Part shown: piece by piece, positions 1-64,000 of the stretch
How positions within the stretch are numbered: position 1 is the first letter of the stretch
Layout of the letters: each line of letters opens with the position of its first letter
Origin: Deltaproteobacteria bacterium
GTDB lineage: Bacteria > Bdellovibrionota_B > Oligoflexia > Oligoflexales > Bog-1112
Length of the DNA: 64,000 nt
Assembly: GCA_016186945.1 (NCBI GenBank)
Contig: JACPKR010000072.1
Span: 1-64,000, forward strand
Direction: 5' to 3'
Translations under genes and position numbers: made by a program
The notes under the pieces: generated by a model
Database searches by the model: none
What the model was told of the DNA's origin: nothing
The model's input: the letters and a program-made list of their open reading frames with translations, nothing else

Positions 1-2
1 AT

Positions 3-95
3 AATGGGCGTGGAGCCACATCTAAGACGCGGCGAGCGAAAGCCAGTCGTGCGCGTGGCAACGAAGCGTCAAAAAAGAAGAGAAAAGCGGCGTAA
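3..95 (+). CDS. C-terminal tail of a Lys/Arg-rich protein, cut by window start
   Basis: An open frame runs in from the left edge and stops at TAA 93-95. Its last 30 residues are very basic and end in SKKKRKAA, as in many nucleic-acid-binding or ribosome-associated proteins. A second open frame (frame 1, stop 124-126) is also basic, so the choice of frame is uncertain. The hairpin that follows directly fits the end of a gene. No function can be assigned from this tail. Confidence 0.3.
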   Translation, partial: NGRGATSKTRRAKASRARGNEASKKKRKAA

Positions 96-144
96 GCCGC
101 CCAGTACCCGAAGCTCGGTCCTTTAGGGCCGAGTAGATCACTGG
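87..144 (+). other. Nested hairpins after the left-edge frame
   Basis: Two structures are visible. A small stem has arms GCGGC (87-91) and GCCGC (96-100). A larger one has outer arms CCCAGT (100-105) and ACTGGG (139-144) enclosing arms CTCGG (114-118) and CCGAG (129-133). The two share base 100, so they may be alternatives. No T-run follows, so this is not a textbook terminator. It could be the 3' part of a structured RNA or a processed mRNA end. The rest of 1-203 holds nothing else that I can support. Confidence 0.35.
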
Positions 145-203
145 GTGACGGAAAGGATCCTTCTTCAGGTCCCCGCTCAGTGTCTGTAGGTTCAAGATTT
201 GGA

Positions 204-1076
204 TCAGATCCGCTGACTGAGGCGAGGGATGACGAAGAAGTAGAGACTTACTGTGAAAAACGGAGGCATGAGAAGAAGCAAGGAATACCCCGCGGCCATC
301 ATAATCCGCTGCAAAAGATAAACTGTGCTAAAGGGAAATTCTGGCACAGCTTGGTTCCACAAGTCCCGCGGGAGCATCAACCACTCATCGGCCGTTAAAA
401 GCGCATTTCCCAGCCAACTTATGGCCAGTTCCCCCAGAAAAAGGAAGGCTCCGAAAACGATCAGCGTAACAGCCGTGCTAAACGCTGATGTAGTCGCAGG
501 GTGAGTGTATTTCAGAAAAAGAGAACGCCAGAGTGAGACCCCTACGCCCCTTTTTTCCACGATGAAAATGACAGGAGCCATAAGTGCTAACATGCTGAAA
601 ATCCGAAAAGGCCCCCACAGGAAACGCTCCAGACTTATGAAAAGGATCGCTGCAAACATAAGAAGGCCCCCGGGTAGCATTTTGCGCAATGCCCAAACGA
701 ACACCTTCGCCGCCGAGGGAATCTTCTTTCCCTGCTTGGCACTTATAGCCAGCTTTACCAGCCCCAAGTAGGCGGCAAAGAAGACGACAAGAAGGACAAT
801 CATCACAAGAAGATAGGTGGTGAAAAACTCGGCGGATTTTTCAAGTAAGGCTATGTAGCTCAGATTTTCTTTGGCAACTAGCATGGCGCTCGCAAGCTCT
901 TTAATGCTCGCTACGACCGGCTGGCTGATATACGCGAGAAACAGCATGACGATGAGCTGAGGTGCGAAAATAGCGAGGGAAGCAAGTTGCAAGCTTGGTT
1001 TAAGCACCGCTTTGAAGGTTTGATAGGCATCCCCGTATATGCTAAGAGTTGGCGTGGATTGTTTGTTGGCATTCAT
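204..1076 (-). CDS. Multi-pass membrane protein of unknown function
   Basis: 290 residues with about six hydrophobic segments (roughly residues 30-55, 85-112, 135-155, 158-175, 200-220 and 258-285) and short basic loops such as SAKQGKK and KRGVG. The general pattern resembles DUF-type integral membrane proteins with paired helices, but I do not recognise the family. It is divergent from queE with a 44-bp gap, so the two probably share a promoter region. The start ATG at 1076 has only a G-rich stretch upstream as a possible ribosome site. The ORF itself is convincing by length and hydrophobicity. Confidence 0.7.
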   Translation of the reverse strand: MNANKQSTPTLSIYGDAYQTFKAVLKPSLQLASLAIFAPQLIVMLFLAYISQPVVASIKELASAMLVAKENLSYIALLEKSAEFFTTYLLVMIVLLVVFFAAYLGLVKLAISAKQGKKIPSAAKVFVWALRKMLPGGLLMFAAILFISLERFLWGPFRIFSMLALMAPVIFIVEKRGVGVSLWRSLFLKYTHPATTSAFSTAVTLIVFGAFLFLGELAISWLGNALLTADEWLMLPRDLWNQAVPEFPFSTVYLLQRIMMAAGYSLLLLMPPFFTVSLYFFVIPRLSQRI

Positions 1077-1120
1077 CTTGGCCCCCTAATGCTTTGCCCC
1101 ATTATAAAGAAGGATAGACT

Positions 1121-1765
1121 TTGAGTGAACTCTTGGTAACGGAGATATTCCGCAGTATCCAGGGAGAATCTTCCTGGGCGGGCTATCCGTGCACCTTTGT
1201 CCGCCTAACAGGGTGCCCTCTCCGATGCCGCTGGTGCGATACCGCCTATAGTTTCAGCGGAGGCAAACCTTACTCCATCGCACAGATCGTCGACGAAGTG
1301 GCACGCTTGGGAGTTCCCCTCGTGGAACTTACCGGCGGCGAACCCCTGGCTCAGAAGCAGGCACCGGAACTAATAAACGCTCTCCTACAGAAAGGCTACA
1401 AAGTCCTTCTCGAAACTGGCGGTAGCGAAAGCCTGGCTGAACTTCCTCCGGGCGTCCACATTATCATGGATATCAAATGCCCAGGCAGTGGAATGACTGA
1501 CCGCATGAATGGGAATAACCTAAAACTCCTCAAAGCAAGTGATGAAATCAAATTCGTGGTAAGCAGCCGAGAGGATTTCCTTTGGGCGTGCCGGACTATT
1601 TTAGACTTTGCCCTCGATAAGAAGTTTCCCCTTCTCTTTTCCCCCGCATGGGGCTTGGTCACACCGCAGGACTTGACCCAGTGGATTCTGGAATCTGGGT
1701 TTCAAGCAAGGCTCAACCTTCAGCTTCACAAATTCATCTGGGGCCCAAGAAAACGAGGAGTCTAA
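1121..1765 (+). CDS. queE: 7-carboxy-7-deazaguanine synthase (radical SAM)
   Basis: QueE converts 6-carboxytetrahydropterin to 7-carboxy-7-deazaguanine in queuosine tRNA-modification synthesis. The protein has the N-terminal family signature EIFRSIQGES, then the radical SAM cluster motif C-x3-C-x2-C in GCPLRCRWCDT, and the SAM-binding LTGGEPL. Its 214 residues match the family. Translation starts at TTG 1121, which is the only start that keeps the EIFRSIQGES block; AAGGAT lies just upstream. Its stop overlaps the start of the next gene by one base (TAATG), so the two are co-translated. QueC, QueD and QueF are not in the window. Confidence 0.93.
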   Translation: MSELLVTEIFRSIQGESSWAGYPCTFVRLTGCPLRCRWCDTAYSFSGGKPYSIAQIVDEVARLGVPLVELTGGEPLAQKQAPELINALLQKGYKVLLETGGSESLAELPPGVHIIMDIKCPGSGMTDRMNGNNLKLLKASDEIKFVVSSREDFLWACRTILDFALDKKFPLLFSPAWGLVTPQDLTQWILESGFQARLNLQLHKFIWGPRKRGV

Positions 1766-2982
1766 TGAACAACCTACACTGGCTCAAACGATTGCAAGAT
1801 CTCGAATGCCCCGACGCCACTTGGTCACCCGAGGACGACCCCCTAGTGTTGGAAACGGCGCAAGGCTCCCTTCTTTCGGACGTGGAAGGGCGCTCCTACA
1901 TCGACCTTTGTGCTGGGTTCGGTTCTTTGCCCTTGGGACACAATCATGAGACCGTGCGGGAGATTCTCCACAAGCACAGCAACGAAATCATACACGGCCT
2001 TGGAGATGTGTATCCCTCACGTTTCAAAATTGAGCTGATGGAAACATTAGCCAGCCTTCTTCCCCCTTCCCTCGACCGAATGGCGCTAGCCGTTACTGGT
2101 TCTCAAGCCGTCGAGCTTGCCATGAAAACAGCAATCCTTGCGACGGGACGCTCGGGCTTTGTAAGCTTTGAAGGCGCCTACCACGGGCTAGACATGGGAT
2201 CCTTGAGTCTGACGGGTCGAGAAGACTTCATACAACCGTTTCACTCCTGGTTCCGACAAGACAGAGTGACTCAATTGCCCTTTCGTTGCTCCATGGACCT
2301 GCTTCGCTCCACGTTCCGATCTATGGAAAAAGCAAGCGCCGCACCAGCCGCTGTCATCGTCGAACCCATTCAAGGACGGGGAGGGGTGCGTGCTGCCGGT
2401 CTGGAATGGTTGAGCAGGCTGAGGGAACTTTGCACGCAAGAGGGTGTCCTTCTGATCTTCGATGAAATCTTCACCGGCCTGGGACGATCGGGTCGCATTA
2501 CTTTTGCGGAGGAAGTGCCTTGCGATCTTCTCTGCCTGGGGAAAACCTTGGGAGGAGGTTTCCCACTGTCCGCTTGCGTAGGCCCGGCAAAGATTATGAG
2601 CGCCTGGCCCGTCAACAAGGGAGAAGCTCTGCATACAGGCACCTTCTTCGGACACCCTCTTTCTTGTCAGGTAGCGAACGCAACCCTTCAAATGCTGGCA
2701 AAGGAAGCTCTCTGGCAACGCACAAAAAGCTTAGGGACTGTGTTCAAAGAAATGCTGAATAGGACACTCCTCCACCACCCCTCTGTTAAAGAGGTAAGAG
2801 GTGAAGGATTCATGCTGGCAATCGAATTTAAACGCCCAGGAGTAGGTGCGGTTTTCATGAACCAATTGCGGAAAGCGGGAGTGATCGCAATCCCTTGTGG
2901 ACACAACGGGGAGTGTTTATCATTAACCCCTGCTTTCAATATCACCGAGCAATTGCTAAATGACGCCGTCGCGCGGCTATAG
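1765..2982 (+). CDS. PLP-dependent class III aminotransferase
   Basis: 405 residues with the fold-type I class III pattern: an N-terminal substrate region GxGSLPLGHNHE, the PLP-phosphate region TGSQAVELAMK, the acidic cofactor residue in IFDEIFTGLGRSG, and the Schiff-base lysine in LCLGKTLGGG. The family includes acetylornithine, 4-aminobutyrate, ornithine and diaminopelargonate aminotransferases; I cannot fix the substrate. The start is the ATG overlapping the queE stop, preceded by GAGGAG; a longer upstream frame would run inside queE. The TAG stop lies in the TATAGT end of a family A repeat, so the natural C-terminus may have been altered when the repeat arrived. Confidence 0.85.
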   Translation: MNNLHWLKRLQDLECPDATWSPEDDPLVLETAQGSLLSDVEGRSYIDLCAGFGSLPLGHNHETVREILHKHSNEIIHGLGDVYPSRFKIELMETLASLLPPSLDRMALAVTGSQAVELAMKTAILATGRSGFVSFEGAYHGLDMGSLSLTGREDFIQPFHSWFRQDRVTQLPFRCSMDLLRSTFRSMEKASAAPAAVIVEPIQGRGGVRAAGLEWLSRLRELCTQEGVLLIFDEIFTGLGRSGRITFAEEVPCDLLCLGKTLGGGFPLSACVGPAKIMSAWPVNKGEALHTGTFFGHPLSCQVANATLQMLAKEALWQRTKSLGTVFKEMLNRTLLHHPSVKEVRGEGFMLAIEFKRPGVGAVFMNQLRKAGVIAIPCGHNGECLSLTPAFNITEQLLNDAVARL

Positions 2983-3142
2983 TGTTCAAGATAATCAATT
3001 TGGGGACAAACTTTTTGAAAAAAGTTTTTTCCCCAACCCCCTTTTCAAAAACTTCAGTATTTGAAGTTTTTTGGGGGGAGGTGTGGAGGGGAACTTTTTT
3101 TCAAAAAAGGTCCTCTTCACATATTCTTTTTCCCAAATACTA
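2979..3142. repeat. Family A MITE-like repeat, long form, copy 1
   Basis: About 164 bp, from TATAGTGTTC to CCCAAATACTA, filling nearly the whole gap between the aminotransferase and valS. It contains three successive hairpins: a GGGG/CCCC stem with AAACTTTTT/AAAAAGTTT-like arms, a second stem CCCC..AAAAACTT/AAGTTTTTT..GGGG, and a third GGGGAACTTTTTTT/AAAAAAGGTCC-type stem. The same sequence returns in reverse orientation at 49321-49489, and without the first hairpin at 10605, 17461 and 39395. Each stem is followed by T-rich sequence, so it may act as a terminator or attenuator ahead of valS. Confidence 0.85.
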
Positions 3143-3155
3143 ATAGGAGTCTTGA

Positions 3156-5804
3156 ATGGAAGAGAAAGAGTCACTTTACGAACATTCCAGGTATGAGCAG
3201 AAATGGTGGGATTTCTGGACCAAGGGTGGATGGTTCAAAGCAAAGACGAATAGCGGGAAAAAGAACTATACGATACTGATCCCCCCTCCCAACGTCACAG
3301 ACCGTCTTCACATGGGGCACGGTCTCAACAACACAATTCAAGATATCCTCATCCGATGGAAAAGGATGCAGGGTTACAACTGCCTGTGGCTTCCTGGTAC
3401 CGACCATGCCGGCATTGCCACGCAGATGATGGTGGAAAAGGCTCTAGCGAAAGAGGGCCTGTCTCGAAAAGAACTCGGGCGCACGAAATTCTTCCAACGT
3501 TGCGTCGAGTGGAAGGAGAAAAACGGGGGCATCATCATCAATCAGTTGAAGAAACTCGGTGCCTCGTGCGACTGGGATCGTGAAGCCTACACGATGGACG
3601 AACATCTGTCCCGTGCCGTCCGGAGAATTTTTGTAAACCTGTTTAACGATGGACTGATCTACAGGGGTGAACGCCTGGTGAATTGGGACCCTGCCCTGGA
3701 AACAGCTATTTCCGACGACGAAGTCAACATGGAGGAAGTCAAAGGCAAACTTTGGCATATTCGCTACCCGTTGAAAGATGAAGAAGGGCACATCGTCATC
3801 GCTACAACTCGTCCTGAAACAATGCTGGGGGACACAGCCGTTGCTGTAAATCCAGATGACGAACGCTACCAACAGCTGATCGGGAAACAAGTGGTCATCC
3901 CATTCGTAAACCGAGTGGTTCCTATCGTGGCAGATCATCATGTTAAACCAGAGTTTGGCACCGGATGCGTGAAGATAACACCTGCCCACGACCCCAACGA
4001 CTTCGAGATTGCCAAACGACATCAATTACCCCTTATCAACATTTTTGATGAAAAGGCATGTTTGAATGACGTTAGCCCGCAAGAATGGAGAGGGCTGGAT
4101 CGCTTCGTGGCAAGGAAGAAAATCCTTGCAGCCTTGGAAGAAAAAAGCTTACTCGAAAAGGAAGAGCCTTATCGTTACATCATGCCTTTCTCTGATCGTA
4201 GTAAGGTAGCCATCGAGCCACGTTTGTCAAAACAGTGGTACGTTAGGATGAAAGAACTTGCGGGGCCTGCGATTGATGATGTTCGCAACGGCACCATTCG
4301 CCTGTTTCCAAAACTGTGGGATAAGACCTACTTCCACTGGATGGAACATATTCAAGACTGGTGCATTTCTCGTCAACTGTGGTGGGGACACCGCATTCCC
4401 ATTTGGTACTGTGCGGATTGCGAGGACGTAACGACGGGAGTCGACGATCCCAAGACGTGCCGCTCTTGCGGAGGGTCAAAACTCAAGCAAGACGAAGATG
4501 TGCTCGACACCTGGTTTTCAAGCTGGCTCTGGCCCCTTAGCCCCTTTGGTTGGCCCGAGGAGACGGAGGAGCTGCGAACGTTTTTCCCGTCGAATGTTCT
4601 TGTAACCGGTGCAGAGATCATCTTCCTGTGGGTAGCTCGTATGATTATGGTTTCCCATTATACGCGACAGCAGGCACCGTTTAAGGACGTCTATTTCAAC
4701 TCGATCATCTGCGACAAGAATGGACGAAAGTTTTCAAAAACCCTGGGAAACGGGATAGACCCCCTTGAGACAATTTCAGAGTACGGAGCCGATGCCACAC
4801 GCTTTACCTGTGTCGTTTTAGCACCACTCGGTGGCAGGGTCAGGATGGAAAGCTCGGACTTTGCCAACGGATACCGCTTCGTCAACAAACTCTGGAACGC
4901 TTCCCGCTTTCTGAACCAGAATCTTGGAAGCATCCGCAAAATAAACGACTTCAGGGAGGAGGATCTCGACCTTCCCAGCCGCTGGCTCATTCACCAATTG
5001 CGAGAGACAAGCTTTAAAATCAATCATTGTCTGGAGCATTACTGGCTGCACGAAGCAAGTGCCGCTCTCTACCAATTCATCTGGCACGCGTTCTGCGATT
5101 GGGGGTTGGAGACAGCAAAGCCAAGCTTGGGAAAAGAGAAAGCAGACATCCACCTCATTGCGTCCGTGCTAATCTACGTATTTGAGGGTCTTTTGCGCTT
5201 GGCAGCCCCCTTCATCCCCTTCGTAAGTGAAGAAATTTGGCATAGCCTTCCTGCACACCCCAGATGGGAAAGACCGACAAGTCTGGTGATTGCCAAGTTC
5301 CCCCAAGCTGAAGAAATTCCGCAATTTAGCGAAGATTCCGAAAAATGGGAGCAAGTCAAAGCTGTCGTTACAGGCGTCCGCTCCCTACGAACCCAAGCCG
5401 CTATCTCACCCAAGGAAGAGCTAGACGCCTTCCTTACATGCGACGATGAGGTTTGGGCCTTGATACACCCATGCCGACATTGGATCAAACAACTTGCGAA
5501 TGTCAAAGACCTGCAAAAGACCGCAACAGGAAAGACCCCCCATCAAAGCCTCGTCACGACCGGTAAAGGTTGGTCGCTGCACGTCCCCGTCGGTACACTG
5601 CTCGACGTTGAGAAAGAAAAACAACGTTTGGAAAGGGAACTTAAGCGTATTGGGAATATCGTGAAAGGACTGGAACAAAAAATCACTGATAAAAACTTCC
5701 TGGCTCGTGCTCCCCAGGATGTTATCGAAAGCTCGCAGGGGCAATTGGAAAACATGCGTGCCCAAGCCCATACCCTTCTGGAAAATATAAAGACTCTGAG
5801 CTAA
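3156..5804 (+). CDS. valS: Valyl-tRNA synthetase
   Basis: Charges tRNA-Val and edits threonyl errors. 882 residues, as usual for the family. The class I HIGH motif is present as HMGH in PPNVTDRLHMGHGL, and the KMSKS loop as KFSKT in NGRKFSKTLGNG. The editing domain carries ATTRPETMLGDTAVAV. A zinc-ribbon-like insert has four cysteines in CADCED...CRSCGGS. The C-terminal 60 residues form the coiled-coil tRNA-binding arm (EKEKQRLERELKR). Start ATG 3156 has AGGAG at 3145-3149. A family A repeat sits directly upstream, so transcription may pass through or be tuned by it. Confidence 0.96.
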   Translation: MEEKESLYEHSRYEQKWWDFWTKGGWFKAKTNSGKKNYTILIPPPNVTDRLHMGHGLNNTIQDILIRWKRMQGYNCLWLPGTDHAGIATQMMVEKALAKEGLSRKELGRTKFFQRCVEWKEKNGGIIINQLKKLGASCDWDREAYTMDEHLSRAVRRIFVNLFNDGLIYRGERLVNWDPALETAISDDEVNMEEVKGKLWHIRYPLKDEEGHIVIATTRPETMLGDTAVAVNPDDERYQQLIGKQVVIPFVNRVVPIVADHHVKPEFGTGCVKITPAHDPNDFEIAKRHQLPLINIFDEKACLNDVSPQEWRGLDRFVARKKILAALEEKSLLEKEEPYRYIMPFSDRSKVAIEPRLSKQWYVRMKELAGPAIDDVRNGTIRLFPKLWDKTYFHWMEHIQDWCISRQLWWGHRIPIWYCADCEDVTTGVDDPKTCRSCGGSKLKQDEDVLDTWFSSWLWPLSPFGWPEETEELRTFFPSNVLVTGAEIIFLWVARMIMVSHYTRQQAPFKDVYFNSIICDKNGRKFSKTLGNGIDPLETISEYGADATRFTCVVLAPLGGRVRMESSDFANGYRFVNKLWNASRFLNQNLGSIRKINDFREEDLDLPSRWLIHQLRETSFKINHCLEHYWLHEASAALYQFIWHAFCDWGLETAKPSLGKEKADIHLIASVLIYVFEGLLRLAAPFIPFVSEEIWHSLPAHPRWERPTSLVIAKFPQAEEIPQFSEDSEKWEQVKAVVTGVRSLRTQAAISPKEELDAFLTCDDEVWALIHPCRHWIKQLANVKDLQKTATGKTPHQSLVTTGKGWSLHVPVGTLLDVEKEKQRLERELKRIGNIVKGLEQKITDKNFLARAPQDVIESSQGQLENMRAQAHTLLENIKTLS

Positions 5805-5806
5805 CT

Positions 5807-5929
5807 CCACTTGGGGCAAGGAGGTGGTTTGGAGGAAACTGCGCAGCTGGTTCCTCCAAGAAAACTCATGGGGGAGCGACGGTTCCCTCGCCCCCCCAAA
5901 CCCCCCTCTCCCTTTTTGCCCCAAGTGGC
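5807..5929. repeat. Family B MITE-like repeat, copy 1
   Basis: About 123 bp between valS and rph. It is bounded by CCACTTGGGGC and GCCCCAAGTGG, an 11-bp inverted repeat, and holds an inner hairpin with arms GGAGGAA and TTCCTCC around the palindrome CTGCGCAG. Nearly the same sequence lies at 30780-30921 and a fragment at 9525-9608. It starts two bases after the valS stop, so it may serve as the valS terminator. Confidence 0.85.
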
Positions 5930-6028
5930 TTACACATGACTGATAGGTGAACTACTGGGTTGCGAAAAGTGGTTGGCGAACATACAATTGGCACGGTTTT
6001 TCAATGTAACCAAACAAAGGATAAAGTG

Positions 6029-6760
6029 ATGCGAAAAGATGGGCGTTCTGCGGCCCAGTTACGGCCTATTCGGATGATTCCAGGGTATTCCAGCTTTTCA
6101 GATGGAAGTGTGCTTATAGAAACCGGCGAAACAAGGGTCCTTTGCACGGTTAACTTTGAAAACTCGGTTCCTCCGTGGCTACGCTACTCGCGGGCGAACC
6201 ATGGGTGGTTAACGGCGGAATACTCTATGCTGCCTGGTGCCACTCAGGAGCGGACGAAGAGGGAGAGGGGTCATCTCGGCGGTCGTACTCAGGAAATCCA
6301 AAGACTTATTGGACGTGCTTTACGAGGCATCCTGGATCTGAATAAATTCCCAGACGCTACTTTTGTAGTAGACTGCGATGTTCTTCAGGCGGATGGTGGA
6401 ACGCGAACCGCGTCGATAACTGGTGGCTTTGTCGCTCTAAATTTGGCGATCAATAAACTATTGAGAGAAGGTCGACTGAAGCATAACCCGATCAGGGAAG
6501 CGGTCGCCGCGGTATCTGTGGGAATCAAGGATGGAGCGGTCCTTGTCGACTTAAACTACGGAGAAGATAGTACCGTCGATCTTGACATGAACATCGTCAT
6601 GACCCAGAGCGGCAAGCTTCTTGAAATCCAAGGGACAGCCGAAAAATCATCCTTCACCAAAGAGCAGGTGCTTGAAATTGTCACTGCTGCTGAAGATTCT
6701 CTGAAAGGAACATTCGACCTCCAGAAAACAGCTGCGGACGGGCAAGAGGTCGAGGGTTGA
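6029..6760 (+). CDS. rph: Ribonuclease PH
   Basis: Phosphorolytic 3'-to-5' exoribonuclease that trims tRNA 3' ends. 243 residues, against about 240 usual. It opens with MRKDGRSAAQLRPI (family R-DGR-x-x-x-x-LRP), and includes the AEYSMLPGAT and ERGHLGGRTQEIQRLIGRALR blocks that carry the phosphate- and RNA-binding arginines, then DCDVLQADGGTRTASITG. The start ATG 6029 was chosen over an upstream frame start because AAGGAT precedes it and the family begins here. It converges with secA with a gap of 22 bp. Confidence 0.95.
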   Translation: MRKDGRSAAQLRPIRMIPGYSSFSDGSVLIETGETRVLCTVNFENSVPPWLRYSRANHGWLTAEYSMLPGATQERTKRERGHLGGRTQEIQRLIGRALRGILDLNKFPDATFVVDCDVLQADGGTRTASITGGFVALNLAINKLLREGRLKHNPIREAVAAVSVGIKDGAVLVDLNYGEDSTVDLDMNIVMTQSGKLLEIQGTAEKSSFTKEQVLEIVTAAEDSLKGTFDLQKTAADGQEVEG

Positions 6761-6782
6761 CGCCCTCCCTACGGCACTTGGA

Positions 6783-9437
6783 TTAAGGTTGAACAGGTTG
6801 GCCTGCACCGTGACATTTCTTGTATTTCCTCCCTGAACCACAGGGGCAGGGGTCATTTCTGCCTACTTTATCTCCCTCCCGTCGGATTGTTTGCATAACG
6901 GGGGCCGCCTGCCTATGGGGAGCCGTCTTAGTTCCGTGGTAAATCAGCTTGTCTTCCTCAGCAGAAGGTCTTGGAGGGGGGAGGGTGGGGCCTCTGGGTC
7001 CCGCACCGGGTGCCGGGTGGCTGAAGTCCAGTTCGTCGAATTCCTCTGCTTCTTGCTCCTGATATTGTCGGACGGCAGCTTGGATTTGTGCCGGGTCGGG
7101 GCTAGGCATTCTAAGTAGGGTGAGCGTTGTCTCTCCTTCAATACGGTCGACGAGCAGGGTGAAAAGGTTGAAAGCTTCTCTCTTGTATTCCTGCAGGGGG
7201 TCACGCTGTGCATACCCGCGCAGGCTTACGGAATCCTTAAGTGCGTCCATGGCCAAGAGATGCTCTTTCCATGCCTGGTCGATGATTTGGAGGTATACGA
7301 AGCTTTCTATTTTCTTCATATCATCGCCAATGATGTCTGTTTTCTGCTTATATGTTGCAAAAATTTGCTCAGATGTGCTTGCGAGAACAGAATCGAAGTT
7401 TGTTTCTGTGGGGTTGAGTCCGTCGAAGTTAACAGACTGTTTGAACTCCATTTGTAAATCTTTGGCGATTGCGGAAAGGTTCCAGCTATCGGTATTTAAA
7501 GTTTCCGGTGAATATTTGACGATGATATCGCCCATGATGGTTTCGGCACGTTCGTGCATGAAGTTCACGTCCCCGTTTCCCAGGAGAGCTTCTCGGCGTC
7601 GGGTGTAGATAACCTGACGTTGTTGGTTCATGACATCGTCGTACTCGATAAGATTCTTACGGCTGGAGAAGTTTTGTTCTTCGACCCGCTTTTGTGCCTT
7701 TTCGATGGCGCGTGAAACCATAGGAGAGACGATGGACTCGCCTTCTTTCATCCCGAGTCGTCCCATGATTGCCGAAAGCCGATCCGATGCGAAAATCCTC
7801 ATGAGATCATCTTCGAGGGACAGGAAGAACTTTGATTTTCCGAGATCGCCTTGTCGTCCGGATCGACCTCGTAGCTGATTGTCAATACGTCGGGACTCGT
7901 GTCGCTCGGTCCCGATCACGTAGAGACCGCCTTTGCCGGGAACTCCCTCTCCTAGCACGATGTCAGTCCCGCGACCTGCCATGTTCGTTGCGATTGTGAC
8001 GCATCCCTGTTTCCCTGCTTCTGCGATGATGGAGGCTTCCCGAGCGTGGTTCTTCGCGTTTAGAACTTCGTGAGCAATGTTTTTTCTCTGAAGAAGGGAT
8101 GAGAGAAGCTCACTTTTTTCTACGGAGACGGTTCCTACGAGGACAGGTTGCCCCCTGGTTTGTGCTTCTTCGATGTCGTCTGCTATAGCAGCGAATTTTT
8201 CTCGCGCTGTGCGGAATACCACATCTTCACAGTCTTCTCGCACGAGTATTTTATTCGTAGGGATAACGACTACGTCGAGTTTGTAAATCTTATTGAACTC
8301 CACCGCCTCTGTGTCGGCGGTACCTGTCATCCCGGAGAGAATATTGTACAGACGGAAGTAGTTTTGGAAGGTGATGGTTGCCAGTGTTTGAGTTTCTTGT
8401 TGGACTTGTACGTGTTCCTTGGCTTCCAGAGCACCGTGAAGGCCATCGCTGTAGCGTCTTCCTGGCATAAGACGACCTGTGAACTCGTCGACAATCACCA
8501 CTTGTCCATTGCGAACAACGTAGTCCACGTCTTTCTTGAATATGACATATGCTTTTAAAGCTTGTTGGATGTGATGGAGCCATTCTATATTTTTCGGATC
8601 GTAGATGTTATCCAGGTTGAGTCGTTTTTCCATTTTGCTTATGCCATCCTCGGTAAGGCTAACCGAGCGGCTTTTTTCATCTACGACATAGTCGCTATCT
8701 TTTTGAATCCCTGGTATGGCTGCATTGACTTTCTTATACAGGTCGGTGTTTGAGTCCGAGGGACCTGAAATAATAAGCGGGGTGCGTGCTTCATCTATCA
8801 GGATCGAATCGACTTCGTCAACTATGGCGAAGTTATGTCCTCTCTGCACAAGTCGTGCAGAATCGGTTTTCATGTTGTCGCGTAGATAGTCGAAACCAAA
8901 CTCGTTATTCGTTCCGTAGGTTATATCGGCGGAGTAAGCTTCTTTGCGTTCATGGTCGCTTAGACCGTGAAGGATGGAGCCAATGCTCGCTCCAAGAAAC
9001 TTGTAAATCGCTCCCATCCATTCCGAGTCACGACGGGCCAGGTAATCATTCACAGTAACTACGTGCGCCCCTTGTCCGGCTAGAGAGTGGAGGAAGATGG
9101 GGAGCGTTGCAGTCAGGGTTTTTCCTTCCCCTGTCTTCATTTCGGCGATTTTTCCTTGATGGAGAACTATACCGCCGAGAACTTGAACATCAAAATGCCT
9201 TTGGCCGAGGGTTCTTCGCGCAGCCTCGCGGCAGGTGGCGAAGGCTTCGGGGAGTAGACTGTCGAGGGTTTCACCATTGGCGACGCGTTGACGGTAGACC
9301 GAGGCCAGATTGCGCAGTTCGTCGTCACTCAACCTTTTTTGGGAATCTTCCAGGTCGTTAATTCGGGCGACAAGGGGGCGGAGTTGATTGAGGAGCTTAT
9401 CATTTCGCGTTCCAAAAATTTTGGTCAAAAAGTTCAT
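6783..9437 (-). CDS. secA: Preprotein translocase ATPase SecA
   Basis: Motor of the Sec pathway that drives unfolded proteins through SecYEG. 884 residues with DEAD-type Walker A (MKTGEGKTL), [19 protein letters not shown], the preprotein cross-linking region, the NMAGRGTDI and RGRSGRQGD helicase motifs, and a C-terminal SEC-C zinc motif ([19 protein letters not shown]) for SecB and lipid binding. The start at 9437 (MNFLTKIFG) matches the family; an ATG five codons upstream is possible. A family B fragment lies upstream between it and the M23 gene. YajC, another Sec factor, is elsewhere in the window (45938-46321). Confidence 0.97.
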
Positions 9438-9524
9438 ATTGCTACCGTACATGGGTGGTTTACGTTAATCCAAGGTCTCAAAATAACATGGCTGGTGTGG
9501 ACAGAGAATCCCAAATCCGTCTAA

Positions 9525-9608
9525 AGGGATTTCTTGGAGGAACCAGCTGCGCAGTTTCCTCCAAACCACCTCCTTGCGGCAATCTAAACCACCTCCTTGC
9601 GGCAATCT
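9525..9608. repeat. Family B fragment with a 23-bp tandem duplication
   Basis: The GGAGGAA/TTCCTCC hairpin with the CTGCGCAG core of family B is present in reverse orientation, but the outer TTGGGG ends are lost. In their place a 23-bp unit (ACCACCTCCTTGCGGCAATC core) is repeated twice in perfect tandem, at 9563-9585 and 9586-9608. The second unit ends two bases before the stop codon of the M23 gene. This is a decayed or rearranged family B copy between the M23 gene and secA. Confidence 0.8.
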
Positions 9609-9610
9609 AA

Positions 9611-10582
9611 CTAAAAGAGTTCAAGATCCGCATCAACCATAAATTTTCGTGGGTCTTTTGCCTCGCCGTCGACCCAGACTTCGTAGTGGAGGTGGGGGCC
9701 AGTCGTACGGCCTGTATTGCCGACGGAGGCAATTTGGTCTCCACGGCGGACTTTTTGCCCGACGTACACAAGGTTTTCGGCGTTATGGCCGTACTTTGTT
9801 ACAATCCCAGTCTCGTAGTGTGCGATCATGATGAAATTGCCGAAGCCTTCCTTTGCACCCGAGAAGATAACCACACCATCGGCGGGGGCGTCCACCCTAG
9901 CTCCTGGGGGGGCTGCGATATCGGTACCGCGATGAGAGGTCAGTTTTCCAGTAAAAGGCGACACCCGACTGCCAAAATTGCTAGCGATCCATCCTTTTAC
10001 GGGCATGGCTGTCGGGATTGAGGAAAGTAGGGATTTTTGGCTACTCAGCGATGACAGAAGCTGTTGCAGTTCAAGCGCTTGTCGATTGGAAATGTTTTCC
10101 ACTGCGTTCAATTTTTCGAAAGCTGGGCGGAACGCAAGTTTCGACACATCAATGCCCAATGGCATAATAGTGTGAGCCAGGTCTTGGTTTTCCTGTTGCT
10201 CTTTCACTGCCTGAACTGCGTTGTATTCTTCATCCGTCAGAGGACCGATACCTGTTCTTATTTTCACCTTGTTGACTTTGAGGCTTACAAGGGTTTCAAG
10301 TTTGTGGGTGTAATCATTAACTCTGTCCAGCGATTTTTTGACCTTTTCAATGTTTTGTACGAGGATTTGAGCCTCTCCTTTTAATAGTCGATTTTCTTTT
10401 TGCAGTACAAAGAACTGGTCTCGGATATTCAAAAGATGGAAATAGTCCACAAGCAGATATCCAGTCAACAGTGAACCCAGGAGTAAGAATCCTAGGCCCG
10501 CTTTCAGGAACATTTGGGAAAAAGTGAAAGAGAGGCGTCTTCTACTTTTTTCAGGAATCAGCATGATCGTGAATTTTTTCAT
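9611..10582 (-). CDS. Membrane-anchored M23 (LytM) peptidase with coiled coil
   Basis: 323 residues: a short basic cytoplasmic start, one transmembrane helix at about 27-48, a coiled coil at about 52-105, and a C-terminal M23 domain at about 200-315. All zinc and catalytic positions are seen: H217-x3-D221 in SHRGTD, H266 in YGHN, and HLH at 297-299. It should therefore be an active endopeptidase cutting peptidoglycan cross-links in the periplasm, unlike EnvC/NlpD-type inactive relatives. It is the penultimate gene before secA in a minus-strand train; family repeats flank it on both sides (10605-10713 and 9525-9608). Confidence 0.9.
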   Translation of the reverse strand: MKKFTIMLIPEKSRRRLSFTFSQMFLKAGLGFLLLGSLLTGYLLVDYFHLLNIRDQFFVLQKENRLLKGEAQILVQNIEKVKKSLDRVNDYTHKLETLVSLKVNKVKIRTGIGPLTDEEYNAVQAVKEQQENQDLAHTIMPLGIDVSKLAFRPAFEKLNAVENISNRQALELQQLLSSLSSQKSLLSSIPTAMPVKGWIASNFGSRVSPFTGKLTSHRGTDIAAPPGARVDAPADGVVIFSGAKEGFGNFIMIAHYETGIVTKYGHNAENLVYVGQKVRRGDQIASVGNTGRTTGPHLHYEVWVDGEAKDPRKFMVDADLELF

Positions 10583-10604
10583 TTGTTTCCCGCTATTTTC
10601 CGTA

Positions 10605-10713
10605 ACCCCCTTTTCAAAAACTTCAGTATCTAAAGTTTTTTGGGGGGAGGTGTGGAGGGGAACTTTTTTTCAAAAAAGGTCCTCTCCACAAATTCTTTTT
10701 CCCAAATACTATA
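10605..10713. repeat. Family A repeat, short form, copy 2
   Basis: About 109 bp from CCCCCTTTTCAAAAACTTC to CCCAAATACTATA. It keeps the second and third hairpins of the long form and lacks the TATAGTGTTC hairpin. It lies in the leader region of the M23 gene, 23 bp upstream of its ATG, so it would be transcribed as 5' untranslated sequence if the promoter proposed at 10743-10770 is used. Confidence 0.85.
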
Positions 10714-10742
10714 GTTTCAACGGAACTTGATAACTTAATTTC

Positions 10743-10770
10743 ATTATAGGGTCATCAGGAATATTTTTAA
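10743..10770 (-). promoter_or_regulatory. Candidate promoter for the M23 gene
   Basis: On the minus strand a perfect TATAAT (10743-10748) is preceded, after 16 bp, by the weak -35 TTAAAA (10765-10770). It lies between the glycosyltransferase stop and the family A repeat. The -10 is convincing, the -35 is not. Use of this site would put the whole repeat into the M23 leader. Confidence 0.35.
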
Positions 10771-10813
10771 TTCGTTAAAATTACCTAGTCGGGGGGACGC
10801 ATAAGTTTTTTGG

Positions 10814-12088
10814 TCAAGGGTCTACTAATGCTAGTGTTTTTCTTTGGGATAAATTTTCTGCCACGACTGACTCATAAGTGCGCACAATTTTATCCCATGA
10901 GTAGGCTTTTTTTACCCAATCTTGTGAATTCTTCAGCATCGGTTTGAATTCAACAAGCTTTCTAAGTGTGAAAATTTTCGTCAGATTATCGTCGAATTCC
11001 TTGTAACTATTGAAGGGGAACACAGTTTCTAATGTGTCACTGTAGTATTTTAGTACGGCACAACGGGAATTAACGAGAATCGGCTTTTTAAGCGCCAAGG
11101 CTTCCAAGACTAGAAGAGACAAACTTTCCATAGGTGACGGGTTGACCACGCAAGAGGAGTTTATTAAAAGATCTGGCCTGTCCCCATCGGAGATGTAACC
11201 CACAAATTTGATCTGTGGGTGGTAGAAAAACTTGATAGTACCGTCGCTTTCCCCTGCTAGGACGAGGGAGAGATTTTTTCGGCCATGATGCAGAATGTAC
11301 TGCAGGAAATATTCAACCAAAAGAAAGATGCCTTTAGCTTTACTTACTCGTCCCGTGTAAACGATATAGGGTTTTTTTAGTCCTTGTAACGGAATGCGTG
11401 CTCTTTTCCTAGAAGCTTGCAAATAGTCGGGTCCCAAACCGCAACCAGCAATATATACAGTTTTGTTTAAGTCGCGTGTGACGCTTAAAATCAGATCCTT
11501 TTCCACAGGAGAATTAGCAAGGCAGACCTGCGCCCTTCTCAAAAGTTTTTGGCAGCTGCGAAAGTAGAGAGGTTTTTCGTCGTGAGCCAGGGGGATAAGA
11601 GATGCTTTGTCTCGTACCCGCGAGAAACCGACGACACTTGGATAGTATAGGTAGGTGAAAAAGAAAAAGTGGTCATACTCATTTTTCTTGTTGCGCAGTG
11701 TCTTAATAAGTTTGGGGCAGTAGGGACCTTGCAGGATGAACCATAATTTTTCTATCAGAGCCGATAGCGGCCTTAGCAGGAACGGAACTTCAATATCTTC
11801 TTTTCCCCAGGATTCCAGCAGGGGGGCAAACAGGCGGTTGAATAGTCCAAACAGCTTTTGCGAGCGGGGGAAGACGGTGTTAAAGCGAAAGACACTAAGC
11901 CCTCTGACGTTGTCCAGACCTTCGTCATAAAAATTAGCCCATGTTCTGTAGGAAAGGGCAGTTGTAGTGAAAATATGGACCGTCCAATGTAGATTGTCAC
12001 GCAATTGTTCCGCCAGTTGGAGGCAATGGCTTTCGGTTACCCCTGCGATGTTTTCGCCAAAGCGCTGAACAACAAGTGCGACTTTCAT
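10814..12088 (-). CDS. Glycosyltransferase family 4
   Basis: 424 residues with a GT-B layout. The C-terminal half carries the GT4 pattern: YTGRVSKAKGIFLLVEYFL, LVLAGESDG, FVGYISDGD, and the E-x7-E nucleotide-sugar motif in PMESLSLLVLEALALKKPILV. The acceptor is unknown; a cell-envelope glycan is likely. The start ATG 12088 lies eight bases after the Nudix stop, and an upstream frame start would overlap the Nudix gene, so I chose the shorter form. It is transcribed with the Nudix and RNase J genes. Confidence 0.85.
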   Translation of the reverse strand: MKVALVVQRFGENIAGVTESHCLQLAEQLRDNLHWTVHIFTTTALSYRTWANFYDEGLDNVRGLSVFRFNTVFPRSQKLFGLFNRLFAPLLESWGKEDIEVPFLLRPLSALIEKLWFILQGPYCPKLIKTLRNKKNEYDHFFFFTYLYYPSVVGFSRVRDKASLIPLAHDEKPLYFRSCQKLLRRAQVCLANSPVEKDLILSVTRDLNKTVYIAGCGLGPDYLQASRKRARIPLQGLKKPYIVYTGRVSKAKGIFLLVEYFLQYILHHGRKNLSLVLAGESDGTIKFFYHPQIKFVGYISDGDRPDLLINSSCVVNPSPMESLSLLVLEALALKKPILVNSRCAVLKYYSDTLETVFPFNSYKEFDDNLTKIFTLRKLVEFKPMLKNSQDWVKKAYSWDKIVRTYESVVAENLSQRKTLALVDP

Positions 12089-12096
12089 TTGCGTCT

Positions 12097-12651
12097 CTAC
12101 GGTTTGATTTTTACATATTTGCCTGATAGGCAGATGCACAATGCTGACAGTGCATGATCAATTTTTCCGAAGCGGACAAATTCATCAAGTTCGGTAGCTT
12201 TTATTTTAACAACTTCTATTTTTTCTTCTTCATCTGGAAAATGTCGTCGGTCTTTCTCAAGGAAGCAGTCAAGGGCGAGGAAGAAGTGAATGCGGTTATT
12301 TTGTAAGGCAGGGTTTGGGTTATAGGAGCTGAGGAACAGAACTTTTCGAGAAGAATACCCCGTTTCTTCCTCGAGTTCCCTGACAGCGGCGAGAGTGGGG
12401 TCCCTGTATTCGTGCTGTTCCAGAACCCCCCCGGGAGTTTCCAGCACTGTTGTTTGGGAACCGGCTCTATCTTGTCGAACCAAGATGGCTTCTCCGTCTT
12501 GAGTGATCGGGAGTACGTTGACCCAGTCGGGGCACAATAGGCGATAATAGGGGTGGGAGAACTCTCTCTCCCCTTCTTTGAGCAACAGCTCTTCCACCTC
12601 AAAGGGGATTGTCTTGAGAATAGACTTCTTATTGTCGATCGTCCAGTGCAT
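12097..12651 (-). CDS. Nudix hydrolase, ADP-ribose pyrophosphatase-like
   Basis: 184 residues. The Nudix region reads GGVLEQHEYRDPTLAAVRELEEETGY; the helix part RELEEETGY is canonical, but nine instead of seven residues separate the first glutamate from the RE pair. The flanking sequence (VLPITQDGEAILVRQDRAG, and SSYNPNPALQNNRIHFFLA) resembles ADP-ribose and nucleotide-sugar pyrophosphatases. With a glycosyltransferase directly downstream, a nucleotide sugar is a reasonable substrate guess, but only that. The gap to RNase J is nine bases. Confidence 0.85.
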   Translation of the reverse strand: MHWTIDNKKSILKTIPFEVEELLLKEGEREFSHPYYRLLCPDWVNVLPITQDGEAILVRQDRAGSQTTVLETPGGVLEQHEYRDPTLAAVRELEEETGYSSRKVLFLSSYNPNPALQNNRIHFFLALDCFLEKDRRHFPDEEEKIEVVKIKATELDEFVRFGKIDHALSALCICLSGKYVKIKP

Positions 12652-12660
12652 GGTTTTCCT

Positions 12661-14319
12661 TTAAATCAACCAGATCTCTGCTTTAAAGACTGGTCTTTTA
12701 CCGACGAAGATTTCCACTTCGCTTTCCCACAGTGCTTTCAATTTTTTGATCAGAAAGTCGGGATCGGCTCTATTTCCTTTTTTTTCCTCTCGAAGCGCGT
12801 TGGTCAGGCCTTTTGTTAGTTTTGCCAGAAACGCGTCATCCTGCGGTAAGCCTATGAACTGGAGTGAGGGTCCTCGTATCCATTGGCGTTGTTCCGGTGA
12901 CACAACACCCGACAGGGTAGCGACCCCTTTTTTGGCAATCTGGATTTTCTCCAGAACTTCGGATTTGGCAAGGGGAATAGAAGACAGTTCATCTATGTAG
13001 GCATGATCAAATTTCAGAGTTCCGTTGATTTTCGCAAGTTTGGAATCGTATTCGATGAGGTCACCATTTTCGATAAGCAGTGTTTTTTGTCCTTTATGGC
13101 GTTCTTGATTGGCGAGTAGATGGCCAAAACCTCCGTGGATCGGGATAAAATAATTAGCTTTGAGATGTTTGGCCAGGGTTTCTATTTCCCCTCCAAAGGC
13201 ATGCCCGCTTACGTGAATACCGGGAGCATCTTTTCCTGTGAGCACTTTCGCTTTTAGGCGTTTCAGTTTGTTTATGATTTCAACAATGTTTTTTTCGTTT
13301 CCTGGAATTGCCCTTGAGGAGAAGAGGACCAAGTCGCCTTTTTTGATACGAAAGAACCTGTGTTCATCGTTGGCAAGACGAGCTAGTGCCGACCGGTATT
13401 CCCCCTGGCATCCGCTTATCAGGATAACGCTATTGCTTGTTTTGGCACTTGCTTCAGCATCATCCGAAAAATAGGTGTCTTGTATAAGGTTCATGCGCCT
13501 GGCAAGGATGAAATTATTTCGAATGCTTCTTCCACTCACATAGAGGGTTTTCCCGAGGCTCTTGCAGATTTCGCCAATTAAAGTGAAGCGAAATAGATTG
13601 CTTGAAAAAGATGTAATAAAAACGTTCTTGTTTGTGCTTTTGATGATGTTTCTGAACGCCTCTCCAACAGAATCCTCTGGGGGGCAGAATCCGTCTTTGT
13701 CTGCGTTAGTACTGTCACAGAGGGCGATGTCGATCGATTCGTCTTTCAGGCTTTGCAAGGACGGGGGAGGGGAGCCGTCTTTACTGTCGAATTTGAAGTC
13801 ACCACTGTGAAATATTGTATTTCCTGCAGCTCGTATGAGTAGCGAACACGCGTCTGGAATCGAGTGCCCCACTTTTAGGAATTTGACGCTGAATGGTTCT
13901 AAAGTGACAGTCCCGCCAGGTTCAACGGGGGTAATCGGACAGTCCAGGTTATGTTCAAAAAACCTACGCTGAATGGTTTCCACTGTCCAAGGTGAAGCAT
14001 ATATGGCGCTTTTCCTTTTTTTTAAAAAGTAAGGTAGGGCTCCGATGTGGTCTTCATGAGCGTGCGTGATAATGTAAGCTAGGAGGTCGAATTTTTGAAA
14101 AACCCAGTGATTTGGATTTGGGATTACAAAGGAAACGCCCACCATCCATGGTTCTGCGAAGTTACTACCTGCGTCGACTATGATCATTTTCCGGTCGATG
14201 ATGTAGCAAGTCATATTCATCCCAAACGTGCCACAACCTCCAAGTGGCATAAGATACAGACGTGAGGGTTTAGTGACCTGTTTGAAATCCTTGTATTCAA
14301 GAAGGAGTGGTTTTATCAT
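12661..14319 (-). CDS. rnj: Ribonuclease J
   Basis: Metallo-beta-lactamase/beta-CASP RNase with 5'-exonuclease and endonuclease activity in mRNA decay and RNA maturation. 552 residues. The zinc motif HAHEDHIGALPYF (H-x-H-x-DH) is intact, followed by the H in VGHSIPD, the D in HSGDFKFD, the beta-CASP region with CDSTNADKDG and SGRSIRNN, and the late H motifs HVSGHAFGGE and IPIHGGFGH. The start ATG overlaps the stop of the upstream adaptor gene by four bases (ATGA), which ties it to the ExbB/ExbD-like motor operon. Confidence 0.93.
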   Translation of the reverse strand: MIKPLLLEYKDFKQVTKPSRLYLMPLGGCGTFGMNMTCYIIDRKMIIVDAGSNFAEPWMVGVSFVIPNPNHWVFQKFDLLAYIITHAHEDHIGALPYFLKKRKSAIYASPWTVETIQRRFFEHNLDCPITPVEPGGTVTLEPFSVKFLKVGHSIPDACSLLIRAAGNTIFHSGDFKFDSKDGSPPPSLQSLKDESIDIALCDSTNADKDGFCPPEDSVGEAFRNIIKSTNKNVFITSFSSNLFRFTLIGEICKSLGKTLYVSGRSIRNNFILARRMNLIQDTYFSDDAEASAKTSNSVILISGCQGEYRSALARLANDEHRFFRIKKGDLVLFSSRAIPGNEKNIVEIINKLKRLKAKVLTGKDAPGIHVSGHAFGGEIETLAKHLKANYFIPIHGGFGHLLANQERHKGQKTLLIENGDLIEYDSKLAKINGTLKFDHAYIDELSSIPLAKSEVLEKIQIAKKGVATLSGVVSPEQRQWIRGPSLQFIGLPQDDAFLAKLTKGLTNALREEKKGNRADPDFLIKKLKALWESEVEIFVGKRPVFKAEIWLI

Positions 14320-15623
14320 TTTTTATTCGAAACACGGGTTGCGGTGATTAAATAAATTTTTCGGTCCAGTAAATCAAAATTTGGGTTGTTCAGAAAGGAT
14401 GCCTGCGTTAACGACGAGGGGAGGTATACGTTTACGATCGAGTCTCTACTTAACCAGGTGTTCTTGTCGCGAAGCATATCGTAGTGCCGTCTGAGAATTT
14501 CTGCTTTTTTCCCTAGTTTCTCACCCACATCATACATCCATTCCTCGTTGGTTAATTGGCCAAAGACAGAAATTTTGGAGATAGCCTCCATCTGCTTCTT
14601 CTTTTTCAGGACTGTCTTTTCCTGGAAGTAATTCCCCCAGTCGTATTCCGCGTCTTCGAGGTATTCTTGGGTGACAAACCGCCGCGAGGCAAGGCTTTTT
14701 TTGAATCCACTCTGGATCTGTGTAAATTTCTCTATTATTTCCAGGAGCTTGTTTTGAAAACTCCCCTCATAAGAGGCTGGGATTGAGAGTGTTCCCTTAT
14801 CTTTAGAGGAAGCAGTTGCGGAGTCTAAATCCCGTTGTATGTTTTCCTTGGAAGCGATCTTTCCCTTCATTTCCTCGTTTTTTTTGTAGGCTAAACTTAT
14901 TGAGCTTGGATAAACAAGCTCATGGTTTTCCAGGGGAAATCCGACCATGAGGTGTGTGTAGTTTCTGTAGTATTTGACGATTGGCGGAATGTAGTTCAAA
15001 CGGTCGAGGTTAAATTTGAGAGCTTCTGGCGACGTAGAGAAGGTGTCTTTTTCGATGAAGGGAAGGATGTATTCTTGATCCAATTGCTCCAATCTTCGAG
15101 GTGCATCGAAAGGGCGAAGAAGGAAACCAAGGCAAATGCACACGAAAAGAAACAAACTGCCGCAGAGACCGACGGTCAAGCTTATTGCCTCGTTTTTGTC
15201 GTGTAGCAGGAATGACCAGAGCTTCGGAGCATAATAAGGATTGAGAGGGGGTTCCAGCTCCTTAACGAAGGAGGCGATCTTAACTAGGAATACAAGGTCC
15301 TTATGATGAAGGGCAGCATAGTCCCCGTTTTTCATGGGAAAGCTTGTACCAAGGGGTGCCGTCGGGCTTATCTGCGTCGTTTCACCATCGGTGACGACAA
15401 GACCTTCGAAAGGTAGAGAAAGAACAAGTTCTGCAGGTTCCTTTTTTTTTGTTTTCAAGAGGAGGATGTTTTTTTTAGGGAAGCCATAGAAGGGGATCGA
15501 TAGTTCCTTTTTAATGGAGGAAGATACGTAAATTTTTTTTCTACGAAGAGGCATGGTGATGCTGCTGATCGGTCGCCCGTTTTGCAGAATTTTGACGAAT
15601 GCATGTAGATCAGTTTGGGCCAT
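14316..15623 (-). CDS. One-TM adaptor of an ExbB/ExbD-like motor (GltG/AgmX-like N-terminus)
   Basis: 435 residues. The N-terminal 130 residues form a beta-rich domain ending in LPFEGLVVTDGE...MKNGDYAALHHKDLVFLVKI, a pattern I associate with the cytoplasmic parts of GltG/AgmX-type proteins next to ExbB/ExbD motors in myxobacteria. One transmembrane helix lies at about 145-168. The remaining 265 residues are mostly helical and charged (about 265-400) and would be periplasmic, in the place where TonB or TolA bridges the envelope. No TonB C-terminal domain is recognisable. It lies downstream of two ExbD-like genes and overlaps RNase J. The role is inferred from position and topology. Confidence 0.55.
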   Translation of the reverse strand: MAQTDLHAFVKILQNGRPISSITMPLRRKKIYVSSSIKKELSIPFYGFPKKNILLLKTKKKEPAELVLSLPFEGLVVTDGETTQISPTAPLGTSFPMKNGDYAALHHKDLVFLVKIASFVKELEPPLNPYYAPKLWSFLLHDKNEAISLTVGLCGSLFLFVCICLGFLLRPFDAPRRLEQLDQEYILPFIEKDTFSTSPEALKFNLDRLNYIPPIVKYYRNYTHLMVGFPLENHELVYPSSISLAYKKNEEMKGKIASKENIQRDLDSATASSKDKGTLSIPASYEGSFQNKLLEIIEKFTQIQSGFKKSLASRRFVTQEYLEDAEYDWGNYFQEKTVLKKKKQMEAISKISVFGQLTNEEWMYDVGEKLGKKAEILRRHYDMLRDKNTWLSRDSIVNVYLPSSLTQASFLNNPNFDLLDRKIYLITATRVSNKK

Positions 15624-15634
15624 ACGCCTGCTAT

Positions 15635-16153
15635 TCAGGAAAGGGGTTGTTTCGTTTCGAACGCGTAATGGGAGAATCCCAGTTGTGCCAAGAGATAGAT
15701 GACAGGTCTGACATGTTTATACTTTAAAGAGGAGTCCGCTGAAATAATCACGAGAGGTTCCGAGACCGAAACTCGTTTAGCGAGGGCAGTCGCCAAAAAA
15801 ATGCTCTTTTGCCTCTCCTTCAAATAATTTCTGAGTTCTCCAAGAGCTTCTGTGGTTTGAGCGTCCACATGCCAATGTAGGACTGTTCTGTCTTCGGTAG
15901 TGGCGATCACAAATTCATCTCGTACTGATAAGGAGAACCAGATGGCTCCCTCGGGTGAGGGTGGACCGGCAAGTTCGATAAGCGTTGCGGGGGATCCCCA
16001 GCGGACATTAAGTTTGGGAAGAAGATGGCCGGTCAGAACAAGCAGAAGACCGAAAGCAAGCAGACCGACAAAAGGAAACCAAGTAAAGTCCCGTCCTATT
16101 CGTGATTTGATCTCCGCGAGTAGTCGGTAGTGATTACTGTTATGCTGCCTCAA
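15635..16153 (-). CDS. ExbD/TolR-like protein 2
   Basis: 172 residues: a cytoplasmic start of about 25 residues, one transmembrane helix (FPFVGLLAFGLLLVLTG, about 27-46), and a periplasmic domain ending in VIISADSSLKYKHVRPVIYLLAQLGF, which matches the ExbD/TolR pattern of IxAD followed by a helix. The aspartate that ExbD/TolR proteins carry near the start of the helix (xxDVMLVLL) is missing; a glycine sits at about that position. Its start overlaps the stop of ExbD-like 1 by four bases. Confidence 0.65.
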   Translation of the reverse strand: MRQHNSNHYRLLAEIKSRIGRDFTWFPFVGLLAFGLLLVLTGHLLPKLNVRWGSPATLIELAGPPSPEGAIWFSLSVRDEFVIATTEDRTVLHWHVDAQTTEALGELRNYLKERQKSIFLATALAKRVSVSEPLVIISADSSLKYKHVRPVIYLLAQLGFSHYAFETKQPLS

Positions 16154-16677
16154 ATCAGACCACCTCCAAGGATGACGGTATCGAAAATCTGAGACGATCG
16201 GAGATAGTCCACGACTTTTATGACTTTGGTGATATCGACGTTTGCTGCGGGTATTAAAATAGCGAGCTTGTGGTCACTTAAGACTGTTCCCATGAGTGCT
16301 TTAAGATTTGTTCCCAACTCTTCCAGTTGCGGCTGCTCTTTGATGTGGGGGATGTAGAATTTCTGATCTCCGCTTTTCAGGCTTCGACCAAATCCCTCAA
16401 GGTTTCCGAAATAGAAAGCGTTTTCGTGGAAGAGTATTGCGATACTGGATTCGCTAATGAAATAGGGTGAGTTGGCTGCTTCAATGTTTTCTTCTGTTAC
16501 GAGGGATGGGATATAAAGTTCAGTGCGAGACAGATTCCACCTTAGTGTTGCTATGCGGAATCCATAGGTGAAAATGATAAATATGCTCAAAAGCGCAAGT
16601 ACCCCTATTTGGAGATAGACTTGCTCTTTAGATAATTTCTTCTTCGTCTTTAATATCCTCAACTGAGCTGTCATCAA
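16150..16677 (-). CDS. ExbD/TolR-like protein 1
   Basis: 175 residues with a basic N-terminus, one transmembrane helix (about residues 25-45) and a periplasmic domain whose end (LAILIPAANVDITKVIKVVDYLRSS) fits the ExbD fold. No aspartate or glutamate is in the membrane helix. The start lies 50 bp inside the end of the ExbB-like gene, a long overlap; I see no better start downstream. Pairs of ExbD-like genes after one ExbB-like gene also occur in gliding motors (AglR-AglQ-AglS). Confidence 0.6.
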   Translation of the reverse strand: MMTAQLRILKTKKKLSKEQVYLQIGVLALLSIFIIFTYGFRIATLRWNLSRTELYIPSLVTEENIEAANSPYFISESSIAILFHENAFYFGNLEGFGRSLKSGDQKFYIPHIKEQPQLEELGTNLKALMGTVLSDHKLAILIPAANVDITKVIKVVDYLRSSQIFDTVILGGGLI

Positions 16678-17437
16678 AGACTTCCTCTGCGGGTGGAGCT
16701 TTCTCCTTTTCCTCCTTCGCCGGCTGCTGACTTACTTCTTCCTGGGACTCTTCCTCAGCTGCGGGAGGCGTCATTCCTCCCATAGGCGCCATCGGAGCAC
16801 CCATATAGGCGACCTCAGGAGGAGCGAGCAAATTTTGAAGGACCGTGATCCCGTACTGCATCTTATCAAGCAATTTTATCGCCATGTTTTTTGCGATCTG
16901 ATGGCCGAATATAATCAGCATGGCGCCAAACAAGCCCAGGGCCGTGGGATTGAGGGCCCCTGCAATACCCAGGGCTAAAGAAGATTGCTTCTTTGCGGTA
17001 TCGAGTACGTCAATGCTATGGAATGCAATCCAGAGCGAGTCGATTGTGCCCAGTACGCCTATCAGGAGGACCAATGTTGCTAGAGGGGGGAGTACGTTAA
17101 TTCGAGCCTCGATACGTGGGAGAAATTCAAAGGAGTGTTCTTCAATTGCGCCCCGAACAGAACTTGGGTCAACGTCTCTTGCTTCCAAGGCGGAAAGCGC
17201 AATTCTTGGCAGGGATGTTTTCGAAACGGTTCTGCAAAACGTCATCGCTCGGTCAAGGTCTCTTGACGCCACCATCTTGCGAAGTGTGTTTAGGAAAGCA
17301 GAAAAATCAATGGAGTAGACAAAGTAGAGAGCAACAATTCGTTCAAAAATAATGGTCGTTGCGATGAAGGCAATGACTATCACCGACCACAGGTATACGT
17401 TTCCGCTTTGAAAGTCGGAAGCAAGTTCTCCCCACAT
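16628..17437 (-). CDS. ExbB/TolQ/MotA-family proton channel protein
   Basis: 269 residues. Transmembrane helices lie at about 15-38, 112-135 and 150-178, with a large cytoplasmic loop between the first and second, as in TolQ/ExbB. LIGVLGTIDSLWIAF and GIAGALNPTALGLFGAML correspond to the TolQ helix 2 and 3 signatures LLGLLGTVxG and GIxEALxxTAxGL, with an NP in place of the usual residues before the threonine. The last 60 residues are a proline- and glutamate-rich cytoplasmic tail not usual for the family. First gene of the minus-strand motor operon; a family A repeat lies 24 bp upstream. Confidence 0.8.
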   Translation of the reverse strand: MWGELASDFQSGNVYLWSVIVIAFIATTIIFERIVALYFVYSIDFSAFLNTLRKMVASRDLDRAMTFCRTVSKTSLPRIALSALEARDVDPSSVRGAIEEHSFEFLPRIEARINVLPPLATLVLLIGVLGTIDSLWIAFHSIDVLDTAKKQSSLALGIAGALNPTALGLFGAMLIIFGHQIAKNMAIKLLDKMQYGITVLQNLLAPPEVAYMGAPMAPMGGMTPPAAEEESQEEVSQQPAKEEKEKAPPAEEVFDDSSVEDIKDEEEII

Positions 17438-17460
17438 CGGATTGGTTTCCCTTCCCCTAG

Positions 17461-17567
17461 CCCCTTTTCAAAAACTTCAATATCTAAAGTTTTTTGGGGG
17501 GAGGCGTGGAGGGGAACTTTTTTTCAAAAAAGGTCCTCTCCACAAATTCTTTTTCCCAAATACTATA
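17461..17567. repeat. Family A repeat, short form, copy 3
   Basis: About 107 bp from CCCCTTTTCAAAAACTTC to CCCAAATACTATA, between the end of the FHA/HD-GYP gene and the start of the ExbB-like gene, both on the minus strand. On that strand a TATAAT lies just outside the right end (17570-17575), so the promoter of the motor operon may abut the repeat. It may also terminate transcription coming from the FHA gene. Confidence 0.85.
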
Positions 17568-17604
17568 TTATTATAGCGGAAATTAGAGCATTATAAAATT
17601 GCTT

Positions 17605-19095
17605 CTATGAAGTGCGCCCCTCATTCGGTTTTGTTTTTTTTCTAATTGTATCAGTTCTCTGTGTAATCTTTCCACTATCCCAGGCTCGAAGGAAGGCTTT
17701 AAATACATGAGGATCAAAGAGTTCCGATTCATTTTTTAGTTTTTTAACTGCATCAGCAGCGGTCATAAACCCAACATACGGGCGTCCGGATATCATTGCA
17801 TCGTAGGAATCTGCGAGAGCTATGATTCGAGCAAAAAACGGGATATCCTCACCTGAAAGGCCATCGGGGTATCCGGTACCATTCCATCTTTCATGATGGT
17901 GCGCGATCCCTGGGACGATCTTTTCGAAGAGGGGTAGCGGTGACAGAATTCCGGAGCCGATCACGGGGTGCAGCTTCATTTCTTCAAATTCTTCAGCATT
18001 CAGCAGGATTCCTTTTTTCAGAATAGCATCAGGAATGCCAACCTTTCCAATATCGTGAAAGCGAGCGGATATCATTAGGATTCTTGTCGTTTCTAAGTCG
18101 AGTTTCAACTCTTCCGCTATGACTTGGGCATAAAGGCAGACACGTTCCGAATGTCCAATCGTGTAGGCATCCTTTGCTTCGATCATCGCAACGATTGTTT
18201 CCATGACTCCCAGGAGTAGTTCTTCCCATTCACTTTGAAGAATGATCGTCTGAAAGTGGGGAGCCGCTAAAGCGACGATTTCCTGGAAAACCTGTGAGGA
18301 CTTGGAGGGGTCTCGTGCATTCATGGAATTGCATTGGAAGGCGAGGATGGGTGCTCCCCCGTGGGCCATAGGCAGAAAAGTAGAGTGAGAGTGCGTCTTC
18401 GCTTCCCTGCGAGAACACATGACGCCTCGCTTAAGGGCAATCGCCCGGCTCAGCCCTTTTTCCTGAATGACGATGGGTGTCTTGCTTTTGGAAAACTTTT
18501 TGGAATACACAGGGACAAGTCTATGTGAGTTAGCCTCAAGTAAAAAGACAGCGGCGCTTTCTATGGCTGGTTCAATCATTTTGAAAACGGAGCATGTAAG
18601 CTGGGCGCCCGATGCGAGGCTTCTGGTCTTGATAAGGTCTCTCAGGAAATTCAGCAAGATCGCTACCTGTTGTTGTGAAAGACTCATCCTTTTGTGCGAG
18701 GAAACTTTTGTGAACTTTGTCTTTTTCTGATCTGTGCTCACTTCGGAATCAAAGTGGATAGGGATGTGTTCAAGGGATGACCGGGCAATTTCCACAGCGA
18801 AGGGAGCCTGGAAAAGAAGCTTAAAATCTCCAATTGTGATTTGGTCGCCGCTTTTCAATATGGAATTGACGACTTCTTTGTTGTTTATATAACATTTGTG
18901 TTTTGTCTCGATATCTTCAAGGATGTAAAGATTGCCCTTTCTTTTGATGCGCAGGTTGTATGGTGAGATGGAATTGCCGGGCAATTGAACGAAATTCTCA
19001 AGATCGCTGCCGATTCCGACAGGGAACTCGGTCAAATTGTATACTTTCCCAACATCAGGGCCCTGGACGATCTTGATGCTGGCGTTGTTTTCCAT
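17605..19095 (-). CDS. FHA-GAF-HD-GYP cyclic-di-GMP phosphodiesterase
   Basis: 496 residues in three parts. Residues about 5-92 form an FHA domain (VGKVYNLTEFPVGIGS, CYINNKEV, KSGDQITIGDFKLLF). Residues about 150-295 are GAF-like. Residues about 300-480 are an HD-GYP domain with HSERV, HDIGKVGIPD, HPVIGS and HHERWNGTGYPDGLSGEDIP, so all metal and GYP residues are present and c-di-GMP hydrolysis is expected. The FHA domain suggests recruitment to a phosphothreonine partner. It is divergent from the PAP2 gene with six bases between the proposed starts, so the promoters must lie within the partner's coding sequence. Confidence 0.9.
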   Translation of the reverse strand: MENNASIKIVQGPDVGKVYNLTEFPVGIGSDLENFVQLPGNSISPYNLRIKRKGNLYILEDIETKHKCYINNKEVVNSILKSGDQITIGDFKLLFQAPFAVEIARSSLEHIPIHFDSEVSTDQKKTKFTKVSSHKRMSLSQQQVAILLNFLRDLIKTRSLASGAQLTCSVFKMIEPAIESAAVFLLEANSHRLVPVYSKKFSKSKTPIVIQEKGLSRAIALKRGVMCSRREAKTHSHSTFLPMAHGGAPILAFQCNSMNARDPSKSSQVFQEIVALAAPHFQTIILQSEWEELLLGVMETIVAMIEAKDAYTIGHSERVCLYAQVIAEELKLDLETTRILMISARFHDIGKVGIPDAILKKGILLNAEEFEEMKLHPVIGSGILSPLPLFEKIVPGIAHHHERWNGTGYPDGLSGEDIPFFARIIALADSYDAMISGRPYVGFMTAADAVKKLKNESELFDPHVFKAFLRAWDSGKITQRTDTIRKKTKPNEGRTS

Positions 19096-19101
19096 AGAAT
19101 C

Positions 19102-19680
19102 ATGATAACATCTCTTCGAGAAGAGGGGGTAAAGGTGGAAACTTGGAATGAGCTAGACACAAAACTATTCGAATTTTTGAATAGTGCCGATCTCGGTCCT
19201 GTGTTGACCGATATGATGGTGTTTTTGAGCAATCGTGAGCTTTGGTTCATTATTGTAGGGGGGTATTTTCTTGTAGGTTTTTTTAGGGAACGTATGGCGT
19301 TTTTAAAAATTGCGGTAGCTTTGACCTCTGTCGTAATAGTGACAGACTGGGTTAGTTATCGCTTGATCAAGCAAAGTGTAGGTAGGATGCGTCCCTGTCA
19401 TGTTTTGGAAAATGTTCGACTGGTCGCTGAAGGTTGTGGGGGCGATCTTAGTTTTCCTTCGAATCATGCTGCTAACGGGATGGCCTTCATTGTGCTCCTG
19501 TGGCTCATCAAACGCAAAGTTGTCTATCTATGGTTGCTGTTTCCTGTGCTTGCAGTGGGTTACTCGCGAATTGTTCTCGGAGTCCATTATCCGTTTGATG
19601 TGCTAGGAGGCTTTGTTGTGGGAGCTTTCTTTGCAGGTCTGTTTTACGGAGTCGGGAAGGCCATCAAAGTGTTCCACTGA
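19102..19680 (+). CDS. PAP2-family membrane phosphatase
   Basis: About 192 residues with several hydrophobic helices and the three acid phosphatase motifs: KQSVGRMRPC (KxxxxxxRP), SFPSNHAAN (PSGH-like, with PSNH), and SRIVLGVHYPFDVLGG (SRxxxxxHxxxD). Likely substrates are undecaprenyl pyrophosphate or a lipid phosphate at the periplasmic face. ATG 19102 avoids overlap with the divergent FHA gene; GTG 19135 has a better G-rich ribosome site (GAGGGGG) and is an equal candidate. Its 3' end overlaps the convergent M1-like gene by 17 bp. Confidence 0.85.
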   Translation: MITSLREEGVKVETWNELDTKLFEFLNSADLGPVLTDMMVFLSNRELWFIIVGGYFLVGFFRERMAFLKIAVALTSVVIVTDWVSYRLIKQSVGRMRPCHVLENVRLVAEGCGGDLSFPSNHAANGMAFIVLLWLIKRKVVYLWLLFPVLAVGYSRIVLGVHYPFDVLGGFVVGAFFAGLFYGVGKAIKVFH

Positions 19681-22315
19681 TATCGAAGAGTATTCTTGGC
19701 GTTCGTGAAACATCTCCATAGTATTCTGTGTAGAATACGCTGGTCACGGAAAATTGAGAGAGAATTAGGGTGCCAGCTCCGATCACGTCACCACCAAGGG
19801 GCAGGATGAGACTTGTTCCCGCAGCTCTCATCCTTGTCAGAGGGTCCCAAGGCTCCGCATAACCGATGTCGTAAAATAGTTTGAACTTCATTTTTCTCAC
19901 CAGGAAAATGCTGTCAGGAATAAAGACAATGGGAAAGGGAGTGAGAAGTTCAAGAGATGCCGCGTTTACATTTCGTTCTGGCGCTAGATGGGCGCTATCA
20001 ATCCTTAGTCCGGCTTCGTTTAGGTCATTCACACGGAAGAGCGTATAAGCGGGAACGCCGTCGGGTGCAAAAAGGCGCCCCGCAAACAGACGTAAGTTCG
20101 TTTGCAGTTCGGGGACTGGCTTGCACGTGAGAGAAGGGTTGATCAGGATTCGCTGATAAGGTGCGGCAGCTTCGGTAAGGCGTAAAGAAGATTCTGAGGA
20201 TGTGAGCAAGGAATGCGAGCAGTTTCCTATTAGGTCAACATTGGGAATATTGAATCCTACGGTGACGGACTGATAAGCGGTGTTTTCTTGTCCCACGATT
20301 CTACGCTGGCTCAGTTTAGCAAGTAGTTGAAAAGACTGGTCTCTCCATTCCAGCTCTCGTTGCAGACCTGTCGATGTTATCTGATCTCCAAAATAGTTAA
20401 GGGAATGATCAATCTTCAGCTGGGACTGCAAGAGAGGTAGTTTTTTTTGAAACTCAAGGTGATAGGCGCTTGTTCCTTCCTCTGGTTTTCCCTCTAACTT
20501 CATGTGCAACCAACTGTGTACATATCGAAACGTGCCCGCTCGCAAACCCACCGAAGTCTGCTCGCCAGGGGAACGCAGGGCAAAGGGCATCCAGACGGTT
20601 GTGTATTTTTCATCCGAAAATGTTCGCCCTGGACCTGGGATGACTTCCATCGCAGGAGTCTGTGTGGAGTTGTTAAATCGATCGACATCGAAAATCTTGT
20701 TTTGAGGGTCGACTTTTACATAGAGCGGCTCAAAATCGGAAAGAAACTCAACTCGGGACCTAGATTGCCTGTCGGGCAAAATCCCCGTTTGGATTTTCTG
20801 TTGCTGGCCGTTTTTGCCAAACACACCGATAGGAAAGGAAAGATCGCTTTCATTGTTAAATTGAAGGGCTGTGAGCCAGTGATGCTCGTCAATGGCTGTT
20901 GTTTTGACATCAAGAATAGAGGCGTTGAGCCAGTCCTTTGACACCCACCAACGAGTTAGGGCTTTGCTAACTTCACGGTCCGCGAGTCGTTGTCGAGCGA
21001 AACGCTCTAGTGTATCGTGAAACTCCTTGGGATTGAGCGAATGAAGGATGTGATGCTGTGTCAATTCCCGGGTGAAAGCAAAGAAATGCTCGTCTCCCAT
21101 AAGTGTTTTCAAGTATCTCAGTGCCAGTGCATGTTTTATGTACGCTAATTTGTGTGTAGAAATGGATTCTAGGCTCGTGTTGGTAAGTCTAAGAAAGGGG
21201 TGATCTCGGTAAAGCAGTTGCGCTGTAAGATTCTGATACTGAAGATAGGTAAAATCGAGAAACGAATAGCCATGATCCCATGTGTTGAAAAGGTTAGACC
21301 TCCGAGGAGACTGCGATGTGGAGAGAAGGGTTGCAAATTCAATCATCCCTTCAATAAGCCAGGCGTCAGAGGGACTAGCCGCGTCTATAGCATTCCCATA
21401 CCACTGGTGGGCCAACATGGACGAAAGGATCCAGTACTTCCAATTGAGAACATCGTTCTGAAGGCTTTCGAAGATTTTCTGCCTTGGCCGGTTGAGAATC
21501 AAAAGACCGGGACGGCTCAGCGTCGGAAGGGACACCGACTCAATCAAAGTCAGGGAGGGGAATGGGTAAGGTCCAAAAAGGTCAATATGTGAAGTCAGGA
21601 ATCGGGAGAGGGTGGCAAAAACCTCCGGCTCTTGCCCTTGTGTGTAAAGTTTTGTAGGGATCGGCTCCTTGTATTCTTTGGAAGTGTAGTTGATTTTTGT
21701 AAGGATGAACGATAGGTGTCCGGCACCGAATATGGACGCTTCCAGATGCCCGGGCTTGGTCCTTACGCTATGGGCGGACAGGGCCTGCCAAGTGATGGGC
21801 GTTTTTAGAACAAGTTTCTGAGCGTTGGGCCTTGTGATGGGCGATGACGGGGATGCACAGTCGTCCTTTAAGTATGGGTAGAAATGCTCGATGAACCACT
21901 CGTCTCTTGCCGCGGGAACCAAGCTTGTTTCAAAGAGAAGCGTAGCCTGCTCTTGGGCATGTTTGAATTCTATTCGAACAAGTGAGCGACCGATGGGAAC
22001 CACTCTGTACGAAGGATCCTCAAAGATCCTAGTGGTCCCTTTGTTTGTGTTTCCTTCAATACTTTTCTCGATGTCTTTGAGTCGAGTGGGAATGTAGTGC
22101 TTCGTTGAGAAACTCGGGTCGTTGAGGGGAAGGAAAACGCAGAGTGTGTCAGTAGGCGAATCAAGTTGAATATGGAGAGACCCGGATATTTTCGAGGGCT
22201 GGCCGTTGTTGTCTTCTGTCAACTGTACGGTCAGGGCTATTTTCCCGCCGGAACTCGCACCGCACAGGGGTTTTGTTAAAAAAACCAGTATTAGAAATGT
22301 GAATGTGTGTTTCAT
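19664..22315 (-). CDS. M1 gluzincin-like protein with lost active site, probable outer-membrane barrel at the C-terminus
   Basis: 883 residues with a signal peptide (cleavage near residue 20). Residues about 25-460 follow the M1 aminopeptidase plan: FGPYPFPSLTLIES, then SMLAHQWYGN and WLIEGMIEFAT. In active enzymes the first block is HExxHQW; here H and E are S299 and M300, while H303 and the third ligand E322 remain, so zinc binding and catalysis should be lost. Residues about 620-883 are rich in alternating beta-strand pattern and end in RILFDISGTL, suggesting a transmembrane barrel. I infer a structural or binding role at the outer membrane. Confidence 0.7.
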   Translation of the reverse strand: MKHTFTFLILVFLTKPLCGASSGGKIALTVQLTEDNNGQPSKISGSLHIQLDSPTDTLCVFLPLNDPSFSTKHYIPTRLKDIEKSIEGNTNKGTTRIFEDPSYRVVPIGRSLVRIEFKHAQEQATLLFETSLVPAARDEWFIEHFYPYLKDDCASPSSPITRPNAQKLVLKTPITWQALSAHSVRTKPGHLEASIFGAGHLSFILTKINYTSKEYKEPIPTKLYTQGQEPEVFATLSRFLTSHIDLFGPYPFPSLTLIESVSLPTLSRPGLLILNRPRQKIFESLQNDVLNWKYWILSSMLAHQWYGNAIDAASPSDAWLIEGMIEFATLLSTSQSPRRSNLFNTWDHGYSFLDFTYLQYQNLTAQLLYRDHPFLRLTNTSLESISTHKLAYIKHALALRYLKTLMGDEHFFAFTRELTQHHILHSLNPKEFHDTLERFARQRLADREVSKALTRWWVSKDWLNASILDVKTTAIDEHHWLTALQFNNESDLSFPIGVFGKNGQQQKIQTGILPDRQSRSRVEFLSDFEPLYVKVDPQNKIFDVDRFNNSTQTPAMEVIPGPGRTFSDEKYTTVWMPFALRSPGEQTSVGLRAGTFRYVHSWLHMKLEGKPEEGTSAYHLEFQKKLPLLQSQLKIDHSLNYFGDQITSTGLQRELEWRDQSFQLLAKLSQRRIVGQENTAYQSVTVGFNIPNVDLIGNCSHSLLTSSESSLRLTEAAAPYQRILINPSLTCKPVPELQTNLRLFAGRLFAPDGVPAYTLFRVNDLNEAGLRIDSAHLAPERNVNAASLELLTPFPIVFIPDSIFLVRKMKFKLFYDIGYAEPWDPLTRMRAAGTSLILPLGGDVIGAGTLILSQFSVTSVFYTEYYGDVSRTPRILFDISGTL

Positions 22316-22424
22316 TGTGCCTAGTTGTGTATTGCTAATAGAAACATTATTTCATACAAGGATTTAATAGTAGAGGGCTTGTGGAAAGTTCCCTGATTTT
22401 AGAAGGGATTATGCGGAGTTGTAA

Positions 22425-23678
22425 ATGTTTCAGCATGCAGTGCCCAAGCGCGTTAGGGTCCTCGTTTTAGGCGGAGGTATTCATGGGGTGGGGGTCCTTC
22501 ACGACCTTGTCAGCAGGGGCTGGAAGGATGTGCATCTTATTGAGAAAGCTGGCTTGGCAAATGGAACGAGTTCGCGATCGACGAAATTAATCCATGGTGG
22601 GTTGCGCTACCTCAAGCGGATAAGTCAATTTGGGATGGTCTCCGAATCATTGCAGGAACGGAACTTTCTGCTTAAAGCGGTACCCGACATTGTTTATCCT
22701 GTTGAACTTATACTTCCCATAGAGCGGGGGCACTTGATCAACTCATTTATGATGCGCGCCGGACTTTCTCTTTACGATTTCCTGTCTGGTAAATACGGTA
22801 TCCATAAGCACCAGACTTTGTCTGATGACGAAGCGAGACAAAAGGCCCCCATTTTGGCGACGGACAAATTCTCCCACTTTTTCTCTTTCTGGGATGCACA
22901 GACGGATGACTTGGCCCTTGTACGACGCATTGCTTTTTCGGCCGTGGAACTGGGGGCGGGTGTGACCGAACAGTGTCGGGTCTTGTCGCTTAAGCATGAT
23001 GCGGATGGTTGGCTTGCGGAAGTCGAGAACCGCGATGGGCAGACGAATGTGATCAGTGCCCTCTATGTTGTTAATTGCCTGGGACCTTGGGCAAACGATT
23101 TCTTGGAAGCAAGTAAAATTCGACCCGAAGTCAGGGGAGTAAAGGACAAAGGATCCCATCTTATTATCAGGGACTTGGGATTGAAAGCGGGTATGTTTCT
23201 TGAGGTTCCCGGGGATAAGAGAATAATGTTTGTCCTCCCGTGGCAGGGAGTCACACTGTTAGGAACCACCGAGGAGTCGTTCGAAAGCAGGCCTGATGAA
23301 GTTCGTGCCAGTGACAGCGAGATGGACTATCTCCTGATGGCGGCCAATTTCTACCTGAAGGAACCTCTGACACGCAAAGATATCCAAGCTACATTTGCGG
23401 GTGTGCGGTGGATGGTGGCTGAAGAGGGGAGCGACCTGTCATCTACCTCACGGGAATCGGCGTTAGGTGAGCACGTATCCAACCGAGGTTTGTTGATCAC
23501 AGTCTACGGGGGGAAGCTGACAAGTTACCGGCTTCTTGCTGAAAAAATAGGGGATCGCATCACTCATCACTTTGGACAGTTTCAAGCCACGGGCACGAAG
23601 GATCTTTCAGCATGGGCGAAAAAAGCTGACTCTGCAATCCCGGGGGCGCTTGAGCGCTTTCTCTCTACGGATTGCTGA
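22425..23678 (+). CDS. glpD: FAD-dependent glycerol-3-phosphate dehydrogenase, lacking the C-terminal domain
   Basis: Oxidises glycerol-3-phosphate to dihydroxyacetone phosphate at the inner membrane, passing electrons to quinone. The FAD motif LVLGGGIHGVGVLHDLVSRG and the GlpD blocks GTSSRSTKLIHGGLRYL and KGSHLIIRD are clear, as are WQGVTLLGTTE and GGKLTSYR. It has 417 residues, whereas bacterial GlpD usually has about 500-560: the helical DAO_C domain after GGKLTSYR is absent. Only 55 bp separate its stop from ileS, so there is no room for a frameshifted remainder. GGAG precedes the ATG. Another FAD-dependent oxidase of the DAO family is an alternative. Confidence 0.8.
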   Translation: MFQHAVPKRVRVLVLGGGIHGVGVLHDLVSRGWKDVHLIEKAGLANGTSSRSTKLIHGGLRYLKRISQFGMVSESLQERNFLLKAVPDIVYPVELILPIERGHLINSFMMRAGLSLYDFLSGKYGIHKHQTLSDDEARQKAPILATDKFSHFFSFWDAQTDDLALVRRIAFSAVELGAGVTEQCRVLSLKHDADGWLAEVENRDGQTNVISALYVVNCLGPWANDFLEASKIRPEVRGVKDKGSHLIIRDLGLKAGMFLEVPGDKRIMFVLPWQGVTLLGTTEESFESRPDEVRASDSEMDYLLMAANFYLKEPLTRKDIQATFAGVRWMVAEEGSDLSSTSRESALGEHVSNRGLLITVYGGKLTSYRLLAEKIGDRITHHFGQFQATGTKDLSAWAKKADSAIPGALERFLSTDC

Positions 23679-23733
23679 AGTATAACCGAAGCCACTGCGT
23701 CCCACTCGGGGTTGAACATTTGAGAGGTCAGAC

Positions 23734-26700
23734 ATGAAACCGGTCGGCGATATCGATTTTCCCAAGATGGAAGAAGCAATCCTCCAGTCTTGGCATGAAA
23801 AAGAGATTTTTCGCGCCCAGGATGAGCAAAGGAAGGATGCGCGGGAATTTTCCTTCTATGACGGCCCACCGTTTGCTAACGGTTTGCCACACTACGGTCA
23901 CCTTCTGGCTAACACCATTAAAGATACGGTCCCCCGTTACTGGATCATGAAAGGCTACAAGATAAACCGCCGTTTTGGCTGGGACTGCCACGGTCTGCCG
24001 GTGGAATTCGAGATTGAAAAGAGGGAACAACTGAAGGGTCGGCCCGATATCCTTAAAATGGGGGTCGCGAAGTTTAACGACATCTGCAAGGAGTCCGTCC
24101 TTCACTACACTAACGAATGGCGAAGGACCATAACACGCTTGGGCCGTTGGGTAGATTGGAACGACCAGTACAGAACCATGGATCGCGACTATATGGAGTC
24201 TGTCTGGTGGGTTTTTGGTGAGTTGTATCGAAAAGGACTTGTCTACAAAGGATTCAAGGTTGTCCCTTACTCTCCGCGAACAACATCGGTCGTGTCAAAT
24301 TTCGAAGCCAATCAGAATTATAAGGACGTTTCAGATCCCTCTGTCTTCATCAAATTCAAGATGAAAGGACGTGACGAATTTCTCGTAGGCTGGACGACGA
24401 CACCCTGGACCCTTCCCTCGAACCTTGCCTTGGCCGTCAACGAGAAGGTGAACTACGTGCGTCTTTTGGAGAAGGCGACAGGTGATGTTTTAATCCTCGG
24501 AGAAGGGACGCAGAGGAACCTTTACAAGTATCCCGAAAACGAGCCACCTTTCGAAATTCTGGAAACCATCTCCGGGCAAAGCCTGCTGGGCCTTTCCTAT
24601 GAACCACTGTTTGCCTATTTCAAAGATCAGCCCAATGCTTTCCGTGTTCTCCACGGAGACTATGTAGACACACAGGAAGGGACAGGAATTGTTCATCAGG
24701 CTCCTGCTTTTGGTGAAGACGATTTCTTCAATTGTAAATCCAACGGAATTGACTTGGTCGATCCCATCAACGAAACGGGTCACTTCACTAACGCTACTCC
24801 CGACTTGGAGAATCTGTACTTCAAGGATGCAGATAAGACCGTTTGCAAGATCTTGAAAGACAAGGGTCTGCTCCTGAGGCAGACGACTCTAGTTCATAGT
24901 TACCCGTTCGATGAACGGACGGATACACCGCTCATGTATAAAGCGGTCCCTTCCTGGTATGTTGCGGTCGAGAAGTTTAGCGACCGGCTCCAGGCCAATA
25001 ATGAAACGATTAACTGGGTCCCTTCCCACATCCGAAGCGGGCGTATGGGATCGTGGCTCGCCAACGCAAGGGATTGGGCCATCAGCCGCAATCGTTTCTG
25101 GGGAACCCCGCTCCCAGTTTGGGTATGTCGGAATCAGGCAGATCACGTGCAGGTGTTCTCTTCTATTGCAGAGCTGGAGAAAAAAGCAGGACGTTCCCTG
25201 GAAGACATCCACCTTCAGCACATCAGTAAGCTCACTTTAAAATGTGAGGAGTGTGCGGGAACGATGCACAGTGAAAACCTCGTCTTTGACTGCTGGTTCG
25301 AGTCAGGCTCGATGCCTTACGCTCAACTGCATTATCCTTTTCAGGCAAAGGAAAGGTTTGCGAGTGTGTTTCCAGCGGACTTTGTGGCAGAGGGAATCGA
25401 CCAAACACGCGGGTGGTTTTATGTGCTCAATGTGCTGTCCACCGCTCTCTTTGATAAGCCAGCGTTTAAGAATGTGATCGTCAACGGGGTCATTCTCGAT
25501 AGTTCCGGTAAAAAAATGTCGAAGCGGCACCGTAACTACACGGCCCCAGACATGCTGTTTGAAAAGTATGGGGCCGACAGTGTGCGCCTTTACATGCTCA
25601 ATTCTCAATTGCTCCGAGCGGAAGATCTGAGTTTCACCGATGACGGAGTCAAGGACGTCACCCGCAAAGTATTGTTGCCTCTGTGGAATGCGTGCTCTTT
25701 CCTGACAACTTATGCTCATGCGGATGGATGGGGACCTGGAGCAGATCTTGAATCCGGGAATATTCCCAAGGTAACAAATGAGATGGATAGGTGGATACTT
25801 TCACGCCTTGAATCGCTTTTGACGTCTGTAGAAGAGCACATGGCAGCTTACAAGCTTTATCTTGTGGTTCCTGAGGTCGTGGAGTTTATCGACGATCTGA
25901 CCAACTGGTATATTCGTTTGAGTCGCAGACGTTTTTGGGGAACGGATGTTCATGGTGCAAAGAACGACCAGGAACAGGCGTTTTCGACGCTATATTTTGT
26001 GTTGTTGGAGTTTTCAAAGATTTTTGCTCCCTTTGCTCCTTTCCTTTCTGACAGGGTGTTTCAAGTGTTAACTGAGGGTTTTGAAAAAGAGAAAATCTCG
26101 GTTCACCTCTGTACTTTGCCACACTATAAGGCAGAATTGCGCGATGAGAAGCTTGAGGAACGGATGGAACTTTTGCGCAGGGTGGTGACGCAGGGGCGTT
26201 CTCTACGGCAGCAACATAAGGTTAAAATAAGGCAAGTTTTGCCTACCTTAACGGTGATCACGAAGGATAAGGCTGATAAAAAAGTGATCGAAGACGGAAC
26301 AGAGCTGCTTAAGGGTGAATTGAATGTGAAACGCATTGTGTTCACGACAGAGGAGAGTGAGCATGTACGCCTTTCGTTACGACCGAATTTGAGAAGCCTG
26401 GGCGTCCGCTTTGGTGCCAGGTTGAAGGACTTTGCGAAAACGATTGCAGAACTGAACAAATCTCCTGAAAAAATCGAGGAGATGGTGAGCATTTTGGAAA
26501 GCGGAAAGTCCCTATCCATGCTTGGAGATGCTCTGAGTGAGGGAGATTTTCTGATTGATCGACAGGCGAAAGATGAACGTTTGATAGCGACCGAAAAAGG
26601 AGTGACTATCCTTCTTGACACCCACCTGACGGATGAGCTGATTGCAGAGGGTTTTGCGAGGGAACTTGTCAATCGTATTCAGAATCTTCGCAAAAGCAGT

Positions 26701-26916
26701 GGGCTTTCTGTGTCTGATCGCATTGACCTGCAAATCGTGGCACCGAAAAAGATGGCCGAAGCTGTGAAATATCACAGACAGTACATACTGGAAGAGACTC
26801 TCGGGAAGCAGCTTGAAATCTTTTCCGATGGAGGCGACTGTTCCCTGAAATTTGTAGAGAGTTACCAGATCGACAATATTCCCTGTATAATTGCCTTAGA
26901 GGTTGTAAAAAGCTAG
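23734..26916 (+). CDS. ileS: Isoleucyl-tRNA synthetase, eukaryote-like (IleS2) type
   Basis: Charges tRNA-Ile with editing. 1060 residues, longer than the common bacterial form. N-terminal FYDGPPFANGLPHYGHLLANTIKD carries the HIGH motif (HYGH) and WDCHGLPVEFEIEK follows; the KMSKS loop is KKMSKRHRNY. The KMSKR signature, the length and the C-terminal region (RSLRQQHKVKIRQVLPTL) are those of the IleS2 group, several members of which are naturally insensitive to mupirocin. The start ATG 23734 is preceded by GAGAGGTCAGAC. Downstream lies a repeat-derived stretch (26928-27000). Confidence 0.96.
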   Translation: MKPVGDIDFPKMEEAILQSWHEKEIFRAQDEQRKDAREFSFYDGPPFANGLPHYGHLLANTIKDTVPRYWIMKGYKINRRFGWDCHGLPVEFEIEKREQLKGRPDILKMGVAKFNDICKESVLHYTNEWRRTITRLGRWVDWNDQYRTMDRDYMESVWWVFGELYRKGLVYKGFKVVPYSPRTTSVVSNFEANQNYKDVSDPSVFIKFKMKGRDEFLVGWTTTPWTLPSNLALAVNEKVNYVRLLEKATGDVLILGEGTQRNLYKYPENEPPFEILETISGQSLLGLSYEPLFAYFKDQPNAFRVLHGDYVDTQEGTGIVHQAPAFGEDDFFNCKSNGIDLVDPINETGHFTNATPDLENLYFKDADKTVCKILKDKGLLLRQTTLVHSYPFDERTDTPLMYKAVPSWYVAVEKFSDRLQANNETINWVPSHIRSGRMGSWLANARDWAISRNRFWGTPLPVWVCRNQADHVQVFSSIAELEKKAGRSLEDIHLQHISKLTLKCEECAGTMHSENLVFDCWFESGSMPYAQLHYPFQAKERFASVFPADFVAEGIDQTRGWFYVLNVLSTALFDKPAFKNVIVNGVILDSSGKKMSKRHRNYTAPDMLFEKYGADSVRLYMLNSQLLRAEDLSFTDDGVKDVTRKVLLPLWNACSFLTTYAHADGWGPGADLESGNIPKVTNEMDRWILSRLESLLTSVEEHMAAYKLYLVVPEVVEFIDDLTNWYIRLSRRRFWGTDVHGAKNDQEQAFSTLYFVLLEFSKIFAPFAPFLSDRVFQVLTEGFEKEKISVHLCTLPHYKAELRDEKLEERMELLRRVVTQGRSLRQQHKVKIRQVLPTLTVITKDKADKKVIEDGTELLKGELNVKRIVFTTEESEHVRLSLRPNLRSLGVRFGARLKDFAKTIAELNKSPEKIEEMVSILESGKSLSMLGDALSEGDFLIDRQAKDERLIATEKGVTILLDTHLTDELIAEGFARELVNRIQNLRKSSGLSVSDRIDLQIVAPKKMAEAVKYHRQYILEETLGKQLEIFSDGGDCSLKFVESYQIDNIPCIIALEVVKS

Positions 26917-26927
26917 CAGCAGGGGAC

Positions 26928-27000
26928 CATGCGTAATCCACGGGTCGCAAGGAGGTCGCTCCCTTTCATTGTCATCTCGCGGCTTGACCGCGGGATCCAA
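26928..27000. repeat. Composite of a family B end fragment and a REP-like palindrome
   Basis: The first 27 bp (ATGCGTAATCCACGGG...GCAAGGAGG) follow the left end of family B (ATGCGTAAGCCACTTGGGGCAAGGAGG) with a few changes. They are followed by a palindrome with arms CGCGG and CCGCG around CTTGA (about 26974-26995) of the type TCTCGCGG-CTTGA-CCGCGGGA, which resembles dispersed palindromes known in many proteobacteria. The ATG at 26929 that would begin the longest downstream frame belongs to this repeat, so I do not take it as the start. Confidence 0.65.
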
Positions 27001-27009
27001 GTTTCCTCC

Positions 27010-28056
27010 ATGAGACCTCTTGGCCTGCGGGCGATTCGCGTGTTCCTTCTTTTTTCGGCAACTTTTTTGTCGTCAGCCTGTTATGTTCTCAAGAATGCCT
27101 ATCATTTCACGGAACTTTATAAATCTCGCCAGTCGATCGAAGATGTATTAGCGGATGAAAAAACATCTGAGCGCACTAAGGAAAAACTGCGCCTTGTTCA
27201 GGACATTCTGCTTTTTGCCAGACAGGAAGAGTTGAATACCAGTGGGTCCTACAGAGACTTTATTGACCTTGGGGAACGTTCTGTGGTCAGTTATCTCGTG
27301 CAGGCAGCGGAAGTAGATCAGTTGAAGCTGGTGACCTGGTGGTTTCCTGTCGTGGGTGCAGTCCCTTACCTGGGGTATTTCCAGCAGGAGGAGCGGGACA
27401 GGAAGGTAGAGAAGCTAAAGGGGAAGGGCTATGATGTCTTCGCTTCGGAAGTCGATGCGTTTTCCGGTCTGGGTTGGTTCTCTGATCCGATTTTCAGCAC
27501 TTTTCTTGAGAAGCGAGAGTCGTCTCTAGCCAATTTGTTATTTCACGAACTTACTCACGCGACGCTTTGGGTTGCTGGGGATGTTACCTTTAATGAGAAC
27601 CTGGCAAGTTACGTGGCCGATATTTTGACAATCCAGTATTTAGAGCGTAGAAGCTACGCTGAGGATCTGGTGTTCTATAGAAATAAGGAGGCAGACTTCA
27701 CTCTTTTCTCAGCATGGCTCAGTACCTTACGCGCAGAACTTGAGGTGCTCTATGGGTCGAGAGGAGATATGTCTTTATCCCAGCTCTTAGTGAAGAAGGA
27801 AGAAGTATTCTCTTCCTTTCTAAAAGAAAGACGTCCGCGTTTTCGGACGATTGATTTTATTGGCGATGGGCCTTGGAATAATGCGACTGTTTTGGCAGTT
27901 AATTTATATACACCAGAGACGGAACGGTTTCAGAGAGCGCATGCCTGTGTAGGTAAGGTTAGCGTGGGTACCCTGCTGAGGGCGATCGAAAAAGCGCTGG
28001 ACAAGGTGAAACAGCCCTTCGCGGCGTTGGACAGCCTCTGCTCGATTCGGAGTTGA
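27010..28056 (+). CDS. Predicted aminopeptidase lipoprotein (PF10023-like)
   Basis: 348 residues from ATG 27010. A signal peptide with lipobox (TFLSSAC) predicts a lipoprotein. The zinc motif HELTHATLW is followed, as in the Aminopep family, by GDVTFNENLASYVAD, which supplies the third ligand (NE). Upstream YLGYFQQEERDRK and LGWFSDPI are also typical of that family. Biochemical function in the family is largely predicted. The start was chosen because the upstream ATG lies in repeat sequence and would put 27 odd residues before the signal peptide; no good ribosome site is visible at either. The gap to mgtE is four bases. Confidence 0.82.
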   Translation: MRPLGLRAIRVFLLFSATFLSSACYVLKNAYHFTELYKSRQSIEDVLADEKTSERTKEKLRLVQDILLFARQEELNTSGSYRDFIDLGERSVVSYLVQAAEVDQLKLVTWWFPVVGAVPYLGYFQQEERDRKVEKLKGKGYDVFASEVDAFSGLGWFSDPIFSTFLEKRESSLANLLFHELTHATLWVAGDVTFNENLASYVADILTIQYLERRSYAEDLVFYRNKEADFTLFSAWLSTLRAELEVLYGSRGDMSLSQLLVKKEEVFSSFLKERRPRFRTIDFIGDGPWNNATVLAVNLYTPETERFQRAHACVGKVSVGTLLRAIEKALDKVKQPFAALDSLCSIRS

Positions 28057-28060
28057 AGCG

Positions 28061-29428
28061 ATGAGAACGGAACCACTTGAAATCTTGGATCCTTCACAGA
28101 TTCGATCGTATTTGGAAATGCGTGACTTTCGCAAGCTTCGCTTACTATTTAAAGAGCACGAGATCGCTGACGTCGCAGAGCTGTTTTCTCAGCTTGAGTT
28201 AACCGAGTCTATTGCTTTGTTTCGACTGGTCCCTAGGGACAAACGGGCGGGTCTGTTTTCGGAACTTGAGTTTGAGAGACAGAAGGAACTGATTCAGGAG
28301 TTACCTGACATTATTGTGACTTCTTTTCTGGACGAGATGGACCCGGATGACCGCACGAGATTATTTGAAGAGTTACCGGAGGAATTGCGGGATCTCATCC
28401 TGCAAAAACTTAGCCCTGAGGAAAGACGGGTTGCCAAGAAACTTCTCAGCTACCCTGAAGATTCCGTTGGGCGGCTGATGACACCAGACTTCCTGACTCT
28501 CAAGGAAACTATGACAGTTTCTCAGGCTATGCAGTTCATCCACTGGAGCACAGCATTACCTGAGGAATTTTTGAATTACCTCTTCGTTACTGGGGACGAT
28601 GGAACCCTGATCGGGGAAGTCAGTTTGGCATCTCTTGTCCTATGCGATCCACCTCGGATGCGCATTAATGAAATTATGAAAAAAAGCAGGATTTTCCTCA
28701 GTCCTTTCGATGAAGCTCAGCGAGCGGTTGACCTGTTCAGGAAATATGACAACCCCTATATTCCCGTAGTGGATACGAACAAAAAAATCATAGGTATCGT
28801 TACGGCAGACGATGTTTTCGACGTTGCTGAAGAAGAAGCGACGGAAGATATCCATCAGTTCGGTGGTCAGGGGGCTTTAGAGGATTCCTACTTTAATACT
28901 CCTTTTTTTACGATGTTTCGCAAACGTGCCGGCGCGCTTGCGATCTTGTTTGTCAGCGGTTTTCTGACGTCAGAAACTCTGCAGGTCTATCACGATACTT
29001 TGACGCATTGGGGCTTTCTCTCATTCTTTATCCCGCTGATCATTGCGTCGGGTGGTAATTCGGGAACTCAGGCTGCCTCCCTCATCATACGGGGTTTGGC
29101 AATCAGCGAATTTGAAGACAAGGACAGTTGGCGAATCTTGCGGAATGAAATTTTGATAGGTCTGACTCTTGGCATTTTTCTAGCCGTGCTTTGGTACTTG
29201 CGTGCCTATTTTACGGAACTGAGTGCCGAGGTAACTTTTGTAGTGGGAGTTTCCATTATTGGTGTTGTCTTGTTCGGAGTCATTTCAGGCGCGATGCTCC
29301 CCTTTCTTTTTCGTCTGATGAAACTTGACCCCGCTGTTGTTTCCTCACCTTTCATTTCTACTCTTGTGGATGTTATGGGCATCTTGATCTTCCTGAACAT
29401 TGCCATCTGGGTATTCAAGATTCCTTAG
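28061..29428 (+). CDS. mgtE: Magnesium transporter MgtE
   Basis: 455 residues in the MgtE order: an N-terminal helical superhelix domain (about 20-125, with repeated DxxDRTRLFEELP motifs), two CBS domains (about 130-255, including MTPDFLTLKETMTVSQAM and GIVTADDVFDVAEEEATEDIHQFGG), and a C-terminal pore domain of five transmembrane helices (PLIIASGGNSGTQAASLIIRGLA). It imports Mg2+, gated by cytoplasmic Mg2+ binding to the CBS part. It is probably co-transcribed with the lipoprotein gene four bases upstream. Confidence 0.95.
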   Translation: MRTEPLEILDPSQIRSYLEMRDFRKLRLLFKEHEIADVAELFSQLELTESIALFRLVPRDKRAGLFSELEFERQKELIQELPDIIVTSFLDEMDPDDRTRLFEELPEELRDLILQKLSPEERRVAKKLLSYPEDSVGRLMTPDFLTLKETMTVSQAMQFIHWSTALPEEFLNYLFVTGDDGTLIGEVSLASLVLCDPPRMRINEIMKKSRIFLSPFDEAQRAVDLFRKYDNPYIPVVDTNKKIIGIVTADDVFDVAEEEATEDIHQFGGQGALEDSYFNTPFFTMFRKRAGALAILFVSGFLTSETLQVYHDTLTHWGFLSFFIPLIIASGGNSGTQAASLIIRGLAISEFEDKDSWRILRNEILIGLTLGIFLAVLWYLRAYFTELSAEVTFVVGVSIIGVVLFGVISGAMLPFLFRLMKLDPAVVSSPFISTLVDVMGILIFLNIAIWVFKIP

Positions 29429-29458
29429 CGCTTGATTACAACACGTACGTATCTGGAG

Positions 29459-29500
29459 TTCAACTTCCCCTCCACACCTCCCCCAAAAAACTTTAGATTT
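29459..29500. repeat. Family A repeat fragment
   Basis: About 42 bp match the middle of family A (CTTCCCCTCCACACCTCC followed by CCCAAAAAACTTTAGAT) in the same orientation as the copy at 39395. Both outer ends are missing. The stop codon of the minus-strand ATPase gene (29493-29495) lies inside the fragment, so the last codons of that gene derive from the repeat. Confidence 0.75.
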
Positions 29501-30695
29501 TGCGTTCGACCAACAGCCCTTGCAAAAAACTTGCGGAATTTGAACTCCATCCGAGTGCTTCTTTTTCTCTTATCACTGGTCCCGAAGGGTAAAGTAAAAA
29601 AGCTGGAACCTTCAGTTTCTGTGCATAATATCTTAAGCCTACCGGCCAACTCTGCGGGCTTGACTTGCATTCGATGAGAGCCAGGGGCCGCAAATTTCGG
29701 GTGATAACGAAATCCACTTCGCGTCGGTCTTGATCTCTTAAAAAGCAAAGCTCGTAACGACCATACCCTTGTTCAGACCATGCTGAACAGGCGAGAGCCA
29801 GTTGGATTGCCATGTAATTTTCAAAACAAGCCCCTTTATCTTCGCAAAAACTCCATTGTTCAAAATACCACTTTGCTTCCTTCTTAACAGCTCGGTGTAT
29901 TTTCCGGTGGAAGGGATAAATACGCAAACCGAGAAACAATGTTTCGAAAAGCCGCAGCCACGTTCTGACGGCAACCGGACTGACTTCAATATCTTCGGAT
30001 AAAGCCTGAAGGGAGAGCGGTGATCCAACGCGTTCAGGAAGCAAACGTGCAAGCATCTCCATTTTGTCTAGGCGTTGGACCAAACTGAAATCCCGAACAT
30101 CTTCGCGTATCAAACGATCAAGATATTGATCTTGCCAGCGTCTGGCCTTTTGCTCACTAGCCCCTAAAAAAGGAATGGGGAAGCCACCAAGCTGAATGAG
30201 ATCTTCATCGGAGATTTTAGACGAACTATCCGGCTCCCAGTGTTGCCAATCACGAGGTGCAGCAAGAATGTTTGAACCTAAAGATGACGTTTCGTCAAAT
30301 GAAAACGGCCAGAGCTTAAAACTGTTGTAACGTCCTTGTAAACTGTCACCGCCTCTCTGGTACTGGTCAAAACGCCCCGAACCTGTGACTATGAAATTTT
30401 CCTGCCGAGTGGACGAGTCATAATAACCTTTCAGAATTTTTTTCCAATCCTTGCGCTTATGAATTTCATCAAAAACGACCATCTTGTGTTCACTACGAAA
30501 AAAATATGGTTCTTTTACGTAGGACTTTTTGACTTCTACGGTATCCCAGTTGAAATATGCCGCTCCTGTTAGTTGGGTCGTCAACCAGGTTTTGCCGACT
30601 TGACGCGCCCCTGTTAGGAAAACCATGGGACGAGGAACGAAAATTTTTTCTCTTAACTCTTGAAAGGCTAAATTCTCTAAGGCCCTTTTAACCAT
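29493..30695 (-). CDS. AAA_14/DUF4143 ATPase (first copy)
   Basis: 400 residues. N-terminal AAA domain with Walker A GARQVGKTWL, Walker B MVVFDEIHKRKDW and sensor VTGSGRFD; C-terminal DUF4143 region with a winged-helix part (LLPERVGSPLSLQALSEDIEVSPVAVRTWLRLFE) and a nuclease-like end DRREVDFVITR...LALIECKSS (D-x(n)-ExK pattern). The family is widespread and mobile and its function is unknown. The start ATG 30695 has GAGG in front; an ATG at 30725 lies in the centre of a palindrome. Its 3' end is in a family A fragment. Only distantly similar to the copy at 36933-38072. Confidence 0.88.
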   Translation of the reverse strand: MVKRALENLAFQELREKIFVPRPMVFLTGARQVGKTWLTTQLTGAAYFNWDTVEVKKSYVKEPYFFRSEHKMVVFDEIHKRKDWKKILKGYYDSSTRQENFIVTGSGRFDQYQRGGDSLQGRYNSFKLWPFSFDETSSLGSNILAAPRDWQHWEPDSSSKISDEDLIQLGGFPIPFLGASEQKARRWQDQYLDRLIREDVRDFSLVQRLDKMEMLARLLPERVGSPLSLQALSEDIEVSPVAVRTWLRLFETLFLGLRIYPFHRKIHRAVKKEAKWYFEQWSFCEDKGACFENYMAIQLALACSAWSEQGYGRYELCFLRDQDRREVDFVITRNLRPLALIECKSSPQSWPVGLRYYAQKLKVPAFLLYPSGPVIREKEALGWSSNSASFLQGLLVERKI

Positions 30696-30705
30696 GGATA
30701 ATCCT

Positions 30706-30739
30706 CGCGTAAAACAGATGTTCATATCTATTTTACGCG
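30706..30739. promoter_or_regulatory. 34-bp palindrome at the start of the first ATPase gene
   Basis: Two 14-nt arms, CGCGTAAAACAGAT (30706-30719) and ATCTATTTTACGCG (30726-30739), pair at 13 of 14 positions around a 6-nt centre. It lies 10 bp upstream of the proposed ATG. Such a site is expected to be bound by a dimer; autoregulation by the downstream protein, which has a winged-helix part, is one possibility. Confidence 0.65.
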
Positions 30740-30779
30740 CGTAGAACCAATATGTACATCGTTTTCACGACACATTGGT

Positions 30780-30921
30780 AATGCGTAAGCCACTTGGGGC
30801 AAGGAGGTGGTTTGGAGGAAACTGCGCAGCTGGTTCCTCCAAGAAATCCCTTGGTGGAGCGACGGTTCCCTCGCCCCCCCAAAACCCCCCCCCCCCATTT
30901 TCCCCAAGTGGCTTACGCATT
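30780..30921. repeat. Family B MITE-like repeat, copy 2, with 20-bp perfect terminal inverted repeats
   Basis: 142 bp. The ends AATGCGTAAGCCACTTGGGG (30780-30799) and its exact complement (30902-30921) are perfect. Inside are the GGAGGAA/TTCCTCC hairpin with the CTGCGCAG centre and a C-rich tract with twelve consecutive Cs. It is not in a gene: it lies between the palindrome of the first ATPase gene and the 3' end of the next minus-strand gene. No transposase is encoded; as a MITE it would need one elsewhere. Confidence 0.9.
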
Positions 30922-30953
30922 GAGAAGCAATCCCCCGAAGCTCGACCGGAATA

Positions 30954-31601
30954 TTAATATGCTAGGATTCCCATTCCTAACTGTAGGGCACCGAGTACGA
31001 GAGCGACCGAAGTCATCGCTAGTGCTTTTGCGTTGTATTTTTTAATGGCATCACCTGTATCAAGAATAACCCCTCTTAAGGAATAACCCATGGCCACACT
31101 ATTAGAAAGAGCTGCGACAATAGTCACGGGCAGTTTCGCCAAGAGTAGAGCCTCTCTTTCGGGGGGAGTTCTACACTCCGGGTTGGAAAAAGAAGAAAAA
31201 GGCCCAATGGATGGTAACACACTTAAGGTATTGAAAAGTAGATTAAAACCCAGGATAAAGGCCAGAGGAGCATTAGGGAAAACGATGGAATGCGTGGCAA
31301 AAGCAGCACTGACTGCCAACAATGTAGCTCCCACTGCACAACCATCGAAGACGCTTGAGATGATTTGAGGCGTCATCCAACACTCAGTAGGCCACTCAGA
31401 ATAAGCATCCAAGGGCGGACAAAAGTGTACGCCTGGATTTTGTTCTTTCAACTTCGTACCTGCACAAGTCGGACTATCCCCGCATTCTTGACACATCACG
31501 GTACAATTATAATTACCCGGTTGAGAAACTTGAGCACCGTCACTTGCAAAGGCAACGGCGCCAAACTGAAAAAATGCGCTTATGATAAGTGTTTTATGCA
31601 T
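30954..31601 (-). CDS. Exported four-helix membrane protein with Cys-rich N-terminus, unknown
   Basis: 215 residues. A signal peptide (MHKTLIISAFFQFGAVAFA) is followed by about 50 residues with seven cysteines (NCTVMCQECGDSPTC..FC..EC), then four hydrophobic helices at about 82-105, 110-135, 150-175 and 190-213. I do not recognise the family. The third ATG (31601) was chosen because GGAG lies nine bases upstream. It is divergent from the next gene, which also encodes a protein with signal peptide, cysteines and a late helix; the two could work together. Confidence 0.65.
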   Translation of the reverse strand: MHKTLIISAFFQFGAVAFASDGAQVSQPGNYNCTVMCQECGDSPTCAGTKLKEQNPGVHFCPPLDAYSEWPTECWMTPQIISSVFDGCAVGATLLAVSAAFATHSIVFPNAPLAFILGFNLLFNTLSVLPSIGPFSSFSNPECRTPPEREALLLAKLPVTIVAALSNSVAMGYSLRGVILDTGDAIKKYNAKALAMTSVALVLGALQLGMGILAY

Positions 31602-31765
31602 TGCCATTATCTCCATTTCTTAAATCAGTTCGGGTTGAATATAAGAAAATAAAAGTAATTTACAAGGAATTAGTGAAACTGTTGAGCGTTTGGTTTTGAG
31701 TTGACGTCCTTCTATCTCTGATCTAAAACGGGGAACACCACGGATGATTTTTCACGGTAGGGTTT

Positions 31766-32485
31766 ATGAAATTCTTAATTTTAAGCCTCTTCTTTATTGT
31801 GTTATTCTCTCTTACTTCTCTTGGACAATCAAAGGTGCCTGAAAGTTTTGACAGGTTTCACACCAATTTTTTCTTTTGTTTCGACGGATATTGCCCCATT
31901 CTCGGAGGGTTTGAAGCGCAGCCTGACGATGCGAATGCAGTGAGAAATTACTTGCGAGAGACTTTAGGGCCGGAATGTGATTTTGGCGTTGTCGTTGCAC
32001 CTGGAACATTGACCAATGGCTATCGTTTGAGTTGGAGTGAATTGGGGGTTGACGACAATACGCCAATCAAGGCATCCCCGCTCTGGAGGATCGACAGCGG
32101 AAAAGTCATTGTCAAATACGATGCGCACGGTATCGGTACGGTTCAGGAGAGGATGGAAGGAATACAGCAATGCTTGGCGAAACCCGAAAATGAAAAAAAG
32201 GTTAGCTTGTTTTTGAAGGATAGGGCAGCGGGAGCTTTATGGGGAAGAATGGCAGCGATTGGAGGACTTGTTGTCGCGTCTTTAGCTAGCTTTTATATCG
32301 TTTTTCAGATGTTTTGTGACCTTCAATTCAACCTCATTCGCCGCTGCGGAAGTTATTGCACTAATTGTTTAGGGCGCAGTTCTCGCCGAATTGACGTCGT
32401 TCCTCCGTCCGCTCCTCCGCCCTATCTAGCCCCCGCAGGCGTTGTGCCTGCGGCCTCGCTGGAGATGTTGGAAAAGATGCCGTAA
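31766..32485 (+). CDS. Exported protein with one late transmembrane helix and Pro-rich tail, unknown
   Basis: 239 residues. Signal peptide (MKFLILSLFFIVLFSLTSLG), an extracytoplasmic domain of about 150 residues with paired cysteines (FFFCFDGYCP; PECDFGV), a transmembrane helix at about 165-187, and a cytoplasmic tail with a Cys-containing basic stretch (RRCGSYCTNCLGRSSRR) and a Pro/Ala-rich end. No family recognised. The end of the reading frame includes the palindrome at 32433-32453. GGTAGGG precedes the start at 31766. Confidence 0.6.
   Translation: MKFLILSLFFIVLFSLTSLGQSKVPESFDRFHTNFFFCFDGYCPILGGFEAQPDDANAVRNYLRETLGPECDFGVVVAPGTLTNGYRLSWSELGVDDNTPIKASPLWRIDSGKVIVKYDAHGIGTVQERMEGIQQCLAKPENEKKVSLFLKDRAAGALWGRMAAIGGLVVASLASFYIVFQMFCDLQFNLIRRCGSYCTNCLGRSSRRIDVVPPSAPPPYLAPAGVVPAASLEMLEKMP
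32433..32453. repeat. Perfect 8-bp palindrome with 5-nt loop inside the coding end
   Basis: Arms CCGCAGGC and GCCTGCGG enclose GTTGT. It lies in the last 18 codons of the upstream gene and encodes part of APAGVVPAAS. It is much more GC-rich than its surroundings and may be a small REP-type element inserted in frame, or act as the stem of a transcript end. Confidence 0.5.
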
Positions 32486-32532
32486 TTATAAGCGAATCTT
32501 TGTCACCGAAAGATATTTGATCGGTGATCGGC

Positions 32533-32561
32533 TTGATTTTTCAGAGACGACTAGATATAAT
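32533..32561 (+). promoter_or_regulatory. Sigma-70-like promoter for the 539-residue exported protein
   Basis: TTGATT (32533-32538) and a perfect TATAAT (32556-32561) with a 17-bp spacer. The gene start at 32606 lies 44 bp downstream with AAGGAAAATGAA before its ATG. This is one of the three best sigma-70-type matches in the window and shows that the gene is transcribed on its own. Confidence 0.7.
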
Positions 32562-32605
32562 TTTACCTACATCATACATAAGGACATAATAAAAAGGAAA
32601 ATGAA

Positions 32606-34225
32606 ATGCACAAAAAATATGCATTGATTTTAGCCATGATTGTATCACAGTTTCCAATTGGATTATATGGTACAGCTACCATAAAATGGTGTAATACAAT
32701 ACAGGGTGAAATAAGAGAAGGAGGTGCCTTTGGAGACGCAACTGGACTTCTGGTGTTGACTTCCGGTAATTTAAAGGGTTTAGCATGTTGGCTAGAGCGC
32801 TTCCCAGATGGAGCAACAATCGGTACAGATATTTTCCTACGTGATAGTGCCGGTGTAAAATATGAACTTTCTGGCCACGGTAGCGATATAGCGACCGGAT
32901 GGTACCTTAAGAGTCTTGTAGAGCTGCCCGGTCTGGCAGGGAGACAGGTAAACTTCTGCACAGAAAACACGGCGCCTGAAAAACGCTATCTTATTACTAG
33001 GTTGTTTATCGGAGGAAAAACGGTTGCACACGTAAAACCGGGTGCAATTGTCATTAATTATGAATACCCTCAGGGTAAGAAGCATAAGTTTAATTTCTCC
33101 GTTCAAGATGGCGAAAATATTCTCATCACGCCAACAAATTTATCCGGAGGTATTGCTGTTTATTTAACAAAAACATCTCTCAAAAAGGCTTCGTGTTTTG
33201 ATAAGGATCTTTTAAAGGACGCAAAAATTCGTTTTGTGAATTATATCACGGTAAAGAACCAGACACATCAGAACTTGACTATTAAATTCGCTCCTAGTGG
33301 CGTTACAAAGGAGCTAAAAATTGATCCTGCACCTCATGATGGACTTACAACGAATAAAGAAATCGAGCTATCTAAACCGCCGACATCAATCAGTTGGGCA
33401 TCTGATGATGAAAAAATTCAAGGCACCAGTTCAATTGATGATCGCTTCTATGAAAAATCCAAAGGCATTGTCACCATTGCGGGTAAAGGAATGACGATTG
33501 GCGAAGAACCATCAAAAACAGAATTGGTCACCATCTCAAATGCAACATTTGAACCGCTTAATATAGTTCTTACAACGGATTCAATTATTCGTCCATTTCA
33601 ACTCAAACCACTAGATACAACAACGGTTAAGTATATTGGTGTACCGCAACTCATAGCTTGGGCAACACCATCAGGTAAAACCAAGGGTGAGAGACAATGG
33701 GAACACGAGGAAGATGTCACAATAGGTTTTGGAAATCTCATTACATATGATAAACCACTTAAGTTAACGTCACAACTAATATTCAACAGTAACAACCAAG
33801 GGATTGTAGTCACCTTAAAAACTCAACTGGGACAAGAGTATGAATCCGCTATTCCGGCTCAAAAAACAATCATGATAAAAGCGTCTACCACCGATCAAAT
33901 CACAAGTTTTGAGTGGCGCGCTGATGACAATAGCTTCACGGGAAAGCTCAATGAAGAACAACTTCAAAAACCAAAAATCGATATCCGGGATTCAACAGTC
34001 ACCACACCATTAATTACTCAACTTACAGCAGATGAAATTATGGCGCTGGCCCCTGCTGGACGATCCTGTTCAGCAAGACTAAGCGGAACATTACTTTGGG
34101 GGTACTGCGATAAAAGGATGCCAGATAATATATTTTATAGCCTTTATACATCAATTGATATAGCTCAATGCCCGGAGCCAGCTGCAATTGAAAATAGGAA
34201 CGGAACCTTAACGTGTCTTAAATAA
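32606..34225 (+). CDS. Exported protein with three diverged beta repeats, unknown
   Basis: 539 residues with signal peptide (cleavage near residue 22). An N-terminal part (23-130, IKWCNTIQGEI...) has cysteines; residues about 210-460 contain three diverged units of about 85-105 residues. Each has a core 'N.T...L.I.....', a proline near the middle, then 'I.W....G' (TSISWASDDEKIQG, QLIAWATPSGKTKG, TSFEWRADDNSFTG) and a final 'V/I-T/D-I-x' strand. This suggests tandem beta-sandwich domains. A short C-terminal domain has three cysteines. Not recognised. The gene is clearly AT-richer than the conserved genes in the window, consistent with acquisition. Confidence 0.7.
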   Translation: MHKKYALILAMIVSQFPIGLYGTATIKWCNTIQGEIREGGAFGDATGLLVLTSGNLKGLACWLERFPDGATIGTDIFLRDSAGVKYELSGHGSDIATGWYLKSLVELPGLAGRQVNFCTENTAPEKRYLITRLFIGGKTVAHVKPGAIVINYEYPQGKKHKFNFSVQDGENILITPTNLSGGIAVYLTKTSLKKASCFDKDLLKDAKIRFVNYITVKNQTHQNLTIKFAPSGVTKELKIDPAPHDGLTTNKEIELSKPPTSISWASDDEKIQGTSSIDDRFYEKSKGIVTIAGKGMTIGEEPSKTELVTISNATFEPLNIVLTTDSIIRPFQLKPLDTTTVKYIGVPQLIAWATPSGKTKGERQWEHEEDVTIGFGNLITYDKPLKLTSQLIFNSNNQGIVVTLKTQLGQEYESAIPAQKTIMIKASTTDQITSFEWRADDNSFTGKLNEEQLQKPKIDIRDSTVTTPLITQLTADEIMALAPAGRSCSARLSGTLLWGYCDKRMPDNIFYSLYTSIDIAQCPEPAAIENRNGTLTCLK

Positions 34226-34266
34226 ACTAACCCATAAAACAAAAACATCCAATTGTTTGAATTGAA

Positions 34267-34296
34267 ACAGGTCATGAATCAACATTTGTGACCTGT
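34267..34296. terminator. Candidate bidirectional terminator between convergent genes
   Basis: Arms ACAGGTCA (34267-34274) and TGACCTGT (34289-34296) form a perfect 8-bp stem with a 14-nt loop, followed by CTTGTTT on the plus strand and preceded by T-rich sequence on the minus strand (GTTTCAATTC). It lies between the ends of the 539-residue protein gene and the Ig-repeat lipoprotein gene. The T-tract is short. Confidence 0.45.
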
Positions 34297-34308
34297 CTTG
34301 TTTGATCC

Positions 34309-36660
34309 CTACTTAGTCTTGAACATGGAAGTGAAGGAAGAAGTCATCGGGTTGCTCGCAAGATCCTTGACCCCTTGTGTCACGGTAACTGTATAGGTGC
34401 TATTCCTTTTTAATGCAGAAAGTGGGGTGAACGTTGCTACTTTGTTAGTATAGCCTACTGTTCCAGAAATAGAAGTGTTTGCAAGTTTAAGCTGGATCGT
34501 CCCGGTATTGATCGTGTTTGGATTCATGTCTTCAGAAAATGCAATGAGAATTTTAGTTGAAGTCGCAACAGACACAGTATTGTCAGCTGGGGAGATAGAT
34601 TGTACAAAAGGAGGCGTCGTATCAGCCTCTACCCCTGTTGTGAACGTCCAACTATAGTCGTTGAGCATTGAGTTCCCTGATAAATCACGAACCGTATTGC
34701 GAATACTTGCGGTATAGGTTACTGAAAAATTTAGATTCGCCGAAGGGGTAAATATAGCAGTTCGACTTGAGTAGCTAACTATGCCACTGATGGCATTTGA
34801 ATTCAGATCTTTCAGGGTAAAGCTTAAAGTATTTACAGTCGACGGCGCCATATCTTCGGAAAACACTGCTAATATTTTTGTATTCACATCGACATTGCTT
34901 TGATTTCCAAGGGGAACTGTCGATACGAGTTCGGGACGGGTGGTGTCCGGAGCTGCCCCTGTGGTAAAACTCCAAACAAAGTCGTTGGCTAAGGCATTCC
35001 CGGAAAGATCTAAAATTCCCTCCTTTAAAGTGCACTCATAAGTTGTTGAGTAGGAAAGTGCTTCGGAGGGCGTGAAAATTGCACTTCGGCCGAAAGCTGA
35101 GACGACGCCATTAACCGTTTTCTGATTAGATTTTTCTTTCAAATAGAACGTAATGGGAGTCACGGAAGTTGGTGTAATATTTTCGCTAAACGTGGCAGTT
35201 ACCTTCGTAATGGTGGAAACTTGCAAGGCGTCAGGTTCAGGAGCCGTTAGACTCACTTCTGGTGGAGTACTGTCAACCGTCGATGCCGTTGTAAATGACC
35301 AACTATAGTCCGACTCTAGTTCATTGCCGTTTAAATCTTTAACGCTTCTTAGAATGGTTACCTTGTATTTTGTTTCCGGATCCAAGTTGAAAAGAGGTGA
35401 AAACACCGAAGTCCGTCCTGTATTTGTAATTGTTCCTATAACGAGAACGCCGTTGGCTTTTTCAACTAGAAAGCTTGCCGATGTTAAAGACGACGCCAAC
35501 ATAGGTTCTGTAAACGTGACGGAAAATTTGCTGCTGATAGAAACATCTGTCGCTGAGATACCTGGTGCATGATTAGATACTTGAGGAGCGGTCAAATCTT
35601 GTTGAGCACTCGTCGTAAATTCCCAAATGTAGTCAGACTCGAGAGTATTCCCCGCAAGATCACTGACCGAACTTAGGATATGGGCAGTTATACGGCTATC
35701 TTCAGGAAGTAAGTCCAACGGTGTAAACGTAGCGACTCTTCCTAAAACACTGACGTTACCCACAAGTCGACGTGATGAGGAATCTGTTAGAAAAAACTCG
35801 TAGGTCGTCAGAGTTCTTATATCGACGACTTCGGAAAATGTCACGGAGACCTTTCCATTGATCGGAACATCTTTACTTTGCGGAAGCGGGGTCACGGAAC
35901 TAACAACGGGGCGCGTGGTATCAGACTCACTTTGGGTTGTAAAACTCCACTGATAAGAACCGACCATAGCGTTTCCCCGCAAGTCTTTAACTCGAGAAAT
36001 GCTTGCAGTATATGTAACACCAATTTGTAAGACTGAAGTTGGTGTAAAAATAACCGTTCTTCCCAGTTGTTCTGTTTGACCACTGATCAAACTACCGTCG
36101 GCGGATACCAGGTTTACAACACCAGAACTAATTGAAAATGGGTCAATCGACTCTGTAAATACGACAGAGATCTTTGTGTTAGTAGCAACGTTTTTGGCTT
36201 GATTGATTGGTGTTACGGAGCTGACCTTAGGGGGTGTAGTGTCACTCTGTTCTCCCGTTGTAAATTTCCAAGTATAGTCCTTAACCAAAGTCTTGCCGGA
36301 AAGGTTCCTTACTGACTTTTTGACTAGGGCATGAAATTCTCGTGAAGGAGTGAGTCCAAAAGAAGGAGAAAAGAGTGCAGTATTTCCACTGGAACTCACT
36401 TGACCAGCAATTTGTAGCTGAGTCTTGGTATCAAATAAGGTAAACGAGGTACTTGAAATCGTAGTCGAGACGATCCTTGTCGAGAACACAATCGACAGCT
36501 TAGTATTGGTGGCAATATTCGTTGAATTATTTCCTGGGCTGGTTGAAGACACATAAAGTGTACGTAAGTCCTCTATAGCGCCATCCCCGTCTTTTGCCCC
36601 ACAGGCACTGAGGGCTAATAGCCCTAGTGTGAAGCCTGCCCAACTTAGCTTGATCGTCAA
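34309..36660 (-). CDS. Lipoprotein with seven tandem Ig-like (Big_5/SbsA-type) domains
   Basis: 783 residues. Lipobox LLALSAC gives lipidation at about residue 20. Seven units of about 105 residues follow, each beginning with D-T/S-T-x-P-x-V-x-x-x-x-P (the first is degenerate), with N-x-x-V..T.I.V.FSE in the first third, G.V...G..A.F.P in the middle and L..NSTYT...V.DL.GN....Y.W.FTT at the end. This is the bacterial Ig-like domain 5 pattern found in surface and extracellular matrix proteins. It probably acts as a cell-surface stalk or adhesin; no catalytic or binding end domain is seen. Confidence 0.88.
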   Translation of the reverse strand: MTIKLSWAGFTLGLLALSACGAKDGDGAIEDLRTLYVSSTSPGNNSTNIATNTKLSIVFSTRIVSTTISSTSFTLFDTKTQLQIAGQVSSSGNTALFSPSFGLTPSREFHALVKKSVRNLSGKTLVKDYTWKFTTGEQSDTTPPKVSSVTPINQAKNVATNTKISVVFTESIDPFSISSGVVNLVSADGSLISGQTEQLGRTVIFTPTSVLQIGVTYTASISRVKDLRGNAMVGSYQWSFTTQSESDTTRPVVSSVTPLPQSKDVPINGKVSVTFSEVVDIRTLTTYEFFLTDSSSRRLVGNVSVLGRVATFTPLDLLPEDSRITAHILSSVSDLAGNTLESDYIWEFTTSAQQDLTAPQVSNHAPGISATDVSISSKFSVTFTEPMLASSLTSASFLVEKANGVLVIGTITNTGRTSVFSPLFNLDPETKYKVTILRSVKDLNGNELESDYSWSFTTASTVDSTPPEVSLTAPEPDALQVSTITKVTATFSENITPTSVTPITFYLKEKSNQKTVNGVVSAFGRSAIFTPSEALSYSTTYECTLKEGILDLSGNALANDFVWSFTTGAAPDTTRPELVSTVPLGNQSNVDVNTKILAVFSEDMAPSTVNTLSFTLKDLNSNAISGIVSYSSRTAIFTPSANLNFSVTYTASIRNTVRDLSGNSMLNDYSWTFTTGVEADTTPPFVQSISPADNTVSVATSTKILIAFSEDMNPNTINTGTIQLKLANTSISGTVGYTNKVATFTPLSALKRNSTYTVTVTQGVKDLASNPMTSSFTSMFKTK

Positions 36661-36911
36661 AGTCCGATGATCCTCCGCGATTCCATCTTTCGGATCGGAG
36701 GAACGAACCTAAAACTTAAAGGACATGGGCGTTGTTGCATAATCAAGGCATAGAGCAATAAGCGCTCCAGGTCGTCGGGCTGTCGTAGAGAGATACCGCT
36801 GATACAGCTCACCTCTATTTGTGGGTCGATTTCAGTACAAAAGTAATTTAGTTTGGCAAGGTTAGAAAAGACGGCGGCCCTGATGGTCGTGGCGTGGGAT
36901 TTTATAAACAC
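36657..36911 (-). CDS. Doubtful small ORF upstream of the Ig-repeat lipoprotein
   Basis: 84 residues (MFIKSHATTIRAAVFSNL...RKMESRRIIGL), not resembling a family I know, with no signal peptide or clear ribosome site. Its stop overlaps the ATG of the lipoprotein gene (ATGA-type), which would suit translational coupling and is the only reason to keep it. It may equally be untranslated leader of the lipoprotein mRNA; no better feature was found in this 270-bp gap. Confidence 0.25.
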   Translation of the reverse strand: MFIKSHATTIRAAVFSNLAKLNYFCTEIDPQIEVSCISGISLRQPDDLERLLLYALIMQQRPCPLSFRFVPPIRKMESRRIIGL

Positions 36912-36932
36912 AGCGACAATTCACATAAGAAC

Positions 36933-38072
36933 TTACAAAAATAATCCTGACAAAAATCTTGTTACGTCTAATATTTTTATTCCATTTTTTTCGTGTTCAT
37001 GTCGCACCAATTTGACCAATTGAATTGCCGGATATTGATATTTTTCATGAAAATGAATGAGTGCTCGGCTGGGTGTACTGTCAGACAATTTTACTTCTAT
37101 GATACTCTCGATTTTTTCTTGGCGAGTTAACGCAAAATCCACTTCCATCCCGTCCTTTGTGCGCAAGTAGTGTAAGGCAGTTTCTTCAGCCTGATAATCG
37201 GTTAGGGCGTACGAGTGTTTGAGCAAGCTTACCGCAACGAGGTTTTCAAGCTTTGCCCCATCATCCCCTTGCACAAGTCCGGTGTCAAAAAAATATAACT
37301 TTGGCTCTTTTAATAAGCTGCGTGCAATATTTTTTGAGTAAGGGGTCACCCTAAAAATAACGAATAGGGCTTCTAAAACTTGAATATATTTTTTTATTGT
37401 TGTTGGCGATACAATAACATCCTCAGCCAGGGATTGGTAAGAAACTGGTGTGCCGACCCGACTTCTCAATAAATTGAAAACGAGTTGCATTGCTTTAAAA
37501 TTGTAGATTTTGTCCATCTCAAAAACATCGGTGCTTAAAATACTATTGATGTATTGCAATCGCCACCTATTGGCTTCCACTTCATTTTCTGCCAAATAAG
37601 GTTCAGGAAAGCCGCTACGTGAAATCAATCGGTCAAGAGCAAGAACCTCTGGTATCTGTGTAAGCTCTGCCAAAGAAAGGGGCAGCAATCGGTGACGAAA
37701 ATATCGTCCCGCCAGAGAATCCCCTAGTTGATCGTAGATATCCAATCGTGCACTTCCGGTCACCAAGATGCGCATGGATTGGGACTTTGTGTCATAAACC
37801 CCTTTAAGATAATTTTTCCAATTTTCCATCTTATGGAGTTCATCAAGGATCAAGAGATCCGTTGTCGGAAGCCAGGATTGTGCATTAATAATTTCGCGAT
37901 CTAGAATTTGGTCATAATTAAGGTAAACGCTATTTTTGAACGCCAATGCAAGATCCTTAGCTAGCCAAGTTTTTCCTGCTTGGCGTGGCCCCACGAGAAG
38001 CACAATTTTCTTTTCCAAATCCTTAAGGATGGCCTGTTTTTGAATTCTCTTCATTAGACTAAAATACATCAT
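36933..38072 (-). CDS. AAA_14/DUF4143 ATPase (second copy)
   Basis: 379 residues. Walker A GPRQAGKTWLAKDL, Walker B LLILDELHKMENW, sensor VTGSARLD, an SLAGRYFRHRLLPLSLAEL segment typical of the family, a winged-helix part (LRSRVGTPVSYQSLAEDVIVSPTTIKKYIQVLE) and the nuclease-like C-terminal pattern DGMEVDFALTR...SIIEVKLSD. Function in the family is unknown. An ATG at 38072 abuts a 30-bp palindrome; ATG 38054 is the alternative start closest to the usual family N-terminus (MKRIQKQAIL). It shares layout but low identity with the copy at 29493-30695, so it is not a recent duplication. Confidence 0.88.
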   Translation of the reverse strand: MMYFSLMKRIQKQAILKDLEKKIVLLVGPRQAGKTWLAKDLALAFKNSVYLNYDQILDREIINAQSWLPTTDLLILDELHKMENWKNYLKGVYDTKSQSMRILVTGSARLDIYDQLGDSLAGRYFRHRLLPLSLAELTQIPEVLALDRLISRSGFPEPYLAENEVEANRWRLQYINSILSTDVFEMDKIYNFKAMQLVFNLLRSRVGTPVSYQSLAEDVIVSPTTIKKYIQVLEALFVIFRVTPYSKNIARSLLKEPKLYFFDTGLVQGDDGAKLENLVAVSLLKHSYALTDYQAEETALHYLRTKDGMEVDFALTRQEKIESIIEVKLSDSTPSRALIHFHEKYQYPAIQLVKLVRHEHEKNGIKILDVTRFLSGLFL

Positions 38073-38102
38073 ATTGGAGTAAAGTCAAGACTTTTCTCCA
38101 AT
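38073..38102. promoter_or_regulatory. 30-bp palindrome abutting the second ATPase gene
   Basis: ATTGGAG-T-AAAGTC (38073-38086) and GACTTT-T-CTCCAAT (38089-38102) are inverted repeats with one mismatched pair and a 2-nt centre. The left end touches the ATG at 38072. Its position matches that of the palindrome at the first ATPase gene while its sequence differs, as would be expected for sites recognised by each gene's own product. Confidence 0.65.
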
Positions 38103-38208
38103 TACGTGACGTTTAGTCGTAAACTTAGAAGTGAAATGATATTCCCTTTGGGCTTGCTGATGATCACCTTCAATCAAAAATACAAAAATAATAGCGACTT
38201 AGCGTCTG

Positions 38209-38237
38209 TGAGCCGAATATCCACAGTATTCGGCTCA
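38209..38237. promoter_or_regulatory. Operator-like palindrome 1 upstream of fic
   Basis: Perfect 11-nt arms TGAGCCGAATA (38209-38219) and TATTCGGCTCA (38227-38237) with a 7-nt centre. The same half-site recurs at 38253, one site closer to the gene. Two aligned sites in front of a gene whose product ends in a winged helix suggest autorepression. Confidence 0.75.
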
Positions 38238-38252
38238 GAATATCTGTATTTT

Positions 38253-38280
38253 TGAGCCGAATAGGGTTACAATCGGCTCA
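38253..38280. promoter_or_regulatory. Operator-like palindrome 2 upstream of fic
   Basis: Left arm TGAGCCGAATA (38253-38263) is identical to that of site 1; the right arm CAATCGGCTCA (38270-38280) matches at 9 of 11 positions, with a 6-nt centre. The left arms of the two sites are 44 bp apart, close to four helical turns, so bound dimers would lie on the same face. The site ends 18 bp before the fic ATG and would cover the promoter or start region. Confidence 0.72.
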
Positions 38281-38298
38281 ACAAGAAAAAGGGCGGCA

Positions 38299-39399
38299 AT
38301 GACGTACATATGGGAGAGAGATGATTGGCCGGAATTCAGGTGGGACTCTACATTAGTAGAAAAGCAGGTTTATGCTTATGTGAAGGAAGCGAGTTCTTTA
38401 ATTGGTCAGGCTTCTCTTTTCACGAGTGAAAGAACAACAGAAGCGTTGGTCGATCTGATGGTCTCGGAGGCTGTTAAAACCTCTCAAATAGAAGGAGAGT
38501 TTTTCAGCAGGAAAGATGTACGGTCGTCCATACTCAATCAATTGGGAATTAGAAAGACGATTGAACGCGTGCGTGATCCTGGCGCAGAAGGAGTTGCATC
38601 TCTTATGATTGCTGTTCGAGATCAATTTCGGGAGCCTTTGACGGAACAACGATTATTCGAGTGGCATAGTTTGCTTATGTCAAGACCCATTGATAGAAAG
38701 CGCTTAGCTGTTGGGAAATGGAGGACATCAACGAAGTCCATGCGGATTATTTCGGGACCTATGGGTCGGAAAAAGGTCCACTATGAAGCACCGCCATCGC
38801 ATCGGGTGCCGCGGGAGATGGAAACATTCATAGGCTGGTTTAACGAAAGTAAGGACTTGAAAGGCCCTATACGAGCTGGAGTCGCCCACCTTTATTTTGA
38901 ATGCATCCATCCCTTCGATGATGGTAATGGACGCATTGGACGTGCCTTATCTGAGACGGCTTTGTCTCAAGATTTAGGTTCCCCCGTGCTCCTTAGTCTA
39001 TCCACAACGATCCAAGCACACCGGCGGAGTTATTATGATGAACTGTCTAAGGCAAGTCGAGGGGATCTCGATATTACCGAGTGGCTGGTCTGGTTTACCC
39101 AAGTGATCTTGGACTCACAGTTGCAGGCTAAGGGACAGATTGAATTTGTTCTCAAGAAGGCTCGTTTTTGGGATCATCATGCTGAGCATATCAATAAGAG
39201 ACAGGTCAAAGTGTTGCAAAGGATGTTCAAGGAGGGACCAAAGGGATTCTCTGGTGGCATCACCGCGCAAAAATATATGAAAATTGCCGCTTGCTCAAAA
39301 GCCACCGCTACGCGCGACTTAAGCGATTTGAATACAAAAGGCTGTTTGAAAAGACTTGCAAGCGGTGGTCGAAGTACGCATTATGAAATTAATCTATAG
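38299..39399 (+). CDS. Fic family AMP-transferase-type protein (DUF4172-Fic-winged helix)
   Basis: 366 residues. N-terminal DUF4172-type start (YIWERDDWPEFRWD), the inhibitory helix motif T61-SQI-E65-G66 of class II Fic proteins, the catalytic loop HPFDDGNGRIGR with H204, and a C-terminal winged helix (about 300-366). The loop is canonical, so nucleotide transfer (usually AMP from ATP to a hydroxyl side chain) is expected, held in check by E65. Two palindromes lie upstream. AAGGGCGG precedes the ATG. The stop TAG is in the TATAGT end of a family A repeat. Targets cannot be read from sequence. Confidence 0.92.
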   Translation: MTYIWERDDWPEFRWDSTLVEKQVYAYVKEASSLIGQASLFTSERTTEALVDLMVSEAVKTSQIEGEFFSRKDVRSSILNQLGIRKTIERVRDPGAEGVASLMIAVRDQFREPLTEQRLFEWHSLLMSRPIDRKRLAVGKWRTSTKSMRIISGPMGRKKVHYEAPPSHRVPREMETFIGWFNESKDLKGPIRAGVAHLYFECIHPFDDGNGRIGRALSETALSQDLGSPVLLSLSTTIQAHRRSYYDELSKASRGDLDITEWLVWFTQVILDSQLQAKGQIEFVLKKARFWDHHAEHINKRQVKVLQRMFKEGPKGFSGGITAQKYMKIAACSKATATRDLSDLNTKGCLKRLASGGRSTHYEINL

Positions 39400-39502
39400 T
39401 ATTTGAGAAAAAGAATTCGTGGAGAGGACCTTTTTTGAAAAAAAGTTCCCCTCCACACCTCCCCCCAAAAAACTTTAGATATTGAAGTTTTTGAAAAGGG
39501 GC
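39395..39502. repeat. Family A repeat, short form, copy 4
   Basis: About 108 bp from TATAGTATTTG to GAAAAGGGG, exactly filling the gap between the stop codons of the convergent fic and lipoprotein genes. The fic stop TAG lies within its terminal TATAGT. The hairpins with T-runs on both strands would suit a bidirectional terminator. Confidence 0.88.
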
Positions 39503-41416
39503 TTACTGCTGTAGTTTCTGGTATTCGATCTTCAGTTCCTCGTGCTCGATCTTCCTTGTATCCCAGTCCGCCCTCTTGGGGGGGAGAAAAACGTCAGCAG
39601 CATAGGCATCTAAATCTCCCTTATAGTCGGTCTGAAATCGCCGCCATTCTTCCAAGTCTTTCACAAAAACCATTGTTTCTGCTTCGCTGCCCCGAGTCTT
39701 TTCAAGCCACCTATCGAGTTCACTCTTCCGTGCAGGTGGTAATGCGAACCCTGAGAAGTCCTTATTCGCTAGCTTAGCTTGCAGATAGGCAAGCTCTTCA
39801 TTCACCACATTGGGTTCACCCTTGACCCTCTCGGAGAATATCCCAGCTCCCTTCAATCTGTCCTCAAGGGGCCCAAATTTTTTCATTAAGTTAAAGCGAA
39901 AGGAATCACCGATAGACAACTCAAGCCCATTCCTAACAGCTTCTATATCCTTCGAGAAGAGGACTCCTCCGTTTTTATAGTAGGCTTCCAAACCCATGCT
40001 CAGTCTCGTATTTCTTTGGAGGTGATACGCAGAAAGCTGGGAAAAACTATCCACAGTGAGAGCTTCCCCATCACCGGTTCTTCCTGCATAGGCAGCACTC
40101 TCCTTCGAGACCGGTCCGTCTTTATCGAAGAAATTTCTGAAAGACCGATATTGCCTAAGCTCTTGTTCGGCAATGCGAACTGCATCCCCAAGCGTAGTCA
40201 ACTGAGCCTGAAGATTGACGATCTCTTTCCATTTAACGGAATCCATCCTCTTTGAAAGAGCGATCATGAAAGCATCCGCATCGCCCAATGATAATTTTGC
40301 ATCTTTTTGCCTAAGCTGCGTGGTCAAATCTCCAAGTCTTCTTCCATCAGGCAAAAGTAGGGTTTCGTTGAACTTGGCAAGTCTGACACCCAATTCTTCT
40401 TGGATTCTCAAATAGTTTTCCAGTACGTCTAATTGCCGTGTCGGGGTGCCCGTAGGGAAGTTTAACCACTGCTGCTTGAACTTCTCAAATGCAACTCTAA
40501 AAGGGTTTGTTGGGCCGCAATATGCAGCATAATTTTCCAAACGTTGGGCAAGGGGCTTAACTTCACTGTTTACCATTCCTTCAAAGGATGAACCTAAACT
40601 GCGTGCCTTCTCAGCGAGGGGTTTTTCTAGAAGAAGAATTCCTGCGCCCACGCTAGGTTTGCTGCTTCGGACCTCCACCTGTTTTGCTGTTTTGGGATCG
40701 GGGGCCTCTTTCGCCGGAGCTGGGGATTCGCTTGCCGGTGTTCGCTTCGGTGCTGGGACAATCACGCCTTGCGGAGGAACCCCGCCCTCAAAACGCACAG
40801 GCTCGTAGTTTGTGTCCAAATCTCTGAACCCTTGGGGAACGGGAAACTCTTCAGGAGCTAACTCCACAGTTCTTGTCCCCAGGTTTGAATTCTGCCGTAC
40901 CCTTGGTAAATTAGGCGCTGATGAAATAACCCGTGGGCTTTCCCACATTCGACGCAGCTCATCTACGCGCACCCTGGCGGTAGTTTGGGGCTCAACACGT
41001 GGCGTAGGACTAGCAGGTCCTTCTTCGAACGCACGCGCCAAAGTTTTTACATTACCAAGAAGACCCAAGCCGGAACCTCCTTCCCATTCCCCTTCACCCT
41101 TTAACTCATCGCTGTAAACGTAGTATCGAATGAAACCGTCCTCCCCTACGTACTCCTTCATCGAATCGTCCATAGTCAAGTTAAGCACTGGTAGATAAAT
41201 TTGCGTCAGGGGACGAGTGAAATCAAAAGCTTCCGCATTCTCTCTTGGATGAAGCGACCCTTCAAAGGGCTCCAACAAAAGCAAATCATTGCCCGGACTT
41301 GATGAGTTTGTTTGTGCTGCCTGGGTCAATTCTTGACTCGGGCTACGGTCATGTTTCTTGCAGGCTAAAATATTCAAAAGGACAATCGAGACCAAAAACT
41401 TCACCCAAGTATTCAT
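39503..41416 (-). CDS. Large lipoprotein, helical, unknown
   Basis: 637 residues from ATG 41416 (GGAG seven bases upstream; a longer frame start would add 16 residues before the signal peptide). Lipobox LLNILAC. Residues about 25-250 are low-complexity and proline-rich (with TPRVEPQTTARVR and PASESPAPAKEAPDP), like a wall-spanning linker; residues about 260-637 are predicted helical, charged and end in a coiled coil (KIEHEELKIEYQKLQQ). I do not recognise the family. It lies downstream of sdhB on the same strand with a gap of 57 bp, and may be transcribed with it. Confidence 0.7.
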   Translation of the reverse strand: MNTWVKFLVSIVLLNILACKKHDRSPSQELTQAAQTNSSSPGNDLLLLEPFEGSLHPRENAEAFDFTRPLTQIYLPVLNLTMDDSMKEYVGEDGFIRYYVYSDELKGEGEWEGGSGLGLLGNVKTLARAFEEGPASPTPRVEPQTTARVRVDELRRMWESPRVISSAPNLPRVRQNSNLGTRTVELAPEEFPVPQGFRDLDTNYEPVRFEGGVPPQGVIVPAPKRTPASESPAPAKEAPDPKTAKQVEVRSSKPSVGAGILLLEKPLAEKARSLGSSFEGMVNSEVKPLAQRLENYAAYCGPTNPFRVAFEKFKQQWLNFPTGTPTRQLDVLENYLRIQEELGVRLAKFNETLLLPDGRRLGDLTTQLRQKDAKLSLGDADAFMIALSKRMDSVKWKEIVNLQAQLTTLGDAVRIAEQELRQYRSFRNFFDKDGPVSKESAAYAGRTGDGEALTVDSFSQLSAYHLQRNTRLSMGLEAYYKNGGVLFSKDIEAVRNGLELSIGDSFRFNLMKKFGPLEDRLKGAGIFSERVKGEPNVVNEELAYLQAKLANKDFSGFALPPARKSELDRWLEKTRGSEAETMVFVKDLEEWRRFQTDYKGDLDAYAADVFLPPKRADWDTRKIEHEELKIEYQKLQQ

Positions 41417-41473
41417 TTTCAATCTCCAGATCGAGGGTGATCGTCGGGGCTGATGCAAGGTCATGGCCTCGTT

Positions 41474-42226
41474 TTAGCCCTCTTCGCTCACCAATGCTGC
41501 AGAGGCAAATTCCCTATTAAGCCGCGCGATGTGCTCCACACTGATTTCCTTTGGGCAAACAGCTTCGCATTCCAGAGTGTTTGTACAGCCGCCAAAACTC
41601 TCGTTTTCCATCTGGCGCAGCATGTTAAGCACCCTACGAGCACGCTCCGGTTGACCTTGAGGGAGAAGGGAGAGCTGCGAGACTTTGGCAGAAACAAAAA
41701 GCATAGCTGATGCGTTCTTGCACGCTGCCACACAAGCTCCACAACCGATGCAGGCAGCGGCATCCATCGCCTTGTCGGCGCATTGTTTCGGTACGGGTAA
41801 ACAATTTGCGTCCTGAGCCCCCCCCGCATTGACCGACACAAACCCACCCGCCTGCATGATCCGATCAAAAGCACTCCTGTCCGTTACCAAGTCACGGATG
41901 ACAGGAAAACCTTTCGCTCGCCAAGGCTCTATGTAAATCTCTTCCCCATCACGAAACGACCGCATGTGCAATTGACACACCGTCGTCCCTCTCTGAGGAC
42001 CGTGAGCTGTCCCATTGATTACCAGTGAACAGGCGCCACAGATCCCCTCTCGACAATCATGATCGAACGCTATCGGATCCTTTCCCTGTGTGATCAACTC
42101 TTCATTAACCACATCAAGCATTTCAAGAAAAGACATCGAAGAACTAATATTCTGCGGAGTGTAGGTTTCAAATCTGCCGGTATCATCCTTACTCTTCTGT
42201 CGCCAAACTTTTAAGGTAACTCTCAT
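41474..42226 (-). CDS. sdhB: Succinate dehydrogenase iron-sulfur subunit
   Basis: 250 residues. [2Fe-2S] ligands in [27 protein letters not shown], and the [4Fe-4S]/[3Fe-4S] cysteines in [11 protein letters not shown] and [15 protein letters not shown]. The extra-long spacing and the sequence context match the SdhB of the b558-type (SdhCAB) enzymes of Bdellovibrionota, Deltaproteobacteria and Bacteroidota. Its ATG overlaps the sdhA stop by four bases. It passes electrons from SdhA to the membrane anchor. Confidence 0.96.
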
Positions 42227-44133
42227 TTATAGCTCCTCGTGGCGAGCTGCACGGTTTCAAACTCCAAGGCTTCCTGATGTCGCACTGGCTTTTCATCCCC
42301 CTTGTATTCCCACACTGCAACGTGCTTGAAACGCTCATCGTTGCGACGCGCCTCACCATCATCCGTCTGAAACTCTTCGCGGAAATGACCTCCGCAAGAC
42401 TCTTCACGCTCCAACGCATCCATACACATCAACTCTGCAAATTCGAAGTAATCTTCGACACGCCCCGCTCGCTCTAACTGCTGATTGAACTCCTCATTAC
42501 CACCTTTCACCAACAAGTTCTTATAAAACTCCTCACGAAGCTCGGGAATCTTACGCAAAGCCTTCATCAGACCATCCTTGTTACGCGCCATCCCACAGTG
42601 CTCCCACATGATGCTTCCCAACTCCCGGTGGAAGGAAGCAGGTGAGCGCTTGCCTTTTATAGAAAGCAGGCGATACATACGGTCCCGAACCGACTTTTCA
42701 AGCTCCGCAAATTCAGCGCTGTCAACCGATACCTGCTCGCGAGGAGTCGAGGCCAAATAGTTTGCCAGTGTGTACGGTAGAACGAAGTAACCGTCCGCTA
42801 AACCTTGCATCAATGCGCTGGCACCCAAGCGATTCGCTCCATGATCGGAAAAGTTAGCTTCGCCAATCACAAAAAGACCAGGAATCGTGCTCTGTAAATC
42901 ATAATCCACCCACAACCCACCCATCGTATAGTGGACCGCAGGATAGATTCTCATCGGAACATTGTACGGATTTTCGTCCGTGATCTTCTGATACATGTGA
43001 AACAAGTTGCCATAACGCTCGCGAATCTTGTCTTCTCCCAACCTAGCTATGGCATCAGAAAAATCAAGGTAAACACCCAACCCCGACTCACCTATACCCC
43101 TTCCTTCATCACATACTTGCTTGGCACTTCGTGAGGCAATATCCCTAGGAGCGAGATTGCCAAAACTGGGGTACTTGCGCTCCAAATAATAGTCTCGTTC
43201 ATTTTCGGGAATCTCCACAGGTATACGCTTGTCACCCTTTTTCTTGGGAACCCAAACGCGCCCATCATTTCGCAAAGACTCCGACATCAAGGTAAGCTTC
43301 GACTGATAGTCCCCACTGACAGGAATACAAGTGGGATGAATTTGCGTAAAACATGGGTTAGCAAACCCAGCACCCCGCCTGTAAGCTCGAAACGTCGCTG
43401 TGACGTTGCATCCAATCGCGTTGGTCGAAAGATAGAAGACATTCCCATACCCACCTGTCGCCAAAACAACAGCGTCAGCAAGATGGCGTCGAATGACACC
43501 CGTTTTTAAGTTACGAGTGATGATGCCCTTTGCTCGACCATTCACAACAACCACGTCGAGCATTTCCGTGCGTTCATGCATGTTGACCATGCCTAGCCCG
43601 ATTTGCCGACTCAGGGATGAATATGCCCCCAACAATAACTGCTGTCCCGTCTGCCCCCGTGCATAGAAGGTCCGCGAAACCTGTGCGCCACCAAATGAGC
43701 GATTGGCAAGAAGCCCCCCATACTCTCGAGCAAAGGGGACTCCCTGAGCAACCGCCTGGTCAATAATCTGTGCCGAAACCTGTGCAAGACGATATACATT
43801 CGCCTCTCGCGAACGGAAATCTCCACCTTTCACCGTATCGTAAAAAAGACGGTAAATGCTGTCTCCATCCCCCTGATAATTCTTTGCAGCGTTTATCCCC
43901 CCCTGAGCCGCAATACTGTGCGCCCTTCTGGAACTGTCCTGAAAACAAAACGCATCGACAAAATACCCAAGCTCGGCGAGCGTTGCCGCTGCTGACGCCC
44001 CCGCTAAACCCGTACCTACAACAATGATGCGATACTTGCGTTTGTTGGCAGGTGCCACTAGCTTCATCTCAAATTTTCGCCGATCCCACTTTTCCGCTAA
44101 CGGCCCCGAAGGAATCTTTGCATCAAGTTTCAT
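42223..44133 (-). CDS. sdhA: Succinate dehydrogenase flavoprotein subunit
   Basis: 636 residues. FAD motif [19 protein letters not shown], the histidine for covalent FAD in [11 protein letters not shown], the substrate-site blocks TGGYGNVFY and HPTCIPVSG, and the [12 protein letters not shown] and [19 protein letters not shown] regions. Oxidises succinate to fumarate in the citric acid cycle on the cytoplasmic face of the membrane. Gap of seven bases to sdhC. This subunit class is also used in fumarate reductases, so direction cannot be read with certainty. Confidence 0.96.
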
Positions 44134-44140
44134 AACAGTC

Positions 44141-44812
44141 CTAGCTTACAAATCCAAAATATATAGAAATAGGTAAGGAGATAAACCCAAGCGCCAATAT
44201 TATGCTCAACAAAATGCTCAAGCTTTTTACGACACCGTTGTACTTTGAATGGTTAACACCCAAAGTTTGAAAAAAACTCACCAGCCCATGATTCAAATGC
44301 ATCATAAGCAACACAATCGAGAGAACATAAAAAGAACTCACCACGGAAGACTGAAAACTAAGTACCATCATCGCATGAACATCGAAATCCCCTAGCCCCG
44401 CAAACTCCTCTTTATGCGTCCACCTGAATGTAAAATGAGCTAAGTGGTAAAGTGTAAAAGAAAGTACTACCGCACCACTTAGTAACATCGTTTGGGACGG
44501 AAGAGTCGCCTTAACCCTCTTGGTAACCGCATACGCATGAGGTCTTGCTCGCTTGTTAAGAACGGAAAGCTTGACACCGGAATATATGTGAACAAAAACT
44601 GCAATGATAAGGAATATCCTTGTCGTCCATAACACTACCGGAAACTTTTTTAAGACTTCCGCATACTGGTTGATCGCGTCCGGCCCTGCATAGAGGAGCA
44701 TGTTTCCCGACAAGTGCCCCACCAGAAACCCAACGAGAATAAACCCCGACACCGCCATAAGAAACTTCAAGCCAACCGTCATTGTAAATATGCGACCGAG
44801 TCCGTTCATCAA
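44141..44812 (-). CDS. sdhC: Succinate dehydrogenase cytochrome b558 subunit
   Basis: 223 residues with five hydrophobic helices, the single-subunit di-haem anchor type. Candidate haem-ligand histidines are in [28 protein letters not shown] and [17 protein letters not shown]. It anchors SdhAB and delivers electrons to menaquinone in related organisms. First gene of the sdhCAB operon, with a good promoter 37-64 bp upstream. Confidence 0.93.
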
Positions 44813-44848
44813 AAGGTCCTATGTTCCAAGTTACAAAAACATTTGCTC

Positions 44849-44876
44849 ATCATAGTACCTGAACCTTTCATGACAA
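44849..44876 (-). promoter_or_regulatory. Sigma-70-like promoter of sdhCAB
   Basis: On the minus strand TTGTCA (44871-44876) and TATGAT (44849-44854) are separated by 16 bp. The sdhC ATG is 37 bp downstream of the -10. This is a 5/6 match in both boxes. It lies between sdhC and the end of the barrel-protein gene, so the operon can be expressed independently of yajC. Confidence 0.65.
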
Positions 44877-44892
44877 CAGAAATTTTGATTGT

Positions 44893-45867
44893 TTACATAT
44901 TGAGCTGTACAGCAAGGTTGACAGCCTGATGGATAGGCTCTTCATCCAGATACGGCTTGCTTAAGAGGTAGGAGAGGGAAAAAGATTGATTGACCAAGGC
45001 AAGACCACCGGACAACGTGCTTCGTCGTCCTCCAATTTCTACGCCATAACCACCAAGCACCCGTAAAAGATCCTGTATGCGAACAGAACAAGAAAGTATC
45101 CCTAAGCGTTCAAACCCACTCTTTCCGTCAAACTCAACAAGGTAGTCGTCTTCGACAATGAGTAATTCTTGCTTAACCCGCTGTCTCTGGCGGTAATCGA
45201 GGTGGGCTGTCAGGTTGCCGTTCAGCAAGGTATAAGCCAATCCACCTCGATACGTCAGCGGTGCTATGTCCCTGACTTTCTTATTGCCTGCATTTTCCAC
45301 AGAAAGACCGAAGCGGAGAGCCGGATTTAAGAGAGCGGCCAAACCGAAACCGAAGGTCACCCCTCGTTTTGCATCCTCCTCGTTTTCAACACGATTGACG
45401 ACTTGAACACCGAGACCGGCTGCAAAATTGGAAAAAGCCTGCCCAAAACCTAACGATACCCTGTTTTTAAGTGGGGAGTCATAATAGTGCTGCCGTCTCC
45501 TTTCAACAGGGATAGGCTCATTTGTTTTGTATTCATCCACGAAAGACGTATAGGTAACACCAGCTGCTATGCTTGAAGTCTTGGAATCTACAATCCCTGC
45601 CTGATAGAACTCTCTGCCAAACGTAGGCCAATGATAGCCGGCAGAAAGCTGATACTGCTTTTCAAACACTAACATCGCTGGATTGGACTTAACCGAATTT
45701 TGACCGGAAATAGCAGACATCCCCCCCATGCCTGTCCCGAGAATGTGCCCCCCATCACTTTCCAGCTCGTCGGGAATACGGCCAGGATATTCCTCACTTT
45801 TCGCTAAAAGCTTCGAGGGAAGACAAAAGAGTAAGAAGAACAGAACTTGAACACGCGTTGGATTCAT
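44893..45867 (-). CDS. Predicted outer-membrane barrel protein, unknown
   Basis: 324 residues from ATG 45867 with a signal peptide (MNPTRVQVLFFLLFCLPSKLLA). The mature part is beta-rich with alternating hydrophobic residues (LSAGYHWPTFGREFYQAGIV, SLGFGQAFSNFAAGLGVQVV, LSYLLSKPYL) and ends in VNLAVQLNM, as in barrel strands. An N-terminal GGMSAISGQNSVKSNPAMLVF block is like that of FadL/PorV-type small barrels. The function is unknown; lies between yajC and sdhC. Confidence 0.7.
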   Translation of the reverse strand: MNPTRVQVLFFLLFCLPSKLLAKSEEYPGRIPDELESDGGHILGTGMGGMSAISGQNSVKSNPAMLVFEKQYQLSAGYHWPTFGREFYQAGIVDSKTSSIAAGVTYTSFVDEYKTNEPIPVERRRQHYYDSPLKNRVSLGFGQAFSNFAAGLGVQVVNRVENEEDAKRGVTFGFGLAALLNPALRFGLSVENAGNKKVRDIAPLTYRGGLAYTLLNGNLTAHLDYRQRQRVKQELLIVEDDYLVEFDGKSGFERLGILSCSVRIQDLLRVLGGYGVEIGGRRSTLSGGLALVNQSFSLSYLLSKPYLDEEPIHQAVNLAVQLNM

Positions 45868-45937
45868 AAACCCACCCATGGAGTTAGCAGAAGTTCTTTC
45901 CTCGATTATCCCGCAAACCAGCGTTATTTCAAATGTC

Positions 45938-46321
45938 CTATTTTTCTTTGGCCGGAACTTTCGAAACAGGAGCTTCCTGTTTCGGATGTGTCAGGCGCGT
46001 GATGTTCTCCTTGAGGATCTTAACCGTGGTCGATCCTAGGTCGAGGACGATGAACGCATCCGAAATACTTTTGATCCGCCCGATAATGCCCCCACTCGTC
46101 ACCACCTCATCCCCCACCTGGAGCGAACCAAGAAGATTCGAATGCTCCTTTGATTTTTTCACCTGTGGTCTTATTAGAAGAAAATACATTAAGACAAGAA
46201 TGATCAGAAAAGGAATCATACTCTCAAACATTGACGGCTGGGTGTTTGCTCCCGACGTCGCAGCTTCCTGCGCCATGGCAACGGTGGAACCGAAAAAAAA
46301 TGAAAATAGAAAAGCTCTCAT
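45938..46321 (-). CDS. yajC: Preprotein translocase subunit YajC, with N-terminal extension
   Basis: 127 residues. The YajC core is clear: IPFLIILVLMYFLLIRPQVKKSKEHSNLLGSLQVGDEVVTSGGIIGRIKSI, one membrane helix plus a small cytoplasmic domain. Before it come about 35 residues resembling a cleavable signal peptide (MRAFLFSFFFGSTVAMAQ) and a short linker, which common YajC proteins lack. The start at 46321 has GGAG six bases upstream; two further ATGs upstream lack this. It assists SecDF-YajC. Own promoter at 46371-46399. Confidence 0.93.
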   Translation of the reverse strand: MRAFLFSFFFGSTVAMAQEAATSGANTQPSMFESMIPFLIILVLMYFLLIRPQVKKSKEHSNLLGSLQVGDEVVTSGGIIGRIKSISDAFIVLDLGSTTVKILKENITRLTHPKQEAPVSKVPAKEK

Positions 46322-46370
46322 TAAAAACTCCATTAATTTACTTGAATTCCTGAATAAAAATGAAAAGTTG

Positions 46371-46399
46371 ACTATACAAAGTGAGCTCCCAGCAATCAA
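46371..46399 (-). promoter_or_regulatory. Sigma-70-like promoter of yajC
   Basis: On the minus strand TTGATT (46394-46399) and TATAGT (46371-46376) are separated by exactly 17 bp. The yajC ATG at 46321 is 50 bp downstream. It lies between the rpoH stop and yajC. Confidence 0.62.
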
Positions 46400-46447
46400 T
46401 TGCAAAACGAGCTGCTTAGCTAGCCAGAACAGCCAGTAAGCAAGGAG

Positions 46448-47344
46448 TTAAATATCCAAGGTCCCCTTTTCTTGAACAAAGTTCCTTAATTTCTGGATAA
46501 TTCGTGTTTCGACCTGCCTGACACGCTCACGGGAAATTTTGTACTTCTCGCCAATCTCCTGCAGCGTCAACGGATGCTCACTGGTCAGGCGAAGCTCGAA
46601 AATCTCCTTTTCTCGCCCTTTCAAAACCTTCTTGAAGTCTTGCAAATACTGAGAAAAAATCAGCCGCACCTGCCGCTCAGCAAGCATATCGTCAATCGAC
46701 TGCTCCTCCTTATCGACCAGGAAATCCTCCCGATCGGAAGACGACTCCCCAAAACGTAATGGTGCGTTCAAAGAAAGATCCGGACCCATCAACCTCTTCT
46801 GCATCTCTAAAACGTCCTTCTCTGGAACCTTTAGTCGCGCCGCTATCTGCTTCGGGTCAGCCGTGTCATACTCAGCCAGAAGACGATCCGTCTCTTTCTG
46901 AAGATTGTAGTACAATTTGCGTTGCGCAGCTGTCGTCGCGATTTTCACCTGACTGCGATGATCCATTAGATATTTCAATATGTAGGCACGGATCCACCAC
47001 GCAGCATAACTGGCTAGCTTTACACCTTTGTAAGGGTTAAATTTCTTTACGGCCTGCATCAGACCGTAGTTACCTTCCTGAATGAGGTCGAGTAGATTTG
47101 CTTGCGCACGACAAAATTCGTTGGCTATTTTAACAACTAGGCGCAAGTTCGCTGTAATAAGACGATGGGCTGCTTTAATATCACTTTCTTCGTAATGCTG
47201 TTTGGCTAGCTCAAACTCTTCCTCAGGCGTCAGAAGAGGATATTTCGCGATCTCCTGAAGGTAGAGTTGTAACGGCGATATTTTAGCAGGGACTCTCGAA
47301 CCCGCTAGGACAGGAAGTTTACTCACTGGCTTCAATTCCATCAT
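46448..47344 (-). CDS. rpoH: RNA polymerase sigma-32-type factor
   Basis: 298 residues. Region 1.2 (SPLQLYLQEIAKYPLLTPEEE), region 2 (ANLRLVVKIANEFCR...DLIQEGNYGLMQAVKKFNPYKGVKLASYAAWWIRAYILKYLMDH), the RpoH box QRKLYYNLQK that separates RpoH from RpoD, and region 4 with helix-turn-helix (LTLQEIGEKYKISRERVRQVE). It should direct heat-shock transcription. Region 1.1 is absent, as in RpoH. Divergent from the diacylglycerol kinase-family gene with 36 bp between starts. No CIRCE or other control site was seen there. Confidence 0.94.
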   Translation of the reverse strand: MMELKPVSKLPVLAGSRVPAKISPLQLYLQEIAKYPLLTPEEEFELAKQHYEESDIKAAHRLITANLRLVVKIANEFCRAQANLLDLIQEGNYGLMQAVKKFNPYKGVKLASYAAWWIRAYILKYLMDHRSQVKIATTAAQRKLYYNLQKETDRLLAEYDTADPKQIAARLKVPEKDVLEMQKRLMGPDLSLNAPLRFGESSSDREDFLVDKEEQSIDDMLAERQVRLIFSQYLQDFKKVLKGREKEIFELRLTSEHPLTLQEIGEKYKISRERVRQVETRIIQKLRNFVQEKGTLDI

Positions 47345-47380
47345 TGGTTTGCAAGCAGGCTAACATTAAAGGATTCCACC

Positions 47381-48316
47381 ATGGCTGGAATTGGCATAAT
47401 AACAAATCCACATGCTAAATTAAATAAACGAAATCCAGAGCGTTCCAAGCTTCTAAGCTATATTGCAGGTTCCCGTGGAAACCTTGAAATCACTAATAAT
47501 TTGGAAGACTTAAGAAAGGTCGCCAAACGGTTTTCAGAGCAGAAAATAGACACTCTCGCCATAAATGGCGGAGATGGAACCATCAGCCGTACTATAACCG
47601 CCTTTATCCACGAATACGGAAATGAAAAACTGCCCGATATCGCTGTCTTACGCGGCGGCACTGTGAATGTACTCGCTGATAACCTCAATATAAAAGGTAG
47701 CCCTGAACAAATCCTCTACCGCCTCGTCGAAGCTCACTCCCTGCCTTCATACTTGGGCATAACGGAACTAAGCACTCTCAAAGTAAATAGCCACTATGGA
47801 TTCATCTACGGCAATGCAACAAGTTATCGTTTCCTGGAAGCCTTTTATATGAGAAAGACAAACCAACTGGGCGTCCTTCTTCTCCTCGCTAGGGTGATCC
47901 TCTCATCCATCTATGGAGGAAACCTTTTCAGAAAAACAATCATATCTGAGCCAGTCACCTTAGAATCTGACAACTCTGCACTTATCTCGCTCGTTGCCCC
48001 TTTTCTTTTTTGCTCAACCGTCGAATTTCTGCCACTTAAAATCAGAATGTTCTCCCAAGCTCAAAAAAACCCTGACAAGTTTCAATGCCTCGCCATCCTT
48101 GTTCCACCCCGAAAGGTTCCTCTTCGTCTGCCTGAATTTGCCCTTAACTTATCCAGTACAAAAAAACATAAGACAGAATTTCTAACGAATAAGCTCGTCA
48201 TTACAGCAGATTCTCCATCCGCGGCTGCTTATACTCTTGATGGAGAACTCTTCACCCCTCAAGATAGAAATGTAGAGATTTCTCTAGGCCCGAGGTTAAG
48301 ATTTATCATCGTCTAG
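47381..48316 (+). CDS. Diacylglycerol kinase-family lipid kinase
   Basis: 311 residues. The start GIITNPHAKLNKRNP and the nucleotide-binding GGDGTISRTITAF, followed by LRGGTVNVLADNLNI, are those of the DagK/YegS/LCB5 catalytic domain. The C-terminal half includes LVITADSPSAAAYTLDGELF, the typical 'DGE' end. It phosphorylates a lipid hydroxyl; diacylglycerol or another lipid alcohol is possible. It lies seven bases before the AmgK-like gene and is probably in one operon with it. Confidence 0.88.
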   Translation: MAGIGIITNPHAKLNKRNPERSKLLSYIAGSRGNLEITNNLEDLRKVAKRFSEQKIDTLAINGGDGTISRTITAFIHEYGNEKLPDIAVLRGGTVNVLADNLNIKGSPEQILYRLVEAHSLPSYLGITELSTLKVNSHYGFIYGNATSYRFLEAFYMRKTNQLGVLLLLARVILSSIYGGNLFRKTIISEPVTLESDNSALISLVAPFLFCSTVEFLPLKIRMFSQAQKNPDKFQCLAILVPPRKVPLRLPEFALNLSSTKKHKTEFLTNKLVITADSPSAAAYTLDGELFTPQDRNVEISLGPRLRFIIV

Positions 48317-48323
48317 GTTTCTT

Positions 48324-49325
48324 ATGAATCAAACACCAGTGCCCCACGACGTGCTGTGTGGCCTTCTGAAAAGTCAAGATGTTCGCTGTAGCCCCCTATC
48401 GGGCGATGGATCGGACCGTACATACTTTCGTGTTAGCTCTTCCGAGCGGGGGGAAACTTACCTGCTCATGAAACTGACGGGCAAAGACGCTAAAGCACTG
48501 CGCAATGGCTCTTACCCCTGGATAGCATTGGGAAAAACTCTTAAGAACGTAGAAATCTGCGTTCCCCGTGTTCATTCGATCCTTCCGGAATACGGAACGC
48601 TCATGATCGACGACCTTGGCAAAACTATGCTGGAAAAACGCATCCAATCCATCAAAGGCAATACAAAGAAACTGTACGCACTCTACGATCAAGGGTTTTC
48701 AATTATTTCTAAATTCATGAAAATCGCTCCTGAAAACGATGATTTTTGGAGTTCCAAAACGTTTGACCACAAATTTCTACAGGACGAGCTTCTGTTTTTT
48801 CAAATCCAATACCTGAACTTCTTCCCAACTTTCAATAACAGAAGAGACGCCCTGCTGTTTCGCCATGAGACGAACTCACTTTGCCACTTTATAGCAAAGC
48901 TATCTCGGCATTTCGTCCATCGAGACTTCCATTCACGGAACCTTATGTGCGTAGGATCAGAGCTAGGGGTGCTCGACTTTCAAGACGCCCGATGGGGACC
49001 CGCTGCTTATGATGTCGTGTCACTTTGCTTTGACGCGTATGTCCCGCTTTCCCCGGAAAAACGCGAGGAAGTTTTAAACCGCGGCCTCGAATTTTTCGCT
49101 AAGAACAATAATCCGGAACTTTCCGAAGAAATCTCGCAATCATGGCGAGCAGTGCTGCTTCAAAGACAACTGAAAGCAATCGGAAGCTTCGCCTATCTGA
49201 CGAGGAAAACTAAACGAGATTACGCGCAGTACATAAGCCCCGCACTGAAGATCCTGAACCAGATAGGCATGGCGGAAGACAAATGGCCCTACCTTGTGAA
49301 TGACATGGTTCCAAGACTTGTATAG
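48324..49325 (+). CDS. amgK: AmgK-like sugar kinase (aminoglycoside phosphotransferase fold)
   Basis: 333 residues. Phosphotransferase motifs: SGDGSDRTYFRV (nucleotide loop), LMKL lysine, catalytic FVHRDFHSRNLM and metal site GVLDFQDARWGPAAYDVVSL. This set is typical of AmgK, which phosphorylates the anomeric hydroxyl of MurNAc/GlcNAc in the peptidoglycan recycling route that bypasses de novo UDP-MurNAc synthesis. The MurU-like gene follows, supporting the role. Its stop TAG (49323-49325) lies in the TATAGT end of a family A repeat, which separates it from the MurU-like gene. Confidence 0.8.
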   Translation: MNQTPVPHDVLCGLLKSQDVRCSPLSGDGSDRTYFRVSSSERGETYLLMKLTGKDAKALRNGSYPWIALGKTLKNVEICVPRVHSILPEYGTLMIDDLGKTMLEKRIQSIKGNTKKLYALYDQGFSIISKFMKIAPENDDFWSSKTFDHKFLQDELLFFQIQYLNFFPTFNNRRDALLFRHETNSLCHFIAKLSRHFVHRDFHSRNLMCVGSELGVLDFQDARWGPAAYDVVSLCFDAYVPLSPEKREEVLNRGLEFFAKNNNPELSEEISQSWRAVLLQRQLKAIGSFAYLTRKTKRDYAQYISPALKILNQIGMAEDKWPYLVNDMVPRLV

Positions 49326-49489
49326 TATTTGGGAAAAAGAATTTGTGGAGAGGACCTTTTTTGAAAAAAAGTTCCCCTCCACACCTCCCCCCAAAAAACT
49401 TTAGATATTGAAGTTTTTGAAAAGGGGCTTGGGGAAATAACTTTTTTCAAAAAGTTTGTCCCCAAATTGATTATCTTGAACACTATAGA
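49321..49489. repeat. Family A MITE-like repeat, long form, copy 5
   Basis: 169 bp in the reverse orientation of copy 1, from TATAGTATTTGGG to GAACACTATA. It is bounded by the terminal inverted sequences TATAGTATT and TATAGTGTT. It contains all three hairpins. It lies between the AmgK-like and MurU-like genes, which usually form a unit, so it is either a late insertion in an operon or a processing/attenuation site. Confidence 0.88.
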
Positions 49490-49512
49490 TCTGGCAGAAA
49501 TAGGGAATTCCT

Positions 49513-50361
49513 TTGCCACAACCACTTAAAGCTATGATTCTTGCCGCAGGGTTTGGCACAAGGCTGCGCCCCATCACCAACGCTCTTCCCAAGCCACTTG
49601 TTCCTATTTCGGGAATCCCCCTCATCTATGTAACCATCAAACGTCTCGCTTTAATGCAAGTTGATGAAATTTTTGTGAATGGCCATTATCTTTGGGAAAA
49701 ACTAAAAGCTGCACTCGAGACAATTCCCTTCCCCCATCCCCCCATCACCTTCTCACGGGAGACCCCCGAGATTCTGGGGACTGCTGGGGGCATTGGAGCT
49801 ATCCGGGAATTCTTGAACGGAGAGGACCTTCTCGTTCTTTCGAGCGACATCATTACCGACTTTGACATTGAAGGTCTCATAGACTGTCACAAAAGATCTA
49901 AAGCGTTCGCTACAATGGGTTTACTGAAACCTCGTAGACAAGGGAAAACACCGGTATGGTGCCTGGAAGACAAGATCATTGGCTTTGGGGAGGATATTGG
50001 GTCCCTTGCATGTGGAGAACCAGGAAGTTTTTCTGTAATTCAAATGCTGAGCAATGAATTTATCAAGGAAATCCCCGAAAGGGAATATTCCGAAATCATC
50101 CCCTTCTATAAGCGTTTTCTTTCCGAAGGGAAAACGATCAAGGCATTTTTCACAGACCCACTCTGGTACGACATCGGAGAACCGGCACAGCTCCAAAAGG
50201 CAAACCAACACATTCGACAACTCCTCGAGTCCGGAAAGTTACCGCCTCAAATTCCTATTGTGGAAATTTTAAGTGATTTGCCTAAGTGGAAAGCTGAAGA
50301 GGTGACTAAACAACCCGCTTATACAACTGATCATGACGATCAGGAAATTTCTTCTACTTAA
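49513..50361 (+). CDS. murU: MurU-like nucleotidyltransferase
   Basis: 282 residues. The nucleotide-binding signature KAMILAAGFGTRLRPITNALPKPLVPI opens the protein and a metal-binding LLVLSSDIITDFD block follows; FTDPLWYDIGEPAQLQKAN is as in MurU and GDP-mannose/glucose-1-phosphate nucleotidyltransferases. By pairing with an AmgK-like kinase, the likely reaction is MurNAc-1-phosphate plus UTP to UDP-MurNAc. The start is TTG 49513, since the family begins a few residues before KAMILAAG. The tail of about 35 residues is extra. Alternative substrates such as mannose-1-phosphate cannot be excluded. Confidence 0.8.
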   Translation: MPQPLKAMILAAGFGTRLRPITNALPKPLVPISGIPLIYVTIKRLALMQVDEIFVNGHYLWEKLKAALETIPFPHPPITFSRETPEILGTAGGIGAIREFLNGEDLLVLSSDIITDFDIEGLIDCHKRSKAFATMGLLKPRRQGKTPVWCLEDKIIGFGEDIGSLACGEPGSFSVIQMLSNEFIKEIPEREYSEIIPFYKRFLSEGKTIKAFFTDPLWYDIGEPAQLQKANQHIRQLLESGKLPPQIPIVEILSDLPKWKAEEVTKQPAYTTDHDDQEISST

Positions 50362-50478
50362 ACCCGCTCCAGTTTTTTAAGCGTTAATAACCTCTGTCGG
50401 TATTTACACTTTAAAAACTGCGCCATTCATTAGGTTCATTCAATCTTGCTTTTCAAATTTACTCGTAACACAAAAACA

Positions 50479-51300
50479 CTAACTAACGCTTTTTCTATTT
50501 TTTAAAAGCACAAAATCTAGTGATTTAACCAAAGGTTCTTTCGTCGAATCTACCAAGACTTTTGAGTAAAGATCGCTAGAAACAACATAGTAAACAAGTG
50601 TTCCGGCCACTAATTTGTTGGGGTTACTAATATGATCGTTGTGTCTCCATAGTAACTTCCAGTTATCAGCGTTACCGTAAAGTCGCTTGGAAACTTCAGC
50701 AAGGTTTTCTCCCTCTTTGACTTCCGTCAAATTTCGTTGTAGGTTTTCATATTTTTTTGCAAACGCCAAACTTTGCTGGTTGAGTTGGTAGTAAACAAGG
50801 TCACCTGGGAAAATTCTGTTTGGGTTTTTTATCTGGGAAATCTCAGCAAGCTCCTTCCAACGGCCTAAATCGTTAAAAATGCGCTTGGCAATCCTGCTTA
50901 ACGTGTCCCCTTTTTGGACAATATAGACCATCTTCGAGCCTTCTTCTGGAAGTCCAGGGGCCATTCCTATCCCCGCTTTACCCCCAACAAAAACTTCCGT
51001 CACGGGACTTGCGGGCACAGCCTCGGGTACTTGGTCTTCCTCGGGTGTTCCCAGATCGTTCTGGCCAATCTCCTCAACAACGTCGAGAAGCTGGTCCTGT
51101 TCTTGTCCTTCTTCGCCTGGCTGCTCAGTCCCAAGCTCTTCCCCTTGAAGACCTTCCTCCTCCAAAGGTTCGGAGCCTTCTGTTACTTCGAGGCCAGCCT
51201 TTTCCTCAGCAGGCTCGGAGGTGGTACACCCCCAAGTCGCTAAAATTGTGAATAGCAGCAGGGTAAAAAGCCCTTTACCCCACCAGAGACAGTTCTTCAT
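50479..51300 (-). CDS. LysM lipoprotein with acidic linker
   Basis: 273 residues from ATG 51300 (GGGAGGGCTT upstream). Lipobox TWGC near residue 25. Residues about 26-110 are very acidic (EEKAGLEVTEGSEPLEEE and further Glu/Gln-rich sequence). Two LysM-like domains follow: VYIVQKGDTLSRIAKRIFND...PNRIFPGDLVYY and LTEVKEGENLAEVSKRLYGN...PNKLVAGTLVYYVV. It should bind peptidoglycan from the outer or inner membrane leaflet. It is divergent from rsmH, with 212 bp between starts; no firm promoter was found in this gap, and no mraZ. Confidence 0.85.
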   Translation of the reverse strand: MKNCLWWGKGLFTLLLFTILATWGCTTSEPAEEKAGLEVTEGSEPLEEEGLQGEELGTEQPGEEGQEQDQLLDVVEEIGQNDLGTPEEDQVPEAVPASPVTEVFVGGKAGIGMAPGLPEEGSKMVYIVQKGDTLSRIAKRIFNDLGRWKELAEISQIKNPNRIFPGDLVYYQLNQQSLAFAKKYENLQRNLTEVKEGENLAEVSKRLYGNADNWKLLWRHNDHISNPNKLVAGTLVYYVVSSDLYSKVLVDSTKEPLVKSLDFVLLKNRKSVS

Positions 51301-51512
51301 AAGCCCTCCCTTGCTCAAATGGATGAGTGATCGACTTGTGATAGAGATCTCGGTTCCAAAGACAATCTCCTTTAGGTACAACGATAGCCCCCTGCCCCCG
51401 TTCGCCACAACGGGCATCCTTTTCACTAAACTTGCCTAGCCAACGTGAGAAGGGACGTCTATAACTTGTCTGAACATGAAATTTCCGCCTAGTCACACGA
51501 GAGGAGTCACCC

Positions 51513-52499
51513 TTGGTTAACAAGGACTTCCAACATCAAAGCGTTCTCGTAGAAGAATCCATCGAGGCTTTATCCCTCAGAAAAGGCGATATTGTTGTGG
51601 ATTGTACCGCTGGAGGTGGCGGTCATGCAGAAAAGATATGGGAACGCATTGCTCCCAACGGACTTCTTGTCTGTATAGATAGGGACCCGACCGCTATTGA
51701 GTACCTACAAACTCGTTTTTCCAGCCTGATCGAAGAAAAGAAAGTCGTCGTTATCAAAAACCGATTCTCACAACTCGAAACTATTAGCAAAATGTTAAAC
51801 ATTTCCGGAAGAGTCGGAGCCATACTTGCGGACCTCGGTGTTTCCTCAGTCCAACTTGACCAAGGTGAGCGAGGTTTTTCGTTTCTGAAGGATGCCCCCC
51901 TAGATATGCGCATGGACCCTTCATCTCATGCACAGTCAGCGGCAGATGTCCTTGCATCCCTTGATGAAAAGGAACTTGCTGCCATTTTTTTCAAATTGGG
52001 AGAAGAAACTCAGGCCCGACAAATTGCTCGAGCAATCGTCAGGGAACGTGAAAAAAATCCTATTAAGACAACTCAACAGCTGGTTAACATTGTTACTGCG
52101 GTGAAAGGAGTACAAAAGAAAAAAAAACATCCGGCAACACTTGTGTTTCAAGCATTGCGAATTTTTGTAAACGAAGAGCTGGAAGAACTTCAGGCTCTCC
52201 TGACTCACTCTTTCTCCGTATTAAAACCCCACGGACGCCTGGCTATTATCAGCTTCCAATCACTGGAAGACAGGATCGTCAAAACTTTTTTTAAAGAAAA
52301 ATCAGACAAACTCTCTAATAATATGAATCTCAAGTATCTTCCGGTTAGGGAAGATGACATCATCCTTCGCGCTGAAGGACGCATCATCAAACCATTCCCA
52401 TTGCTTCCCGAAAACGAGGAAATCATATCCAATAAACGCTCCCGGAGTGCTAAACTTAGAGTAATTGAAAAACTCGGGACAAATGAACCCAAAACGTAA
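51513..52499 (+). CDS. rsmH: 16S rRNA (cytosine-1402-N4)-methyltransferase
   Basis: 328 residues. SAM-binding VDCTAGGGGHAEKIWE and IDRDPTAIEYLQ, then GAILADLGVSSVQLDQGERGFSFLKDAPLDMRMD, and IISFQSLEDRIVKTFFKE. It methylates C1402 of 16S rRNA and, as elsewhere, heads the division and cell wall cluster. The start is TTG 51513 with GAGAGGAG upstream. No mraZ precedes it. The next frame starts inside its end. Confidence 0.95.
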   Translation: MVNKDFQHQSVLVEESIEALSLRKGDIVVDCTAGGGGHAEKIWERIAPNGLLVCIDRDPTAIEYLQTRFSSLIEEKKVVVIKNRFSQLETISKMLNISGRVGAILADLGVSSVQLDQGERGFSFLKDAPLDMRMDPSSHAQSAADVLASLDEKELAAIFFKLGEETQARQIARAIVREREKNPIKTTQQLVNIVTAVKGVQKKKKHPATLVFQALRIFVNEELEELQALLTHSFSVLKPHGRLAIISFQSLEDRIVKTFFKEKSDKLSNNMNLKYLPVREDDIILRAEGRIIKPFPLLPENEEIISNKRSRSAKLRVIEKLGTNEPKT

Positions 52500-52716
52500 A
52501 AAGTTATCTGCTGTCCTCGCCACTATATTAATCAGCCTTGCTTTGGCCAATTTCATTAAAATACACACAAAACTACAAGCTACTCTCCTTGGTTACGAGA
52601 TAGGCCGTCTTAAACACCAGGAAGCACTGTATTTAAAAAAAAGAAGTCTTTTAACCATGGAGCTTGCCAAACTTACAACCAAAGCAAGTCTTTCTGAACT
52701 TATAAGGAAGCCATAA
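52483..52716 (+). CDS. ftsL: FtsL-like division protein
   Basis: 77 residues, overlapping the end of rsmH by 17 bp. A short basic N-terminus, one transmembrane helix (about 10-27) and a periplasmic heptad-rich part (KLQATLLGYEIGRLKHQEALYLKKRSLLTMELAKL). FtsL is poorly conserved; the identification rests on size, topology and its place between rsmH and ftsI. A TTG at 52465 would extend it by six residues. Confidence 0.75.
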   Translation: MNPKRKKLSAVLATILISLALANFIKIHTKLQATLLGYEIGRLKHQEALYLKKRSLLTMELAKLTTKASLSELIRKP

Positions 52717-52719
52717 TTT

Positions 52720-54516
52720 TTGATTTACAAAAAAATAAGACGAAGACTTTTCATTTTCTTTTCCCAAAGGCTCCCATCCCCACGTTTCTATTTCCACCGC
52801 GCTCGTATTGTTCATACAGGTTTCATTTGCGTTTTTTTTGTTCTTTTAGCGCGTGGCTTGTGGCTGCACCTTTTTCCCGCCTCGGAACTTCTGGACACGA
52901 TTGCCAAGCAACATTATGAACGCAACATCGAACTTTCCCCATACCGTGGGACAATCTATGACCATCGCTATGTTCCCCTAGCCATAAGTATCAAGTCACC
53001 CTCTCTTGCTGTAAACCCCCGCGTTTTCAACCCTACAAATGATGAAATTAAGAAACTCTCAAAACTACTGAAAATTTCCCCGGGGAAAATTAAAGAATTG
53101 AGGCACAAGAAGAATTATTTTGCCTGGTTAAAACGGAAGGTAGGATTTGAATCCTCCGAAAAAGTAAGCTCCATGAACATCAAAGGCCTGCATAAATTAA
53201 CCGAACCTGCACGCTTCTACCCCCAAGGTACCTACGGTGCCCATCTGATCGGATTTGTAGGTACCGACGACACCGGGCTGTTCGGACTAGAACGAGCACA
53301 TGAAAAGAAACTCAGCGGTGCAAGCATAAACTCACTTAGACTTAAGGATGCTAAAGGACAACCTATTTTCCTAAGCGCCGATTCCGCCCTCCCTCAACAG
53401 TCTGGGTTAAACATCGTGCTCACACTAGATAGTGTCGTGCAGGAAATTGCTGAAAAAGCACTTGCCAAGTGGACACGACTCGCTCGAGCAAAACATGGCT
53501 TTGCCATCGTGTCGGACCCACATACCGGAAGAATCCTCGCACTAGCCAACCAACCTGAGTTTGATCCCAATAAACCCGTCGGTCTCGATGTCCAGAAAAC
53601 GATTAACTTTGCCGTTACAGGACTCTTCGAACCTGGCTCAGTCGTTAAACCAATCGTGATCGCGACAGCGATAGAAAAGAAACTTGTGGGAGAAAATGAC
53701 GTCCACACCTGTGAGAAAAATGGGAGGCTCAAGATCGATTCCAATAACTTCATCCACGACGATCACCCTAAGGAATTCTTGACAACAACAGAAATCATAG
53801 TCAACTCCAGCAACATTTGTGCCTACAAGATTGCCAAAAGGTTAGGGAAAAAAGCCCTCTGGGAAACATACCGATCCTTCGGTTTTGACAGTGGCAACAC
53901 CATATTAGACCTTCCAGGTGCCACAGCCGGCCGAATTTCCCGTCCCGAAAGCTGGGGCGAGCTGCGATTTGCCAACATAGCCTTCGGACAAGGGCTTCTC
54001 GTCACCGGACTGGAAATGGTCCAAGCGTTCGCTGTTTTTGCGAACGGTGGCAACCTCATCAAACCCTACCTGATCGAACGTATCGAAAGCGACGACGGAA
54101 ACATTCTGTTCAGCTACAACACCCTCCAGAAGACGAAGGTGCTTTCCCCAAAAACTGTCAACTTTATGCGTAAAGCCCTGGTACGAGTCGTAACGGAGGG
54201 AACAGGTACCCTCGCTCAGTCAGACTGGTATACAACGGCAGGAAAAACAGGAACGGCCGAAAAAGTAGACTCGTCTACCAGACGCTATTCCGCCGAAAAA
54301 AGAATCCCCAATTTTGTCGGCTTTGCTCCCGTCAGCGATCCCCATATTCTTGTCTATATTGCCCTCGACGAACCCAGAGAAAAACCATACTATGGTGGGA
54401 AATGGGCTGCCCCTGCCTTTAGTGAAATCGTCACAAAAACTTTAAAATACCTTAATGTTGCGCCAGATAAGGCCAATCAAGAAAATGAAAAAGAACGTTT
54501 AAGCATAAACCAATGA
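52720..54516 (+). CDS. ftsI: Septal peptidoglycan transpeptidase (PBP3)
   Basis: 598 residues. One transmembrane helix at about 30-48, an N-terminal pedestal (about 60-230) and a transpeptidase domain with S307-VVK, S363-S-N365 and the KTGT motif in TTAGKTGTAEKVD, all canonical. No PASTA domain. It crosslinks septal peptidoglycan with FtsW. Start TTG 52720 with AAGGAAG upstream. Overlaps the murE start by four bases. Confidence 0.95.
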   Translation: MIYKKIRRRLFIFFSQRLPSPRFYFHRARIVHTGFICVFFVLLARGLWLHLFPASELLDTIAKQHYERNIELSPYRGTIYDHRYVPLAISIKSPSLAVNPRVFNPTNDEIKKLSKLLKISPGKIKELRHKKNYFAWLKRKVGFESSEKVSSMNIKGLHKLTEPARFYPQGTYGAHLIGFVGTDDTGLFGLERAHEKKLSGASINSLRLKDAKGQPIFLSADSALPQQSGLNIVLTLDSVVQEIAEKALAKWTRLARAKHGFAIVSDPHTGRILALANQPEFDPNKPVGLDVQKTINFAVTGLFEPGSVVKPIVIATAIEKKLVGENDVHTCEKNGRLKIDSNNFIHDDHPKEFLTTTEIIVNSSNICAYKIAKRLGKKALWETYRSFGFDSGNTILDLPGATAGRISRPESWGELRFANIAFGQGLLVTGLEMVQAFAVFANGGNLIKPYLIERIESDDGNILFSYNTLQKTKVLSPKTVNFMRKALVRVVTEGTGTLAQSDWYTTAGKTGTAEKVDSSTRRYSAEKRIPNFVGFAPVSDPHILVYIALDEPREKPYYGGKWAAPAFSEIVTKTLKYLNVAPDKANQENEKERLSINQ

Positions 54517-56057
54517 AAGCCATGAATCCCATTTCCTACCAATCCATCTTCCCAACACTAGATACATGGGGTCTACTAAAACGAAGCCATCTCAGTAGGC
54601 CAGGGCAAGGTTCTCTGCAAATCAATTCCCAATCCATCACCCGTGGTGATGTTTTCATAGCAATGCAGGGAACTTCCACCAACTCCCACGCGTTCATTCC
54701 TCAAGCAATCGAATCCGGAGCACATTTCCTAATATTCGACCAGACCGACACACTCACCTTCCCACTACCCGAACAAGTCAGCTGGGCCGAAGTTACAAAC
54801 AGCCGCGCTGCATGGGCCGCCCTCTCTGCCCAAGCTTATGGAAATCCGCAAAACAAACTCTCATTATATGGCGTTACAGGCACTAATGGGAAAACATCTA
54901 CAACCCAGATGGCAGGTCAACTGATACGTCTCTGCGGTTCTAAATGCCTGACAATAGGCACCCTGGGCGCAAGCGACGGAACCAAGCACTGGCCCAGCCC
55001 CCATACGACCCCTGATCCGCCAGAACTCTTCGCCCTGCTCAATCACTGCGTGGAAAATCATATCCCCACTGTCATCATGGAAGTCTCCTCCCACGCAATG
55101 GAGCAACAAAAAGTCTTTCCTCTAAAATTCTCAGGAGGCGCTTTCACCAGCTTCTCCCAAGACCACCTTGATTTCCATAAAACCATGGGCGCATACTGGG
55201 AAGCAAAACTGGCCTTTTTCACAACAAAACTGGAAGAAAACGCCCTTGTACTTGTAAACGAAACTATAAAAAATTTCCCCATGCACCAATTTAAGAATGG
55301 GATGACCTACGGTGGTCTAGCAGGAAGTCATCACCCCCCGTCTCTGAAAATTCTTTTGAATGAGTCTAGTTCCGAAAATCAAATTATAACCATCCAATAC
55401 ACAGAAAAAGAATTCAAAGGTGAATTTCCCTTTTCTGGTTTTCATAACGCGGAAAACTTTACCGCAGCTTGGGCTATCGCAAGAGATGCAATCGGAAAAG
55501 ACCCCGACCCCAGTCTATGGAAGCAAGTAAAACCTATCCCCGGTCGTTGCGAAGTCGTCAACCCCAATAGAAAGAATGAACCAACGGTTATTATCGACTT
55601 TGCACACACACCAGATGCCCTTAAAACTGTTCTGCTCTCCCTCAAGAAAACCACCGAACAAAGACTATGGTTAGTGTTTGGATGCGGGGGCGATCGAGAC
55701 AAAGGCAAACGCCCCAAAATGGCAAAAATCGGCGAAGACTATGCAAACTTCCTGGTGCTCACTAGCGACAACCCCCGTAGTGAAAATCCAGAAACCATTA
55801 TTGAAGACATGAAGGCAGGACTTTGCAAAAACAGAAACACTTTCGTGGAAATCAACCGAGAAGATGCCATTTCTTTCGCCATACGAAAAGCTATTCAAGA
55901 TGACATCGTCCTAATCGCTGGAAAAGGTCACGAAAATTACCAAATTTTTAAGGATAAAAAAATTCCGTTCAGCGATCACGAAATAGCCATGCATTGCTTA
56001 GAAACCTTCTGGAGAAACCATGACGATAGCTTGGACATCTTACAAACAATGGCTTGA
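54513..56057 (+). CDS. murE: UDP-MurNAc-tripeptide synthetase, meso-DAP-adding
   Basis: 514 residues. ATP-binding GVTGTNGKTSTTQM, central EVSSHAMEQQKVF, and late VIIDFAHTPDALKTVL and LTSDNPRSENP. The DNPR motif is that of MurE enzymes adding meso-diaminopimelate, so the wall is DAP-type. C-terminal LIAGKGHENYQIF is also typical. Overlaps ftsI by four and murF by 38 bases. Confidence 0.95.
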   Translation: MKAMNPISYQSIFPTLDTWGLLKRSHLSRPGQGSLQINSQSITRGDVFIAMQGTSTNSHAFIPQAIESGAHFLIFDQTDTLTFPLPEQVSWAEVTNSRAAWAALSAQAYGNPQNKLSLYGVTGTNGKTSTTQMAGQLIRLCGSKCLTIGTLGASDGTKHWPSPHTTPDPPELFALLNHCVENHIPTVIMEVSSHAMEQQKVFPLKFSGGAFTSFSQDHLDFHKTMGAYWEAKLAFFTTKLEENALVLVNETIKNFPMHQFKNGMTYGGLAGSHHPPSLKILLNESSSENQIITIQYTEKEFKGEFPFSGFHNAENFTAAWAIARDAIGKDPDPSLWKQVKPIPGRCEVVNPNRKNEPTVIIDFAHTPDALKTVLLSLKKTTEQRLWLVFGCGGDRDKGKRPKMAKIGEDYANFLVLTSDNPRSENPETIIEDMKAGLCKNRNTFVEINREDAISFAIRKAIQDDIVLIAGKGHENYQIFKDKKIPFSDHEIAMHCLETFWRNHDDSLDILQTMA

Positions 56058-57396
56058 AAGTACTCTACTTTCACCTCTACCAGAAAATCAACCGTGCCCA
56101 CTGCCAGGGGACCTCTCCACCAATAGTAGAACCCTTCAGTCTGGTCAGTGGTTCCTTCCGCTTAAAGGAACACAATTCGATGGACATGACTATATCGAGG
56201 AAGCCATCAAGAATGGAGCTGCAGGTACTTTCTCAGAACGACAAGTCTCATCCACCGTTCCTATGATACTTGTCAAAAATACTCTGGACACTTACCACAG
56301 CATTGCAGGAGGATGGCGTTCGACACTTCCTTCCATAAAAACAGTTGCCCTTACGGGATCCCTCGGGAAAACGACCGTCAAAACAATGACAAGCCTCATG
56401 CTCGCCACACAAGGAGAAACCTTCAGTACCCCAGGAAACCAAAATAACGAGTTCGGAATTCCCAAATCTGTCCTTAATTTGAAAGCAGACCATAAGTTTT
56501 CTGTTTTTGAATTAGGAGCACGACACCCAAACGACATCTCAACCCTCGTAAAGATCGTTCAACCAAACGTCTCTGCTTGTCTAAATATCGCTTCCCCACA
56601 CCAAGAGATTTTTGGCTGCCGAGAAATGACAATGAATACAAAGTTGGAAATCCTTAAAGATGCTCCCCCTCAATGCAAAGGGGTAGTCCTCTACGACGAC
56701 CCAACGCTTCTTGAAAAAGCAAAGAAAATAAAGAAAGATCTCATAACATTTGGCTTTGACAAAAGAGCCGCCATTTTCATTCAATCGCACCATATTGAAA
56801 ATGAAATGCTTCTAGTAGGTCTAAATATTTTTGGGAAAAACCTCGAAGTGTCCCTGAGCCTCTATCACGAATCTTTCCCTATAAACCTTGCCGCCGCTTT
56901 CGCAATCACAGAAGCTTTGGGCGTTTCCTCGGAAACGTGCGTAAAAGGCCTGGAACACTTCAAAGGTCTGCCAGGGCGCTTTAAAATTCACAGGCGACCT
57001 AGCTACACGGTCGTCGATGATTCCTACAACGCAAGTCCCGAAAGCATGAAAGCAGGGATAAAGAGTCTTTTCAAACTGTTTCCCAAAAGAAAAAAGGTAC
57101 TCATTCTTGGTGAAATGTTTGAACTTGGCCCAAGTTCTGATAAAAAACACCGCGAAATCGGTTCCTTCTGTGCACAAGAAAAACCAGACTTCCTCGTCAC
57201 CGTTGGAAACCACGCACGATTACTTGCTGATGAAGCTGAAAAGAGAGGTTTTCCTAAAAAATCAGTACAAAGATTCGACGATGTCTCGGAACTTCTTGAC
57301 TCGATTCACTCCATCAACAATAAAGGCGATCTTTTCTATGTAAAAGGGTCAAGAAAAGTACAACTTGATCTCGTAGTTGCGCAACTGATTTCCTAA
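56020..57396 (+). CDS. murF: UDP-MurNAc-pentapeptide synthetase
   Basis: 458 residues. STNSRTLQSGQWFLPLKG at the N-terminus, ATP-binding ALTGSLGKTTVKTM, GNQNNEFGIPKSVL, and VVDDSYNASPESMKAGI, with LGEMFELG after it, all typical of MurF. Adds D-Ala-D-Ala to the tripeptide. GGAG precedes the ATG, which lies inside the end of murE. Confidence 0.95.
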   Translation: MTIAWTSYKQWLESTLLSPLPENQPCPLPGDLSTNSRTLQSGQWFLPLKGTQFDGHDYIEEAIKNGAAGTFSERQVSSTVPMILVKNTLDTYHSIAGGWRSTLPSIKTVALTGSLGKTTVKTMTSLMLATQGETFSTPGNQNNEFGIPKSVLNLKADHKFSVFELGARHPNDISTLVKIVQPNVSACLNIASPHQEIFGCREMTMNTKLEILKDAPPQCKGVVLYDDPTLLEKAKKIKKDLITFGFDKRAAIFIQSHHIENEMLLVGLNIFGKNLEVSLSLYHESFPINLAAAFAITEALGVSSETCVKGLEHFKGLPGRFKIHRRPSYTVVDDSYNASPESMKAGIKSLFKLFPKRKKVLILGEMFELGPSSDKKHREIGSFCAQEKPDFLVTVGNHARLLADEAEKRGFPKKSVQRFDDVSELLDSIHSINNKGDLFYVKGSRKVQLDLVVAQLIS

Positions 57397-57409
57397 ATAG
57401 GAGCCTTAC

Positions 57410-58486
57410 TTGCTATACCATTTGCTTTTCCAACTTTCTGCAAACATAAGTGCTTTGAACGTTACCCGATATATTTCCTTCAGGTCTATTGTTTCGTTAC
57501 TTACGGCTCTGTTTATCAGCGTGCTCGTTTCCCCATGGTTTATTCGGAAGCTAAAACTTAAACAACTTGGACAAGTGATAAGAGAAGATGGACCTAAAAG
57601 CCACTTTAGCAAAGCCGGAGTTCCTACCATGGGAGGAGCCCTTATACTTCTCTCAGTCATCGTCCCAGCTTTATTGTGGATGAATTGGCTTAACCCGTAC
57701 TTATGGTATTGTATGGCAATATTCGCTGGTTATGGAATTCTTGGTTTTGTTGACGATTACAGGAAAATTCGGAAAAAAAACTCACGAGGGGTCCCGGGGA
57801 AAATCAAACTTTTCTGGCAAACCTCTATTGCTTTAGCTGTTTGCCTGTTTTTCTACTTCTCCGAAGATCATATGGGGCTAATTACGATCCCTTTTTTCAA
57901 ACACCTGAGCGTTGATCTTGGAATGTTCTACATCCCAGCGGCTGCTTTTATTATTGTGGGATCCAGCAACGCCGTGAATCTAACCGATGGCCTTGACGGA
58001 CTTGCCATTGGTCCCGTGCTTGTCGCCTCCGCTTGCTTTGCAGTCCTATCGTATGTTTCAGGACACCAAGTTATAGCTAGCTACCTCAATTTTCCCTTCA
58101 TCCGACATGCTGGAGAACTTACAATCTTCGCTTCCTGCCTCGTGGGCGCGGGTATGGGATTCCTTTGGTACAATACATACCCTGCTCAAGTTTTCATGGG
58201 CGACGTCGGGTCGCTTCCACTAGGCGGAGCACTCGGAGCACTCGCTATCCTGTCGAAACATGAAATTCTTCTTGCCATAATAGGAGGCGTCTTTGTACTC
58301 GAGGCTGTGTCGGTCATTACACAAGTCGCCTCTTTCAAACTCACCGGGCGCCGTGTTTTTCGTATGGCTCCCATTCACCACCATTTCGAATTGAAAGGCT
58401 GGCCAGAGCCTAAGATTATCGTCCGCTTCTGGATCATTTCCGCAGTGCTTGCCCTCATTGGGCTGCTAAGCTTGAAGATTCGATAG
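57410..58486 (+). CDS. mraY: Phospho-MurNAc-pentapeptide transferase
   Basis: 358 residues with about ten transmembrane helices. Signature PTMGGALILLS, the aspartates in GFVDDYRKI, NAVNLTDGLDGLA, and the HHHF motif in PIHHHFELKGWPE. Transfers phospho-MurNAc-pentapeptide to undecaprenyl phosphate to give lipid I. Start TTG 57410 with AGGAG upstream. Confidence 0.96.
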   Translation: MLYHLLFQLSANISALNVTRYISFRSIVSLLTALFISVLVSPWFIRKLKLKQLGQVIREDGPKSHFSKAGVPTMGGALILLSVIVPALLWMNWLNPYLWYCMAIFAGYGILGFVDDYRKIRKKNSRGVPGKIKLFWQTSIALAVCLFFYFSEDHMGLITIPFFKHLSVDLGMFYIPAAAFIIVGSSNAVNLTDGLDGLAIGPVLVASACFAVLSYVSGHQVIASYLNFPFIRHAGELTIFASCLVGAGMGFLWYNTYPAQVFMGDVGSLPLGGALGALAILSKHEILLAIIGGVFVLEAVSVITQVASFKLTGRRVFRMAPIHHHFELKGWPEPKIIVRFWIISAVLALIGLLSLKIR

Positions 58487-58494
58487 GACAGAAT

Positions 58495-59751
58495 ATGAGT
58501 TGGTTGATACTAGGCGCAGGACGCTCAGGAATGGGAGCAAAAAAACTACTGGAATCATCCGGGCAGAGCGCATTTCTTTATGACGAAAACACAAAATATG
58601 GCAGCATGCCAAACCTTATTTTCCACCCCGATCATCCTATTTTTAATGAAAAAGATTTGACATTTGTAGTAAGCCCCGGATTCCCTCCTCAACACACGAT
58701 TCTAAAAAGAGCAAAAGACCTAGGGTTAAAAGTAATAACTGAAATCGATCTTGCGCTTGAACATTTTAGAGGCACCCTAATTGCGGTCACAGGAACCAAC
58801 GGCAAATCAACTACTGTTATGATGATCTCTCACCTCCTCAAATCAAAAACTATCGATCACAGTGTCGGAGGTAACATTGGCATTGCAGCGTCCTCTCTCA
58901 TGATCGAAAAGCCAAGCCTCCTTGTACTGGAACTCTCGAGCTACCAGCTTGAATCCTCTCACAAGATTGCTCCCCACGTCGCGGTTATCACAGGAATTGC
59001 ACCCGACCACCAAAGCCGACATGGCACCATGGAAGCTTATCTTGCCAGCAAATGGCGCATCTTTGAAAAACAATCTTCTTCAGACTTTGCTATAATCGAG
59101 AAGAATGCCTATAACATGGCACTCTCAATGAATCTAAAAAAACCTGAAGCAAACGTGATACTTTTGGATAAACATCATGTAAATTTCCCAAGAATCAGAA
59201 ACTTCTCGTGGAAACACGATTGTCTGAACGCCCTATTTTCTGCACATGCTGTGTCAAAACTTCTTAAGATAGATGCCGAGAGCCTACTTGTTTCTTTCGA
59301 AAATTTCGTTGGCCTTCCCCATCGATGCCAGATCATCGGCAGGCGAAATGGATACAGAATTATCAACGACAGCAAGTCTACTACAATGGATTCAACCATT
59401 CATGCCCTGTCGGATCTTAATGGGCAAGTAACTCTGTTCCTTGGTGGACTTAGTAAAGGTGAGGAATTTAAGCAAATCGCAGAGTTTAGACACACGATAG
59501 CGAGTATCGTGGCCTTTGGACCGACCTCTGCACAAATCGCCCGGGACCTCGCTAGTTATGTTCCCGTCTTTTGCTTTACGAATTTGAAGGCTGCGACGGA
59601 AGCCTTGCCAAATATTATGGAGACACTCAGGGGCGACCTTCTTTTTTCTCCAGCCTGCCCCAGCCAGGACGAATTTAGCGATTTTGAAGAAAGAGGAACT
59701 TTCTTCACAAACGCATGTAGCCCCTTCCTGGAAAACTTAGGATGTCTATGA
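58495..59751 (+). CDS. murD: UDP-MurNAc-L-alanine:D-glutamate ligase
   Basis: 418 residues, a little shorter than usual (about 440). LILGAGRSGMGAKKLL, ATP site AVTGTNGKSTTVMM, GGNIGIAASSL, LELSSYQLESS, and the C-terminal NDSKSTTMDSTIHAL and FLGGLSKGEEF, all family motifs. Adds D-glutamate to UDP-MurNAc-L-Ala. Overlaps ftsW by 10 bp. Confidence 0.95.
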   Translation: MSWLILGAGRSGMGAKKLLESSGQSAFLYDENTKYGSMPNLIFHPDHPIFNEKDLTFVVSPGFPPQHTILKRAKDLGLKVITEIDLALEHFRGTLIAVTGTNGKSTTVMMISHLLKSKTIDHSVGGNIGIAASSLMIEKPSLLVLELSSYQLESSHKIAPHVAVITGIAPDHQSRHGTMEAYLASKWRIFEKQSSSDFAIIEKNAYNMALSMNLKKPEANVILLDKHHVNFPRIRNFSWKHDCLNALFSAHAVSKLLKIDAESLLVSFENFVGLPHRCQIIGRRNGYRIINDSKSTTMDSTIHALSDLNGQVTLFLGGLSKGEEFKQIAEFRHTIASIVAFGPTSAQIARDLASYVPVFCFTNLKAATEALPNIMETLRGDLLFSPACPSQDEFSDFEERGTFFTNACSPFLENLGCL

Positions 59752-60866
59752 AAAGCTCCCCCTCCCTACGGATCGATTTCATCATCCTTTACGTGACTGG
59801 ACTATTGACAGTTTACGGCTTACTTGCCATTTATGCTTCTTCCGCATTGAAGAGCCTCGAGCTGTACCACCAAGCCCATTACTTTTTCCAAAAGCAAGCT
59901 CTTGCTGTTTTAATAGGATTTTTTATTATCTTTTTACTTTACAAAATTCCCTTTGCCTGGATTTCTCATCTCGCATTACCGATAGTGCTCCTCTCTCTTA
60001 TATTACTTGGACTTGTCTTCGTCCCAGGACTTTACCCAAAAGTTGGGGGGGCGATGCGGTGGTTGGACATCGGTGGCTTGCGGATTCAACCAGGCGAATT
60101 AGCTAAACTAGCGACCGTGTTTTTTCTCGCTAAAAACCTCTCACGAGAAAAGAGTGACCTCAACCGATTCACAAGTGGTCTCCTTCCCAATATTCTATTC
60201 ATTGCGCTTGTCTGCTCGCTTCTTATCATTCAACCGGATTTCGGTACTGCAGTTCTATTAATGTTAGTCGCATTCCTGATGCTTTTCATCGCTGGCCTAT
60301 CCAGAAAAACAATTTTATTCTCTTTCGCTATTGGTTTTACGGTACTTACAGCAGGTATATTCGCAGCTCCCTACAGGGTCAAGCGGCTACTGAGTTTTCT
60401 TGACCCTTGGAGTACCCTTCACACGGAAGGTTTTCAAATCATCCAAAGCTTTCTAGCCTTCCAAAACGGAGGCATGATGGGTGTTGGAGTGGGAGCGTCG
60501 AAACAGAAACTGTTTTTTCTTCCCGAAGCGCATACGGATTTTATACTTTCCGTCATAGCTGAGGAAAGCGGCTTTCTTGGCACTGCCTTTGTAATCCTTT
60601 CGTTCTTGCTCCTAGTGGTTTGTGGAATCCAAACCACCCTGCAACAAAACATCCGCTATAGACAAGTTCTTTCTTTTGGCTTCACCTCACTCATCGCTCT
60701 TCAGTCCCTTTTCAACATCGGGGTAGTGATGGGTGTTCTCCCTACAAAGGGAATTCCTCTCCCTCTAATCAGCAGTGGAATCGCATCGTTGCTTGTCTTC
60801 CTCTTCGTGATTGGCATCATAGCCCGACTAGCGAAGGAAAGTAATCTGGATGAACAAAGAAGATGA
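59742..60866 (+). CDS. ftsW: Septal peptidoglycan glycosyltransferase (SEDS)
   Basis: 374 residues with about ten transmembrane helices. GGAMRWLDIGGLRIQPGELAKLA and QPDFGTAVLLMLVAFLMLF are the SEDS signatures; HTDFILSVIAEESGFLGT and the late GVVMGVLPTKGIPLPLISSG follow. Polymerises glycan strands at the septum with FtsI. murG and murC, which in many bacteria follow here, are absent from the next 230 bp. Confidence 0.94.
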   Translation: MSMKSSPSLRIDFIILYVTGLLTVYGLLAIYASSALKSLELYHQAHYFFQKQALAVLIGFFIIFLLYKIPFAWISHLALPIVLLSLILLGLVFVPGLYPKVGGAMRWLDIGGLRIQPGELAKLATVFFLAKNLSREKSDLNRFTSGLLPNILFIALVCSLLIIQPDFGTAVLLMLVAFLMLFIAGLSRKTILFSFAIGFTVLTAGIFAAPYRVKRLLSFLDPWSTLHTEGFQIIQSFLAFQNGGMMGVGVGASKQKLFFLPEAHTDFILSVIAEESGFLGTAFVILSFLLLVVCGIQTTLQQNIRYRQVLSFGFTSLIALQSLFNIGVVMGVLPTKGIPLPLISSGIASLLVFLFVIGIIARLAKESNLDEQRR

Positions 60867-61097
60867 GAGGGGATCGTCTCTCTAGTGTTTCATCAAGTCT
60901 ATTCAGTTGCCTGACAAAATATGAACTGATTTTTACGATGCCATCTCCACAGACGAAAAACGTTGTACAATAATATTAAGGGTCGTTCAGCCCCGACAGA
61001 TCAATCTTGAAAATGTAGTGTTTTTCATTCTACTTTTTACAGACTCATATTAACTGTCTATCCGTTCAATCTCCATGCTTTTGCGAGATGTGAAGAT

Positions 61098-61943
61098 ATG
61101 ATGTCATTTGGAAAACAAAAAAATAGTGCTGCAAGTTCCAACGTTTTGATTAGCCAAAAAGTCTATAAAAAAAAGCGTCACAAATTCCTAAATCTAAAGC
61201 CCAAAAAAATAAGGCAGACTTTTCTTTCATGCTCAACACTGATTGTTTTTATCATTGCGACCTCAATGACGATCGTGACCTTTCGCACGTACTCAAATAA
61301 CTCGAAATGCAGTGCAATTGAACTACTCGACAAAAATGATAGTGCAGTCGAATCTTATATAAAGGCATCATGCAACGATAGGGAAAACAGCATCTACGAG
61401 GTATCAGCCGAGGCACAAAAACGTTTTGGGTTACTTTCAATGACCATTTTCAGGACACCTGATGACCATTGGCTCCTCTCCTGGGCACAAAGGGTCCCGG
61501 CAATGTTGATTGAAGCAGACAAGATTCGTATCTTGTCACGAAACGGGGATGTTTATGGCTCTGCTGACCTGTACAAACCCGAGATTCAGACGATTCTTAC
61601 AGGTGTATTTTCGCGAGAATCCAAGCAGTTCTTGCTGAATAATGATAATACAATCATCGTTTCAAAAGACGAGAGAGATGTCATTACATCCGCACTAACT
61701 CTACTTTCAGAATCAAGTGAAAGATCGCTAAGAATTGAAAAGATTACATACCAGCAACACCGAGGCTTCGTCGCCAAATTACGTGAACAAAACATCCTCG
61801 TTTCGTTCGGTAACCCGCCGTTTGAAAAGAAATTCAAGAGACTTTTTAACGTTTTGAAGTCTATGAAAGATGGAACCAGCGAAATAAAATCTATCGAACT
61901 TGATTACAGTGACAAAGCTTTTTTGACTTTCAAACAATCTTGA
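61098..61943 (+). CDS. ftsQ: FtsQ-like division protein
   Basis: 281 residues. A basic cytoplasmic segment (with KKKRHKF and KPKKIRQ), one transmembrane helix at about 43-65, and a periplasmic domain. Sequence similarity to FtsQ/DivIB is weak, but POTRA-like and C-terminal beta regions fit (RVPAMLIEADKIRILSRNGDVYG is close to the 'P..L.V.V.E..P.A.......ID..G' line of FtsQ). Position before ftsA supports it. It lies 231 bp after ftsW, so it probably begins its own transcript; no clear promoter was found in that gap, which is AT-rich with a weak TTGAAA at about 61010. Confidence 0.72.
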   Translation: MMSFGKQKNSAASSNVLISQKVYKKKRHKFLNLKPKKIRQTFLSCSTLIVFIIATSMTIVTFRTYSNNSKCSAIELLDKNDSAVESYIKASCNDRENSIYEVSAEAQKRFGLLSMTIFRTPDDHWLLSWAQRVPAMLIEADKIRILSRNGDVYGSADLYKPEIQTILTGVFSRESKQFLLNNDNTIIVSKDERDVITSALTLLSESSERSLRIEKITYQQHRGFVAKLREQNILVSFGNPPFEKKFKRLFNVLKSMKDGTSEIKSIELDYSDKAFLTFKQS

Positions 61944-61953
61944 AAGCTACCCT

Positions 61954-63168
61954 ATGAGTAACATTTTTGCTATCGACCTGGGAACGACAAAATTCTGCTT
62001 GGCCAGCATTACGTATGACAAAACTTTTGAAAAGGCTAAACTCGACACCGTGTCAGTTCTATCAGCCGGAATGAAGCGAGGCATGCTGTCTGACTTTTTT
62101 GCCGCACAAAAATCCCTTTCTAGTCTCATTGAGCTTGCCGAGAAAGAATTCGATTTCGACATAAATACAGCAACTCTAGGCGTTTCCGGAACACACTTGA
62201 AAAGCAAATTTGTAACATGCCAGATTCCTATTGATTCGGACCATCTTGTAAATTCAAGACTCCTGGATAAAATCCAAACTCAAATTAAGATCGAAAACCA
62301 GGTGGACGGTAGGGAGTTTATCCACATATCACCCTACAGTTACCAAATCGACAGTAGAGAGTGGATCGTCAACCCACTTGGATTCTCAGGATCTTCTTTG
62401 AAGTCAAAACATTTTATCATCGAGGCAGACAAATATTACCTCGCTGACCTCGTTAGACTCTGTAACAGTTGCGGCATATCGGTATCAAGCTTGATTTCCG
62501 AACAGTACGCCTCCTCGCAAGTCACAATCCCTCCACTCAAAAAGGAATTGGGCGTTGTCCTTCTCGATATCGGCGGTGGCACAACGGACGGAATGGTGTT
62601 CCTTAATGGAAAGCCAAGCAAAGTGTTCACAGTCAACATCGGTGGGCAGCTGATGACCAACGACCTGTCTATCGGTTTCGGTATCCCTTTCGATGAAGCG
62701 GAAAGAATAAAAATATTGGGAGGAATCTCCAGTGATCACGAATTGACCTGCCATGCGGTCGATTTTCGCGGATCCACCGTCAACATCGATCCAAGGAAAG
62801 CGTCGCAAATACTCAAAGCACGTATTGAAGAGCTTGCTATCCATGTAAATAAGGAAATAGAGCCATTCAAAGGGTTACTCCAAGGAGGAATTATTTTAAC
62901 CGGGGGAGGATCTGAGCTTCCTGGCATGGTGAGCCTCTTTGCTAACGTTATGCACGATGTGGTTGTTGCCAAGGCAGACCCTGTTTTTGGCGGAAACGAG
63001 AATACTGGAAAGATTGAAGCATCGAAGTTTGCAAGCAAATACGCGACCGTTTTGGGATTGCTCTATTATGAATTTATCAGACAAAGAAATAATGGAAAAA
63101 CCGTTAGATTCAAAAACCTTAACTCTTTTTTTTCATCATTCGCTTCATGGCTAAAAGAGCTGACATGA
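61954..63168 (+). CDS. ftsA: Cell division actin homologue FtsA
   Basis: 404 residues. Actin-fold phosphate loops IFAIDLGTTKFCLAS and VVLLDIGGGTTDGMVFLNG, a C-terminal ILTGGGSELPGM adenosine motif, and a terminal amphipathic membrane-targeting helix (SFFSSFASWLKEL). Anchors FtsZ to the membrane. Spacing of 10 bp from ftsQ. Confidence 0.94.
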   Translation: MSNIFAIDLGTTKFCLASITYDKTFEKAKLDTVSVLSAGMKRGMLSDFFAAQKSLSSLIELAEKEFDFDINTATLGVSGTHLKSKFVTCQIPIDSDHLVNSRLLDKIQTQIKIENQVDGREFIHISPYSYQIDSREWIVNPLGFSGSSLKSKHFIIEADKYYLADLVRLCNSCGISVSSLISEQYASSQVTIPPLKKELGVVLLDIGGGTTDGMVFLNGKPSKVFTVNIGGQLMTNDLSIGFGIPFDEAERIKILGGISSDHELTCHAVDFRGSTVNIDPRKASQILKARIEELAIHVNKEIEPFKGLLQGGIILTGGGSELPGMVSLFANVMHDVVVAKADPVFGGNENTGKIEASKFASKYATVLGLLYYEFIRQRNNGKTVRFKNLNSFFSSFASWLKELT

Positions 63169-63213
63169 GAGACCATCCTTTCATACCTACCTAAAGAATA
63201 AAATGTCAAAGCA

Positions 63214-63243
63214 TTGACACCCTTGAAAGGTCTTCCCTATAAT
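63214..63243 (+). promoter_or_regulatory. Consensus sigma-70 promoter of ftsZ
   Basis: TTGACA (63214-63219) and TATAAT (63238-63243) are both perfect, with an 18-bp spacer. It lies in the ftsA-ftsZ gap, 34 bp before the ftsZ ATG at 63278. This would give ftsZ strong expression independent of the cluster. It is the best promoter in the window. Confidence 0.85.
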
Positions 63244-63277
63244 TTTAATGAAACAAATCTTTTAAGTGGGAGATCTT

Positions 63278-64000
63278 ATGAGCTTTGAAACCACCGACAT
63301 GCAAACACCTGGTGCGAAAATCAAAGTGATCGGTATCGGTGGAGGTGGCACAAATGCCGTCAGCACAATGATCAGAGGGGGAATTGATGGCGTCGGCTTC
63401 ATTGCTGTGAATACTGATTTACAGTCTCTCAAGTCGGCCTTGGCCCCTATAAAAATTCAAATTGGAAAGGAACTCACTAAAGGTTTGGGGGCAGGATCAG
63501 ACCCTAGTGTCGGTCGGGACGCTGCCCTCGAGGATCGACACGAGCTTCAGGAGGCACTCGACGGTGCTGATATGGTTTTTATAACTGCTGGAATGGGGGG
63601 TGGCACAGGGACGGGAGGTGCTTCCATTGTCGCTCAAATTGCAAGAGATATGGGAGCACTCACGGTTGCAGTCGTGACGAAACCATTTCTCTTTGAAGGA
63701 AAAAGACGACGTACTCACGCTGAAGTAGGAATCGAGAAACTAAGAGAAGCCGTCGATACACTCATAGTTATTCCCAATGAACGTTTGCTGGAAATTGCCA
63801 CTGCTGACCTCAGTCTTATCGGAGCCTTTAAACTCGCCGACAACGTACTCGTCAATGCGGTAAAAGGTATCAGTGACATCATCAATATACCAGGGACCAT
63901 CAATGTCGACTTCGCAGATGTCAAGACGGTTATGTCATGCAAGGGACAAGCTCTAATGGGAATCGGTGTGGCCTCCGGTAAAAATAGAGCCATCGAGGCC
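63278..64000 (+). CDS. ftsZ: Cell division tubulin homologue FtsZ, N-terminal 241 residues
   Basis: Cut by the window end, with the reading frame open to base 64000. [14 protein letters not shown], the region [10 protein letters not shown], and the GTP-binding tubulin signature [11 protein letters not shown] are all seen, then PF.FEGKRR-type residues and the NERLLEIA block. The GTPase domain is therefore complete for about two thirds. GGGAG precedes the ATG. Forms the Z ring at mid-cell. Confidence 0.96.

Follow-up and report, generated by a model that had tools for sequence, protein, structure and literature searches.

Several families of short bacterial repeats resemble, in one respect or another, the dispersed, hairpin-rich repeat described here, which we refer to as family A. 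The Correia (NEMIS) elements of Neisseria are described as present in about 120–250 copies, with inverted ends of 24–26 bp that start from TATAG, a duplication of the target, several length classes and hairpins in RNA (PMC2649163, PMC2229807). In Coxiella, QMITE1 and QMITE2 are described as MITEs that overlap the 3′ ends of genes, a preference that this account calls unexplained (PMC5896051). The insertion element IS630 has been reported to duplicate TA (PMC2170065), and a preference for TA within CTAG is stated in the title of the work of Tenzen & Ohtsubo (1991), cited in the same source. MITEs of the IS630/Tc1-mariner type, for example RUP of pneumococcus, share with family A their short and non-coding nature, terminal inverted repeats, TA duplication and CTAG preference. 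Finally, REP and BIME sequences are single palindromes of 20–40 nt, and REPs are not known to have inverted ends or a target duplication; the inverted ends and TA target duplication of family A rule out its placement among them.

Correia/NEMIS and RUP elements are the closest of these in kind to family A, in that the design is common to them although the Correia end sequence is not. Like the Correia elements, family A is multicopy and varied in length, with inverted ends, a target duplication and RNA hairpins. The ends of the two nevertheless diverge after TATAGTG, the Correia search pattern being given as TATAG[CT]GGATTAA… (PMC2649163), and membership in that family was rejected when the 26-bp patterns published there were compared by eye with the family A consensus and only the start TATAGTG was found in common. 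Furthermore, the two main Correia classes are described as differing by an internal 50-bp segment, whereas the forms of family A arise by truncation and by swapped palindromes. Family A differs from the known IS630/Tc1-mariner MITEs in its modular interior and in that no transposase with the same ends was found; the likeness to RUP is drawn from the design. The direct repeats of the QMITEs are mixed in both sequence and length (PMC5896051), and these elements are likened to family A by description only; family A is seen at some sites to have inserted at the TA of a stop codon. We found no paper on Bdellovibrio and MITEs and none on an orientation bias of such elements, nor, judging by titles and the openings of abstracts, any report of family A. 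We regard family A as a new and abundant MITE family, apparently restricted to its lineage, that behaves like IS630 and has interiors that can be exchanged; it is a large addition for a little-studied group (probably Oligoflexales, Bdellovibrionota).

The repeat was recognised in a stretch of 64,000 nucleotides (the window) that belongs to a 2.66-Mb assembly of 76 contigs (G000; completeness 91%, contamination 0.2%). The best matches of the window's valyl-tRNA synthetase are to Oligoflexales and Pseudobacteriovorax MAGs, at 56–57% identity, and its placement in that order of Bdellovibrionota, a tentative one, rests on these. Family A is abundant throughout this assembly: a 24-mer from the left tip, allowing up to two mismatches, has 59 + 75 = 134 matches, compared with 0 + 0 for the control, and a 25-mer from the left hairpin, allowing up to three, has 55 + 61, compared with 0 + 0 for its reversed control. 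A 20-mer from the right half (up to three mismatches) has 66 + 83 matches with a control of 23 + 30, possibly due to another repeat that resembles the pattern; the case for copy number therefore rests on the first two patterns. Because left-truncated copies lack the tip, the true number of copies exceeds 134. The median pairwise identity among 60 intact copies is 0.94. Fifty-five relatives were also compared, many of them incomplete and including a genome of the same genus (G001, 75% complete), with at most the best 15 candidates scored per genome; on that basis none holds a full-length copy, and two hold matches of only 21–27 nt. Likewise, an exact 27-mer core has no match in genome_contigs and an exact 26-mer none in viral_contigs, collections from which entries for the genome under study may have been excluded, and blastn gave no match in plasmids or phages.

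Within the window, all six places that the earlier note had assigned to the family are present. Two copies are of the standard 163-nt form and are 96% alike. The copy at 2980–3142 (plus strand) has a left TA at 2978–2979 and a degenerate right TA, and its first TAG serves as the stop codon of an upstream aminotransferase-like gene; the copy at 49323–49485 (minus strand) has TA on both sides (49321–49322 and 49486–49487), and its TAG terminates the gene at 48324–49325. Three further copies are truncated on the left and keep an intact right tip: 10597–10711 (plus strand, consensus positions 49–163, TA at 10712–10713), 17452–17565 (plus strand, consensus 50–163, TA at 17566–17567) and 39397–39504 (minus strand, consensus 56–163, TA at 39395–39396). 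The sixth, at 29450–29502 (minus strand, consensus 76–129), is a weak fragment scoring 23.4 bits. At the gathering threshold Rfam has no matches in the window.

On the strength of such short copies the earlier note had described two size classes, a description that the wider survey does not bear out. That survey covered about 366 kb of fetched DNA, selected first by the right-half pattern and then by the left-half one, a sampling that affects the proportions of the classes. By the extent of their HMM matches, the 109 copies scoring at least 60 bits divide into 61 intact, 28 left-truncated, 19 right-truncated and one truncated at both ends. The points of truncation are varied, left-truncated copies starting at positions 12–81 and right-truncated ones ending at 79–142, which rules out a fixed short class; they seem to fall mostly in the stretches that separate the hairpins and in the middle hairpin's loop. 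At least three of the 28 left-truncated copies (C5:11654, C17:17061 and C17:47932) represent internal deletions whose left tip is still present at a greater distance, and two of the 19 right-truncated copies (in contigs C24 and C75) are composite forms in which hairpin 3 contains a palindrome. Hence the short copies are varied truncations from either side, and yet other forms have swapped interiors.

The unit is TAGTRTT…AATACTA, 163 nt long, with a consensus (from 25 copies) that runs from TAGTGTTCAAGATAATCAATTTGGGG… to …ATTCTTTTTCCCAAATACTA; the left end reads TAGTRTTCAAG… and the right end …CCCAAATACTA, and three hairpins make up the interior of the standard form. The terminal inverted repeats proposed in the earlier note do exist and are imperfect, as it had said. 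They are longer, however, at 27 bp with 19 of 27 positions matching (the inner 20 nt surpass shuffled sequences, p = 0.0011), and the outer TA that it had counted as part of the element is better read as a target duplication. A TA flanks 45 of 53 intact left tips and 64 of 76 intact right tips, and stands on both sides in 30 of the 45 copies with both tips intact, being absent or altered on at least one side in the other 15. A looser, length-based set gives TA on both sides in 34 of 54 standard copies (20 lack it or have it altered on at least one side), in 11 of 12 elements with the palindrome interior described below, and in all seven mini or internally deleted elements. The TA is preceded by C in 28 of 45 cases, compared with an intergenic TA background of 0.20, and followed by G in 35 of 64, compared with 0.22. 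A flanking TA with a preference for C-TA-G is the signature of IS630/Tc1-mariner transposition.

A second line of evidence comes from elements in which these same ends enclose something else. Among the matches listed, tips without a hairpin-1 match were picked by eye and 20 regions fetched; the 22 tips read in them lead to a palindrome, P (17 tips), to very short elements or minis (three), to a standard interior (one) and to an apparent copy of a different repeat, family B (one). Palindrome P begins TGTCATCCCGCGG… and, by resemblance only, looks like the REP-like or CGTC-tagged palindromes described elsewhere (PMC3733652). When tips were paired across all of the fetched DNA, 75 two-ended elements were obtained: 54 standard, 12 with P, seven short (five minis of 77–80 nt plus two internally deleted forms, 101 and 109 nt long) and two others, one of which is a P copy that the filter had missed. 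In 11 of the 12 P elements an inverted pair or longer array of P replaces much of the interior; these elements show two different right-hand joints and, in some, tandem expansion. The composites in C24 and C75 have different flanks and yet carry a single P at the identical point inside hairpin 3. The recurrence of the same derived composites at separate loci is good evidence for transport by the arms of any sequence that they enclose. Natural composites of this sort (standard, palindrome-pair and mini) would allow the minimal mobile unit and the part played by the interior to be studied apart. Contig ends are close to four of the P-type tips (C13, C59, C64 and C75), an indication that the assembly breaks there and that more such elements may be missing. 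The A–P element has no match in plasmids, and P has none in viral contigs.

It is informative to examine sites in the same-genus genome that correspond to insertions here. With this assembly as the one genome of its species in the comparison, empty sites were judged against G001, in which family A had no match, mostly at the level of protein and reading frame, with distances measured between the same aligned residues. Twelve sites were looked up (five in the window, four in C32 and three in C18), and both neighbours are kept at six. At two of these six, removal of the element and one TA restores a frame that ends with its orthologue. At window position 49321 the distance is 190 nt here and 10 nt in G001, and the joined frame of gene 48324 reaches the orthologue's ACCACTTAAAGC context, five codons further on. 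At C32:27772 the insertion TA forms part of the native stop codon; the present protein carries three residues encoded by the element, and the joined protein ends where its orthologue ends, although the distance itself is longer in G001 (231 versus 204 nt), which has other repeats there. At window position 2979 the C-terminus of the G001 protein extends 11 residues further, the TAG of the element being the present stop, and at C18:50783 there are 57 nt in G001 and 211 here. The site at window position 10605 (71 nt in G001, 276 here) is the least trusted, because the difference exceeds the element and the G001 frame has no stop, and C32:22414 is hardly shorter in G001 (365 versus 380 nt). Insertions nested inside other repeats, which could serve as internal empty sites, gave no match across a junction. 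Recent spread of a MITE-like kind, as the earlier note had suggested, is borne out by the TA flanks, the matching ends, these empty sites, the derived variants found at several loci and the lack of a full-length copy among the candidates scored in the 55 relatives.

The placement of the copies between genes and at gene ends, also remarked on in the earlier note, proved broadly right and partly follows from the choice of target. With neighbourhoods taken from our own simple gene caller, 83 copies lie no more than 200 bp from the gene on either side. The median distance from the element is 4 bp for gene 3′ ends (32 of 80 touch or overlap it) and 33.5 bp for gene 5′ ends (6 of 86). The contexts of these copies (46 tandem, 20 divergent and 17 convergent), set beside those of 125 element-free gaps (81, 26 and 18), show no strong preference for a gene context. 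Among 26 gene 3′ ends at intact copies, four are clean insertions into a stop codon, with TA on both sides and an element-encoded tail added to the protein, and seven stop at the TAG of the tip where the joined frame would continue; nine joined stops were flagged at the TA, comprising the four clean cases, an unclean one (C19) and four in which the present stop is unchanged. Insertion into the TA of stop codons helps to explain why copies lie at gene ends, and gives a concrete, if partial, reason for the similar locations that have been reported for MITEs of bacteria. There is also a bias in orientation. In tandem gaps the right end of the element faces the upstream stop in 35 cases versus 11 (p = 5.4e-4), with 22 versus 6 among intact copies (p = 0.004) and 26 versus 8 among two-ended elements, P and mini forms included (p = 0.003); earlier versions of the gene caller gave 34 versus 7, 38 versus 14 and 34 versus 9. 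The bias is not seen among right-truncated copies at any distance, a tiny sample (2 versus 4).

Taken together, the mobility of family A is well supported, and we consider it very probable that the family is a non-autonomous MITE of the IS630/Tc1-mariner type that inserts at TA and has a modular interior. Copy number, ends, TA flanks, target bias, composite forms and the two empty sites at frame level were observed directly, and the type of transposase and the cut-and-paste mode of movement are what we infer. The earlier note saw no transposase in the window; for DDE_3 (PF13358), the one profile searched, this holds across the whole assembly, which is 91% complete. DDE_3 matches occur in four of eight genomes of the taxonomic family (the present assembly, one of the eight, being negative), three of them above the cut-off. 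A full transposon sharing the ends of family A, which the earlier note had thought worth seeking, was not found: the DDE_3 loci of the relatives, searched for long inverted ends and open reading frames, held no usable autonomous element, and the one IS630-like end that can be read differs, seven transposase 3′ ends in relative G002 running to TTGGAAGCGC-TA, unlike the ends of family A. The simplest guess is that the driver is an IS630-type element that was lost or is unassembled. A DDE transposase acting in trans, with such an element as the candidate source, may have recognised the 27-bp arms and moved the unit, inserting it at TA, preferably within C-TA-G, and duplicating the TA. Whatever lay between the arms could have ridden along, be it the three-hairpin interior, a palindrome pair or almost nothing. 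Copies would then have persisted in intergenic positions and at the 3′ ends of genes, partly owing to the TA in stop codons and the element's own in-frame stops, and would later have decayed through one-ended and internal deletions.

A separate question is why private changes are rarer in the interior than at the tips. In 47 strictly intact copies, with 11 common variant columns left out, private changes amount to 10 of 2051 (0.5%) at positions 49–97, compared with 15 of 747 (2.0%) at 3–20 and 28 of 846 (3.3%) at 142–160. This gradient is limited to private changes; with all columns counted, the corresponding values are 3.8%, 4.4% and 4.3%. One account is that ectopic gene conversion among dispersed copies has partly homogenised the interior, in which case shared variants and mosaics would reflect recombination and not function. 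Private changes that are lowest in mid-element and highest at the ends are what is expected if conversion tracts start inside homology, and for 16 of the 28 pairs that common variant columns form, each of the four possible combinations occurs in at least three copies. Against this, mosaics and consensus interiors of this kind can also arise in 163-nt repeats when a metagenome is assembled from short reads, and the gradient, present in right-truncated copies (0.7% at 49–97 versus 3.4% at 3–20), is absent from left-truncated ones (3.4% at 49–97, equal to 142–160), perhaps because 49–97 borders their broken end. Conversion, selection and smoothing by the assembly all fit the pattern, and we favour conversion with low confidence, as a tentative account that could well be wrong. 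Alternatively, past mobility may have seeded hairpins that selection now keeps as RNA elements where mRNAs have their 3′ ends, whether as stabilisers, RNase III substrates or attenuators. The orientation bias, its absence from the few right-truncated copies, the scarcity of private changes in the interior and a strong predicted RNA fold on both strands (about −54 kcal/mol) speak for this. However, none of 105 changed pair cells is compensatory (68 are one-sided and still pair, 37 are broken), so that covariation lends no support to an RNA structure, and paired and unpaired positions diverge almost equally (1.03% and 1.13%). Convergent 3′ ends are not in strong excess (17 of 83 near copies as against 18 of 125 gaps that lack an element), the diversity of the interior with common variants included is near that of the tips, and copies found through interior patterns favour conserved interiors, a bias limited, though not removed, in that no search pattern was drawn from positions 49–97. 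Support is weak both for homogenisation of the interior and for selection acting on orientation. The RNA function raised in the earlier note keeps the orientation bias and the rarity of private changes in its favour and finds none in covariation; conversion fits equally, and we regard maintenance of the hairpins by selection as unlikely.

Two further readings address the hairpins and palindromes themselves. That the hairpins are ordinary intrinsic terminators, alike through convergence or duplication, would accord with their location at gene ends, yet the ends are defined and TA-flanked, 20 of the 83 near copies lie between divergent genes, and a search for Rho-independent terminators (a GC stem followed by a T run) gave no match in either of the window's long copies; we judge this extremely improbable. 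The composite forms permit a different proposal, in which one pair of arms that target TA took up palindromes of foreign origin, namely P and, in one apparent case, family B, and carried them to the 3′ ends of genes in a favoured orientation. What was kept there, by selection or by conversion between copies, would be the hairpin and not the transposon end. If this were so, the MITE would be a dispersal system for a REP-like palindrome. In the fetched DNA, 34 of 36 P copies have an A arm no more than 400 nt away, a proportion biased by the use of A arms to fetch the DNA, and we think this proposal quite unlikely to hold, leaving a TA-inserting MITE with a modular interior as the preferred reading.

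The window itself also contains a solitary copy of palindrome P, at 26970–27001 on the plus strand and with one mismatch, the same unit that forms the interior of the A–P variant elsewhere in the genome. Separately, one family A copy adjoins a copy of family B.

A tail encoded by family A, the 163-nt repeat with inverted ends (arms), is the present end, ...KKFPSTPPPKKL, of open reading frames in the C60:16200 and C15:54600 regions of the window's own genome assembly, and of others. Within the window, a family-A element has cut shorter the first gene of a neighbouring pair at 48324-50361; the motifs of this pair suggest a sugar kinase followed by a nucleotidyltransferase, perhaps AmgK/MurU-like. 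At a place occupied by family A in this assembly, the spacer of a same-genus genome (G001 contig C157, L182 around 1008-1216) holds other repeats, GATGACAAGGATGCTCGC... and GTCATTCCGAG...

The palindrome P, which forms the interior of the A-P variant, occurs as a lone copy at window positions 26970-27001; elsewhere it lies mostly within family-A arms, in fetched DNA that was itself selected by those arms. Some A-P elements carry tandem expansions (L221, at C64:11300-18795 of the window's own assembly, L214 and L220), in which the unit TTTTACGAGTCTGTCATCCCGC is present several times over and runs of CGGGATGACA are also found.

In a same-family genome (G002), the 3′ end of an IS630-like transposase occurs seven times (L173 and L176-L181), in each case finishing in ...TTGGAAGCGC, followed by TA; three of the seven lie at the first base of their contig.

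A second dispersed repeat, family B (core GGAGGAAACTGCGCAGCTGGTTCCTCC), has copies at window positions 5807-5937, 30790-30920 and 9524-9582 that are 92-97% alike, and many further fetched regions contain partial matches to it. Judged by eye, the family-A element at C44:1419 appears joined to family B.

Follow-up and report, generated by a model that had tools for sequence, protein, structure and literature searches.

Genes and predicted proteins at the locus

Two genes of the AAA_14-DUF4143 type, here termed genes A and B, were identified in the window (the whole stretch of 64,000 nucleotides of genomic DNA that was analysed). Both were detected with Pfam over the curated cut-offs (gene A, AAA_14 3e-25 and DUF4143 8e-22; gene B, AAA_14 3e-26 and DUF4143 5e-29). 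Furthermore, their products match the profile HMM of PDC-S01, a single-gene phage-defence candidate of PADLOC (COG1373 / AAA_14-DUF4143), with most of the length covered (B 2e-58, A 1.3e-55). The start of gene A is the ATG at position 30695. Gene B possesses two in-frame ATGs, at 38072 (upstream) and 38054, of which alignment points to the latter as the probable start. The features of the locus are listed in Table 1.

Table 1. Positions of genes, proposed operators, predicted promoters and neighbouring features in the window
Feature	Position	Strand	Description	Basis
Gene A	29493..30695	minus	AAA_14-DUF4143, 400 aa, PDC-S01 type, AAA+ ATPase / winged helix / PD-(D/E)XK	Pfam, PADLOC, alignment
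Palindrome A	30706-30739		34 bp, 14-bp arms, 6-nt loop	
Operator A	30708..30769	minus	62 bp, gene strand CGTGAAAACGATGTACATATTGGTTCTACG-CG-CGTAAAATAGATATGAACATCTGTTTTACG; takes in nearly all of palindrome A	
Promoter of gene A (predicted)	30730..30758	minus	sigma-70-like, TGTACA-17-TAAAAT, inside operator A	Consensus match only
Stretch copied as solo A	30677..30778	minus	102 bp: operator A, Shine-Dalgarno, ATG and first ~6 codons	
MITE-like repeat	30780-30921		immediately upstream of operator A; terminal inverted repeat AATGCGTAAGCCACTTGGGG	
Big_5 protein gene	34309-36660		783 aa, seven Big_5 Ig-like domains; between genes A and B	
Gene B	36933..38054	minus	AAA_14-DUF4143, 373 aa, PDC-S01 type	Pfam, PADLOC, alignment, AF2
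Operator B	38057..38118	minus	62 bp, gene strand GACTAAACGTCACGTAATTGGAGAAAAGTC-TT-GACTTTACTCCAATATGATGTATTTTAGTC; takes in palindrome B	
Promoter of gene B (predicted)	38061..38088	minus	sigma-70-like, TTGACT-16-TATTTT, inside operator B	Consensus match only
Palindrome B	38075-38104		30 bp, ATTGGAGTAAAGTC-AA-GACTTTTCTCCAAT, 2-nt spacer	
Inverted motif	38209-38284		TGAGCCGAATA, repeated, before SoFic-type gene	
SoFic-type gene	38299-39399		divergent neighbour, Fic/DUF4172	PADLOC SoFic, 1.5e-47
Dispersed hairpin repeat	39419-39456 and ~29470		TGTGGAGAGGACC / GTGGAGGGGAAC; second copy at 3' end of gene A; many places in genome	

An AlphaFold2 model of protein B (pLDDT 92) was found to consist of an AAA+ core, a winged helix at approximately residues 186-238 (helices 186-198, 206-213 and 217-229, strand 233-238) and, at the C-terminus, a fold resembling a nuclease. 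Across 64 homologues no variation was seen in the Walker A residues, in R117 or in the nuclease residues E270, E304 and D306, and Walker B D71/E72 and nuclease E320/K322 are nearly invariant. A first-pass annotation of the window had likewise stated that both proteins have winged-helix and nuclease-like parts. Given this conservation, nuclease activity has probably been retained by the family, an inference made from sequence alone. A single-sequence search identified no solved structures for the window proteins, and a profile search returned only generic AAA+ and weak 2FNA/Card1 matches.

Architecture of the proposed operators

The first-pass annotation had described a palindrome around 10 bp before the ATG of the first ATPase gene and another touching the ATG of the second. 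Both were confirmed, each with 13/14 arm positions matched. Palindrome A ends 10 nt before the ATG of gene A, while palindrome B lies 2 nt from the upstream ATG of gene B rather than from the likelier start. The accompanying statement that the two sequences are unrelated holds for their letters; their architecture, which had not been recognised, is identical. Each palindrome is part of a 62-bp element, hereafter termed operator after its proposed function, composed of two 30-bp dyads with 2 bp between them, and so of four half-sites of ~13 bp. The 62-bp dyad as a whole is symmetric as well, even in the linkers between half-sites. A search of the window with Rfam gave no matches.

A scan of 255 combinations of dyad length and gap over 86 homologues, conducted without any sequence motif, ranked the 30-2 geometry first, and the six best combinations all had a 32-bp period. 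The geometry scores of operators A and B were 54 and 50, compared to a maximum of 39 among 430 shuffled regions, by which a chance origin of the 62-bp elements is excluded. When 474 kb of the genome was scanned for the geometry regardless of letters, four sites scored 46 or more, namely operators A and B and two solitary copies of operator A (described below). No site reached this score in shuffled sequence (about 0.46 Mb of genome).

The sole sigma-70-like promoter of each of the two window regions falls within its operator, with the second hexamer of the gene B promoter ending 7 nt before ATG 38054. These promoters are consensus matches and, taken alone, do not exceed chance. Among the subclade of B, the element mostly ends 2-4 nt ahead of the start codon. 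The position of the operators over the predicted promoters is nevertheless in keeping with promoter occlusion at the DNA level, and renders an RNA hairpin in the leader improbable.

That alternative, in which the palindrome would form a hairpin in the 5' leader for translational control or attenuation, draws on the location of the palindrome immediately upstream of the start codon and on some mismatches being G-U compatible. However, an element that ends so close to the ATG in the B subclade, and that in the case of B itself holds the predicted -35 and -10 hexamers, would be mostly untranscribed. Moreover, a tandem array of two dyads with a fixed 32-bp period suits the helical repeat of DNA better than it does one hairpin. 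This explanation is regarded as very unlikely.

Enrichment at gene starts across the family

The first-pass annotation had proposed that an absence of palindrome enrichment near the start codons of other family members would refute its reading. This comparison was made and enrichment was found. The sample comprised 197 distinct members from at least six phyla, including the phylum of the window, Babelota, Alphaproteobacteria, Chlamydiota, Fibrobacterota and Thermodesulfobacteriota, together with several plasmids. An inverted repeat with a score of 10 or more was present at 34.5% of the family starts, the controls reaching 4.4% (other gene starts), 2.6% (the members' own stop regions), 1% (gene bodies) and 0% (shuffles), with p=6.6e-22. 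When each gene was randomised separately, 48% of 205 members proved to possess a significant element (p<0.01), where 2% at most would be expected, with the proportion lying at 29-67% in every group sampled. The start-site element is thus common and not universal, about half of the members having no detectable element. For PF09820, a different multi-copy AAA family of the same phylum, none of 16 starts carried an element.

The genome of the window encodes ~25 family genes in 2.66 Mb, and the repeats near 24 of these greatly exceed in strength those at the starts of 252 other genes (p=8e-10). Most of the matches at control starts in this genome are copies of dispersed repeats. Shared dispersed repeats were also considered as a cause of the enrichment and rejected, as they explain most control matches and not the gene-specific sites.

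Start-codon palindromes with letters unlike those of the window were also identified for distant homologues on plasmids of Rhabdochlamydia (Chlamydiota), Granulicella (Acidobacteriota), Acidithiobacillus and Sphingobium. No fixed geometry could be established for other subfamilies, in which single dyads of about 19-51 bp occur.

Copy numbers of the family can be very high, with 45 matches in a 4.2-Mb relative and 15 in a 1.4-Mb Babelota genome. On a megaplasmid of Acidithiobacillus caldus (L118:1956-3600), a member overlaps its downstream gene by 11 nt, a possible operon; the product of this downstream gene resembles an Xre/MbcA/ParS toxin-binding antitoxin.

Specificity of the half-sites

Half-sites are more alike within a gene (identity 0.68-0.76) than between genes (0.41), and their arms covary, with all 26 of the 26 dyad pairs examined having changed on both sides. 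The operators for these counts were picked by symmetry, and the counts are inflated as a result. The symmetry covariation score was 0.485, compared to 0.175 for shuffled and 0.08-0.16 for slid sequence. A Mantel test likewise linked the similarity of half-sites to that of the proteins (r 0.64 overall and 0.57 at positions 1-4).

The B dyad, with one mismatch allowed, occurs in the 2.66-Mb genome only at its own operator (backwards control 0). Site A is not strictly private, having two additional solo copies without an ATPase ORF. Privacy was scanned genome-wide for A and B only. No match to operator B or to the family proteins was found in the viral contigs searched.

The earlier proposal that each ATPase recognises its own site, and the check suggested with it for covariation with winged-helix residues, fared differently. 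The first is supported by the gene-specific half-sites and by the privacy of B, with binding remaining an inference. For the second, mutual information and partial Mantel tests of half-site letters against protein columns identified no winged-helix window exceeding the permutation maximum. Coupling of half-sites to the winged helix was not significant once overall identity was corrected for, the recognition-helix residues T219 and K221 appearing merely among the top single columns. What can be stated is that half-site similarity follows overall protein identity.

A different reading is that another host factor or a partner regulator, and not the ATPase, binds these sites. Room for such a binder is left because binding by the own protein is undemonstrated and no significant signal places the covariation in the winged helix. 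Against this, the sites of paralogues within one genome differ, so that a single host factor could not read them all, and site and gene travel as a cassette that contains no further gene and closes with the stop codon (see below). This reading is held to be highly improbable.

An artefact of mutation, by which hairpin self-correction or dispersed repeats would maintain the palindromes, was also considered. It is favoured by the symmetry that extends into the half-site linkers and by a genome rich in MITE-like repeats beside family genes. However, the geometry is fixed across phyla and limited to the 5' ends of one gene family, half-site similarity tracks protein similarity, and the dispersed repeats can be recognised as such and explain most control matches. 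This explanation is all but excluded.

Probable inheritance of operator and ORF as a cassette

Close homologues of B (76-79% protein identity) were identified in Babelota and Alphaproteobacteria. In addition, four relocated pairs (L046/L228, L232/L244, L048/L061 and L076/L083) share 80-90% DNA identity with unmatched flanks. In all four, homology begins 50-79 nt before the ATG and ends no more than 7 nt from the stop codon. For L046/L228 its beginning coincides with the outer end of the 62-bp operator, and for L232/L244 it covers the palindrome together with a TTGACA-like hexamer immediately beyond it; in L076/L083 the operator was not recognised. These cassette boundaries show that operator and ORF behave as a transmitted unit of ~1.2 kb. 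An exception is the cross-phylum pair L004/L152 (76% DNA identity), which has the gene in common and not the upstream palindrome.

No terminal inverted repeats bracketing the gene were found, nor any counterpart of the palindrome at its 3' end (the stop regions reaching only the 2.6% given above), and inspection of the junctions of relocated pairs and solo copies revealed no target-site duplications. The criteria for a transposable element or MITE (terminal inverted repeats with target duplication) are not met. Neither is that for a homing endonuclease, a gene interrupting its own site, as an intact site lies 5' of the gene.

The two solo copies of operator A are located on contig C5 of the window genome at 29240-29341 and 33451-33548 (L264:3241-3342 and 7452-7549). 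They are 98-102 bp in length with 98% identity and shared ends, and one lies ~45 bp past the end of a further PDC-S01 gene (L010), counted from its stop codon. Neither is followed by remains of an ATPase gene, and a search for an empty site in seven relatives from the same taxonomic family gave no matching locus. They could conceivably represent a small regulon, traces of lost cassettes or products of a mobility process.

Other repeats also lie close to these genes. The MITE-like repeat upstream of operator A belongs to a family with copies upstream of many PDC-S01 genes in the window genome, and the stop codon of gene A is apparently situated within or beside one copy of the dispersed hairpin repeat.

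A mobility or end/target site is the main rival reading of the symmetric element. In this case the ATPase-nuclease would move its own gene in a homing-, transposon- or origin-like manner, with regulation being secondary. Evidence in its favour consists of the homology of the relocated pairs being bounded on the operator side and by the stop codon, the close B genes in distant groups, the shared ends of the solo copies and the conserved nuclease residues. However, there is no bracketing inverted repeat pair, second 3' site or visible target-site duplication, and the gene does not disrupt the site as in homing, the element instead overlapping the promoter and being always 5'. Mobility is thus unlikely, though not excluded.

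Autorepression as the proposed explanation

Of the two functions that the first-pass annotation had offered for the palindromes, autoregulation is favoured over mobility because the predicted promoters lie inside the operators. Mobility receives partial support, in that operator and ORF move as one cassette; nothing shows the ATPase moving it. Both window genes carry a symmetric site that covers their own predicted core promoter, the promoters being consensus matches only. We consider it likely that the palindromes are gene-private autorepressor operators over the core promoter, inherited with the ORF as a cassette, although no binding or expression data support this.

According to this proposal, each AAA+/winged-helix/PD-(D/E)XK protein would bind its own symmetric site through the winged helix, as an oligomer, covering the core promoter, repressing its own transcription and so keeping the level of nuclease low. 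In the subfamily of the window genes, the operator is a 30-2-30 array whose 32-bp period, about three helical turns, would place both dyads on the same face of the DNA. As half-site letters diverge along with the protein while the geometry stays fixed, cross-regulation between paralogues of one genome need not occur. Computation establishes the sites with their enrichment, architecture and symmetry covariation, as well as the boundaries of the cassettes and the private nature of site B. That each protein binds its own site, acts as a repressor, forms oligomers and serves in defence is only inferred.

A bolder reading would have the ATPase-nuclease parked inactive as an oligomer on the four half-sites of its operator, with loss of the complex, through phage takeover or competition by foreign DNA, derepressing the gene and freeing the nuclease. 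In a stronger form, the site would serve the protein for copying or moving its cassette, and the solo A copies would be footprints. The two forms, judged jointly, are unlikely.

If the autorepressor proposal is correct, a family-wide private site would allow a DNA ligand and a repressed ground state to be predicted for many copies, while the operator itself predicts an oligomer geometry of four winged helices at a 32-bp period. Such a site opens an orphan family to bench testing and helps in calling true starts and promoters. It also suggests operator plus ORF as the inherited unit of the PDC-S01 family, with copies that may switch themselves off and move between microbes with their own switch, binding and repression being inferred.

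Comparison with known systems

According to a 2026 survey (PMC12988326), PDC-S01 is fourth in abundance among prokaryotic defences, with ~39,500 copies; it is described there as an ATPase joined to PD-(D/E)XK, and most PDCs are said to await validation. In an Argonaute-positive strain, the RNA of a Thermus thermophilus member, TT_P0211, was up 6.6-fold with plasmid (PMC4406477). The literature searched describes neither a start-site operator nor autoregulation for the uncharacterised AAA_14-DUF4143/PDC-S01 family.

The best fold matches to the AlphaFold2 model of B were the archaeal AAA+ ATPase Sso1545 (2FNA, TM 0.49) and the Walker-type ATPase PABY2304 (2QEN, 0.46), followed by ORC/Cdc6, RuvB and Avs5/NB-ARC/Apaf-1 (STAND). 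TM is about 0.5 or lower throughout, with 10-19% identity. Unlike Sso1545, PABY2304, ORC and STAND proteins, the window proteins possess a C-terminal PD-(D/E)XK module, which is Card1/CARF-PDDEXK-like by profile.

The SoFic-type (Fic-wHTH) gene neighbouring gene B is likewise a single-gene defence candidate with inverted repeats before its start. It differs in belonging to an unrelated protein family and in having several shorter repeats, partly common to orthologues; a GAGTTATAA-type repeat is common to the upstream regions of three SoFic homologues in related genomes. Private operators might possibly be common among winged-helix single-gene defence candidates.

Autorepressing controllers of restriction-modification systems and type II antitoxins keep a potentially harmful nuclease under a private palindromic operator placed over the promoter. 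By analogy, PDC-S01 resembles these in its private palindromic operator overlapping a predicted promoter and in being a small horizontally transferred unit. Unlike them, it joins DNA binding, ATPase and nuclease in one polypeptide, without a separate controller gene.
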